Below are positions 1 to 64,000 of a DNA stretch of 64,000 bases, one piece after another. The DNA is taken from assembly GCA_963969365.1 (NCBI GenBank), contig OZ017747.1, positions 4,278,001-4,342,000 on the forward strand, written 5' to 3'. The position numbers were made by a program, and so were the translations under genes. Origin of the DNA: Asterochloris sp. CNOR1 (Eukaryota > Chlorophyta > Trebouxiophyceae > Trebouxiales > Trebouxiaceae). Position 1 is the first letter of the stretch. Each line of letters starts with the position of its first letter. Below the pieces are notes generated by a model. The model made no database searches, was not told the DNA's origin, and worked only from the letters and a program-made list of their open reading frames with translations.

Positions 1-3000
1 ATTAGCTGGCGCTGTATGTGTGCTTAGGCCACCCTTCTGTGACAGACCACCGTCTCTCTGCCGTTTCCTTGACTGGGACGGCAGTGGTGCACTGAAGCGG
101 CCAGGCCTGCTAGTCGGCTGCAGGCTGGGCGCGGCAGCCTGCTTCTGCTGCGTCTGTGCAGCGTAGTCATCCCACGTCAACACCTGCATTGCCTTGGCCA
201 TGTCAGTCTACCAGCAGCTCAGCATGCGCAGAGTCAGCCTTGCAGGCATGGGGCTTTCTCTTAGGGTTTGTTGCAGAAGTGCAGCACTCAGTGCTGGTGG
301 CTGACCAGATGTAGCTTGCAGCACAGTACAGACAATCAGGCCTGCAGGGAGCCACAAGACTACATGAAGCCCAGATGTCATCACTATGAGCCGGAAGCCC
401 AGGACCTGCGTGAAAGCTGCAATGCTGGCCAACCCCAGGTGGCTGACTTGACAGAGGGACCGTAAGACAATGTTGCTGCCTAAGCAAGCACCAGGTCTAG
501 CAGGTGCTTGCGTGCGGCACAGCACCAGCCCGTTTCTAAATGCAGAGCGTAAGTTGAACAGCGCAGCATTGAGCAGAGCAGAGCTGAAAGGTAGATCTTG
601 CCAGAGCAGAGGCACTTGCCTGCACAGGGGGGACAGAGAACTGCAGCTGCTGCAGGGCAGCTGACATCAACAGGGGCGCTCCTTCATCTGGTGCCAGCCC
701 CACAAACTCCACTAGCACCGTTGTGCTGCTGTTTGTGCACTCCCCCTTATGCAGGTGCAGCCTGAGCTGAGCCCCCTGCACCACACAGGCGGTGTTTGGA
801 AGGCTTGCGTGTTCTTTGCTTTGAGCACCACATGCTAATGCCTTTGGCACAAAACATGCATTCTGACAAAGGGTGGCGGCGTCAGTCAGGGAACTTGGGA
901 AGGCCTGGTTGTTGTTGCAGCTCCTAGGAAGTGCTGGCAGCTCTAGCCCGTTTTGCTGCGAGCAGAGAGCCAACTTTTACAGCTGCTGAGGTCTGCTGCA
1001 TGACCTGCAACTCTCAGGGACAACAGATGGAAGCTCAGCGATGCAGGGCCAGCCAGGACCTGCACGTGGGAGGTGCATTTGATGGACTGGCCTCTTGAGG
1101 TTCGAGGCAGCCTCTTGAGGTTTGGGGCAGCCTCTTGAGGTTTGAGGGAGCCTACTATAAGAGGCAGTCTGCCACTCGGTGAGCAAGCAGCAGCTGGCCT
1201 CACCAGGATTTCTTCCAGCTGCCTCTGCAGCGCCCGCGGCGAGCCTGGCGCCTGCACGCTGCCTGGCAGGTGCCCCACCCACAGGACATTGGGCCGCGCC
1301 GGTACAGGGTCAGGGCCCCACAGTGTTGCATAGGGCAAGTCACTCCTGCATCAGACGTAAGGGAACCCATTGGAAAATTCACTTGAATGTCTGACACGAC
1401 AAACAATCTGCCCAGCACAGGCCCTTCCAACCCCAGATTGTCGTCGTAGAATACGCTTGAAGCCAGCCAGCCGGCGGGAAGCGGCAGGAGTCGGAAGCAG
1501 ACAGTGCAGCAGAGGTAGTCCTGAGCCACAAAATGCTGAGGCCCCAAGTCTCCAGCAGGTATGCAGAAGGGTGTGGTCTAAACGCGCGCTCAGCGTGAGA
1601 AGGTAGCAAAACAGCTGCTCATATCTGCTTGCAGCAGATCCAGCGCCACTTCCCAAATCATCAGGCAGCCCACATGGTGCTACACACTGCTGAATTGAGG
1701 CATCTCATGAAGCCTGGCTCCAGCCAAACAAATGCAGCAAACCCAGCCCACCTGCACATGTCGAGAGGCCCTGCAGGTGCTGCCTGCTGCTCAGGTAGGG
1801 CTCCTCCTGGGTACAGCAGCAGGTCTGCCACCATTCCAGCAGCCACCTCACTAAATGCAACACAGTGACTGCCTCCCCACTTGCGCTTCTATTCTACCTG
1901 CCTGGTCACAGCAGGGACCCCAGCCCAGCTGCTGCAGTTCAGGCATCCCGTGAAGGACAGCTAGTGCAAGTCCTGCCCATCTGCTGACTTTCAGGCGACC
2001 CTTTGGGCACTGCAGACTGCTCTCACATTATCTACCAATACAGATGTGGCAAACCCAGCCCACCTGCCCACATTGAGGCGCCCCCGCAGGTGCTGCACGC
2101 TGCTCAGGTGGGGCTCCTCCTGGGCCGTGGCGGCAGGGTCGGCCAACAGGCGAGCCATCTCACTGTGCTGGACAAACATGCGCAGCATGGTGCCAAAGGC
2201 GGCTGCCGTCATGAAGGCGTCATAACCCGCCTCGTGGGCATAGCTGCTGCCAATCTCCTGCAGGGCCAAGACCTAAGGTGTAGCATATGACAGGGGGGAA
2301 AGAGCGCCCTGAATGCTGTCAAGAGGTACAGATGCAGTGGTTGCCACAGTACAGGTCACTGGCAAGAGTAGGCATCTCTGCAGTTGAGCGACGTGTGACT
2401 TAAAGTAAAGCTGGCCGCAGAGCAAGATATGAGGGCTGAAGCACGATCCCTGGGCATGGCAGCCAGCCTGAGCCTGGGTGGCCTGCTCCTTGCTGCTACT
2501 GCATCCACAAACAGCAGGCTAGGGATCAGCCAGCTTGAGTCTGCATGGCCTGCGCCTTGTCGACACAGGCACTCACAAACAGCACTCTTTGCAAGACAGC
2601 TAGCTCCAGGGTGCATGGAGTGCCCCGTTCTAAACCAGTTGCTCACAAACAGCTCTCTGGGCATGGCATCCAGCTTTAGCCAGCCCTGATGAAGACACAT
2701 ACCACAGACTCCACCCACAGACACTATCCACATACCTGTCAAAGCCCTGAGCATGGACGATCGGCGGACGGGAGCGAGCCTGCCTGACAATGCAACCCCA
2801 ACATGAGCTTCAGTGGTCAGTGCATAGGTGTGGGTGGTCATCTCATGCACAGACTGGGCACTGGTGCTCATGCCATGCCCTCTCCAGCTGAACGCTTGAT
2901 AGCATTGCGGCCCCACTGTCAGAGGCATCTGGAACCTGCACTCACGTATCTGTCAAAGCCCTGGGCGTGGACGATCTGTGGGAGGGAGTGCGCCTGCCGT

Positions 3001-6000
3001 CTGCGGGGGGGCGAGCTGCTTGCAGGCGACGACGCGGCCACTGCCTCCCGCCGCGCAGCTGTGGTGGCGTACACGTTGGCCAGCGAGGTGTCTGGGAACA
3101 CTGCCTGCGGGCGGCACACAGCAGAGCATTGCGAAACGAAACCAGACACTGACGCCAAAACGTCCTGCGACTGGATGGTGAAGCTGTGCAAGTGGGGGTT
3201 GTATCCACATTGGCATGGGCCTCTCTGGGAACACTGCCTGCAGACAGCACACAGCGCAGTACAATGACAACATGGCGACCACTGATGCCAAAATGTCCTG
3301 CGACTGGCTGGCGAAGCTGTGCACGCGGGGAAGGAATACACCTCAGCCAGGAGGGTGTCTGGGAACACTGCAGGCAGCACACAGCAGAGCGCAAACACAG
3401 CAACACAACCACACGCCCACAAGTCCTGCAACCAGCTGGTGAGGCTTGCAGATGGGGGTGGTACACACATCAGCCTGGAGCTTGTCTAGGAACACTGCCT
3501 GAAGGCAGAACTCTGGGCAGAGTGAGAGGCGCAACGCCAGCCACTGATGCCACACAGTCCTGCAGGTGGATGGTACAGCTGTGCAGATGGGCATGACAGT
3601 GCCATTCCCCAGCCCAGTTAGGTGTAGAGTGGCTCCCACCATCCTGCGACGGGCTTGCTCGCTGCCAGGTGCAGCCTGGGCGGTACCGCATGTCCAGTCA
3701 AAGTGAGACTCACTGGCAGCTGGCAAGCGAGGTGCTTGGTGTCCCAGATGCCTCCTGGGAACCAGCGCTGCACCAAAGTCTTGTAGTCCTGCCACCTGTG
3801 GGGTGCAGGGGTGACAGTCAGTGAGCGCCCATCAGCACTGCTAAAGGTGCCTGTGGGCAGGTGGCATGCAGCCACCAGTCTCTGCCAAGCTGCAGTGCTG
3901 CATGCGGCAAGCCTCAGGTATGGCACCCCGCTGTCACACCAATGAAAGTGCGACACCTGCTGGGGAAGGAGCCACGATTCCACATTGGGCAGCATGTAGC
4001 TCAGTGCAGAGGGGCAGTGCCTTCTCACTTAATGAGCATGGCTGCTGCACACAACAGCCCGCGCTGTGCCCTCCTCCAGGCATTCAGCACAAGCCAGCAT
4101 TGCCTGCATGCCCTGACAGCAAGTCATGACACCCAGGCAAGGCAGCCCTGAGTCACCTGTGGGGCAGCGGTTGCGCGAAGGACTGCAGGCTGTAGGCTAT
4201 GTCGTAGCTGAGGTTGTGCCCCACCGCGGGACGCTGGCAGTCACGCATCATCTCAAAGACCCGAGTGAAGCCTGCAGATCACAGTGGACCTGCTGTCCAT
4301 GCAAAGCACAGCAGACCTGCTGTCAGTACAGGGAACCCCTGGAGGCTGCTCTGCAGGAACACTCATCTGTGCAGTGCAGCTGCACTGGGCTTGTGCAGGA
4401 AGCAGCGCTGCATCTTGCACTGCTGTCCGTCATGTTCAAGTCAGGGAGTCAGGCAGAGCTCTGCTGAAAACAGGAATCATGCTGCCAATGCATGTGCCTG
4501 TGCATGTTTCAGAGCAAGCAGCATGGCTGTAGACATGCTGCCGCAGCAGGAGTGACCAGATGAGGCAGGCTGCTGCCTCAGCCTGGGGCCCGGGGGCATG
4601 CTGGACAGCGAGTGCCCCACCTGCAGCCTCGTGAATGCTCTGCAGGCGCCGCTGGCGCTGCTGCTCCTTGAGCGCTGTGATCTGCTCAGCGTCTGCGCGC
4701 ACCAGCTGCAGCTGCAGGCCCTCAGGCGCCTGCACTCTCTGCAGGTGCAGGTGGAAAAAGGGTAACACGCACCTAAAGTGAAACAGTTTCTGGGGACAAT
4801 GTGAAGGAGGGAGGATGAGTAGAGAGTGGGGAGGTAAGATGGATACTTCAATATAAAGAGGCCCAGCGCTCCAGGCAGCTGGGGAACTCCTTTCATCAGT
4901 GCCCCAGTGACAGGCAGCAAAGACCAGCACTGAAGCTGCACTGGCTGCATGTCTGTCGCCAGCAGCACTGCTGTCGCCAGCAGCAGCATGCTTGGCCCCT
5001 TGCAGCTGGTGTGCACTAAACCCTGGTCATCAGCAGCCAGGTGTGGGCAGCCCTCATTGGAACCAGCAGAATGCAGGCCTGCAACATGCACGCACCTCAA
5101 CGAAGAAGCCTGGCGGCTCCTGCACGCCAAACTGCGGGGTCTTGAGCTGCTGGTACTGCAGCGCGCGGTAGTATCGGTTGACTGAGGGAAGCAGCATGCT
5201 GTCATGTGGGCCCTGCGACATGACAACACAGGGGTCAATTGACGGGACAAAACAGCAATTATTTGGCCCGGCAGGTGTGCTGTTCCCAGTTTGTGGGTGG
5301 TGTCTGTCTGTGCCACTGTACACTGTGAACATGCCCACGTCACGAGTCCCTCATCACACACCGCACAGCACTAATTGCTGAGCCGGCTGGCGGGCACCGC
5401 ATCTTGCAACACCTCAGTGCGCAAGTGGCTCGCTTGCCTGCAGACAGTCACAGGCTACACTTACAGATGTGTCTTACAAAGGGGCCTTGCCTGCAGCCAG
5501 CCTGACACCTCATCTACCAGCTCCTTCACAAACTGCACATCCTCAGCTTTGGAGACAGTTATGGGCCATGAGTCCCTCTCAGCCGCCGCCTCATTAAGCT
5601 TCCTGCAGGCAACATGTCTCTCTGTCTGCGTGCTTCACACAATAACTGCCCCTCTTTGTATTGTGAAACACTGCGAACGAGGGAAGATCAGGCTTTCTGC
5701 CGCTGCTGTGAGCAGAAGCAGCTTGCCTGGCATGGGCATGTGAGTGGGAGGCCATGGCAGTGCCCTAAACAAAGCTCTGAGCCTCTAATTGATTGCTTTA
5801 CCTGTCGCGGAGGCTGGCCTGGAGGAAAGGGATGCCCTGCTTGATCATCTTGTTGAAGTCAAACCCCTGTCCGCTGAGGAACTGGATGGAGCCAGCCTGC
5901 ACATTCCAAGCTTGTGGAGATTGGACAATGCAGGCTGCCAGCTTCAGCTTGCAAACAAAGCTGTCTTGCCAGACATTGGGTGTCAAAAAGCAAGCTGGTG

Positions 6001-6933
6001 ACCCTGCTTTTTGCTTGGATAAGTAGCTGTCATGAAAGCTGCCACCGCAGGCATGCAGTTGTTTAGGTGCAGACTCGGCGGTGTGATGCATCATCTTATC
6101 AAAGAGGAACAATTTTACTGTAAATGCTGCGAGGAGCGCGTGAGGTGAGGGGCGCGAGGGTGTGAGGCGAGGCAGGGGTGGCTGACCTGAGAGAGGAAGC
6201 GCTCCTCCACACCATCAAATGGCCTGCACATGCCAAACAGGAGACGACCCAAGTGACTGCCAGATTTTGACGCGTGCTGGGCAGCACAACAGAGGGCGCA
6301 TGCACATGCTACTCGACTCCTTTAGGTTTCCAGGCTGCAGTGGGCTGCAACAGGCCCAGCTGGGCAACAATGTACAAGGGTGCTGCAGGCAGCTGAGACG
6401 CGTGCAGACAAGGAGGGCTTGGCCTGTTGCAAAACATGAGAGAGTCCAGCTTAGATGATTGGTGTGCCTCAAGCACCATGTGCACATCACCTGGGGAACA
6501 AGTGGAAGTTGAAGGTCTGGGCCTCGTATCTGCCTCCCCGCCAACAGAAGGCTGACAACCCAAACTGGCAGAGCAAGAAGTCCTTGGCGCTGGCTGCAAC
6601 CTGCATTGAGCATAACATGCATCTGCATTGGACTGCAACAAAATTAGCTGTGCATGCAGCAGGACTTGGAGGCTGTAGCTGGAGGAATGAGCAAAAGCCT
6701 TTGCAGTGACTGGTCATTGCAACCCTTGTGAGCATGAGCTTGTGTGGCTGCTCTGCCAGACTTCTCACCTGGACATATCTCTCTTGCATGTCAGCAAAGT
6801 AGCTGATGCTGTCATTGTAGGTATGTTTTAGACCGGTCATCTCACAGTCGAATGCATAGAACTGGCAATGTTTCAGCGCCTGTTCTACAATTGGCAACAC
6901 CTCAAGAAAATTATCCTTTGTCACCTGCAGCAT
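1..6933 (-). CDS. PARN: Poly(A)-specific ribonuclease PARN, C-terminus cut by window edge
   Basis: PARN is a 3' exonuclease that removes poly(A) tails. Exons in coding order: 6933-6769, 6600-6491, 6223-6187, 5896-5802, 5602-5491, 5212-5096, 4729-4621, 4271-4157, 3795-3714, 3104-2946, 2257-2064, 1345-1204, 775-620, 207-1. Phases agree throughout, giving 600 codons and still open at base 1. The DEDDh nuclease is intact: D29 and E31 in AFDCEMTG, D272 in GHNLSYD, H375 and D380 in HEAGYD. A segment near residues 136-212 aligns with the inserted R3H region (QFVKELVDEV). Residues about 435-550 match the RRM (GPDP.PARPNVLWVGHLP), followed by a basic Ser/Gln-rich tail. Two introns (after 5491 and after 620) use GC donors. 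The start is uncertain: MLQVTKDNF resembles the family start, but the CTGCAG just before GTGACAAAG could be an acceptor from an unseen 5' exon. The 3' end lies outside the window. Confidence 0.93.
1091..1150. repeat. Three tandem 20-bp repeats in a PARN intron
   Basis: The unit CCTCTTGAGGTTTGAGGCAG, with small changes, starts at 1091, 1111 and 1131. It lies in the intron between the exons ending at 1204 and starting at 775. Each unit contains the 8-bp inverted sequence CCTCTTGAGG. No coding role is seen. Confidence 0.85.
1741..1830. repeat. Degenerate copy of a PARN exon 3' end with its donor
   Basis: This stretch copies 2053-2141, the 3' end of the exon 2257-2064 with its donor. Both begin ACCCAGCCCACCTGC and share GCAGGTGCTGC and GGGCTCCTCCTGGG. 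The copy sits in the downstream intron about 312 bp away and retains the splice-donor sequence in a decayed reading frame. Confidence 0.75.
3078..3603. repeat. Four tandem ~130-bp copies of a PARN exon 5' edge and acceptor
   Basis: Units start near 3078, 3212, 3344 and 3470. Shared landmarks are GTCTGGGAACACTGCCTGC, CACACAGCAGAGC, a GTCCTGCGACTGG-like stretch and GAAGCTGTGCA. The first unit holds the 5' edge of the real exon 3104-2946 and its acceptor. The others sit in the intron ending there. At least one (near 3235) keeps a CTGCAG acceptor followed on the minus strand by AVFPE, where the real exon reads AVFPD. Confidence 0.85.
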
Positions 6934-8250
6934 TGCTGGCAAGCACTAAATTGCTGCTCAGGAGACAGTCATCAAGTAATAACACAGTCAGATCTTCCAT
7001 GCCATGCTGCCTGCTGCGGTCTGCAACTGTTGCACACATGACAGTACCGAACTCACGTCCATGTCTGCTACAATTCCTGCCTCGCCCTAAGGGCGTCGCC
7101 TGTGCTTACAGCAAAACAGGGTTGACCTCTCAGCCTACCTGATTCTAAACGCAGAGTAGTTGGATAATGATAAGCCATGTACAGCTCACCCATGTGCGTG
7201 AGGGCTGTGTCAGTTGGAGCAGCTTCAGCTTGCAGAATCATTTAACAGCAGGCTTTTGAGGCTGGAACTGTCAGGAAGCATAAGCTGAAGCCGACGCCAA
7301 CTTGGCCACCTCTGCAGCAAGTCAACTGCAGTGGCTAGATGCGGCTTTGTGGTAGGGCCACAAGGAGATGAGGTGTGCCCTCTGGGGCCAGGGTGCATGC
7401 TGACTGGCATGCCGCAGCCCTGCTGAGGATAGCTTCCAGCAGGCAAACCAGCAGCTGTGGTCACCGTGCCACATATCTGACGGTGCCAATGCCGGAGATG
7501 GCCACCGCTGGCTGCTAGGAAACCAGCACCTTGACAGCAGGGGATGGCTGCAGCCAGCTGCTCATGCAGCCGGCTGCTCATGCAGGGGCTCAGTCTTCCT
7601 CAACAGTGGCTGAATCGATGGCCACACTGCAACCTCCAAAGGCGGCCAGCAGGGCCTGTGGGGAGCTGTCTGCAGCCAATTTGACCAGCGGTGTTGTGGA
7701 TGACAGAATGAACTTTGGGCTCTGTGGAGGTGGCATGAAAAGGCAGCAGGTCAGCAAGTGGCAGCTGCAGAAAGCCCGCTGAGGTTGGCTGCCATGCCAG
7801 TGACAGGTCCCCATCCGGTGTGTAAGACTTTGCATGGCGCCTGCAGTGCATGCTCAATCCTCAGCGCTCTGACACAGTTTGCGTGGTCAATGGAGGCCAG
7901 CATGGGATGCCAGGGCTCATCAGGCCCGCAATGTCCATACCGGCCTCAACCTCAATAAGTTTCTGGCAACGACAGCTGCTGCATGCAATTTTGAGGAGTG
8001 GAGGAGCTGTGCAATCAATAGGCCTGCTCCTAGGTGCCAAATTGGATCTTGATCACGCAGTTCTGCTGCCATTCTTTGTGGTCCTGGTTCGGCCAAGGTC
8101 ACGCCGGTGCCAAGCTCAAACAGCCTGTGCATCATTGGGGTCAATGGCCCCTTGATGAGGGAGGTTCTCAAGGCTCCTTTGCATCGAGGCTGAGACCTGG
8201 GGTCTCACCGGCAAGCAGGGCAGCCCCCCTGACACAGCAGCTGCCTGAGC
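6934..8250. other. Divergent intergenic region between PARN and NDUFA8
   Basis: This should hold the promoters of the two outward-facing genes and possibly a 5' PARN exon. Several medium ORFs exist on the minus strand (7225-7581, 7590-7835, 7920-8171), but none resembles a family I know and I could not link them by splice phase. No RNA gene or mobile element is seen. Confidence 0.4.
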
Positions 8251-8885
8251 ATGGCGGAGAAGCCTGCCCCGCCTCCCACCTCATCAGTGTTGCTGGCTAT
8301 CTCCAAGCACATTGCAGCACAATGTGGGAAGCAGAATCGCGCATTCCTGGAGTGCAAAGGCAGGGATCGGAACCCAGAGGCATGCCTCAAGGAAGGCGAT
8401 GCCGTCACAGCATGCGTGGTGGACCTGTGAGTCCCTGCCCTGCATGTTGTGCTGTGCTGCCCTCACCCACCAGCATGCTCACTACGATCGCTGAGCTGCC
8501 ACAGCAGCTTTTGCCGCCGATCATTGGTGCACAGAGCTGGATCATGCAGAGGTCAATCCAGCGTTGTCATGCCTGCAGTCTAAAGCGTGTCCATGGCAAG
8601 TGCCCCAAGGAGCTGAAAGACCACTATGAGTGCTTAGACTACTACAGGTGAGCTTCTGACTGATCTGGAACAGCTTCCTGTGAGTGGCTGCGTGCCTGCT
8701 GGCATGGCCAGGCCTCGTGCCAGTTGCAGATACCTGCCTTGAGGTTTGCCGGGGCAGGAAGCCAGCCCCATCAAGTGTGCTCAGGCACTGACATGCCACA
8801 ACTGTCTGTGTGCAGCAACAACTTCACAAAGTGCCGAAAGGAGCAGAAAGCCTTTGAGGAAGCGTGTCCCCCGCAGAGCAGCTGA
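8251..8885 (+). CDS. NDUFA8: Mitochondrial complex I subunit NDUFA8 (twin-Cys CHCH protein)
   Basis: Accessory subunit of NADH:ubiquinone oxidoreductase (complex I) in the mitochondrial intermembrane space. Exons 8251-8426, 8552-8647 and 8816-8885 join in phase to 113 aa, about the length of plant homologues. The start MAEKPAPPPTS is followed by LAISKHIAAQC, like plant proteins. The cysteine spacing is diagnostic: C-X9-C (GKQNRAFLE), C-X9-C (LKEGDAVTA), C-X9-C (PKELKDHYE) and C-X10-C (RKEQKAFEEA), which forms the disulphide-bonded helical hairpins imported by the Mia40 route. The second exon uses the AG at 8550-8551 rather than the one two bases earlier, because only that keeps the frame. It converges with the unnamed gene ending at 9170. 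Confidence 0.93.
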
Positions 8886-9169
8886 GGCTGCCGCTGGCTC
8901 TGAAGCTCCTGGCCCCTTGCAGCAGCCCAGACATACCCCAGGCAGCACAACCAGCATAAAGAGCCAACCCACCAGCAGCGCGTTGCTGTGTCTACACCAC
9001 ATTACATTGCACACTCCTCATGTGCTTTTTTGTGAACAGACCTCACTTGCAGTCCTGAGTCCGCGACTCATTGCAAAAGCAGGGAAAATTTTCAAGCGTC
9101 TGGTGGTCAAGACGGGGACACCTGTCAAGTTGAACAGAAACTTGTCTGAGCGGTGAGGACAAAGCAAAG

Positions 9170-11969
9170 TCAGGTGTCAAATCCAGAGTACACGCCATGC
9201 TGCCGCGCAAGGCGTTTTTCCTCTTCGACATAGTTCTTGCTGGAGGTCGCTTGCCCAGCATCCCTCTTCCGCTTTTCCTGCAGGAGGCCATTGTGTGTGA
9301 TGCTCATAGATCAAAGGCAGAGCATTGTAGCAGGTCGCGCTTGTCACATAATAGCAGGGCAGGGTGGCACACTTCCTCAATGGCAAATGTCTTGCCTTCA
9401 GCTGCCGCGACAGGGTGCTCAGAGAAATAACTTACGGCAAACACAAGCACCCCCTTAATTTCAGCTGCCACCTTTTGCTCATCTGCCCCATGAGAACGCT
9501 GGCAGGCAGCAAGGACACAGGGCTGCCCAGCAAATTTTCCAGCCACGGGCGCCCCACAACGAGCACCTCCTTGTTGCAGCGAGGACAAAATTTTTTTAGC
9601 CTGGCACAAGCTTCCCACCTTCTGCTGCCACGTCAAGCGCTTGTCCTTGGCCAGCTGATGCTTCTCCTCCCGTGCCTCCTCCCTCAACTTTTGCGTCTGC
9701 AGCAGGCCCACAGCAGACTTGACAGGTGCAACGAGCGCGCTGATGGTGCGCAACCATGACCACCCCAGACTCTTTGACATGCTTGCCACAGCCTGGTTAC
9801 TGCAGAGCTCAAAGTCATCACTCCAAGTCATCTCTGCGCACCGGTTGATTCTGACCAGCAGGCAGGACTTGGCCTGAAGGGTGCGGCCATACTCAGTGAG
9901 GCTATGGTCTAGAGCAGATGCAACACAGCTTCAGCCCCTGCAGGATGCTTGCCTGTGACCAGCAGGAGTGCAAATTGGCAAAGCAGCAGTGGGGCCTCTT
10001 TGCTCTGTGCCCTGCTTGCTGTGAGCACAGTCTGCAGCAGCGCCAGCTCAAGCTCTGCAGCCCAAGCATCAGCAGACAGTGCAGTGGCATCATGCTTGCT
10101 GAGGCCCCTGTCAGCACTAAGAGCTTCTGCGGCTGTGGCGGGCAATGACTTCTTGCAGTGCCTGCTCAAGAGTCAGCTGGGGCAGCTTTTGCTGAAAACA
10201 CCATCAAGGACAGGAATGGGGGCCAGCTGCAGGAGGAATGTCCGCTGCAGCTGGGAAATTGCATTCTGCTGCCCTATGGCACAGGACGCAGGGCAGGCCT
10301 CCAGCCAGCCCCCACAGGCAGGGCAAGAGAGGTCCCTGCAGTCCGCTTAGCAGTGCCCATGCCAGCAAACAGGGCACTGCATTCAAAAAATCCATGCCTA
10401 CTAAGTGCGAGGTGCGGCAGGCAGGATGGCACCCTGCTTTGCTCACTGCAGTGCGCCATCAGGAGGTGCTCAGGGCCCCCAATGGCGCCCACGACCGCCG
10501 CCAGTTCTTTGCTACCTCCTCGCTGGCCTGTAGTCTGCTCCTGGCGCTGGGAACATGTCATATGCGTGACCTGTCTTATTTTGATGTGTGCGTGCGCTTT
10601 ACAAGCAGCTGTCCTCCTGCTTGTACTGGCAGCACTAATCTAGTTGCCGACTACAGCATTCTGAGTGGCAGGCTGAGAGGGTCCACAGCAGACCTGCTCC
10701 ATAGTTAGGGCTGCCCGGTGTGCCCCCTCCTCAGCGCCTGCGTTAGCCGCATGCCTAGTCTGCGCCCTTTCCTGCAAGCGCAGGACAGCGCTTTCAAGCG
10801 CCAGGCACCATCAATGCCAGCCCTGGGCATCTGGGGCAAGCTGCCATGCTGGCGGTCCACCGGCACCTGATCTGCAGGCAGTCGCTGTCTGTGGGTCCTC
10901 AAGCAGCGGCAGGCAGTGGGATGTTGGTGTCTGCAGACCATCTCATCTCAGTGCCGCAGTCTCATCAGGACGCGTGCATGACCAGTCACTGCAAGCAGCA
11001 CACTGTTGCTTTCCCCACACTCAGTTGCTGCCAGCACATAGGTGAGGCATGTCTGCGCCTCCACAAATAAGGAAGGGCTTTTGTGACAGTCAGGCTCTAG
11101 CAAGTATACAATGGATTTTAACAGTCATGCCCCAGCTCAGCAGAGCCTGCAGCATGCCGGAAGCACGAACTCAGATGCACAAGCAATTTGCCGTGGCAGC
11201 AGCAGTGCATAAGGAAGGGAGACCACACGGCCTGCTTTAGGGACAGGCTTGGATGCCCAGCATTTGCAGCAGCTGCAGGTACAGCAGGTGCTTACAGGAG
11301 GCCGCTGAACAGACATGCTCTACAGACCCGCCCAAGTGCCCACCATCTTTAATGGGCAGCAACTGCCCAGAAGCAGTGCATATGGGAGGCCAGCTGCAGT
11401 GCCCAGGCGTGCACCGTGGCAGCGGCTGCGCAGCAGCAGTGCATCAGCCCAACGGCCCACCTCGCGAGATTCCTCTGGCTCGCCCTGGCCTCTCTGGTCC
11501 TGTCCTGAGCCCCTGCACAATCAAAGACAACCCGTTGTGGTCGCATTCCTGTGGACTAATGAGCCAGCACAGCTGCAGGATGCTGTGAAGGGCCTGACGA
11601 CAAGACTGCAGGGCAGTGAAGAGGGGCTGCGGCACTGCCATGCTTGAGTTTGAGCCCCTGGCTGCTGCAGCATGACAACAGAGCACAGATAATTCAGGCA
11701 ACGCAACAAGCCTCAAAGTGGTAAGAACTCCTCCAAACTTTTGACATGCCCCGCCACTCAAGGGCTCACCATTCCCAGTTGCTCTCCTCTGTGACTTTGT
11801 CAGGCACATACAGCACACTAGGGCCTGATCTGAAGCCATGCTCCTGCAGTGCCTGAAGATTGATTACATCCTGCCTCTGCTTCTTGGCTGGTGGGCAGCT
11901 ACTTTCAGGCTGTTCCTCTGCATCTGACTCTGAGTCATCAGATGCTGAAAGGCCCTCGAGGGGGTCCAT
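9170..11969 (-). CDS. Unrecognised multi-exon protein with conserved-looking ends
   Basis: Exons I can phase: 11969-11770 (MDPLEGLS...GPSVLYVP...SNWEW), 11512-11461 (GSGQDQRGQGEPEESRE) and 10771-10694 (ERAQTRHAANAGAEEGAHRA). A further exon from about 9903 to 9619 (LTEYGRTLQAKSCLL...KSAVGLLQTQ) reads well. The last exon, 9277-9170, ends NYVEEEKRLARQHGVYSGFDT, which looks like a conserved C-terminus. A possible zinc-ribbon motif FCPRCNKEV lies near 9590-9560. Internal exons between 10690 and 9905 are unresolved: candidates near 10540-10440 and 10185-9910 read plausibly but do not join in phase. The N-terminus is acidic and the C-terminus basic. I cannot name the family. The start may be further upstream, because CTGCAG precedes ATACATGGAC. 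Confidence 0.55.
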
Positions 11970-13681
11970 GTATCTGCAGGGTACACATTAGTTGAATGAA
12001 GTCTCATGGTCATGCTTGTTTCTGTGCACGACGGTTGCTCACTTCTTGGATGAAGCCGGGGGTACCATGGCTGCATATATGGCAGTCAAACGTAACTGCA
12101 GCATTGCCTTGCTTTCTTACGCCTGCAACATGTTCAAGCTATCATACTAACAACATTCGGTGTGGCGCTTCACACAGGTAGTGCTGCATTATGGAGTGCA
12201 TTCATTATGGTGTCCAGGGACATTGAAGCTGTGGTGCAGGGATTCTGTACTGTCTTAGCTTTCAGCATCGGTCCATCAATCTGGTGGGCATGATCTGCAG
12301 TCAGCTGCACTAAGCAAACACATGGGACAAGCTGCGCCTCTGGCCTTGGCTCGGTTCAATGTCATCTGTGTGCTCCATGTGCTGCTGGAGGGGGGCTGCA
12401 CAAGCTTCTATTCAGCTGAGAGTTGAGCTAGAAGTTGGGGGCCTCTTGAATTCCCCTAGCTGACGGCCTAGTGACGGCTAGACTGTTGCAGAGTTGTGGC
12501 AGGTGTACACTTGGCCAGAGCTGGTCGTTGATTGATGGGTGGGCACAGCCTTGCCGATTTTGCACCCAGAATGCTGTAACCAGTAGGTGCTTGCATCGGC
12601 CAAAGCTGTTTTGCACATTTCATCTATGCAGCTAGCGTGCAACATGATGCTTGTGGGTCTGCAAGCAGCTACATCTGGCCAGAGCCGCCAACTGACATGT
12701 GGAACATGCTGAGTCTCTCCTGGTCACAGAGCTCTCCGCCTGTCGCTAGGCCAATGCGGGAAGTGGATGGCCATGGCACCCAGACAAAGTCACTCTGGGC
12801 TCAGACAAGAGGGTGCACTGGGTCGTGCAAGACAAGTGCAAGCTGGGCCTGGTGCACAGGTGGCAGACATCACCGAATGGTTGCACAGGAAATGAAACTG
12901 GCTCACCGTTCCCATCTGGCATGGCTGTGTGTGCCTGCAAGTCCCTGGCTGTGCAGTGCCCAGAGGCAGTGACATTGTGGGATCTCCTGTTGAATGAAAG
13001 GCTGACCCCTGATCACGTGACCTGGCAATCCTGCCAAGAGGTGTGCTGGAAGAGTCCAGATGGTAGACAGTGGCATCAGAGAGTTGATCAACATGTCACT
13101 GTTGTCAGAAGGCATCAAGCATACTGGATGAAGTAGCTGCATCAGTACAACTTTCCATCTACTATTTAAAGCACGTTCAAGGCTGGTGTTGTCTGTGTCA
13201 GGCGATGCGCAACCCCAGAGAAGTGCAATGACATGTCTTCTGCCTGTCAACTGCCAATGCATGTGCGCAGTGTTATACAACCGGTACCTTCAGCAAGTGC
13301 ATGTTTGGGCAGCTATACAGCATCACGCTGTTGCGGCTGGCTTACATGTTGCGTCAGCTGCCAGTTGGGCTCTGCAGATGTCAGCAAGTGGACCTCGCGC
13401 AACAAAATGCAGATGGGCAAGGTCTTCCAGTACTCAACTTGACGCATGAGATCATGCATTGCAGCACAGCTTCATCCCTTCCAGACACATCCCTGATGCT
13501 AGACCGAAGCAGGAGACTCAGGTCCCTTTCAAGTGCATGCCCTGATGTAGTTCATTCCTGCCACTGACATGAAATGCAACATATGCTGAATGAAGTGCAA
13601 ACTCGTATAGGAAAGAGGCGTGGGGGACATAATGACTGTGCAGCTACAAAGGAAAATGCTGTATAGTCCTGTGACAGCTTC
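11970..13681. other. Intergenic stretch without a supported gene
   Basis: Short ORFs occur on both strands (the longest runs are 12637-12972 and 12813-13136 on +, 12903-13280 on -). None shows a recognisable domain, and none could be joined by splice phase into a longer protein. No clear repeat or RNA gene is seen. Confidence 0.4.
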
Positions 13682-16600
13682 TCAGCTCAAGTCAGAGTGC
13701 TGTATGAGCCAGTGCAGGCCAGGGGTGGAGCTGTTCTGTGGCCCAATGACCAGATCCAAGTTATTGCCCAGTTGAACACACCACACAGCGCCCTGAGCCT
13801 GCAGCTGAATCGCCACGTCCTGGTGCCACTGCTTGACCTCCTCGCGGTCGGGAGGCGCGTGCCCATCTGGGCCTGTGTCCGGCGCCTTTACCAAGCGCCA
13901 GGCTGAGGGGTCAGCAGCCGGCAAGCCAGCCAGCTGGCCGGGCTGCCGTAGAGCTGTCCACCGTGCCGCCAGCTCTGTGAGCGGAAGCAGGTGGGTTCCT
14001 GGGCCATGCACCCTGCAGCAGAGGCAGCAGGCAGTGGGAGTCCTACGGCTCTGCGAGCGGAAGCAGATGGCTTCCAGGGCCATGCACCCTGCAGCAGAGG
14101 CAGCAGGCAGTGGGAGTCTTACAGCTCTGCGAGCGGAAGCAGGTGGCTTCCAGGGCCATGCACCCTGCAGCAGAGGCAGCAGGCAGTGGCAGTCCTTTGC
14201 ACCTGGTGACAAACACAGCTGCAAGTATTGCTCCTGCAGAGCTGTCACAGGCAGGATGCACAGGGCGGCCATGTCGTCCAGCCTGTAGAGCAAGCCCGGT
14301 AAAACCCTGCAAGGCAGCACCAGAGAGAGCATAGCTGCTGTTGCACCTGTCCCTATGCGCAGTCTGGGCATCTTGTGACGCTCCGCAGAGGACCTGAGCC
14401 CGGACAGAACAGGCGGGAGGTCCACACCCATTACCGCCATGCCACTCACAGGGTGGGTTGGTCTGCTCTCCACTGACAGGCTGATCGTGCACAACATCAG
14501 CAGGCAATCATCGACAGCCACTCACAGGATGGGCAGGCTCAGGCCATGGAACCCATTTATTGGCATCCGCTGGGGCATGCGCACGCGCCCAGTCCAGCAG
14601 GGGATGAGCATCATCAGGAGGCAGCTGCTGAGGGCCGGCTTGGCTGACTCAGGGATGGACAGCCAGTGGCAGGCGGGCCTGCTGGGCAGGCAGATGTGGC
14701 ACGCAACCCCCCTGCGTTCTGTGCTGCTGCCTGAGTCGAGCCACACTGTCCTGGAGAAGACCTGCACAGCACAGTGATGGGAAGGCTGCACACCTTGAGT
14801 GACGTGCGACTTGCCTCCTTAGGGGTTGAGGGAAGTGCATGGGCTACACTGTCACCAAGCCTGCCTGCCCCACCATACAGAAAGCGGGGCAGCCACGAAG
14901 CCCACCAAAAATAATAAATAAAGACCCCTTGCGTTGCAGCACGGCCACTCCCACAGTCACAGCAAGTCACCAAACCCTCGCAGGGGCATGCCATCCAAAG
15001 CCACCATTGAGAGAGCTGGAGAAGCCTGGGGACTGGACCGGTCAGATTCTGCCAGCCTGCACAACTCAAACTCAGTTGCACACAGCATCAATGCCACACG
15101 GCCTGCCTGGCCTAGCGCAAGACCAGGGAACCAGCCAAGCCGACCAGTGCGGTGACTGACTCCGTACGCCGTGTCCCTGCCAGAGATCTTACGTCTTGGC
15201 TCATGACCCCGGCTCCATGCCACTGCGCGTCTCCATGCGGAAGGTCCATTTGCACAATTCCCTCAATGGTTGAGCAGGCACACCTGAGTGATCTACCCTG
15301 ATGAATCTGAGATGCAGCAGCTGCCCCTGATAGCACGATGAATCTGCTGACTTGGCCTAGCAGTGGCGCTGAACAGCTGCTGAACTTCAACGGCCCTACT
15401 TAGCTGCGCCAACACTGTCTGCCACCACTGTCATGGGTTGCATGCTGCCCTGGTGCTCACTGGCGACGGCCAGCAGCGTCATGCCGGGGCTGCTGCCCCA
15501 CCGCCTGCCAGGTTGCGCTGGTGGTGCCCAGCAGCATGCATTTCAGCTGGCAGCTGCAGGGGCTGGCCAGCAGCTGCCTGCAAACCCCTGCATATTGGCA
15601 GACCCACAACATGCTCACCTCATCACCGATGGCTTTGCTGTTGTCCTCGAGCAAATTTCCCTCGCTTGCACGGAGTGCCCACACCTGGAGCTGCTCAGCA
15701 TGTAGCCCCAGGCCTTTCAGCATGTTTTGGTGGTGCTTCAGAGGCAGCCTGCGATTTGTCTGCAGCAGGGCAGCATGCTCTGTGTTACAGTCAGCAGTAA
15801 CCTCACAATACTAGGCAACTCACAGAGCTCCCTCCGCAGGAAGTCATGGCGCTGAGCAAGGAGGCAGTCAGTGGGCAAGCACGTTCAGAGAGCTTCTGCA
15901 GTGCCCGGTCAAGTAGCAGCTGCCATGAGGCAGAGCATTGGCAGGTGGCTGCTCTTACCAAATTAATAGCAGCTATGGTCCTTGGTGGATACAGACTGAC
16001 CTAAATACTCAGCCAGTACTCTCTGCAGTGCCCACTGCCACCAAATGATGATCCAGGAGTCCCTGCCCCCACGCCAGTTGAAGCTTGCAAGTCAACATCT
16101 CTGAAGGCCATGCCTGGCAGCTGCTGCTGCTCACTCAAGGCACCAGCCCGCTGGCAAGCAGCCCACTTGTTCTGCAATGCACCTGGCCTCTGGGCGAAGG
16201 CATGCCCAACGTCAAGCCTGACAAGTGCAACAGCTTCCTGTCAGGTGGTGCCCTTGCAGCAGGCAGCACTCTTGACCTGCAGGGCCTCGGTCCCTTGCCA
16301 CTGCGAGAAGACCAATCCTGTTGAGTATAGGCCCGTACCTCACCTCAAGGCAGCAGCCTGCTGGCAGGCAGCACGCTTTTGTTGCAGGAGTTGTGCCCCT
16401 GGTCCCTGGGTACAGGCCATGCTGCTCAAGTGCAGCAGCTCACCTCTAGGTGGATCCCTTGGGGCAGGCAGCACTCCTGGCCTGTGGGCCCTCGGAGCCT
16501 GGCCATCGTGTGGGCAGCCACGGCCCTCCAGATGTCCCCTTCATGTTTCGACAAAGACCCGCACCACAACTCCTCGCCGAGGGCTGGCTGCAGGTGGCTG

Positions 16601-16724
16601 GCAAAGTGGTTCCTGACGCTGGCCTGGCCCTCCTCAAGCAGCCCAGCGGGCCACTCAGGAACGTTGGCAGCCCAGTCCGGGCCATTTGCTGTGGGCGACC
16701 AGGGCGCCTCCTGCTGCAGCTGCC
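13682..16724 (-). CDS. Exons of an unrecognised protein (C-terminal part of a large minus-strand gene?)
   Basis: Credible coding pieces: 16724-16444 (GQLQQEAPWSPTANGPDW...GIHLE, flanked by CAG acceptor and GTGAGC donor, phase clean); about 15775-15634 (HHQNMLKGLGLHAEQLQVW...DNSKAIGDE, followed by a GTGAGC donor); pieces near 15300-15200 (IEGIVQMDLPHG), 14440-14340 (MAVMGVDLPPVLSGLRSS) and 14300-14230 (VLPGLLYRLDDMAAL); and a last exon starting at 13972 or 13974 and stopping at 13682 (WHQDVAIQLQAQGAVWCVQLG...). They could belong to the same transcript as the Arg/Ser-rich exons upstream. I do not recognise the family and the full chain of exons is not resolved. Confidence 0.4.
13972..14199. repeat. 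Three tandem 76-bp repeats containing a splice acceptor
   Basis: The landmark GCGGAAGCAG starts at 13981, 14057 and 14133, a period of exactly 76 bp. Copies share CCATGCACCCTGCAGCAGAG and AGGCAGCAGGCAGTGG. On the minus strand the lowest copy includes the acceptor of the last exon (CTCACAG). Since 76 is not a multiple of 3, it is an intronic/junction duplication rather than a coding repeat. Confidence 0.9.
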
Positions 16725-17109
16725 CTGCAAAGAGACGAGTGAAGCTCTTGGCAGGTGAACTGGCAGGGGTCCAGACATTTCAGCGCGGGCAGCCGTCCCT
16801 CACGTCCTAGCTTTGCCTGTCCTCCAAGATGACAACCCAGTCATGCCAGAGCGATAGAGCCCACTATACAACAGAGCAGTTACTGACAGCAGAAGGGCTG
16901 TAAGACATGGTGCTGGGCATGGATGAATGGTTGAGCACTCTGGCTGTCACTGTGAGCCCAGCAGCAGTTGCTGCTGTATGCACAGCCATCAAGAGCATGC
17001 AAGCCACCAATAGCGCTTGAACAAGTGCCAGCTCACAAGCTGCAAGTCAGGGCAAGATAGCACTGACTTGGCGTTCAGGAAGCAAGCAACTACTTCTGTA
17101 GCATGCAAC

Positions 17110-20100
17110 TCAGGCCGATGCTCCTTTGAGGCATGGGCAGTGCTTTGGCAGAGCAGCTCTGTTGAATTCTTGACGTCCACAGCTGCTCCTTTGCAACCCC
17201 TTGCATGCAAGCCCACCTTCAAGCTGTTCATCGCTGATGCCGCTCATCTGCCTGGAGCCCAGAGAGGCTGCTGGCTGCCCCACACCAGGCGCAGCCCTAG
17301 CCCCTGCCTCCCCTTGCCATGCCTGATGCGTCCACTTGCCAGAGAGGCCCTCTGCTACCTCGTGTTGTGCTTCAGAGGGCGCCTCAGGCTGGCCAGGCCC
17401 ATCACGTGCCCTGCCCTCTGCCACCTCTGGCCATGCCTGCTGCATCCCCTTGGCAGCAGGGCCCTCTGCTGCTCCTTGGTGTGTATTGGAAGGCGCTTCA
17501 GGCTGGCCAGACCTGCCATGTGCACTGCTGCCTACCCTCTCTGGCCATGCCTGCTTCAACTGCTTGCCTGAGAGGCCCTCTGCTGCCCCTTGCTGTGCTT
17601 CGGAGGGCGCTTCAGGCCCATCACGCGCACTGCCCTCGGCCTCCTCTGGCCGTGCCTGCTTCGTCTGCTTGCCAGAGGGGCCCTCTGCTGCTCCGTGATG
17701 TGCATCGAGGGGCGCTCCGAGCTGCCCAGTCCCATCCCGCTGACTCCCCTTGCTGTGTATGTTGCTGCCTGAGGAGGCCCCGCCCTGACTGTGCTGAAAG
17801 CAGTCGTTCTGGAAAATGTTGCCAAGCACCGCTCCCTTGAGGGGCTCCGCACTGCCCTGCTTGGCAGACTGCAAGGCAGAGCCTCTGCTCTGCCTGCCCT
17901 CCAAGCCGTTCTGTCGCCCCTGCTTGTGGCCCCCATCTGGGCTGCTGACTCCTGGCCTGGGGGCTCCATCGGGTTGCCTCCGCCTGTCATGCCCCTGACC
18001 GCCTCGCCTGCTGCTGTCACGCCAGCTCCTGTCCCCATCACGCTCCCTGCTCTTGTCAGACTTGTGCCGGCCACGCTCAGGAGATCGACTTCTGCGCCGC
18101 TTTCTGTCTGGACTAGCTGGCCTGCTCCCATGAGACCTGTCCCTAGACTGACCGTGGTACCGCGGGCTCAGGCTGCGCCCTTTGCGGGTGCCCCGGCGAT
18201 GCCTGTCAGGGGAGTCAAACCTGTGGCTGCGACCATTCTGCTGTTTTGACACGTGCTGGCCGCCAGACTCCCTGCACGTGCTGTGGGTGGCCGTCAGCCA
18301 ATATGCTGGTGAGCACAGACCTTGATGTAGGCAGCAGCTCCTGCAACACGTGCTAGTTCTGGTGGGGCATAGGCTCTCATGGGCCAGCATCAAACCCCCA
18401 GAGTGCAACAACGCATTGGGGGCCTGCGCTAGATGGCATGTGCAACCAAAGGACAGCACAAACCAGGGAGAATGTCCTGCTTGGCCTGGCCACGCATATG
18501 TGGACAGTCTCCAGCTGTGCCTCACCGACGTCCTGAAAAGTGTAAAGCTCAGGCTGTTCCTCATGTTTCCTGTGGCCAAGGACAGGCGTTAGCAACTGGG
18601 GCACAAGCTGGGCCCCTCACCGTCTGCCGTGGCGGCCGCGATAGCCCTCCCTGCTGTCACACCTGGCCTTGCCCTGGCGCTCTGCCCGATCCTGCTGGCT
18701 GCCAGGCCGTCCCTGTGGCGAGGTGGCAGGCCGCCCAGACCTGCCGCCACCGGGGCTGCGGCTGCGCCTCCCTGCGCTGCCTACCCTGCTGCCTCCTGAG
18801 CCCGGCCTGGAGCTTTGTTGGTTGCCCAATCCAACAGGGCTTGGGGTAGCCAAGCTGCTGCGGGACCTCAAGTGGTCAGGCTCAGTGCCGGCAGTAGCTC
18901 CCTGGATGCTGAGGCTGCGGAGACCCTCCAGAGGCGTCTCCTCATCCCGCGGGCGCTTCACGCCTCTGGGCTCCTCCTGCACATATCACAACCTGAGACA
19001 GTAGAGGCACATCTGCAGCTGTGCACAGTTTGGATCAGTGCCTGCAGCAAGTTGGCTTCGATAGGCCTGGACGCTGAAGCTGTGCAGACCCTTCAGGGTC
19101 CTCGTCTCCCCGCAACGCTTGACGCCTGTGCTGTCTCCTGCATCTACCAACATGACTTTGTGAGACAGTAGCAGCAAGCTCGCACCTGTGCACAAGCAAG
19201 CTTGCTGCTACTGTCCCAGCAAGAGCAGTGGCAGCAGCAGCCTGGTTGAAATACGCATTGGTGACTGCAGACTACTGCTAGCACACGGGGCCAAGCAATC
19301 TGACCCAGCGCCACTCACCCACACCAAAGCTGGCTTGTGAGTCCAGAGCTGGCTCAGCTGGCCAGCTGCTAGTTTGGCACAGTGCAGCACTAGCAATTAT
19401 GTGCGAAGCATCACGTAGCACGTGTTTTTTCGCACACTAGCAACAAGTTGCTTGTGTGATCTGCCCAAAAAGTACGTCCTTGCTTGTGTTGCCTCCGGCT
19501 ACAAATGGAATGCAGTTGAAACAGATCCAAACCTTAAGGCCTGCTTGCTCAGCAGCCACAATGAGTGCATCCCGCCTAACAGCTCCCAGCAGACAGAGCA
19601 ACTAGCCGCAGCTTACCTCTGCCACAGGCGGCTGTGGGCCCTCCTGCAGCTTGCGACCAGCGCGTGAACCTGCCTGCCCAGCACTCAAGGGAGTGCTCTG
19701 CTGCAGAGCTATCGTGAGAAGGACCATTGCCACCGCCAGATGCTCACCTTGGCTCGATTTGGCTTCTGGCCCTGCTGGCCCAGCGACACACCACCAACGC
19801 TTGCAAGAGCCTCTCTCTGCCTGGTTGGCGGCTGCATCTGGGCTGTGCCGAGCCGCCCACCACTCCTGAACGCCACTGCATCAGCGCAGCAGCACCGTAC
19901 ACTGAGGGCTGTGCTGTGTATGTGCGGTCTCACAGTCAGCGCGAAAGTGTAGGGGTGACCATGAGCGTTGCGAATGCATGTTCATACTCAGGCATGCTCA
20001 TGAGCACATGCATCACCTCGTTGCACTGGTTGCAACAGGCAGCAGCCCACAGGGTATGGCGCTCACCAGTTGCGTCAGACGCCTGGCCATCTGCTGCCCC

Positions 20101-21932
20101 GCCATGCTCCAGATGGGCAGCAGCTGTGGGCCCAGGCGCGGGGTTGTCCCACCTGGTGTCTGGAGGTGGCAGCGGCGGCGGGGAGGGCTGTGAGGCTGGC
20201 AGGGGCGGCGGAGTGGCCTCTGAGGGTGGAAGAGGCGGCGGGGAGGCCTCCAGGAGCCCAGGGGCCACGCCTGTGGCAGGCGCCACAGCTAATGGGGTGC
20301 CCGCGCGCTGCGAGAGAGGTGGCGGAGGCGGGGGCGGGGGCGGCGACACAGTGGCGCCTCCAGGCTCTCGGCTGGCCCCATGCTCTACCTCCATGCTGAC
20401 GTCCATGTCGACTTCGCTGATCTGAAGTCGTGGCACCTGGGCTGGCAGCTCAGCGCCTGCCCCAGCAGCCGGCTGGCTGAGGGGGGGCGCCGCCCCATGA
20501 TGTTCTGGCTGGCCCTGCTGTGCCTCTGCTGCCTGCTGAGGTTCTGCCTCGGCAGTCGCAGCCTGTGGGGGGGCAGCTGCTGCTGCTGCTGCTGCCCGCT
20601 GGGCAGCCACATGGGCTGCAGAATGCTGTTTCAGCAGTCTGCCCACCTGCACTATGGGCTGGACCGTGAGCTGTACCCCATGAAGGTGCTCATTTTGCAG
20701 ACCAAAGCCCAACTATGTTTGGGCTGGATGTGCATCAACACAGATCAAGAGGTCGCCTGCTCGCGGCAGGCTGGAGCAGTGTGCTGCCTGCTGCCCCAGC
20801 ATGACCCAGCATCACCACAAACCTGCAACCCATGTTTTTGGAATGCAGGGCCCACCTGCAGAAATCTGAACTCGAGCCAAGTCCAGTTCTTGTGCATGGC
20901 CGCAGTTCGCAGCAGGTAGCACGCCCTCTCAGCCTCTGCAGCACACAAGGTCAGGCAATGGCCAGCTCTTGCACAGTGCCTACACCTCTTGACTTGCCAA
21001 AGCCCTCAGGAGAACCTCAAGCCAGGCATGAGCAGCATGGCAGGCAGGAGCTGCACCTACAGCCATTCTGGGGCAGATCACAGCTATCGGTCCAAGAACA
21101 GCTGGCTTCTGCACGGTGTCCTGTCTGCCTCAGCTGGTGCAGCATGAGTGTCCTAAGTGCGCCAAGGTTGCAGCAAACAGCATGGTGCAACCTCTGCCCA
21201 CTCTGGTTGTGCAGCGGCTGATGCACGATGAACCTTCCTGCAGATTTTTGCAGCATGCTGACTGGCTTTAAAAACAACCCTCCTGCAGTGCAGCCATTGG
21301 CAGCAGACCACCCACCCACCTGGCTTTGAGGTCATTGACATGAGCATCTGATACCTCGTGGCGCCTGGCACCAGAAATGGGTCCAGCTGCATGTGGTACT
21401 GGACCACCAGAGGCCTTGCCGCTCCAGAGGCAGTGGAGCCCTCAAACACGTCTTCGAACATGCTGATGGCCAGATGCTCCTGCATCAAGACCTGGCTTAA
21501 GGGACACAGTATGGTTGCCCTGTGGCGTCTGCAGGCTGCAGAGATCTCTGAGGGAGTGACTTCAACAGCTTGCACAGGTGCTTGAGCTGGGAGCTGCAAG
21601 GTTGAGCAACATGCCGCTGAGGTGAAGTAAAAGTCTTGGAAGTCACCAAGCTGGGCAGACTGCCTCACCTGTGTCTCCTTCCCTTCAGGGCCCATAAACT
21701 CTGGCAAGCCCCGCACCCGTAGCATCCAGGCAAAGTCATGCTCCTGAGGATGCTGCATCGAGTTACATGCCGGGAAGAGCAACTCAGTAGACTGTACACT
21801 GCACGGTATGAAAGGGGCGTTACCCTGCCTCAAGACGTGCTTAGCACAGCACGAGTTGAGAAGTGCACCTGCTTCACATCTAGATAAGCAGCTGATTCCG
21901 CCAGATCTGCAGGGAAAGACTTGCATGCGCAA
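17110..21932 (-). CDS. Arg/Ser-rich, Pro-rich low-complexity protein (exon chain incomplete)
   Basis: Coding pieces in order: an upstream ORF from 21932 ending HDFAWMLRVRGLPEFMG... at a GTGAGG donor; 21499 to about 21355 (VLMQEHLAISMFEDVFEG...PFLVPGAT); about 20680-20065, with an Ala/Gln run, two acidic-hydrophobic patches and polyproline (runs of 10 and 3 Pro); 18974-18622 (EEPRGVKRPRDEETPLEGLRS, then an SRSP-rich tail); 18569-18526 (KHEEQPELYTFQDV); and a long exon from 18271 to at least 17240 with many RS/RD dipeptides followed by four about 35-residue repeats. Such composition is typical of nuclear RNA-processing scaffolds, but no folded domain is recognisable to me. Continuation into the exons below 16724 is possible. 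Its 5' end faces squalene epoxidase across about 160 bp. Confidence 0.45.
17275..17735 (-). repeat. Four ~35-residue protein repeats in the Arg/Ser-rich gene
   Basis: Each unit follows the pattern PEAPSEAQ-GAAEGLSGK--KQAWPE--G-A-DG. The four copies are diverged but in the same frame, so this is a coding tandem repeat, unlike the out-of-frame intronic repeats elsewhere. It is Pro, Ala, Glu and Gly rich and is likely disordered. Confidence 0.85.
19045..19150. repeat. Degenerate copy of an exon 5' edge in the upstream intron
   Basis: On the minus strand the real exon starts (18974) EEPRGVKRPRDEETPLEGLRS. This stretch, about 150 bp further into the intron, reads GVKRCGETRTLKGLHSFS and is likewise preceded by a run ending in CAG. 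It is a decayed copy of the exon edge plus acceptor. Confidence 0.75.
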
Positions 21933-22089
21933 GGAGCTGCTCCTGACAATTCATATATTTTGACGAGAAGGGGAGTTGCACGCTATCAGCCCGTGCTCCT
22001 GCGCATCAAAGAGCTGGTGCATTAACCTGGAGCATTGATTGTTGGATACACTTCAGGTTGTGGCTGTTTGAGGGCAGAGCAGCTTCCAC
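21933..22089. promoter_or_regulatory. Putative bidirectional promoter (unnamed gene / squalene epoxidase)
   Basis: About 157 bp separates the first plausible ATG of the minus-strand gene (21932) from the squalene epoxidase ATG (22090). It includes an AT-richer stretch (TTCATATATTTTGACG near 21950-21965). The promoter role is inferred from geometry alone. Confidence 0.4.
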
Positions 22090-26775
<4,686 letters not shown>

Positions 26776-27549
26776 GCAATGGTAAGAATGCAAGCAATGA
26801 TACGTGTTCAGCTGATTGACCTCTCTGTCATTCACTCGTTGACTGCCCAATGGCTTGATGAATATTGACATCAGTCCAGTAAGTGCTGTTATCTAGCATC
26901 GTCTAATGTGGAGGTGAAGAGCATTAGGTTGTGGACGCTAGCATATACAGAGGCTGATGCTGTGCAGCTGCCCAAGGCCTTCACTGTGAACCAAGACCAC
27001 CCACTTTCCTGAGCAGCAACACTTACCTGAGCAGCAATCTTGATCTGGCAGTTCAGCCTGACCTAAAGAGCGGCCTGCAGATGCCCATTAAGCTCACGGT
27101 GTCTATCTGCCATCTCCAGAACAGCTTGCAAGCCAATTGGGGCCCCTGCAGATTATGCCTATACTTCAGCAGCCAAAGTCAACTTCACAATCTTGTGAAG
27201 TTGACTTTGGCTGCTGAAGTATAGGCACATGATGTTAAGATGCTGATTCATCTAGTGAACTGGCTAATGGCACCATCTGTGCTTTGTCTGCAAGCTGTAG
27301 CAAGCTATATCTTTGCTGAGTTGGGTTCCATCCTTGCAAGCTTCATGCCACATTCACTTTGGGGAGGTGGTCCTCCTTTCATTGCTGCTCTTTGATGAGC
27401 TGATCTGTATGCAGCTGCAGGTTCTGTTGCTCTGCTATACACATCTCAGAACAGCCCAGAAGGACAGCATGCCATAAACTCTCCTGACAGGAGGCACCCG
27501 CTTGTTTCTTATGCATGGTCCAATGGTGATTAAAAATAGCAGCTGTATG
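26776..27549. other. Convergent intergenic region
   Basis: This separates the stop codons of squalene epoxidase (+) and the transportin-like gene (-) and should hold both 3' UTRs. It is less GC-rich than the genes and has no supported ORF. Its main content is the 72-bp inverted repeat at 27156-27227. Confidence 0.6.
27156..27227. repeat. Perfect inverted repeat, 35-bp arms, 2-bp loop
   Basis: The left arm 27156-27190 begins TGCCTATACTTCAGCAGCC. The right arm 27193-27227 is its exact reverse complement, and the spacer is TC (27191-27192). No mismatch was found in 35 pairs and pairing stops abruptly at both outer ends. It lies between two convergent genes. It could be a miRNA/siRNA-type hairpin, a small palindromic element or a recent fold-back duplication. 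Confidence 0.95.
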
Positions 27550-30500
27550 TTATCCACCGGGTGCCAGGGTGATTGCACAGACTTCAGGCGGCAACAGGGC
27601 ATGTAGCGTTTGGCTGAGGCTGCGATAATTTCGACAGCAAACATCTGACAGGTCCTCTAGTGCATAATCAAAGCTCCTGCAGGACAGCAACGGACACCAG
27701 TGTGAGCCAGGAGTGCCAGGCATATGTGATCAACACACAATAAGCCAGTTGGCAGCTCACGTTCGGGGGTTGCTAGCCTCTGGGGGATTGAGCAGCTGCT
27801 GGGCAGCAGCGAGGACCTTGTGCTTGTCCTCTGCTGTGGCAACAGCTTCTGGAATGGCTGCCACCGCCGCGCCCAGCCATGGCAGGCCTTGCTGACTTGT
27901 GAACTGCAGCAAAACGGCCCCATGAGGTGATGACGATAGCAGTAAGTGCAAAGTGGCAGTGGGCTGCCCTCTCAGACTGCCAACATTGCAGGCGGCGTGT
28001 CTGCAGCCCCTCTGCACAGTGAAGGCCTCAAGCCAAAGGCCACAGCATGATCAGCCAGCACACCACCCACGCACCAGCAACAGAGGTGCCTGATCAAGTT
28101 GCGGCCATGGGCAAAAGGGAGCTGTCCTCTCTGTGAGGCAAGCCGTGCCACGCTGCTGCTGCCTGCTGGTCCACGCTCTGGAATGGGGACCTGACTATGC
28201 CAGAAACACCCGCAGCAACCAAAGAGGGGTGATGCTGCTTTCCAGCAGTGTTGAATTGAAGCCGACAGCTGATTGCAGGTCAGAGCCACCACGCTGCACA
28301 AACAATCAGCTCACCACTAGCACATCGACCAAGGTGTCCGCCAGATCCATGAATCGCCCCGAGGGGAGCGCGCCGACGACGCCGGCGACCAGCAGCTGCA
28401 GCAGGGCGGCGTCCCGCGGCAGCAGGGCCGCCCGTTGCAGCTCCGCAGCCTCGGGGGGGCAGGTCGCCACCGTGTCGGGGGAGTGCATGCGCTGCACTGC
28501 CGTCAGGATGCAGACGCAGGCCTCCCTGCAGGTGATAAAGGCATAATATTTGCAGCCCTTCCAGCGTCAGCTTGCTCTGCCAGGGCACCCTGCTCAACAT
28601 CTTGACTAAGCCAACGAAGCTGCCCTATTGTCAAGATGCTGACGCTACATGTGTGGGGCAGGCTGAGACACACCTCCCTGCAGGGTATGGAGGCAAATTT
28701 TGCGGCCCTTCCAAGCGTCAGCTTGTTCTGGCAGGGCACTCTGGTCAGCAAAGCAATCCAACACCGAGGCATGGTGGTGGGTGATGATGCATGGTAGTGG
28801 TTGAAAGTTGATGCATGCCAGGTGACGCTGCATCCGACCATGAGGGGGGCATGGTGGAGGGGTTGCAGTGTCAAGAGGCGGGCATACTGCAAGCATGCTG
28901 CAACAGGCAGGATGCCCTGCGCACTGAGCATGGAGGGCGGGCCATTTGGGTAGTCTGCAGGAAAGGAAGCACAAACTTGCAGACTTGCTGGTCTGGCCAG
29001 CCCAGCTTCGTGCGGCGAGGCTGTTCAATGCCTGGGCTTGCATGTGCACATCAGGCATGCAAAGATGGCAGGTGCTTTGCGCAGGCCATAAGGGCAAGCT
29101 GACACTGTCCACTGCTAACTTGAGGCATTGGACGATATACACAGGTAGCTGCACATGTGCGCGCACCTGTGCTGCACGAGGAGACCGGCCAGCGCAGCGT
29201 CCATGATGAGTGGGAGCAGCTCCTGCGTCATCACAATGCGGGGGCAGTACCTGCAAGGCCCAAACAATGTGCTGTGATGAGGCCCAAACTGGTGCCTCAG
29301 CTGACATGCTGCCTGGGAGTGAGGCTGCAGGTGGCGTACGCTGTCCAGCTGGCACAAAGCCCATAGTTGGGGGTTAAAACACAACCCTAACACCCAGGCT
29401 GCAGACAGGGAGCTGTAAGGTGCGCTGCAAGAGATGTTGAGCAGAGGGCACAGAAAAGCACACAGTTGCTGGCCAATCAGCTGGCCTGCTGGCCTCTACA
29501 TGGAGTCGCAAGTTAGATGGCCCAGCGCACGCATTCTCACCCAGCAGTGGCTTCTGCAGAGCACTGCCCAGCCAGCACAAATTTGTTAAGCAGACGGCCA
29601 CAGACATGTGTCACGACAGGGCAGCACCTGCTGTACAGGCAGCTAGCACATTTGCGTGTTTCCAGCAGGCAGGCAGGCCCGTTGTTTGTAATGCTTTGGC
29701 TGGAGAGGCCTGCTGGGTGCCGTTGGAGTCTGCACAGAAGGGGCTAGACTTCTGTTTGAGGCCCCCACAAGGATCTGCTTCACCGCATCCATGGGGCCGC
29801 AGGCAAGCTACTTGGCGCTGCCTGACTGCAAAGGCAGTGCCCAGGTCTGCACCCGACACGGCCAGCACAGAGCTGCTGCACCATGGAGCTGCTGCACCAG
29901 CACAGCAGCAGCACACATAGGCGCAAGTGTTAATGTCAAGACCCTCAGTGCACATGTGGTGACCCAAACTATGAAAATCGGCGCATCAGTACAGCATAGC
30001 ATATAGACTCACCCCAAGTACCCAGAAAGACCTCACCTGCAGGCGCGGCTGATGAGCAGGAAGACATCATCCGCAAGGTCTGGGTTCTGCTCAAAGTCCC
30101 GCAGCTGCCGCAGCATGCTCAGCGCGCTCTGTACTAGGGATGTTATCAGCTGCCCTGCAGCGTGCAAGATGCGGAGCGATGTCAGTGTGTGTCTGGTGAT
30201 GCCAGCAGAGCTAAGCTTGCAGGGAATCAGTCCCAAGAATCATGAACTCTGCTGGGCTGGAGGCTGCATGCAAGTCATGGTATGTGAGGCCAGCAGCCAC
30301 CCCAGCCTGCACCCAAAGCAACCTGTGGACCCTCAGCATTTGATGAGCCTACAGCACAGGCGTCTGACCGTTTGACATGCGTGACATGCACCTGGCCCAC
30401 TTTTCAGCAGCAAGCGTCCATGTGCAAAGAATGCTGCAGTGGCCACTAACAGTGCTGATTGCCTTGCTGTTCATCAACCCACCACGTCCTGACTGCCTGC

Positions 30501-33500
30501 TTTGAAGCAATCATCACCTCATGTGTGGGTGCCCCCTTGGCACAATGGGTGTCCCCTTAGAAGCTGCGTGAAGGTAAAGTTGTTTCCAGCTGCACAGTGC
30601 CACTATCTATGCACAACAGCCCCCTGTTGATGAACAACCGCACTTTCTGCCTGCATCCAGCCAATCAGGACCCACAGGAACATGTGCCCACCAAGAGGAC
30701 TCCTGTAGCTCCAGCTGCGCACACTATATGTTTGGTGCCTTTAAGCAATGATCGCACCCACAAGTCATGCGTTGCTCTGCAGGCTCTGCACTGTGTCAAA
30801 AAACATGCAGAACAAACTGCTTTTCTGGACTCGCAGCCCGCCACGAGGATCTGTACAGGTGGTGTTGCACCTGTGCATCTGCAGCAGCAACAAGTCATGA
30901 TGCACTAGTCACACCAGCTGGTTTATGATGCACGGCCCACCTAGAGGGAGTGTGTAGGCGGGGTCATGCCCGTAGATCTTCAGCAGCTCGCTGGCAATGT
31001 AGAGCATGCAGCAGTGGCGGGTGGCCGCGAACTGGACCGCCAGCGCCTGCAGCACATCTGGCAGCAGGGGGGCGGACTCCTTGCCCGCGCACTGCAGCGC
31101 GGTCTTGATGGCCCGCCCGCACCGCTCCACTGTGCGGGGCTGGTCCTTGAAGCGCTGCAGGATGGTGTGCAGCAGGGGCCAGGTCTGGCCCAGGAAGGCG
31201 CTTGCCAGAGATGGGTCGGCAATGCCTCTGCAGGCAAACATTGCTGTTGTTGACATTGAGGACAAGACCAGGTTGGGAGGGAGAGGAGGAGATTGGGAAT
31301 CCATGGAGGTTCTGTAAATTGATCTGCTGCAAGATCATTTGAGCGCATTAATATAGAAAGAGCGCTGCCCGCAGACAGCTGCATTCTCCACAGGCAGGAG
31401 GCGGGCTGCGCGTCATGCTCTGCAAGCTGTGACAGTGTGCCGGCAGCCAGCACACGGAAGAGGCAGCCTGCTTCCCTCAAGTGCTCACTTCATGACGACA
31501 GTAAGCCGTTCCAGGTAGACATCCGCCAGGTCATTGGGCGACCTGCTGGAGGCCGCGCTGCCGTTGGCAGCCTTGCGGGGTGCGGATGTGGGCTCCTGCG
31601 CCGCCTGGGCTGCCTGAGCAAGCGGCTGCAGCACAGCTGTCAGCATCGACTGTGCTGCACTGCGGCGGGGCTGGTCAGGCGCGGCAGACACGACACTGGC
31701 CACACCCTCCATCACCTGCAGAGCGAAAATGAGGTTTTCACTGCGGTCAGGGGCCAGCTTGTTTTACAGCAATCTGGCTTTGGCCTACTCAGGGGCCTAG
31801 TCACGGCGCTGCGGCTCAGCCCTGCAGGTCATGATGCGTTTCTGCAAGGGCGCATAAGTGTGTGTTCGGGCTCCTCAGGGGCCAAGCTGTTGTGCAGCAG
31901 TCTAGCTTTGGGCTCTTCAGTGGCCAATTCAAGATGCCTTCCTGCAAGGGCGCAGCAGAAAGCCAGGGGCTGACTGGTCACCCACATGTACACGAAACCT
32001 GAGCTGTGCCCTCGACAGAAATGTCTTCAGATGATCTTGGCCTGCGCATTGTTGCCCCTTGAAGGAAGTCTGCACTGTTGCTCAAGGACACATTGCTAAT
32101 ATTGCTGGCAAAGGCCTCTGCCTCTGCAGGCCTGCTAGTACTGCCTGTGACAGTGGCCTACAGCCTTGCCGCCGCCTGGGGCACTGCAAATGCCCGCTCA
32201 CTGCTTCGGCGTCCCCTGTTGTCATCGCCGCCTGCCTTGCACTGTAAAGGCCAACTCGCTGCCTCAATGTCCCTTTCTGTCTGGGCAGCTTGCCCCGCAC
32301 TGCAAAGGCCCACTCACCGCTTTAACGTCCCCTTCTGTCATGGCACTCTGCCCTGTTGGGGCCGCAGCCCCGGCAGTCTGGACGCTGGTGTATAAGTCCA
32401 TCAGCGCCGCCAGGCAGTCCGTCAAGCGGGTCGCACAGGCGTAGCACAGGGCACAGATGGCCTGCCCAGCCGCGTGGGAGGACTCCAGGCTATTAAGCGC
32501 TGCAGCACGCATGATCACAATCTGTAAGAGATGGTCCCCACACCTGTAGCCCTCCTGACACATACTTGGTCTGAGCTGAACATATGAGATCTCTTGCATA
32601 TGGGAGCACTGTCAAACTCAAGTCTCAGCTCCAACTGCTAAGGGAGCTCATGCAGTTTGCATGAAGCGCTGTGCTTTGAGCTCACACAGGGTTGTCTAGC
32701 TGGGCCAATGAAGCGCTCTGAAGAAGGAGGAACTCACCTTTCGTCAGCATCTGGAGAAGCTGGGTCAGCAGATGCTGCTGCCCCGCCTGCGCGGACTGTG
32801 CCAGCCACTTGGCATAGGCAGCCACCACCATGGCAGCTGTATACTGCAGGTAGGGCTGCTTGGGGAGGCTGGGTAAGCTGCTGAATAGGCTCAGAAGCAC
32901 TGCATCGCCCGCAGGTGGCATTTGCCGGCAGACTGCCCTGCAGCAGAAGTGAAGTTGCATCTGAAATCAGCACCAAACAGGCCAGGCAGAAATGCATCTT
33001 AAGTCTGACAGCTGTGCTGCGGCAGCAACGTGCTGATAGGATGCAAACTGCAGCAAAAGTTGACATAACGTAGACAAAAATTGACAAAGCTTGCAAGTAG
33101 TGGTTCCAGTATGGCCTGACAGCTGTGCTGCAGAAGCGGCATGCCAGGCAGATACCTGCTGAATCGTGCCGCCAGCTGTACCCCAGCACGCAGCTGACAT
33201 GGCAGCTGCAAGGTCCTCGGGCCAGCATCGCAGAGACATTTAAAAAGATGATTTGAGCAGGCCCAGCCTTGGGCTGTGCACTGCACAGCATGCAGCCCTC
33301 CAGCTGCGACCGGAGGCCATGCCCAGCCCCACCTGATGCAGTAGAGGGCCGACTCGGCTGTGCGCCAGTCCAGCTGCCCTCCCGCGGCCACCTGCTGCCC
33401 CGCCTGCTGCAGGGGACGGATGAGCTGCTGCAGTATTCGGGGGCCCCCCAGCACCTCTGCAGGGCACAGGGGAGGGTCTGACTGAGGTGCCCCCTGAAGC

Positions 33501-36500
33501 CTTTGCTGGGTGACCTGACAACACGTGTTGCCTGCTGTGGCAGCCAGGACGTCTCTGCATCATCTCCCATGACTGCAGCAGTTTACTACCGCACAGAGTT
33601 GCACAGCCCTCATTGATGCACGCTAGCATTGCTGGTGATCAGATGCCACAAGTCATGCCTGACCCCACCTGCTGCATCCTCCAGCACGTCAGCAGTGCTG
33701 TAGCGGCTGCGCCGGAAGTCTGCAATCTCGTCCTTGCGCATCTTTTCTAGGGTCTCAGGATACCGCACTCTGTTCTGGACGAGCACTACCAGCTGCTCAA
33801 AAGCGGGGATGAAGCGCTGCATGCGGGCGTCAAGCTGCTGTAAGGCCGCCTGCAGGGATAAACGCCATGGGTGTTCAGCTGCACAAGTCAGTCTGGGATG
33901 CAAGTGCATGCAGGTGTCCTCAACCCTAAACCAAAACCAAAACCAAAACCAAAACCTAAACCTGAACCCTAAGTTGCCCTGCTGCAGTGCGGCCTGCAGG
34001 GATACAAGCCATGAGAGACACACATGTCAGCTTGGCATCTGCGCTGGACGCGGATGCTGCAAGCCAGCTTTGTGCTTAGGCCTGCAGGGGTCTGGAGCCA
34101 CCGGGATTCGAGATGGACCCATCTCCTTCAAGGCTCAGATCATGAGGTGGAGTGCTGCATGCCGGCAAGGGGCTGCTGCAGAGCATCATGCAGGGGCGGC
34201 AGGGACTTGTGGTTCAGACAAATAAGTTGAATATGCTGCTCCTGCAGTGCTGTGGGGCTGTGCTGACAGCTGATTTGGCTATGCAGATTATATGGTGCTA
34301 TTGGCTGCAGTATGTGTCCAATGCAACCACCGCTAATCTGGCCTCAGGGCAACACACAGCAGCATGTGCACGCCACGCCTCGCAACACACTTGCGACATG
34401 CAGAGGTCAGCACAGCCTGCTACAGGCGGTGCAGCAGCTTCCACACATGTGCACATCACACCTGCTGGTCCTCCTGAGACTCGAATCCAGAGGACAGGCG
34501 CCGCGAGAGGCGGTGCCAGAAGGTGTAGCTGATGGCGCAGATGCCGTCATCTGGGTAGGCCGCCACCTCCAGCAGGGCCTGCACAGGCTGCATGGCGTCC
34601 TCTGTGCCTGCAGCACGCCAAACGCTGCACTAATTGAACACTCACGTGGTGAGAAGCACGTATGCATGGGCGAACTGTCATGCATAGGAGGATCATGGCT
34701 GCTCATCACCTCATGCAGCTGTCATTGTACACTGAGCAGTGGTGACTAAGTGCTAAGGGGCGCTGCATTTGAAGGGACTCCAAGAGGTGCAGGCGCTGGG
34801 TGCAGGAAGGAGCACCTGTGGCAATCAAGCCCGTGAAGGACTCGCCCAGCTCTGCGAAGAGTCTGGCCATGCCCTTGACTGCCTCATCATCATCCTGGAG
34901 GCAGCAGCACAAGACGTTTGGCCTTCCCGAAAAGCAGCGCCCATCGGGTGCTGTTTTGTGGCGGTCGCTAGCCTGACTCTGACATACACTGGCAGATCAG
35001 ATCTGGTCAAGAGCACGATGGCATCAGAGGGGCCGCTGCCACTGCATAACGTCCCCGCAGGATACCTTAGGTTACTCACCAGAGGTGCATCGGTGGGGCG
35101 CTCTTGAGCATCCTCCACTGCCTGCTTGCGGGCAGCCTGAAATCGAGGCAGCAGGCCCATGACCTGCAGCAGAGACGTTGGCCATCTACAGGTTAAGTAC
35201 CAGATGATCATAGGGGTGCATGAGGACTAGTGCAAGCTGCATCAGCTGCTGCGGGCGGGCATAGATTCAGGTTGAGCACTGCATACTGCCCAAGCTATGT
35301 AGTGGGATGTACCCACCCAAATTGTCAGGTGTCATGCTGCACAGCCAAGCACTACAAGCTCCACATTACTGCCCATCTTCAGCACTGCCAGAGCACTCAC
35401 CGCAGGCACGACGAGCTGCACCAGGGGCAGCATCTTGGGGTCTGCCTCGCCCCGTGAAGACGTGCAGTATATGAGCTCGCAGACCGCGTCGACGGCGGCC
35501 TCAAAGACAGCATCGTCTGTGGACTGCAGGCCCTGCAGTCAGGCAGGGCTGCCACGTCAGGACAGGGCCTGTCTCAGCTCAGTGAGACTCCACATACGAT
35601 GAGCCTCTCCTCAGCACCTGAGTGGGCTGTAAGCCGAGCCAGGCAATACTCACAAAGGCAGCCAGTCTGGCCCTGCCTAGAACCCATCCCTGCGTCTCCT
35701 GTGAAGCAGGGGAAGCTGCCACAGAGACAGCAGTATTGCCAGGCCGGCAGCTGCAACAGCACTTGCCTGCAGGGCTGCCTGAGTGAGCTGGTGCTGCGCC
35801 AGCACTGCCCCCTCCAGGAGGCAGCCAGACTTCAGGCGCAGCCATGAGGCAAAGGCCTTCAGAGCCTGAGGCTTCCTTGCGCCTCCTGCAGCAGTGACGT
35901 GAAGTCTGAGCGTGCTCCAAGCGTCAAACGTTGCAGTGCCCGCCTTGACTTGTGACCCAGGCACCAAAAAGATGCACCAACATGGAGGGGCACATCTGAG
36001 GTGTGTGCAGATCTGAGGTATGGCGCTGCAGCCATGACAGCAACAGCAGAAGGAGTTTTTACAACTCACTGCTGGGACAGACATGCAGTCAGCTCCACAT
36101 GTCAGTGCTGGCCCCTCAGACAGGCCCAGCTGCTGCTTTAGAGTCTGGGCTGCCGCTTGCTAAGCCCATCAAACTGAGAAAGGATGTCTGCATCTGCAGT
36201 GCCTGAAGCCCACTGTCACCAGCCCCTCCAACTTATCAACTTGCCAAGCCGGGAGTGGCAGCGACCAACTTCACAACGCAACTTCTTGCCAGCACCTGCA
36301 GGGCCTGGGGCCGCGCTGCGACCAGCCCACTGACAACACATGCCTGCCAGGCCCAGAGAGGCAGCCAAATAGTCAAGCTGCCGCCTGCCCATGCCCACCG
36401 TCCTGAGTGAGGCAGGCCGCCAGGACCTGCAGGGCCTGGGGCCCTGCTGCGACCAGTTCCTCAATTGCCTGCCGCCGCCGCTCAGGGCGTACAGCCACGT

Positions 36501-37529
36501 GGCTGCCCTCAGTCTCCTGTACGTGGGCATGAACACCATAATGTGTGACCTGGCTTGCCTCCCAGGAAGTCAAGTTTTTTGCATCAGCATGCCGCAGGGA
36601 GATCCAGCAGCCAGCGCCTGTGCGGAGCGCCCTTTCCAGACGCTGTGCAACACAGCAAGACTTGTTTGAGAGCCCAGACATGCACGTCGAACAATTGACC
36701 CTCCCCTGCAGAAACCCGTCAGAGCGTTGCGCGGTGCAGCTCACAAGGCACCGAGCACCCTGACCCATCTCACAAAGGGCAGCGCACCTCCGGCAGCACC
36801 TCCAGCACGCCCAGCATGCAGGGCAGCGCCAGGGCCTGCGGCGCCCGCTGCAGCTTGAGCACCAGCCACTGCACGGGCCCCCCGCCCTCCCACTGGGCCG
36901 CCGGCATGTGCACAGCCACGGCAGCCAGGGCCAGGCACAGCTGGATCTTCACGCTGGCTGCCCCCTGGCCAAAGGCCAGCAGCAGCTCCAGGAGGGAGGC
37001 CCGCAGTGCATTCGCAGCCTGGGCTGGCAGCTCCTCAAAGTCCTTCATGGCCTGCAGGCAGGGGCAGGGGCCAGTCTGTCGTTGCATGGAGCGCTGCCCA
37101 CGCTCACAGCCTGCTGAGCATTGGGGGCTGGCGCCTTGGCATGTGAGCAGCAGGCGCTGCTTTGGCAGACAGACTCGCAGGCAGGCCTCGCGCTGTGTGG
37201 CCAGGGCACAGGCAGTGCGCTGGGCATCGTCACAGCTTCCAGCATGAGCTGGACCAAGCTGCAGCCTTGATGCTGCAGAGAGCAGCAGAGCCTCAACAGG
37301 AGCGCAGGCAGCGCAGAGCAGAGCACTGTACCTTGAGGCGCAGAGTCTGCGCAGCAAACACATGTGCCTCCCCAGGGCTGCTGGGGTCGTGCAGGATGTT
37401 GTCTGCTGCAGACCAGGCCTCGCTGCTCATGCGCCAAGTCTCCAGCCACTTGTCAGCTTGCTTCCTGACATCTGCATCGCCATGATTGTACAGTGCACTG
37501 ATGGCATGCAGTACATTGTCCTTGCTCAT
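27550..37529 (-). CDS. TNPO3: Transportin-3 / MOS14-like importin-beta family nuclear import receptor
   Basis: A HEAT-repeat import receptor; in animals and plants this family carries SR splicing proteins into the nucleus in a Ran-dependent way. Nineteen exons join in phase to 1,004 aa (family about 920-960): 37529-37332, 37051-36788, 36516-36399, 35885-35767, 35523-35401, 35163-35080, 34894-34816, 34607-34462, 33849-33669, 33456-33333, 32937-32738, 32499-32318, 31715-31489, 31227-30941, 30154-30037, 29250-29167, 28525-28315, 27903-27761, 27676-27550. The N-terminus (VLHAISALYNHGDADVRKQA...WLETW...AAQTLRLK) is the importin-N region; ADVFE-type and RTVERCGRAIKTALQC segments and the C-terminal ALEDLSDVCCRN match the transportin-3 order. 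Exon 4 ends in a GC donor (CAG|GCAAGT). Several introns hold decayed exon-edge copies and one a telomere-like tract. Confidence 0.93.
28525..28760. repeat. Diverged duplication of a transportin-3 exon 5' edge
   Basis: The segment from about 28521 (CCTCCCTGCAGG, then GCAGCCCTTCCAGCGTCAGC, then CAGGGCACCCTG) recurs from about 28672 (CCTCCCTGCAGG, GCGGCCCTTCCAAGCGTCAG, CAGGGCACTCTG). The interval is about 151 bp. The copied part is the acceptor side of the exon starting at 28525 and its upstream intron. Confidence 0.8.
32170..32350. repeat. Three ~59-bp tandem copies of a transportin-3 exon 3' edge
   Basis: The real exon 3' end and donor lie at about 32296-32345 (GCACTGCAAAGGCCCACTCA, then CCGCTTTAACGTCCCCTTCT). 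Two decayed copies precede it on the plus strand, near 32179 (GCACTGCAAATGCCCGCTCA) and 32238 (GCACTGTAAAGGCCAACTCG). They lie in the downstream intron of the minus-strand gene. Confidence 0.85.
33838..34040. repeat. Duplicated exon 9 acceptor flanking a telomere-like tract
   Basis: GGCCGCCTGCAGGGATA at the real acceptor (near 33844) recurs as GCGGCCTGCAGGGATA near 33990, followed in both by CCATG and, further on, GTCAG and GGGATG/GGCATCTG. The telomere-like tract 33922-33972 sits between the copies. Confidence 0.7.
33922..33972. repeat. Interstitial telomere-like tract
   Basis: On the plus strand it reads AACCCTAAACC, four CAAAACC-type units, CTAAACCTGAACCCTAA. The minus strand is therefore a run of TTTAGGG and TTTTGG variants about 51 bp long. 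TTTAGGG is the common plant and green-algal telomere repeat. It lies inside a transportin-3 intron, away from any contig end. Confidence 0.85.
36295..36470. repeat. Duplicated transportin-3 exon 3 segment in the next intron
   Basis: Exon sequence CCTGCAGGGCCTGGGGCC.TGCTGCGACCAG (near 36425) recurs as CCTGCAGGGCCTGGGGCC.CGCTGCGACCAG near 36295. The interval is about 130 bp, with decayed similarity between. Confidence 0.8.
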
Positions 37530-38377
37530 TGTGCACCAGTCAGGATGGCTCCTGTGAAGGTGAGTGACCCTTCTAAATGGCAGCCACTGTATGGATCAGG
37601 CGGATTGCAGGCAGATCGAAGTGGGCCATATGAGCTAGTGGCATTGTCACATTGCTTATACCAGCAGATCGCCAGAAGACTCGATTGCCTGTCTAAACAG
37701 CCTGCCAAGCATTGCTGTGCTATTTTCCGTTTAGATTTCACAGAGCTATTGCACATAGGCAGAAGTAAGGAAGGCTTGTAAGTACATGACAGAGGTGTGC
37801 AAGCATTCAGAGATACAGTGCAGACACTGTCAAAATGGGCCTGGTCTGGCAAAGCCGGGTGTGATAGCACATGTTGCTGGGCAGGCTTGTGACCTCCAGG
37901 AGTAGGCTTACAGGTGGCAGGTAGCTCACAGTCTGCATTGGGTGTCAAGTTCAGCTCTCTGAACCTAGAGCCCTTGCAATTCTGTCCACTACCGCAATGT
38001 TTTGCTGCGTGCCCAGAAAGACAGACCTGCCATAAAGGGCAGTGTTGATCATCGACATGAAATTTTGGTGAAGGCCTCACAGTGACCCTGCTGAGGTTGC
38101 ACATTGCACGCAACAGTTGCATTGTGACACAGTCAGCAGGTGGACTTCCAGACTTGGTGTGGTGCCAGGGGAGCAGCTTCTTCAGGAAGGCTCTTGCCTG
38201 CCTGTAGTGCTTGCAGAGCATTTTGCTCATGTCAGCAGCGTTCACTGCCCTGACTGTAATGATGACCACAGACCAGACAAGAGTGTGCTTGGCTCGCTGA
38301 GCAGCCCAGCAGAGGCACATGTGGGCACCATGCAGGTCCTCTGTGTTGGCAGGCAGGTGTTTTGTTTGTTGTTCCAA
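37526..38377 (-). other. Long open reading frame of unknown status (283 codons)
   Basis: An uninterrupted frame runs from 38377 to a stop at 37526, overlapping the transportin-3 start by 4 bp on the same strand. It is rich in Cys, Ser and Leu with no domain I recognise and no family-like start. It could be a chance ORF, part of a 5' leader, or a lineage-specific gene. The remaining intergenic bases to 39355 hold a short inverted repeat near 38662-38679 (GTACTGTA/TACAGTAC) and nothing else supported. Confidence 0.2.
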
Positions 38378-39289
38378 ATTGCTGCATGAGCTACCTTACC
38401 TGCAGTGCACTCTCCATGGCAGGTCGGCCTCGTGCTGGTCTCTTCTGTACATGCATACTGCGCCCCTCCCTCCTTGATATAATGTTTGCGTTGCTGCTGA
38501 AGCACTTTGTCGCTCCTGAAGGGCACTGCCTGAGGTGGCACCTGCAGCACAAGATCTGGCGACGCCTCTGCAGACAGGTGATGGATGTGCGGGGCAGGCA
38601 GCCTGTTGATGACATGACATCAGCAGGGCAGTGAGGAGCGCTCATGCACGCCAAGAAGACTGTACTGTATGTACAGTACTGTATATAACTCATGATGAAG
38701 CAGGGCCACACAACACAGGAACCTGGCGGGTGCAAATGAGGTCAATCTCAACAAGGCTCAGGACACAGGACTCCCAGAATGCTGCAGAAATTAGTAGCTG
38801 ACATGGAGACACATGTGCATTGCAGCAGGGCTGCTGCTGCATGTGATGCTTTGGTGACCTTTGCAGGCTGTGCAGCCCCATGGCCTGCAATCAGGTCACT
38901 TTTCATGAGAAAGGCTGTGCATGAGTCCCAGTGTGCACATCGCCAGGCCAGCAACAGGCAGGTTTAGACAGCTGCAGGGATGTCGTCTTTCAGATGCTTG
39001 TGTGACCTTCTAGCCTACCCGTTGTCAACAAGCAGCCATGCATGGCCTGAACATCTGCACTTACAGACCAGGATGGTTTGTGGATACACTTATGCAGCGC
39101 ATCACATTCATATCACAGATAAGGCAAGGTATTCGGCAAGGTGTTCGGCTACAGCAAGGTGTTTGGCTCCAGCAAAGATGGCAGAGCGACAATAGGGACT
39201 GCATGCTATTGTGTAGCAATTGGCTACAGAATCCATGTCTGAGCAATAAATAGGGCCCGCATGCAAAGATGTAGCAGGTAAGATATAGT

Positions 39290-39411
39290 GTTTCAGCATA
39301 GCACCGCATTGGCACTAGGGTTGTCCATCTGGACCTGACGACCACACTTAGGGTTTCAGCAGAGCACCGCATTGGCACTAGGGTTGTCCACCTGGACCTG
39401 ACCACCACACT
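39290..39411. repeat. 63-bp tandem duplication over the end of the beta-helix gene
   Basis: Copies at 39290-39349 and 39353-39411 share TTTCAGCA.AGCACCGCATT and GGCACTAGGGTTGTCCA. The 39353 copy holds the real last codons and stop (TGA at 39358-39356). The other lies just downstream of the stop. The 63-bp period equals 21 codons, so frame would be kept on read-through. Confidence 0.9.
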
Positions 39412-41492
39412 CATTGCCAGTGGCAGCGTTACCTGTCAGAGTGTCGCCAGCCACGAGGGCCCCGGTGGTGCAGCCGTTGTTGCAGAACAGCCAGACAGCG
39501 ACACCACCGTTACCAGAGAAGGTGTTGCCCACCACAAAGAGACCGTCACAGGGCCCCAGGTTGTTCTGAGTCTTGAGGCCGGGCAACCCGCGGCTGGTAT
39601 CTTGCACCGTGTTCCCACTCACAGTGACGCCGTTGCTGAAGTCTATACCGATGCCGCCAACGCCGCCCGTCATGCAGTTGCTGGTCAGCGTGTTGTCCAC
39701 AATCTGCAGCACACAAACCAACCGTGTCTTGATGCACTTATTAATTGCTGAATGCGCCCAAAACCGGCAGGCTGCCTGAGCACATGCTGAGCGCTGCCAC
39801 AGGGACTGGCCCATGTTATCTGTGTAGCAGTGCAAGCCTGGGCTGAGCGTGGGTCAAGTGCTGCCCACATGCATGCAAGGACAGGGTAGTGTTGGCAGCC
39901 CAAAGTTGGCCTGACTGCTGCTCAGTGCTGCCTCTCTGCCTGCAGGGTCTGGTGGGTGGCTCACTGGCAAGTGGGTAACCACTTTTCATCTGTGGGATGC
40001 TGCAAGCCATGGCCTGAGCACATGCTGAGTACTGCCTCCCCTGCCTGCAAGGTCAAGGCAGCTGCCCACTGGTGCTAGTACCTTCATACCCCAAATTGTA
40101 GCTCCATCTTAAGGACGCACCTGGGCACCCTGGCAGTCATTATCGGCCGTGATACCCTCATTTCCTGCAGACCAACAGCCAGCAGTGGTTGCCTGAGAAG
40201 GCCTGGAGCAGTGTTCATGTGGCTAAGCACCAGGGACTTGCCGTTGCCAGAGGCTGTGTTCCCGGTGATGGCGTTTCCTGGGCAGTGGTTCTGAGCGATT
40301 CCAATTTGACCATTGCCTGTGACAGTGCAGCCTGCCACTGAATTGCCCGCACACGTGGATGCTTGCCTGCAGACAACTATACTAGGTGACTGTGGGTACT
40401 AAATGTAAAGCAGCGATAAGGTTCTCAAAAGCGCACCCGTCAAGGACTATACCATGGACCCCGCATGCGCTCGCCTATCGCGCGATACAGGAACACATGG
40501 AAGGTCAGATATGGCATGTGTGGTGATAGAAAGGAAGTTGCATTCTCTTGCGTTGACCAATTGTGTGCACCAAACATCACCATCTGTCATGCTAGTTCAG
40601 GCGGCGCTGCAACTTGTACAGACAGCACTACTCACCTGACAGCCTTGCAGCTTGTTGCCAGCGCCGTTGATTACGAAGCCACTGAAGGGCGAGCCAGCAC
40701 AATCAATTGCAATGTTGGAGACCGTGTTCCCTGCAGCAGACACATCCAGCTAGAAAGGGGTACATAACAGCTGCAAGTTGCGGAGGCTGTATACCTGCGT
40801 AGGCAGCGGCGCTCACCATTTCCACGCACAAAGAATTGCAAGCCTGAAGGATTGCCAAAAACGATGGTAGCGCCATTTGGAGCCTCAAGTGTGACTCCAT
40901 TTATGTTTATGTTGATGTCGGTCAGGGCCTTGTAGGTGCCAGATGGCACAGATACTGTGCCTCCTGCAGTCAGTGCTTGAGTATTGAGAGACTACAACCT
41001 CAGAGTCCGGGGCCCACAGCGAATGGGCATGGGACTGACAACTCATATGATCAAGGCAGAAGCAACACTGATTGATGCAAATGCAGCGCTGCATGCACAC
41101 TGGTGGATGCAAATGCAGCGCTGCATGCACATGCTTAGCAAGCAACATGGAATAGTGGTCAGCCAGGAGGTCTGTCACAGTCTGTCCTGATTGCTGGAAC
41201 AGGTGGCTGTGGGCACTGCGCAGGTCATCAAGCTGAAGACAATGCTGCAGTGATCAAGCTAGAAAGCCATGATGATAGGTTTGACCAGGGGGCATAACTA
41301 CGATGGCAGGCCACGGATGTTACCTCCTCCCGCTGCTATGATGGCAGCATTGAAGGCTGCCGAAGTGTCGGTCGCTCCTGTCGGATCCGCAGAGTAAGGG
41401 GGCTGGGATACATCAATATTAGCAGCGCTAGCCGCTGCTAGTCCTGTACAGAGCGCGATGAAGGCGAAGCGGAATGTCCTAGCGCAATCCAT
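39356..41492 (-). CDS. Secreted pectate-lyase-3-like right-handed beta-helix protein
   Basis: The start MDCARTFRFAF is followed by a hydrophobic stretch ending AAASA, a good signal peptide with cleavage before ANIDVS. Exons: 41492-41324, 40963-40817, 40730-40636, about 40366-40242, 40164-40121, 39703-39356. Residues after the signal (DPTGATDTSAAFNAAIIAAGGG, split by intron 1, then TVSVPSGTYKAL) match the opening of pectate_lyase_3 folds, where polysaccharide-active and adhesion proteins share a parallel beta-helix. Later exons show helix coils such as VTGNG, ITGNTASGNG, VSGNTV and VVGNTFSGNGG. No catalytic residues could be assigned, so enzyme activity is not claimed. The join into the fourth exon does not close in phase; a small exon between 40636 and 40366 may be missing. 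The fourth exon ends in a GC donor. Confidence 0.8.
41074..41130. repeat. Direct repeat with a palindromic core in a beta-helix intron
   Basis: GATGCAAATGCAGCGCTGCA, continuing TGCAC, occurs at 41074 and 41106 (32-bp period). Each copy holds the perfect 14-bp palindrome ATGCAGCGCTGCAT. It lies in the first intron of the beta-helix gene. Confidence 0.9.
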
Positions 41493-43032
41493 AAGTGGTG
41501 CAGCCTGTGGTGGGTTGTGTGAGATGCCCTCAATGCTGTGCAACTGCACCTTCTTTCACTGATAATGTAAGCTTGTACTAAACAGTACGTGGCAAATGCC
41601 ATAAGTAGTATTGCTGTAGCTGGAAAAGTATCATACTTTTTGGTGCATTTGACGTCTCAGCGCCGCAAATCAATGCTTGACCCGCGGTTGCAGGACTCAA
41701 CAAGCGCCAACCCAGACAAAAATGTGTTGCAGACTGAGAATGGCTGGAAACCTCAGCATATCTGCCTGCGACAGGCATCAGGCCTGCAGCTGTAGGCATG
41801 CGCTCTTCAGTGCAACAGGGCGCTGTCATCCCTCCAACGGAGCATTTTGGTCAGATCCCATCAACATACAGTGTGTGCAGTGGGGTTGGCTCACCAGCAA
41901 AAGGCTTTGAGCCCACATCCAGGGTGGCATCTGATTTGAGATTATCACGGCAAGCCTGCCGCTGTCAGCTGCACTGCATGTCGTCTGATGGTCATGCAGC
42001 CTCCATTCCTGTGGCGCCAACGGCAATTTGTGCAACATGCAAGTTAGGCCTGCTCTTCTGCGCTGTTAGGGCCACTTTCCAGCCAAGGCAGCAAGGCAGG
42101 ACTGCTGCATAGTGGCCAGACAGTGTGTCTTTCACTATATATCGGGACCTCATCTGCTTGAGTTGTCAGATGTGGCAACTTGATGAGGAGCCCTTAACAG
42201 GCTCCTAATTCAAAGTCATGAGGCACCTTGTCCAGGAATCACACGCCCCTGAACCTTGGTTTCACAATGTTGATGCAGCTCATCATGAGTACAGACAAAT
42301 TCAGAATAAGCACTTAGAAAGCCTGACTGCAAAATGACATTGCATGTGGCCATGATCTCTTTGTGAGCCTGCTGGCCAATCTAGCAGTTACATTGCTGAC
42401 AACGAGAAAGTCTGACTGCAAAATAATGTTCTATTGCATGCCGCCATACTCTTTTTGTGCCTGCTGGCCGATATGGCACCTTTTTGCTGACAGGCTAGCC
42501 AATCACACAAGCCATCCAGCATGCCTGCAATTGCCTGTCTTCCTTCAGGCAACCACTTTTTTGTCTTGATAATGGACCAGTGCTTGATGGCTCATACACT
42601 ACAAGTATTGGTCTGACCTCAAGAGATTCCACTCCTTCAGATCTAATGAGCAATAAGTATGGGTGTTGAAATTACCGATTGCAGATTGCTGGGGAGCAAG
42701 CAGCCACCAGGAGCATTGCCCTTGTCGCCCTGCTGGGTGCAGTTAGAACCTTCACTTCTTCTTCTTGTGAGCTGTGGGCCCACAGCTGCACCGAAGCCAG
42801 CACATCTTTCAGTAGCCCAGCATGCAGTTACATCACAGCCCTGCACAACTCAGACTGAGCCATTCCCAAAAATGCTCCAGATCAGAAGCATTGCATGGGC
42901 CCTCTGATCGCATGCGGTTATTGTCCTGTCAATGGCGCATTCACTTCGATGCTGCCAGGTAGGAAATCATGCACTGGCTACCCCTGGACAGTGGCACTCC
43001 TCATAGTCAGGATCCCTGCTCAAGGTGTTTAC
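41493..43032. other. Divergent intergenic region with an ~89-bp direct repeat
   Basis: No supported gene. Two diverged copies start near 42317 and 42406: GAAAG.CTGACTGCAAAAT, then CTTTTTGTG/CTCTTTGTGAG, CCTGCTGGCC and TTGCTGACA recur in order up to about 42491. The region should contain the promoters of the beta-helix and plastid-protein genes. Confidence 0.6.
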
Positions 43033-44403
43033 ATGCCATGTCACAGGGCTCAGCGATGCAGACAGGCAAGGGGCTGCTCCCAGACAGTCTGTGCTGCTGC
43101 AGCCGCAGCAGCAGCAACCTCACCAGTGCATGGCGTAGCTTGGAGTCAGCTTGGCAGCATGCTACTTGGAGCTGGGGTCTTCCTGCTGGGCCTGGCTGCC
43201 GTCATCCTTCTGGTCGCTGCTGTGCCTCTGCTGCTGGTGGGTGTCGGCCACCTGGTGTCACTTGATTTAAGTGCTCAGCTGAGTACCAAGTCAGGCCCAT
43301 CAACCCCGAGCTCAACCTGTGACTGCACATGCATCTGCTTGTCAGTCTGCCCCCGACCTGCTCTAGTGGTAGTCGCTTCGTAGCTGCAAGGGTTTGCCTC
43401 CCTTCGGTGCCTGTGCCAGCTGCCGCCGGCAGGGTCAAGACAGTGCCCCAGCCCTTCCCTGCTCACTGCAGAGCATGCGCAGGACGGCGCTGGCCATGGA
43501 GCTGCTCCTGCATACAGTAGAGCGGGAGGTTCCTGACACAGCTGCCACGGTGCGACTCTCCGGGCTGGAGGTGGCAGACGCCATCCAGGAGGTCTCCCTG
43601 CTGGGGTGAGTTGTCAGTGCCTGCGCCTCAGGTCTGCATGGGGCAACAATCAATGTGTCTCAGCCAGGCTGCCCAAGCACCTCTTCTGGTGGCAGAGGTG
43701 CAGGTCCCAAGGTGGCTAAGCTGACTGACAACTTTTGGGGGCTCTGTGCCATAATGGGTCAGGCACGTGCACACATGTGCTGACACCAGTTCTCTGCTGG
43801 GGTCAGTGCATCACGCTTTGAGGGCAGAGCATGCTGAGCAGCAGGCTGGGCATGGCATGGCACCAGACCCATTGCAAGCTGCATGGCAGGCAGCCTTAGA
43901 GTCAGCACACAAGCATGCAGCTGCAGGGACACGCAGTCCAGTGACAATCCTCCCAAAATCTTGTTGGCCTAACCTGTTGGAACTTAGCATGCCATCCACT
44001 TTGGCTGTAGCCATTTGCAACTGCAATGCTTGGCCTGAGCTTGTGTGTGGCTTGCAGCAACGACTTGACGCGGGGTGTGCGTGCCTCAGCGCGCGCGGTG
44101 ACAGAAGCAGATGCGCAGTTGAGGCAGGGTGCTGAGCTCGCAAAAGCAGCCGTGGTCAATGGCGCAATCCCAGCGGTTCGAAACAGGGCACCTGGCGCTC
44201 GTGATGCTGTGGAGGGCAAGTTGAAGGAGAGGGCTGCCCTGCAGTACAGTCCTGGACTTGTGCGACAGATTGCCCAGTCAACCAAGGTTAGAGCCGCCAA
44301 GGCTCGCCTAGGGCTGGGCCTGACTGGGATGCTGTCGAATGCGCTTTCATATGCTGCATCAGTGCAAACTGGGCAGGAACAGGCAACTTCACAGACTTCA
44401 TAA
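43033..44403 (+). CDS. Predicted plastid membrane protein of a plant/algal family of unknown function
   Basis: Exons 43033-43236, 43472-43605 and 44058-44403 join in phase to 227 aa. The N-terminus (MPCHRAQRCRQARGCSQTVC, then an Ala run) looks like a chloroplast transit peptide. It is followed by a strong transmembrane helix (GVFLLGLAAVILLVAAVPLLL), then an amphipathic helical region (LHTVEREVPDTAATVRLSGL, EVADAIQEVSLLGNDLTRGV). This order, a membrane helix followed by RLSG-x-EVSD-type and LTxGVR motifs, is that of plant chloroplast proteins of unknown function as I remember them. The C-terminus is basic to neutral without a domain. The first exon start is a choice among upstream in-frame ATGs (42895 is another). 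Function unknown. Confidence 0.7.
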
Positions 44404-44487
44404 AGACCGCATGAAGCTTGAAAACATTCAGTTGTGTTAGATATACTTTTCTTAGCCATGAAACTGCATCATTGGCAGCACTTGTAT

Positions 44488-47179
44488 TCACCGCTTATTG
44501 AGTAACGCCTTAGCATCCTGCTGCTCTTTGACAAGAGAAGCACTGCTATACTTTGCAAGCAGCTCAGCTTTCTTCTTCTCAAGCACCCGCTGCTCGATTT
44601 CTTTCTGGTCTGGCAAGGGCACATAGGCCACATACTGCATTTCTGCTGGTGCCATTTGCTCGGCTGCCTTGCCACCCAGCTCTGCTAGTGCTGCCTCTTG
44701 CTGCTGTTCCTCGGCTTCCCACTTCGCAAGCGCCTGCAAGACAAAGTCAGTTCTGGGTGCTGCTCTCTGGCCTAGGTGCTGCTCAATGTAGGTAGTGCAT
44801 GCATCAACAAAGCCTTTGCAGCCTCCCACCTGCTGCCACCTGCACTCACATGGGCAGCCTCTTAAGCCTGCACTGCCTGCAATGCTAATCATGGGCGGCA
44901 ATCGACCGGGTACACGCATTTGTTCCAAAGGAAGGTCAGCAGCAAGTCTTGATTCCGCCAGACATGGCAAAGATGCTGTCAGCCACCTGCTGCGGTGCAG
45001 ACTCCTGTGCTGCTGGCACCGCTAAGACTTCCCTGTACCGCCTCTTCCTCTGGCTGCCTTCGACGCTCATGGGTCGACAGCCCTCATCTGTGAATTCAAT
45101 GCAGTGTCCCATGAAGAGCAAGGCCACAGGCCTGTCCTCAACAGAACCTGCTAGTTCCCCTTGTACCCACCTCTGCACTCATGACTTTCTCAGACTCCAA
45201 CGGTGCATTCCGTGCAGCCTCCCCATGCTCTTGCTGACCACAAGATCACCATGTCTGTCTTCCTCAGGATGCGCTAGCCCCCGTACCCACCTCTGCCCAC
45301 ATGACTTTCTCAAATGCACCAGTGAGCTCGAGGCACCCTCCCACCACTCCCCACCCAGCTCTACCGGCAGAACTTTGCAAACTCACTAGTGACCTTGAAG
45401 CACCCTCCCACGGGCCTTGCTCAATGTCAGTATGCCATCAAAATGACCTTCCCATCAGAACCTGTTTGACCCCTCCCAACTCACCTCTGCACGCATTGCT
45501 TTCTCCGCCTTGGCCTCCTCCCGCTCCAGGATCCCATCCTCATCATCCCTGAAGCCGTAATAGTCAGCATTGATCTTCTGGTGCATCTGGTGCTTGGTGC
45601 GCCGCACTTTGCGGGGAGGCTCCTTCTCGAACAGCTCCCGCACCCCGGGGAGCAGCTTGGCGGCACCAAAGTACTTGTACCCCTCGTTGCGCCCCGTACT
45701 GCTTCCCGTCTGGACCTGTACAGTCATAGGGGCAGTGCTTGAAGGTACAGGGGCCAGACACTAGGGGCTACGACACGTACTTGTACCCCTCATTGGGGCG
45801 CTGCCTGCAGGCCGTTCTGTTGCTCTTCTGAGCCTGCACAGGGTGGGCGGGCATGACAGCTGTAAGTACAGCACTTCTGCATTGTGATGCCAAGCCTCCA
45901 GGCCTGCACAGCAGTGTTCAAGGGTGTGCGAGTGGGAGCAGTGATGTGAGCAGAGGCAGTGAAGGGTTTGCCGGCAGGCCTGTCCTTTGTCTAAGATTGT
46001 GCAGCAGTGAGGGCCGGTCTGTGAGGGATGCGAGACAGAGGTGCGGTGCTTCTGAGCAGAGCAGCTGTGCATGCGATGTGCTACATCCTGTGCTCGAGGC
46101 CTGCCGCAGCAGTACGGTCCCAATTGTGGCGCAGCGCCTCACACCAGCCTTGGCCCCAGTCAAACTGGACAGCTTGAAAAACAGGCTTCTGGGCTAGAGT
46201 CAGCTCTGGTGCCTAGGGCTGAGCACCCGCCTAAAATCACCCCCTCTGCTGTCGTCTAGACCCTTGACTCCTCCTGCAGACGACCCTTCTCGACGGCAGC
46301 AACAGCACCTGGCCCAGGTGCTTCGCGGCCAAAGAAGCTGAGGGTCTGCCTCCCCAGCTTTATGCTATGAGCTCTGCTTTGATGGGGTGCAAGCCTGCCA
46401 GCTGTGGCGCAGGCCATGCAGGACTGCTGACCTCGTTGCCTTCGGCATCGGTCGTCTTGGGCGCGTTTTTTGCGTAGTCGGGGCCCCCCAGCTGAACAAT
46501 GCGACGCTCCCAGTGGCCCTTTTCTCTGATCAGCTTGTTGATCTCATCATTGAGGTCCCGTATTCTGCAGGCAGAGTGCTATGTCAGGGCGCCAGCAAAG
46601 AGCATCACTTCATCAGCAGCACCGATGTTGAGACACTGAAAGGATGCAGACACTGGACAGGCACATGGTGCACAGCATGGCAAGCCCACTCAGAGTTCTC
46701 TGTGTGGCCATCTGCGAGCAAAAGCCCTGCTGGCAGCACCACCCTAGGGAGGGGTGCACAGCACGCAAGGGCCTCCCAGACATTGTCAGGATGTGCCATA
46801 TGAGAGCCCAGCAGCAGTGCCTTCATCTGGTGCAGTAAGACGCTGCAGGCACATGATGCACAGCGCACAGGGGACCCCAGCAGCAGGGGACGACAGCCTT
46901 GCCTCCACTGGCAGGCGCAAGTTCTGCAGCTGCAAGCTGCTGCTCTGGAGCGCAGCACAAGACTCTGCACCTGTGGTCGCCAAGCCCTGCGTTCTGAATC
47001 TGCATGACCTTGCGTCCAACTTCCCGAAGGATCTGCTGCCGCCATTTGTCTGCCTCATTGAGGTCCCTGCACTCTGTTGCCAGGTATGGCCGCTTGGCTT
47101 TGGGTCCCTTGGCTTCATCTTGCTTGCCCTTGAGGAACCTGTTGAGCATAGACTGGGCCTTCTCCTCATTACGGGCCAT
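44488..47179 (-). CDS. ISY1: Pre-mRNA-splicing factor ISY1
   Basis: A component of the Prp19-associated/catalytic spliceosome complex in the nucleus. Four exons, 47179-46971, 46564-46432, 45715-45485 and 44733-44488, join in phase to 272 aa, close to the family length. The start MARNEEKAQSMLNRF is the canonical ISY1 opening. Then come WRQQILREV..KVMQIQNAGLG, RIRDLNDEINKLIREKGHWE, LGGPDY, GYKYFGAAKLLPGVRELFEK and a C-terminal coiled, basic segment (EIEQRVLEKKKAELLAKY). The intron between exons 3 and 4 contains decayed copies of the exon 3 end. The gene is divergent to the Slo channel gene, with 218 bp between ATGs. Confidence 0.95.
45159..45500. repeat. Decayed copies of the ISY1 exon 3 donor region
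   Basis: The real junction reads CACCTCTGCACGCATTGCTT, then TCTCCGCC (45481 onward). Copies in the intron: ACCCACCTCTGCACTCATGA, then CTTTCTCAG (near 45165) and ACCCACCTCTGCCCACATGA, then CTTTCTCAA (near 45286). A further weaker match lies near 45380. The spacing is about 120 bp. A copy of the acceptor side (GTACTTGTACCCCTC) also recurs at 45768, beside the original near 45671. Confidence 0.8.
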
Positions 47180-47397
47180 GCTGCTCTAGTCAGCCCTGGT
47201 GAGGGCTAAGCCACAGAGCAACTATAGTCTCTTCCTGCTGCCAGTAAACAGCTAGTGAGCAGATCTAATCGCTAGACTCTTGCGCAATCCCGGGACTGCG
47301 CAGAGAGCAGGTTGAGCTCAACAGGCACATGAGTAGCTACATTTAGAATTCACATGAGCTGCAAGCAGCAGGAAGCTGAAGGCTTGATGAGACAGCC
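47180..47397. promoter_or_regulatory. Putative bidirectional promoter (ISY1 / Slo channel)
   Basis: 218 bp lies between the two divergent start codons. By geometry it must carry the 5' leaders and core promoters of both genes unless upstream exons exist. No motif is claimed. Confidence 0.45.
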
Positions 47398-50300
47398 ATG
47401 TCTCTGCAGGACGCTTCAGGCACCTGTCGTCAGCTGCAGGGCCACATTCTGAGATCTCAGGTTAAGGCTACATGCATCAGAGCTGCCCAACAGAGACCGA
47501 GGCGGCCATCAAGGCATCAGAGTGCTGTGTGTGAAGTGTTGCCGGATTCTCGGGCGTTTTGTGCCAAGCCAAGACTGCACAGGGCTGGCAAGCGCAATGC
47601 ATCAGCAACTGCCTTGTCAAATGACTGGGCGGAGAAGCTGAAATCTCTGGACAGCTTTGAAGAGGTAAGCACATTTTGCCTCCATATCTTAGCTGAGTGC
47701 AGTAGACAGCCTCAGACCCTGCGTTGCTGCACCACGTCATCAGCAAATGCCCTCAAACACTTTCCTGCATTACTTGAGCCTCTGACACATGCAATGTCAA
47801 TCCAGTGCCTGAACACATCGCCCTGGCCAGCCTCACACGCTCAATCTTAGACAGCAACACCAACCTCCCCTGTCTGCAGCTGTCATGGTGGGAGCGCATC
47901 AAAGCCGTCTGTGCCCAGCTGGCCGGCCAGCCAGAGATCCGGCGCTTCCTGCAAGCAGTGCAGTTCAGCGCCAGCCTAATCTTTGTCGTGCTGTACATTT
48001 GGAGCACCTACTCCTCTCCAGCCCCATGGAGCTGGCGCTACAACCTAGACCTGTTCCTGTGCGCTGTCTTTGCTGTGGATTGGGTCTCACGAGTCATGGT
48101 GAGGACCTCAATTGTGCTGTGTGACCTTTTTGGCTGTCAGCTGGCTGCTCCTTGCTCATCAACCCTTGACAACTAGTATTGCTGTATACTGAATCTGCAA
48201 GGCAATGTGTGGAATGGAGCTGACAGCGGGCTTGAATCTCTCGCAGCCTGCATGGCAAGGAGTTTCTGTCTTGGAGGCTGAGCCTTGAGCTGCCTGCAGT
48301 TGTGAGGGCAGCCTTTCGAGAGGCCTGCCTGTGCAGGTGTTGTGCGATGTGCATAGGCTGGTCGTAGAGAGCGCATGGCATGCGGCATGCAATGGCCAGC
48401 CTTGCATGAAAGCCTGCATGGCAAGCACATGCTGTGCTGGTTGCTGTGCCCTACCATGCTTGCAGCCATGAGGAGAGCTTGCTGAACCGCTGATGCGCAG
48501 GTTGGTGCTTTGTGCACCGGCTGACTGCGCAGAGGTGCATGGCATGCGGCAGGTGGTGGCCGGGCCTTCTGTTCAATTGCAAATGTGTGCCGTATCTGCC
48601 CCAGCGATCAGGGCCACCCTAGCGGCGCACACTGCCAGCCTCCCGAAACCTCAGACCTGTCCATGAAAGGACCACGGCCTGGCTGCAGGGTGGAGTGTGG
48701 CTCTGAGGCTGCAAGGCATGCCTGTAACCCACTATCAAAAGGAATTCCGCCTGCCTTCAGGTTGCACCAAACAAGGGGGCTGTCTGTCTGAGCCTCTGAA
48801 TCGAAACGGTCTGTCACCTGCCTACAGGATGCGGAGAACCAGGGGGCTGCTGCCCTGAGCTTGTGGAACCTGCTGGACGTGCTGGCGTTTGTGCCCCCTC
48901 TGGTGGAGGCCTTCCTGATGCACGGGGCCCATGTCACCTGGTTCACCTTTGGGCGTTTTGACTTCCGATGGTTCAAGATCCTGCGGTGGGTGTGGCTGAC
49001 CAAAGGCCTGAGATTGTCTGCCTGCTGGCTGGATCTGGCTGCACCCCTGTGCCTGATGCTGTCACTGTTGGCCGACAATGAGTGCTCTCAGCAGCAGAGT
49101 GATTGAGCTCCTGCTCTTTAGAGGTGCTCGCCAGACCTTGTGCTGGCAGCAGGGTGCTGTCAGTTATCTGCACTGCTGTGATCTGCTTTGCAGCATGCAT
49201 CATATGGCACCTCTGCAGCAGTGCAATCGTGAGCATCGCATTCAGGTAGCAAGTAAGAAGCAAGGCTACCAACTTGCAATCATTATGACCTTTAGTGTCA
49301 CTAGCGCTGTATAGCCACTGACTCAGAGTGCAAGCACTGTCGGCGCTGCCACCTGTGCAGGGCGCTGCGGGTGCTGCGCATCAGCCTGCTGTCCGGTGAC
49401 CTCAACACGGTGCAGCTCAGCAGCAGTGGGGCTCTGCTGAGCGGGGCCGCCAGTGTGCGCCTGTTCCAGCTGGTGGCTTCCGTTCTCACGCTGCTGTTCA
49501 CGGCGTCCTCCATCGTGAGTCCTGACTTGGCTGCAGTCAGTCCTCATGACAGTTGGTATGCTTATTTGTTCACCCCTTGTGCCAGTCTTGCTGAAGCTTA
49601 AAGATTTGGTGATGCTCTGTCAGCGCCTGAGTCTGCCAGCTTGGTCAGTCTGCCACAATGAGAGACTATGCTATGAGTCAATAAGAACGCTAGACTCGAC
49701 CACCTGGCAGCCGCAGCAGGTTTGGTACACAGCAAATTTTGAGCCTGAAAAGCAGCCAGTTTGTGTCTGTTTGACAAGCAGCCCAGCTTTGGCAATGATG
49801 AAGCGGACCCAACCTGCTGCTGCAGGTGCACCTGTGCGAGCGCATCCCCTGGCATGAGGCTCTTTACTTTGTGACCACCACTCTGACCACTGTGGGCTAT
49901 GGTGACATGGTGCCCACCACCACCGTTGGGAAGCTGGCGGTCCTGGCCATGATCTGCGTGGGAGTGGTGGTCATCCCTGTGCAGACCAGCCAGGTGTACA
50001 GCCAGCTGACCGCGCGGCGGGTGACCCTAGGTGCGCCAATGAAGTGTTGTGTGGAGGGCATTGTCTGCAGCTTGGACCTTGGCAGACATGGCTCAGAGGT
50101 CTGGCCCCTGGCAGGCCAGACTGTGGCCACAGGCTCTGGATGTCTTGAGATGCACCTCAAGATGGGTGCAGCCCTTGGGGCCGTCGGCACTGCAGCTGCT
50201 GCAGCCATCTTTTGCCGATCCCTTTACTTGCAACCAGGCAGCTTATCTAGGAAGATGATTCGAACGCAAGCTGTACACCGTGTACTGGGCCCTGCAGGGG

Positions 50301-53300
50301 CTCTGCCGGATCGGCGCATGCCCACAGTGCTCGTCAGCACCCTTCTGACAGAGGTTCGCGGCTTCTCAGACTTCTGTGCTGAGTTCTTCAAGGTCAGCGC
50401 TTGTCTGTGGCATTTCTCACCATCATGCATCACCCATTCTCCCAATGCTCAGAGGACAATGTTGTATTTGAGCCTGCTGCATATAGCAAAGACGTTGCTT
50501 AGTACTACGCTTTTGGAACATATGAGCAGGCCTTGCTGTCTGGCAACTGACTTGTCACCCTGCAGCTCTACAGTATCACACAGGCTGCACCTGCTACACT
50601 TGGCCGGTCTGTAACCTGCAGGGTTTGCTTGAAGTCCATGAAGCTCTGTAGCGGTGCGGTTTGTGAGCACAAGCATTTGGACAATGGGGCCACTTGACAA
50701 TAACAGTAACAATCTCCCCTGATAACCTTGATCAGAGCTTGAGCCTCTGCTGCAGGCCCTGGGAGATGGCGGCCTTCCCAAGAAGCTGCGCATGGTGGTG
50801 CTGTGCAACAAGCCCTCCTTTGAGTTCAGAGCCTTTCAGGTGTGCCAGAGGCGCAGCTTCTCTGGTTGCTTTGACCTGAAATACAGCAGCTGCTTGCTGG
50901 GCTGGCCTTCAGCTGCCGTCTTGGAGACATCATGCTCAGGGCGTCACCTCTGTCTTCTGGAGACTTGGGCGCCAAGCAGCACAGCAAAAGTATGTGGATG
51001 CCAAGCTGTAACGCCATGCTGTCATCTGGCTCTTGCATTGACGCGCATGGCGCAGGCAGGCAATGCAATTGCCACCCTGCAGGACTGCCATTGCCACCCT
51101 GCAGGACTGCAATTGCCACAGGCAGGATGCTGCAGATGTGAAGAATGGTGCAGAGCAGCTGACAAAGTGCACTTCATGTGCCCTGCAGGAGCTGAATGAA
51201 AAGCGGGTCACCCTGATGGAGGGCAGCGCGCTGAGCGAGCGCGATCTGAACCGAGCCAAGGCGGAGAGCTCCAGCGCGGCCTTTGTGCTGGCTAATCGCT
51301 TCAGCAGCAACTACAAGCAGGAAGACTTGAATGTGCAATTTCAGGTGAGGACCACTGAGCGGCTGGTAGTGTTGAGACCTGAAGCCGCAGTGTGAAGTGC
51401 CAGGGGTTGGGGCAGGTGGTGAAAGTTCGGACCCAGCAACAGCATGTACAGGCAAGCTGCTTGGGCAGGCGCAATTGCTTGAGCTCAGATGTCACTCGTT
51501 GAGTGTGCAGCTCTAGATGAGGGCTCGGGGTGAGGCAGGCAATGCTGCAGGCCAGATGGTTTGTGGTTCTGAACGTGCAGCTTGATGCGGTGGCCTGGGG
51601 TCAGGCAGGAACACTCTCAAGCTGAGTCGTCACTGTTGCTGGATCGTGCAACTTCATGTGCCAAGACAGACTGGTGCCGCAGGCAAGGTTTTCACTGAGG
51701 CTAACTTCTAAGTTCGTCTCAGGGGTATCGCGCCTGTTGCTCTTTCTGTGGAGTGGTCTCAGGGGAGCAGCCAGCAAGAGCACCAGCTGTGGCTCGCACG
51801 TGGCCTGAGTGCATAGCTTCCAGATAGCATGGGTGTCATGAAAAAGCGGCCTTCTTTTCACATGCCAGGCGCTGTGAGCATTGCTGCATGCTGCACGGAA
51901 ACAACTGCTGTTGCAGGTGTGGGCCTGGACTGTGCAGAGCTGCAAAACTTGGTCACTTGCTGATGCAGGTGTGGGCGCTCAAGAGCTACACCAAGTCAGT
52001 GCCGCTGTACATCCAAGTGCTCCAGCGCAGCAGCCTGGCCCTGATTGCCCCATTTCTGGACCCAGAGCAGGACGTCATAGTCAGCGCAGAACAGACGCGG
52101 CACCGTCTGCTGGCGCTGTCCTGCCTCTGCCCAGGGGCATCCACGTTGATTGGTGAGTGCTGCATGGCAAACAATGCCCAGCTGGTTCACCTTGTCTTGC
52201 AGCTCATGTGCTCAGCAGAGACCAGCAGAACCCCTATTTGCAAGTGGGGTGCATCATCGCCCTGCTCCTGTCCTGACGCACCCACTTCGATTAATGAAAC
52301 CCGGGGTGCAAGAGGGTGCTGCATTGCCCTGCCTTGTAGGCTGCCTCCTGTATGGCAAGTTGCCAATGCTCAGCGTGGCAGGTTGCAATGCCAAGTGTTC
52401 AAATGGCACTGAAGAAACATCCCTGGTGCTGCCTTGCTAGCTGCATGGCATGCCTGCATAGCGCTACCTTACTGACAGACTCCCTGTCAAGAAGCCTGTC
52501 CCTGCAGTCACAAGTGCCACACACATGCGCCAACTGGGAAGGAAGCTAGTTGCATCAATGATACCATCTGCTGCATGGTGCTTGCCTGCAGCCAGCCTGA
52601 AAGTTGTGCTGATCAATCCCTGCGCAAGCCAGCCCTGCTCCTCTTTTGCAGAGCAGATGGGCTGCGCCAGCCCCAAGGTGCCATCTGACCCTGTTTCCTC
52701 TGCCAGGGCTTTGTTGGCCAAACATCATGCTGCTCGCCTGCAGCCAAGCAGGAGGAACTTGAGCTTGCCTGCAGTCAACTAGCTGCGAATCAGTGGTGCT
52801 GACACAAGCCTGAGCGTACTACAGCGGCGCACCTCTACGAGACAGTGCTGGCCAGCTTCAACAAGATACACATTTGGTTGTCAGTAAATTTTACACGCAA
52901 TGCCGATGCCACCTGCCTGCAGCTAATCTGCTGCGGACGGTGCTGGTCAGCCCCAGCGCCAGCCAGCGGCGCACCTCTGCGGGGAGGCGCTGGCTGCGCT
53001 CCTACGTGAACGGGTGCGCCTTCAAGGTGTGGAGGACGGCCCTGAACCCTGCGATGGCAGGGAGGCCGTTTGTGGAGGGTGCGGAGTGGCTGCACCGCGC
53101 CTCTGGCCTGGTGCTACTAGGTAGGCCTGGAGAGTTGCTGGCGCGGGTGCAGGTGGCTCACTGCGTAAGGCACGGACGGCTGGTTATGGTAGCTTTGCCT
53201 CCTGCGGCACTGCTTGAACGGGACTGGCTATCCACAGGCCGCCCCTGGGGGACAGCGTGCAGTGCTGCTGTGTGCCAGTTTGCTTGCCCTGTGTCTGCTG

Positions 53301-56300
53301 CAGGTGTCTTCCAGGGCAAGCGAGTTATCCTCAACCCTGGCAGGCGCATGCTGAGCGGCACTGAGACGGCTGTTGTGATTGGCCCCAGCCAGGAGGCGGT
53401 GCATCAGGCCATGCAGGCCCCGTTCACTCCCCCTCGGTATCCACAGGAGGGCACTCCTACAGGCACTGTCAGCCTGGTGAGGCTCAGACATGTTGTGAGG
53501 TGTTCTTATAGCATGTGTGCACATTCTCAAGCAGCAACTTGCAAGGGTCGCAGTGGTGCAGCAAGCTGAAAGGTTTACGAGCACACAGACATCGCTGTGA
53601 GGCACCCCGTGTGGGGGAGCTTAAAGCATGAGGGTGGGGCGCCTCCGGCCCATCTTGGAAGCCCCTACAATGAGTGTTTGGTGGCACCTGCGAACACCCT
53701 CGCGGTCAACAAGCACATGTGGAAGTCTTGACTTACGCATGATAGCGTATGCATGTCCAAGCATGCACACATGCAGGGTGGGGCCACCTTCCTGCTTGAG
53801 CATTGCACATAAACATTCAGAGCGTCCTGCCTGGTGCAGGATGAGGGCGTGTGCATGCTCCATCAGCCCAGAGGCACCACTACACCGGGTCTCGTCCTCC
53901 ATCTGGCTGCAGTTGTCCAGCTGGTGCAGGAGTGAGATGCGTAGATGCTCTTGTAGCACAAGGCCTCACATCGAGCGTCTTCCAGCACCCTGAGTGAGCC
54001 TGAGCCGTGCACGCTGACTTGCAGCAGTCCTTGTTGTATGCAGTCCATACATAAGCATCCCCTGCTTGCTACAGGTCCTTTTCAGGTCTCAGGGGCAGCA
54101 TCACAGAGTGCTACATGACGGCAGCAAGCTGAGAGTGCTCCATTCTGTGCAGGATGAGGAGGTGTTTGTGGATGAGCGCGGCGTCCCCTGCATCCCAACC
54201 ACACTGCTGCGGTCCGAAACAGACTCCTATGACGGGGACGATGATGATGTGCTGTGCGTGCCATATGGCCAGGATGGCCCCACTGTGGCCCCAGCAAACC
54301 CTAGCGGCAACGGGTCACAAGGTAGTGCTGGGCTGCATGGCTTTGCTGACAGGCACTGATAGCCACACACCGCCAGGTGCTGTCAAGCTGCCCAGAGCTG
54401 CCGTTCAGGATGCTGTGGGGTTGCATGATCTGCCCCAGCTTTGTTGGGCACCGCCAGCTGGCACCTCTGGCTGGCTCTGGCAAACTCTTCTGTTCCAGCT
54501 GCTCGTTATTTCTTTACGCTCTATTTACTCTGCATTCTTGCCGCAAGCTCAAGTTGTATGGCGCAATGCAGCCCACAGAGGTGCTTTCTTGGAGTCCGCT
54601 GGCGCCCTCTCTGCGCCCTGGGCCTGGAACCACATCAGAATGTGTCGTCGCTGTGCTCTCGCAGTTGACTCACCGGCGGCGGGTTCCCATGCAGAGGAGC
54701 GCTCCAGCAGCGGCCAGGCAGCGCCCGCCCCCACGCCCATCCAGCTGTCTGCAGCTGACGTCGAGCGTCTGCGGCGGCGACGAAGGCGGCGGCGCTTTGC
54801 CCAGAAGCAGGTGCGTCATGCTGAGCGCTGGCGCGTGGCATCGTGTTCTGCACCGCGTCATGCATGGCTCTGAGGACCCTTGCTCCCAGCAGGGTGCAGC
54901 ATGCTGCAGCCAGGCTTGCTGTTGGTTGCTGTTAGTTATGCACCGTAGAGCACCGCACTCAAGGCCCCTGCAGCATGCTGCTGAAAGAGCTCGCCTGCAC
55001 GAGCCACTGCTGCTGCAAGCAGTGCGCTCTGCTCCCAGGTAAACGTGGAAGCTGCCTTTCACCGGTATCCTGTTTGGGTGCACAACCCAAGGTGGGACAC
55101 AGCCTGACTGCTGGCCACAGGGAAAGTGCTCATCGCAGCCAGAATTTAAGAGCAACACATGAGCAGTCCAATGCCTGGCCTGCAGCGTGGCTCTTTTGCA
55201 GCGGGGTGGCAGCACCCAATTTATCATCGCCCTTGGCTGCCCTGATCTCAGCTGATTGAGCAGCGGTGTCTGTACTTCAGGCCTGCAATAGACTCGATAA
55301 TGGCTGCTGCACATGCCTCACCTGCAGGGCACCCTGTATGGCCACTCTGGAAAGGCAGAGTGCCCCGGGCCCTGTGTTCACAACTGGCATGAGCGACAGC
55401 CCACCCTGAAATGACACAACACATTGCAAAGCGTTTGTGCGAGGCCAATGCGTGAGCACTCTGCACCCTGCCTGCACAGCGCCTGCGCCTGGAACAGGTA
55501 CAGCACTCGGCTGGCCGGTATTGTCCAAGGACAGCACAATACTCCACTGTTGCGCCTGCAGGGCACCCGCGCCTGGGTCGGGTACAGCATTCAGCTGGCC
55601 AACTTGGTCTGAGGCCAGTGAGCAATCCACTGCTTTGCCTGCAGGGCCCACGTGCCCTGGAGGGGTACAGCACTCAGCTGGCCACATTTGCCTGGCGCAC
55701 AGGGACAGACAGCTTTGATGATGACATGGACGTCTTCGGGGAGGAGGGCAGCAGCTCCTCAGGTGAGCTTGTTGCAGCGTCATGTCTTGTTCTGACCATG
55801 CCTGTAGAAAGCATTGGCACTCACAGCAGCATATCAGACCTTCTGTATGACGTTGCACACCCAAGCACATGGGAGGGGGCCATACAGCAGCTTGCCAGGG
55901 ACTTGCAGCATTGCTCTTGGACTGGCGTTGTCTGCCCGACGCCCCACGTGAGGCCTTCCTCTCGGAGCACATCAACTTGTGTGCATGCTCCTAAGCAAAG
56001 AGACACTTTGAAAGGATGGCAGGCTGAAGTGGGCAAGGCTTGCAGCAGCTTCTTGGATGGGTTATGGCGGCTGTTGTCACGGCGCTGCAGAACCCAGCGT
56101 CGGGTCAGCAGCTTTGCAAAGAGTTTCAATGGCAGCAGGATGGGCCGCATTGCAGAAGTGGGCTGCCACTGGTGCAGCAAAGCAGACGCTCAGCCTTGAC
56201 AGACCTCAATCATGGCTGCTGCAGATGAGGAAGAGTTTGCCATGGAGCCACCAACCCCGGAGTCTGAATTTGCCCGCAGCCTCATGGATAATGCCGTCAA

Positions 56301-59300
56301 CCACTTTGACCTTAGCACGTACAAGTACGTCGTGCAATACCCAATCATCTGTGCCCATATTGTAAGCATGTCAAGCTGTGCAGCATGCCCTGTCTTTGGT
56401 GCTAGGCCTGCAGGCTTGAGACTTCTTGACCTGCCAATTTCCCTAAGGTCCACCTGTGGGAACACCTGGCAACTTGCGCGCTACAGAGCTTGCATGCTTC
56501 TATCCAAAGAGACAGGTCTCCCTTGTGTTAAAAGCCATCCTGACCTACGCTGCAGGCAGATCAGCAGTGACACTGGCAACCTGGCGTGGCACTTTGGCGA
56601 CGTCAATGGCATGCCCGGTAGCACTGCTGCCCTCAGGATGCCCGCCTTCTGGTCTGAGGACCAGCCAGCCCCAGACTCTCAGCCTTCTGTCCAGGCAAGC
56701 CATTGTGTGGTCCTAGCTCGTGCAGCCGAGCACCTCTTCAGCGGCATCTAGGAGGCTGGAGTTTGCAAGTCGCTAGACATGTGCCAAAGGATCTAGACAG
56801 CTGCCTCAGCTACAAAAATAGACTGCTCAGTCACCTAGAGTCAGTTTGGCAGCGTCTCCTCCACTGCCTAGGACATTCATGTGCTGAAACCCAATCTGTT
56901 GCTGCCTTCTGTAGATCTCTCAGACACTGGCTGCCCTGCCTGCAGCCCTCTTCTCAGGAACCCAGTCAGTCTCAGACCTCGAACCCCTCAGCTGCTCAGC
57001 CAACCCCCTCTTCCTCCACCCCTTCCCAGTCAGCTCCCCAAAGTTTGCACCAGAGAGCACTTGAGCGCGCGGCCACCAGGGCCAGCCAGAGCTTGCAGGC
57101 ATCCCACAGTGAGTAATCATGCATGGCCTGGGGCCATGGGCATTTCTGTTTTTCCAATCTAGTAAAGATGCGCACAGCGGCTGCTTGTGACCAGCCCCAG
57201 AGTTCAGGGAAGTTGGGCCTTGGCTGTACCATAGTTGACCTGCAATCAAGAACCAATCCCCGACCAAATGTCCCCCTGAAGCTGGCCGTGTGGATGTGCA
57301 GCAGTCCCAGGTGGACATCCAGGCAGTCACACCACTGACACTCATGGGTGGCCAGACGTGCTGGCCAGTGCAGAGCTGGACCCTGAGCCTCTGGTGCCGG
57401 GGCGGTCCATGACACAGGTGTGTCATGCTCGTTTCTCTGTTGCAAATAGGCCATGCTTCATCGCCTGCAACGCTCTTCTGGAGAGCATGTGTCTCTGTCT
57501 GCTTGGGGACCACTGACATTACTGTAGTCAAACATGTCACGATCTTGATTCTGTCATCTTCTGACTGGCGGCACCTGTCAATGAGCAGGGAGTTCCCAAA
57601 TGTCTGTTTGCTAAGTGTACAAGCCCCAGATGAGGCGCCCTGAGGGAGCATCAGCGTCTGTTGCGCCAATGGGACCATTGATGAAAGACCCCTTAATTCT
57701 ATTTGCAGGAATTCTTCCCTTGTGTGCAGGCTTCTCTGTGGCACTCTGCCCTTTACAGACCGCTGTCAGCTCCGCCAAGCTGTGCCATCAATGCTGGTTT
57801 TCTTGTGCGGCCCCAGGCTGGGACATCAGTATTGAATGCTCTTTGCAGCACACTTGATGTCGTGCCAGGCTGTGCCATGAACTGCTTGTGTTCTACGCAG
57901 ACCCCTCCTGGGGCACAAGGAAGTGTATAGCTGAAAGCATACCTATTCTACATGTGCCAGGCTTGGCCTCAACTTCTGCAGGCCCCCGCTGGGGCGCCCT
58001 GGCCCAGGCCATCGCACGACGAGGATAATGAGGAGCATGTGAGCGCAGGCGCCAGCAGCAGCACCACTGTGTCAGAGCTGGTGGCCATGCGTGATGCCCC
58101 TCAGGAGGTGGGTCTGCTGCACCGATGTGGTGCGGTGCAACACGTGGCAGGCCAGGCAAGGCTCTGTCTGCGCAACCTGGCTTAAGGCTGTACTGGGTAT
58201 AGCCTTTGCTTTCACCAGCCCTGTTACCTGGGCCGACACCATTATGAATGGTGGAGATCAGTGGTAGAGATCAGGTGAACGCAGATGCCGCCAGCAGCAT
58301 CGCTGTGTCTCAGCTGGTGGCCATGCTGAACTCAGCTCAGAGATAAGCAGGAGAGCTGCAGGGGCAGCTGGAGTTGGCTGCCATTTGCAGAGCGGCTTGC
58401 TGCATGGAGCTGAACGCACATGTGCAGTTGCTTGAGTGGGCCTGTGCACAGGAGCTTCGCACGTCATGTCGCATCCAGCACTACCAGCAGCACCTCTGTG
58501 TCCGAGGCTACATGTCATCTGAGAGGTGGCTCATGTTAACTCTGCTGTGCCTTGATGTTTGTCATCTTGAATCGTGCATATGTTCACTGCAAGTCAGACA
58601 GGCATCACTCCGGGTACCTGCAACAAATATGAATTTGATGGTCAAACTAATCTGCACGGCCACCCCTTGCAGGTCAAGGGCGCAGAGAAGATCAGCGGCC
58701 TGCAGAACCACGTCATCGTCTGTGGCGCAGAGGAGAGCCTGCTGAGCTTTGTGGAGCAGCTGAGACGCTGTGACCCACGGGAGACGCCTGTTGTGGTGCT
58801 GCACCCCCGCTTCCCCAAGAACTGGAGCCAGCTGCACCAGCGCTTCAAGTCCCTGTTCTATATCCAGGTGGGCAAGCAGCGCTGCTTGAACCTGTGACGC
58901 TGCAGAGACTGAGGGATGTTCTCGATCAGTTTGTGATGATCTAGGGAAGCAACTCCTTGTGTACCAGGACTGGAGCATAGGGGGATGCCTTGTAGAAGAT
59001 GCAGGGACGAGGTGCACCTGCCTTTTTCCAACAATTGGGATCAGCTGCACCAGTGCTTTAGGAGCCCTGTTCCACGCCCAGGGGGGCAGGTAGTGCTGTT
59101 CTGGGCATCGAAGGTCAAGTTGGTCAGTGGATGTGCCATGCTGGTCAGGTCCACTCAGGCGGGCAGGCAGTGGTGCTGAATTGACTTGACTTTTGTACAT
59201 TTGAGAAGCAACGTTCTAGCAATATTGTTTGCTCTATGGCAGCCTACCTTGCATTGTGGGGGTTTAAGGTAGTGCCTTGTTGATGATGCTGGGAGGACAT

Positions 59301-62300
59301 GTACCTCATGTAACTGCTACATGCGAGCAGCTGCACCACAGGTGCAAGTCTGATGTCTGTGCAGCATTGAGTAAGTGTGAAAGATGAGTGAGCATCACAG
59401 GACAACCCCCACCGGGTGCTGCAGGGCGAGCATAGCAGCGCTGTGCCGTGCTGTGCTGTGCTGTGCTGCAGAAACGTGTGGATAAGGGCATTCTTTGGGC
59501 GGGCACACAACTCTATGGTGCAATCAGGAATGAAAGAGTTTTTCTTCCCTTGCTGCAGGGTGAGCCCAGCGACAGCGCTGCACTGCGAGGGGCGCGAGCC
59601 TCCTCCGCAAGGGCGCTGGTCTTCTTGGCGCATGCCCAGCGGCCAGTGAAGGTGAGGCAGAGTCATGCATGTGTACAAGCTGCAAAGGAACAGCCAGCAC
59701 CATGGAGTGCGACATCGCTCCCTGTTCAGGATGTGGGCACATTCTTGGCTCCTTCGGTTCCTCATTGCATAGCAGCCACACTTGAACTTACTGTTAGACT
59801 GGCTGCTTCTAGGGTTGCACACTGCAAGGGCATGGGGCCTGGATTTGCACAAGGCTGAAAGATGTGGTGGACACCCAGTATGCGGCTAGAGGGGTCGTCG
59901 TATTGGGAAACGACAGCCTAGCACACCCCAGCAAGTCAGAAACGGCATGGATAGCCTGTGCTGGCCAAGCTGTCTTCTAGAGTCACTGAAGTCTTGACAC
60001 AGACGTTCAGCAGTGAAACAATCTGAGCAACACCCTCAGGTGCAACTTCTTGCAAGGTCAGGTGACTTGGCTGCTGGGGATGTGTGACCTAGAAGATTTT
60101 TCATCAGCGAGCTGGGAAGATGTCTTCACAGGCAGGCCGGGGACTTTCAGTGCTCTGCACGCCCTCCAGTCATGTCTCTGCTGGGCATTGCAGGCATGGC
60201 CTGCAGGAGAGCAGGATCATGCTGTTGGCCGCCAGCTCGATATGCTGCCGAACATGCTGACTGACTGCGGGCGTGCTGTGCACTGCTGGATGAAAGCGGG
60301 CCCTGCTGTGCACTGCTGAAGAAGCGTGCATTGCAGGAATCACAGGTCCACCAAATACACCAGCTACACTAAGCATGTGCAATGGGTGCACACCCATGTG
60401 GACTGCGGCACTGCTAAGCACTGCAGGCTGCAGATGAGGTGAAGAACAATGGGGGACCCACCTCAGGACTCTCACACCTTATCACTTGCCTCTGATGACC
60501 CACCCTGTCACTGCTGTGCTGCTGCAGGTCGCCGATGAGCTGGAGGACATGGGGGACAGCTACCTGAGCACCAGCCGCGCAGCTGTCCTGGCAGATGCTG
60601 AGGCCCTGCTGACCTGCTACGGCGTGGGCGAGTGAGCGTGCCTTGTGGTTCAAGGCATCATGTGGGGTCACGGCAGTTCTGAGAGCTTGTTGCATCAAAG
60701 GTTGCCTGGACAGTTTTGATGTGCGGGCCAAAAGGAGCAGGTCAAGGGAGTGCCTGGTTGATGCTGAGGCCCTCCTGACCTGCTATGGCATTGGCGAGTG
60801 AGCCTGCAGTGGGCATGGGACAAAGTGGCATGCCAGATGTTGTTGGGATGGGGGGACGCCATGCAATGCAAGGCATCAGTGGCATCACTGCACTTCTGAG
60901 GGCTGGGTGCCGCAAAGGTTCTGTTGCAAAGAGATGATCACGTGCGGGCCAAAGGGAGCAGGTCAAGAGAGTGTCTGGCAGATGCTGACGCTCTGCTGCC
61001 CTGCTCTGGTGCTGGCACGTGAGCCTGCATGGGCTGTGCAGATGCGCACAGAGCTGTGCTAAGGCTGTTTGGCTGCACAGTATCGACAGGGTCACGCCCA
61101 CTTAGGTGGCAGGTGCGCCGGCTGAGTGGCTTCCACGCTGGACTGCCACTCAGCCGGCTGCCTCTGCTGCTTCACACTGCCTGTGGGCACACAGGCAGTG
61201 TCCTCATTCACACAGCTTCGACCTGCTTGTGATGTCTGCAGGGAATCTGGCGCCGAGCTGCTGCATGCTGTGGTGGAGCTGTGCTTCACCTCCTCGGTCC
61301 GCTTCCTGCAGCCGGGCCTGCTGCTGAAGGTGAGGCGGGTGCAGCTGTGTGGCTCTGCTGCAGTGCTGGATCCAGAGTGGGGTGCGCTGGGCAGTGCAGT
61401 GGGTCAGTTTCCCTGGCATGGAATGGATTCCTACACTTTGTGTTTTACATTTCATATTCTGTCTCTCCAGGTGAAGTGACTGGAAAAGTAGTCCCAGCCA
61501 CCCCTGGCATCGATAGTGCTTTGCAGGATGCGCTCTGCAGGTGGCTCACCATGCAGCCTTTGCTCTGTGTTCGAGTTCTTCTTACTTCGCGTCTCATTCG
61601 AGGCAGTGTGAAAAGCTTGTCTGCAGGCCCTGGCACACAGCTCCAGGTGGGAGTCGCTGTTTGCAGCGCACCGTCAGAAACTGCATGCTGGGCTTTTCTG
61701 CTCAGTTGAGCTTGCTCAGCTGCAGATTGCTCAGCTGCAGGAGCCCTGTAAGGTCCAAATTTAAGCTTATCGAGGTCTACCTTGATGCCTGCAAGATGAT
61801 TGCGGAAGCGCAGAAGCCGCAAATTGTGCAAGGGCAGCCTCTGACCTGCACCCAAGCTGCACAGGGGCCCAGTGCTTGCCGGCTGCTGCAGGGCAACATG
61901 AGCGCTGAGGAGCTGGCCGGCGGCCTGAGTGGAGGCCCACGCAAGAGCTGGCTGATGCGCAAGCGCCAGGAGAAGGCCGCCATGAAGGAGGGCCTGGCCG
62001 AGTGGCAGGCCAATCCCTACTTCTGTGCAGGGCGAGTGACGGTGCGCTGCATGCAAGCCCTGGAGCTGGCTCTTAGGGTATGTACAGAGCAGTGAGCTAG
62101 CCAAATTGCCAGCCGACCCCTGCTTCTCCGCAATCACAATCACAATCACAGTATGTCAGTACTGAGAATCACAGCGATGGGGCCCTGGGGCTCCCTCCCA
62201 GCACCTCTGTGGTCTCAGCAGCCTGCACAGAGGGCTGCATGTCACGCATGTGTGCCGGACTCCGTCCCGCAAAATCCCCAGATGTGGGCCTGTGCGTGAG

Positions 62301-63358
62301 CCATGCTGCTGGCCAACTTTCTCAAACAATGGGGCGTTTCACGTGTTATTGCATCCGAACAGACTGGTGAAATCAGGTTGAGCTTTCCCAGTTAGTCTGA
62401 CATGTGGCCACATTCATGGACGCCCTCATTACCTAGAGCAGAGATCCTGGCCACATGACCTTGCTGTGAGTGTCCCCTTGCTGTGCCTTGCCTTTGAATG
62501 GGGCCTGCCTTTGCCATCCTGCAGGGGGCAGCCGTGATGAGCAAGGTGGCTCATATTGTCTCCTGCCATCCTTGCCATGTGGACTGGCCAATTTTATGGG
62601 CTTGCTCCTACATGCAGGTGCCAGCCCTGGTGCTCGCTTTGGCCCCGCACTGCCTCCAAGTCTTTTGATGTTGCAGGGCATGTTGCACACAGTTGTGTTT
62701 ATCTGTGTTCAGGTGCCGGCTCTGATGGACACGGTGGCCTGCCAGTGCTTCATCAACCGCGGCATGCTGACTGACCTGCTGACCGAGCTGGCGGGAGACG
62801 ATGGGCGCTCAGGCAGGACACTAGCTTAGTGCATTGTCAGTGGGGATGCAAGGCGTGCAGCGCTGCATCTGATTGCCCTCAGCACTCCTCAAGCTGACAG
62901 CTACAGCCTCACTGTGATGCTGCTATGCGGTGGGCGTCTTCGCAGCTGAATTGCTGACCATTCAGCTGTGAGAAAGAATCAGCACAGACTCTGTCTGTGA
63001 CAATGGCATTCAGGTCTTGCGGCCCCTGCCACACTCTTGCGTTGATGCTTGCGTCGGGTGTCAAGCTGGCCGCACGCATTGCAAACCAGTTGCAAGCCTG
63101 CCTGCCTGATCTGCAGGGGGCGCCATGCTGCGCCAGATTCCGGTGCCCCCCGAGATGGTTGGGCGCTCCTATGGCGAGCTGGTCACGCGCCTGACTTTGC
63201 ACCGCAAGCTGGTCCCGTTGGGGCTGTACCGCCGAAAGAGCGAGAACGCGGCGTGGCGCCTGCGCTTTGTGGTGACCAACCCCCCCGCCCACGAGCGGCT
63301 GGAGCCAGAGGATCAGATCTTTGTGCTGCGCGAGCGAGGGGGGGCCTGGCTGGCCTAG
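47398..63358 (+). CDS. Slo/BK-type potassium channel with two RCK domains
   Basis: Twenty-six exons join in phase to 1,330 aa: 47398-47664, 47880-48098, 48828-48985, 49361-49514, 49826-50030, 50298-50392, 50756-50839, 51189-51344, 51969-52152, 52923-53120, 53304-53476, 54075-54321, 54665-54810, 55645-55762, 56225-56324, 56556-56694, 56946-57108, 57323-57417, 57982-58107, 58673-58867, 59559-59651, 60528-60631, 61242-61329, 61892-62035, 62713-62812, 63117-63358. Residues 1-89 are Arg/Ser/Ala-rich, transit-peptide-like. S1-S4 follow (RWFKILRALRVLRI as voltage sensor), then filter TVGYGD at 288-293. RCK1 (about 340-530) has VVLCNKPSFEF, FVLANRF and a GAST..ANLL stretch aligning with BK. An acidic, Pro/Ser-rich linker (about 600-1010) precedes RCK2 (NHVIVCGAEE; end RFVVTNPPAHERLEPEDQIF). 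No acidic calcium bowl is visible; a basic segment (WLMRKRQEKAAMK) lies there. Introns after 56694 and 62812 use GC donors; the latter is weak. Confidence 0.93.
55441..55683. repeat. Three ~80-bp tandem copies of a Slo exon 5' edge and acceptor
   Basis: Copies 55441-55516, 55521-55600 and 55601-55683 share GCCTGCAGGGC(A/C)C, a CGCGCCTGG-like stretch and GGTACAGCA.TC.GCTGGCC. The third contains the real acceptor at 55644. The first two are upstream decoys, the second with an intact CTGCAG acceptor. Confidence 0.9.
58274..58345. repeat. Decayed copy of the Slo exon 57982-58107 3' half
   Basis: GCCGCCAGCAGCATCGCTGT, then GTCTCAGCTGGTGGCCATG mirrors the exon's GCGCCAGCAGCAGCACCACT, then GTGTCAGAGCTGGTGGCCAT. 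A weaker third match lies near 58480. Upstream, the acceptor side of the same exon is also copied: CCCCAGGCTGGG (57824) and CGCAGACCCCTCCTGGGGC (57896) precede the real CTGCAGGCCCCCGCTGGGGC. Confidence 0.75.
59027..59083. repeat. Decayed copy of the Slo RCK2 exon 3' edge
   Basis: TCCAACAATTGGGATCAGCT, then GCACCAGTGCTTTAGGAGCC, then CTGTTCCACGCCCAGG copies the exon 58673-58867 end, which reads CCCAAGAACTGGAGCCAGCT, GCACCAGCGCTTCAAGTCC, CTGTTCTATATCCAGG. It lies about 215 bp into the next intron. Confidence 0.8.
59441..59467. repeat. CTGTG pentamer microsatellite
   Basis: CTGTG, CCGTG, then several CTGTG units in a Slo intron upstream of the exon at 59559. Confidence 0.9.
60590..61030. repeat. 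Three tandem copies of a Slo exon 3' edge and donor
   Basis: The real exon end (to 60631) reads GATGCTGAGGCCCTGCTGAC, CTGCTACGGCGTGGGCGA|GTGAGC. Copies end near 60801 (DAEALLTCYGIGE) and 61021 (DADALLPCSGAGT), each with a GTGAGC donor. The second and third units also share GTGCGGGCCAAA.GGAGCAGG and TCAAG.GAGTG. Unit lengths are about 160 and 222 bp. Confidence 0.9.
62131..62151. repeat. CAATCA hexamer microsatellite
   Basis: About 3.5 units of CAATCA in the Slo intron following the exon ending at 62035. Confidence 0.9.
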
Positions 63359-64000
63359 GCCCCAGTACTGGCCAGTGCAGTGCTCTGCACTATGCTTGCT
63401 GGCTTGCGCGGCGCAACTCACAGTCAGGCCTGGCTTGTGCGGCCTAGAGCGATGCCAACTGTGCGGCTTTGAATCTCTAGGGCTTGGTGTCAAGGCGCGG
63501 CCATGCATAGCTTATGCAGCCGCCAGCACGCCTAGTCTGGCTGCTTCAATGGTGGGGCACCTGGCCCCATTTGGGCCCAGGCATGCGCACAAGCGTGACC
63601 CCAAAAATGGCCGTGGGCGAGGCTGATCCCAGCCTCGCTTGCGCCAATCATGTATCAGAGTGGAGCTGCCGGAGCAAACTGTGTTGCGCAGCTCTGCACC
63701 TAGGCCATTCGTGGCGCAAGAGCGCAACACTGCTTGCCTTATTGTGTAGCTCGGCGCCTGGCTCGCGCAGCATCACAGAGATGGGTGTGTGGTGTTGCGC
63801 CATGTGCTGCACTGGTGCTGAGGTACCTGGCCTCAACAGGTGCCCACTGCAGTCAAACTTCGCGTGTGCAGGGCCTGATCTTCATGATGCCACTGCCCAC
63901 TAGTGAGAAGCAAATGCCCAACTTCTTTTGAATGAGAATGTTATGTACTCCCTGTGAGTCGCAGTCCTATTTGAGCTCGACTGCAACTGTCCGGCAGTTG
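63359..64000. other. 3' flank of the Slo gene
   Basis: It probably begins with the 3' UTR of the channel gene. Small ORFs exist on both strands, but none has support. No further gene start, RNA gene or repeat is recognised before the window ends. Confidence 0.45.

Follow-up and report, generated by a model that had tools for sequence, protein, structure and literature searches.

Short same-strand local copies and decayed exon edges in the introns of the green alga Asterochloris sp. CNOR1

Introns in the window, the whole 64,000-nucleotide stretch analyzed here (C2:4278001-4342000 of a 56.4-Mb, 21-contig genome; GC about 58%), carry short decayed copies of neighbouring exon edges, and local same-strand copies in the window are far above chance. 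The favoured explanation, to which a probability of about 0.7 is assigned, is that short local same-strand duplications occur frequently without special regard to splice sites, are tolerated in introns, and stand out more where the original is preserved in an exon. Splice junctions as such do not appear to be hot spots, and the phenomenon appears to be an ordinary mutation process in a dense form. About one predicted intron in nine (63/590) contains a readable copy, which makes intron growth visible event by event.

Materials and methods

The 324-kb sample comprised the window, 18 control stretches, and eight held-out stretches, all from one genome; the held-out stretches totalled 80 kb and were kept outside the training of the gene finder. 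Gene models were predicted ab initio with a self-trained HMM gene finder. A version without a minimum exon length produced too many tiny exons, and a later version was used instead. It predicted 1180 junctions and 590 introns in the 324 kb, with median lengths of 120 bp for exons and 261 bp for introns, left 16% of the sample as predicted intergenic DNA, and had sharp splice signals (donor AG/GTGAG, acceptor CTGCAG/G). Among eight window proteins searched against Pfam, six matched the expected families, namely CAF1/PARN (in two pieces), squalene epoxidase, transportin-3, Isy1, and Slo/BK, one matched CHCH, and one had no match. The models are imperfect, with PARN broken into two and one of its exons overlooked, and those of a 13.7-kb gene and an Arg/Ser-rich gene are ab initio predictions without a homology check.

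Repeats in the window were called by self-blastn at offsets of up to 2500 bp and at least 25 bits. Overlapping pairs were merged, and each resulting cluster is represented by one pair. A repeat was termed near-complete when its alignment covered at least 70% of the offset. Exon-involving pairs served as the clean comparison set for junctions, since visibility is similar among them.

Results

Local direct repeats in the window and the sample

Self-comparison of the window yielded 52 direct local repeats of at least 25 bits, 23 of them reaching at least 50 bits, while in four Markov shuffles the counts at 25 bits were 0, 0, 0, and 1, and no repeat reached 35 bits. The 324-kb sample contained 81 repeat clusters, and the window was richer than the remainder (28 of the 81 in 64 of 324 kb, P=0.002). 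Aligned copies were mostly 30-150 bp long and offsets mostly 70-300 bp (median 131, 10-90% range 72-291), a wider spread than the units of about 60-220 bp that a sequence-only reading of the window had described. The same reading had held that most units are not multiples of 3, which is correct as a count (43/70) and close to the chance proportion. Its view that the process is recurrent, based on the differing divergence of the copies, is borne out, as local direct copying at different ages. Identity across 70 clusters had a 10-90% range of 71-92%. Identical 10-mers shared within introns peaked at offsets of 60-100 bp and fell to about background beyond 250-400 bp.

All seven genes in which intronic copies of exon edges had been reported (PARN, the 13.7-kb gene, the Arg/Ser-rich gene, squalene epoxidase, transportin-3, ISY1, and Slo) were confirmed with the HMM gene models and the repeat pairs, each having, in an intron, one or more copies of a predicted exon edge that include the donor or acceptor (Table 1). 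In the PARN-like gene, an array fills about 80% of the intron at 3105-3713 (boundaries by eye) and contains three decayed copies, lying upstream, of the acceptor edge GCAG/GCAGTGTTCCCAGA of the exon at 2946-3104 (likewise read by eye), with copied sites at about 3238, 3370, and 3498. In ISY1, the GT of the donor edge GCAGAG/GT is intact in both intronic copies, and the gene finder took the more distant copy for the end of a 63-bp exon (45171-45233).

Table 1. Positions of copies and related features in the window.
Gene	Positions	Strand	Feature	Details
PARN-like	1724..2124	-	1724-1811, intronic copy of 2035-2124	donor edge 2064; 83% identical; gap 223 bp
PARN-like	2729..2998	-	2729-2784, intronic copy of 2943-2998	donor edge 2946; 82% identical
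PARN-like	3089..3591	-	array, period 133, about 3.8 copies	boundaries by eye
PARN-like	3469..3559	-	decoy 91-bp exon call within the array	disfavoured by homology
PARN-like	3714..3795	-	exon overlooked by the gene finder	..WQDYKTLVQRWFPGGIWDTKHLACQLP; by eye and homology
13.7-kb gene	13970..14196	-	three 76-bp units	about 95% identical; predicted acceptor 14013
Arg/Ser-rich gene	16130..16505	-	16130-16300 matching 16339-16505	donor edge 16444; 69% identical
Arg/Ser-rich gene	17294..17739	-	114-bp array, 3.9 copies	a good part in predicted coding sequence
Arg/Ser-rich gene	18901..19194	-	copy at 19066-19194	acceptor edge 18977
Squalene epoxidase	24799..25133	+	copy at 24984-25098	donor edge 24872; also exon segment 24799-24848, copy 25084-25133
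Squalene epoxidase	25905..26034	+	exon segment 25905-25939, copy 26000-26034	83% identical
Squalene epoxidase	26186..26335	+	intronic copy upstream	acceptor edge 26292
Transportin-3-like	28504..28750	-	copy at 28659-28750	acceptor edge 28526; 81% identical; 59-bp spacer without detectable second copy
Transportin-3-like	32181..32355	-	three 58-bp units	donor edge 32318
Transportin-3-like	33835..34013	-	copy at 33979-34013	acceptor edge 33850
Transportin-3-like	36288..36456	-	38-bp exon segment 36419-36456, copy 36288-36325	92% identical
ISY1	45139..45505	-	two downstream intronic copies, about 45289 and 45171	donor edge 45485
Slo-like	55470..55684	+	upstream copies 84 bp apart	acceptor edge 55645
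Slo-like	58033..58326	+	exon segment 58033-58090, copy 58269-58326	81% identical
Slo-like	58815..59098	+	copy at 59028-59098	donor edge 58868; GT now GG
Slo-like	60580..61042	+	two spaced copies, 60753-60807 and 60975-61028	donor edge 60632; copied sites 60798 and 61019; nested duplication 60651-60814 to 60869-61034

Shape of the copies

The copies had been described as tandem, and most are not head-to-tail: the two members of a pair were adjacent (gap of at most 10 bp) in 16 of 81 clusters, the median gap was 57 bp, and 57 of the 81 were partial alignments. Identity did not predict the gap (Spearman 0.20, P=0.14, 54 clusters). Past the ends of the partial alignments, similarity was 0.469 in non-exon flanks and 0.408 in exon flanks, at or close to the background of 0.403. 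Among 53 spaced pairs (gap 35-400), the spacer held a residual second copy at P<0.05 in 16 (5.2 expected) and lacked one in 37, as would follow if a copy had been inserted with its flanks left intact, a pattern that erosion by deletion could mimic.

Exon-involving, intronic, and intergenic clusters numbered 56, 15, and 5 of 76 (0.74:0.20:0.07). A forward simulation of strict tandem duplication and decay, with an exon rate of 0.3, gave shares of 0.52:0.35:0.14 and 8-18% partial alignments; with large deletions added, it gave 0.51-0.57:0.30-0.36:0.12-0.13 and 24-32%. Since both simulations were off in the shares and in the partial fraction, and missed the short spaced shape, tandem duplication plus decay was rejected as the sole account. 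Some events resemble tandem duplications with subsequent erosion, and others short same-strand copies inserted some distance away.

Placement relative to genes and splice junctions

Gene-wide placement bears on two alternatives. Intergenic or partly intergenic clusters were scarce (5 vs 16.6 expected, P=0.0005), which counts against the favoured explanation, as a gene-blind process does not predict it; the scarcity fits such a process only if intergenic sequence is constrained or mis-annotated. It would be explained by copying linked to transcription or to introns and confined to transcribed, intron-bearing DNA, which would also account for the shared strand. In keeping with this, intergenic 10-mer matches were far fewer than intronic ones at offsets of 60-250 bp, and 244 kb of the sample contained 117 direct and three inverted pairs. 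On the other hand, the small predicted intergenic fraction comes from ab initio annotation, intron-only clusters likewise fell below expectation (15 vs 20.5), and hairpin instability may explain the missing inverted local repeats. A link to transcription or introns is considered unlikely. The same grade is given to its broader form, a high-rate, strand-preserving copying process, scarce intergenically, that would rebuild introns from their own and exon sequence and scatter decoy sites and candidate exons genome-wide.

The second alternative is that duplication is targeted to junctions, splice junctions starting or ending the duplications so that introns grow by copying exon edges. The refuting test named with the sequence-only reading was run in a version covering the 324 kb: a junction lay inside a copy in 38 of 81 clusters against 25.2 under uniform placement (1.5-fold, P=0.0005). 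However, exon-intron pairs without an internal junction were also raised (18 vs 13.2 expected), exon-only clusters stood at 5 vs 5.5, and the share of exon-involving pairs that contained a junction was as expected (38/56 = 0.68 vs 0.66, P=0.78), as it also was with looser and stricter detection and with two other gene-model settings (P 0.47 to 0.89). As junction and exon-interior copies are both raised while the junction share is unchanged, junctions do not look targeted. The junction excess was not significant in near-complete repeats (15/24 vs 12.3, P=0.17) and was absent from the held-out 80 kb (4/11 clusters vs 3.8 expected). There is counter-evidence: among clusters of at least 85% identity in the first 244 kb, 8/22 had a junction where 4.4 were expected (P=0.047); the control stretches alone had 20/42 junction clusters against 10.8. 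Microhomology between CTGCAG/G acceptors or GTGAG donors, or R-loops at exon-intron borders, would be the candidate causes of such targeting, which is judged quite unlikely, causes included. The proposal that introns lengthen by duplication across junctions thus stands in that intron sequence is added, and the observation of copied exon edges is itself right; a junction-specific mechanism is not supported.

The favoured account by duplication blind to splice sites also has to meet the excess of exon-involving copies, whose share was 56/71 = 0.79 against 0.65 under uniform placement (P=0.017). With a 1.55-fold visibility factor the expected share becomes 0.74 (P=0.50); the factor comes from simulated detection of exon-edge (0.467) and intron-only (0.302) duplications among tandem pairs, and that it also holds for spaced and exon-interior pairs is assumed.

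Decay of the exon and intron sides

With junction windows masked in detection, 32 copied junctions were found, 27 of them measurable after those whose copies were predicted junctions themselves or lay too close to an end were dropped. Identity was 76-80% on the exon side and 65-68% on the intron side against an unrelated background of 60% (Wilcoxon P=0.001), the exon side being more identical in 21 copied junctions and less so in five. Within local alignments there was no such difference (divergence 0.193 in the exon part vs 0.188 in the intron part, exon lower in 8/26 pairs), perhaps because alignments stop where similarity drops. Mismatches in exon-intron columns by codon position were 0.172/0.163/0.244, the pattern expected from constraint on a single copy. 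The surplus relative to intron-only pairs is consistent with slower decay of the exon copy.

Fate of the copied splice sites

It had been suggested that the copies supply decoy splice sites and raw material for new exons. Copied sites scored at least 5 in 19/26 acceptors and 6/22 donors, with median scores of 7.3 vs 8.1 in the originals for acceptors and 3.6 vs 6.0 for donors, all figures that are biased by ascertainment; some copied sites still look strong and may act as decoys, while for exons homology disfavours two that had been called. Selection may be imagined to keep the copies as functional alternative exon edges, through alternative splicing or mutually exclusive exons. In unmasked pairs, counted on copies other than predicted junctions, the dinucleotide was identical in 33/36 acceptors and 16/21 donors, against a mean squared identity of 0.64 and 0.62, although pairs from a single array cannot count as independent; in the Slo copy at 60753-60807 the reading frame is, as judged by eye, still open and similar. 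When junctions were masked in detection, retention was only 6/10 for acceptors and 5/17 for donors, with several registers uncertain; the raw excess is therefore ascertainment, and the reading of acceptor retention as selection was dropped. The codon pattern, with its one constrained copy, and the homology of the called exons argue in the same direction, and maintenance of the copies by selection is very improbable.

In PARN, replacing the copy-derived exon by the one at 3714-3795 gave a match to solved PARN of 158.2 bits instead of 150.9. Without the copy-derived exon of ISY1, the best match scored 247.0 rather than 244.4 bits, and two of the weaker matches became slightly lower. Judged by these predicted proteins, homology favours leaving out both copy-derived exon calls, weakly for ISY1.

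Insertion of a dispersed element (introner, MITE, or other transposon) beside exon edges, or an assembly artefact, can hardly be credited: intron-borne repeated units with splice sites are superficially introner-like, but the units proved specific to a single locus where tested, and copies that are mutually diverged and whose clusters occur in 21 of 27 stretches (at least one in each) are unlike local assembly error. No 40-bit match at another locus of the 324-kb sample was found for 80 of 81 clusters, and the PARN, Slo, and 13.9-kb arrays each had one place in a search of the 56-Mb genome in which very common words were skipped.

Discussion

The favoured explanation can be put as follows. Short same-strand local duplications would arise often, adjacent or with a spacer, and blind to splice sites. 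They may stem from replication slippage or from unequal sister exchange, with later erosion, or else from same-strand copying as breaks are repaired. Because the predicted exons and introns are so short, a large share of the copies must touch or straddle a junction. Inside an intron, a copy would be harmless if splicing stays with the original site, and would leave behind a longer intron and a decoy exon edge. Pairs that include exon sequence would stay recognizable longer, one copy being constrained, as the identity on the exon side supports, and old exon-edge copies become conspicuous as a result. This points to a general trap: exon-edge fossils outlast intron-only ones, so junctions can seem targeted when they are not. 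Conversely, the exon offers a slowly decaying reference copy for following intron growth by short local duplication.

Processes of this kind are known. The doublets of Thomas et al. (2004) are reportedly short paired local duplications of the same polarity, adjacent or spaced, in several eukaryotes. The pairs described here resemble them in being local, same-strand, far above chance, and private to their locus; they differ in that diverged copies rather than exact matches were sought, and in that matches peak at offsets of 60-150 bp, with no peak near 1 kb seen. Earlier "doublets" are also referred to in a study of human repair-mediated duplications, which capture proximal DNA, some of it with exon or splice-site sequence (Pace et al., 2009; PMC2671141). 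In the same study, 824 of 1,136 human duplicons lay within 5 kb, the proximal ones had a median of 147 bp, at least one duplication, involving an ACSBG2 exon, was in opposite orientation, and 4/824 donors contained partial exon/intron sequence (PMC2671141). The algal copies are likewise short and closely linked, some with exon or splice sequence. They are overwhelmingly direct, although hairpin loss could hide inverted ones, and, unlike among the human donors, exon edges are common among them.

Tandem duplication across an exon-intron boundary is given as a route to new introns in one study (PMC4974935), and tandem duplication as such a route in another (PMC3443670). As in the potato RdRp case, a boundary-crossing duplication carries splice signals into a gene; unlike that case, an existing intron is lengthened here and, within what was tested, no new one arises. 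An intron made up of one duplicated unit, with donor and acceptor edges that match each other at intron length, was found once in 590 (L008, a 24-bp match), which rules out Rogers-type intron gain as a general account. No description of this effect in a green alga was present among the matches listed. The kind of process is known, from doublets, repair-mediated duplications, and boundary-crossing tandem duplications; in Asterochloris it is dense and lengthens existing introns.

The copies are good enough to yield doubtful exon calls, as in PARN and ISY1, a warning for the annotation of such genomes. Introns with a detectable copy had a median length of 466 bp, compared with 231 bp for those without one, partly because long introns offer more room, and about 3% of intron bases, counting detectable copies only, are one extra copy.

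Distribution of repeat clusters

Clusters of merged, same-strand local repeat pairs were denser in the window, with 28 per 64 kb, than in the 26 other stretches of the same genome (L002–L027), with 53 per 260 kb (P=0.002). The window is located ~127–191 kb from the end of its contig, C2, and the cluster density may possibly rise towards chromosome ends. Across the window and the other 26 stretches, only five clusters fell in predicted intergenic DNA, fewer than the 16.6 expected from placement.

Duplicated unit and unusual open frames

The duplicated unit detected in L012 contains one predicted exon and ~250 bp of intron, and the predicted exons are 153 and 147 bp long, each divisible by 3, making this unit a candidate for genuine exon duplication. 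Three long open frames look like reverse transcriptase when judged by eye, and those in L002 and L014 have a common peptide start. L014, whose GC content (0.523) is the minimum among the 18 control stretches sampled first, holds a further open frame that, on visual inspection alone, has a foreign or virus-like appearance.

Features located in the stretches outside the window
Location	Feature	Description
L012:6184-6987	Duplicated unit	~404 bp; copies 82% identical
L002:5398-6501	Long open frame	Putative reverse transcriptase, by eye
L013:9274-9924	Long open frame	Putative reverse transcriptase, by eye
L014:72-425	Long open frame	Putative reverse transcriptase, by eye
L014:3309-5702	Open frame	~800 codons; unusual composition

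Within the window, a further tandem pair with a 63-bp unit, 94% identical, was observed at 39286–39411, at the end of a minus-strand predicted gene.
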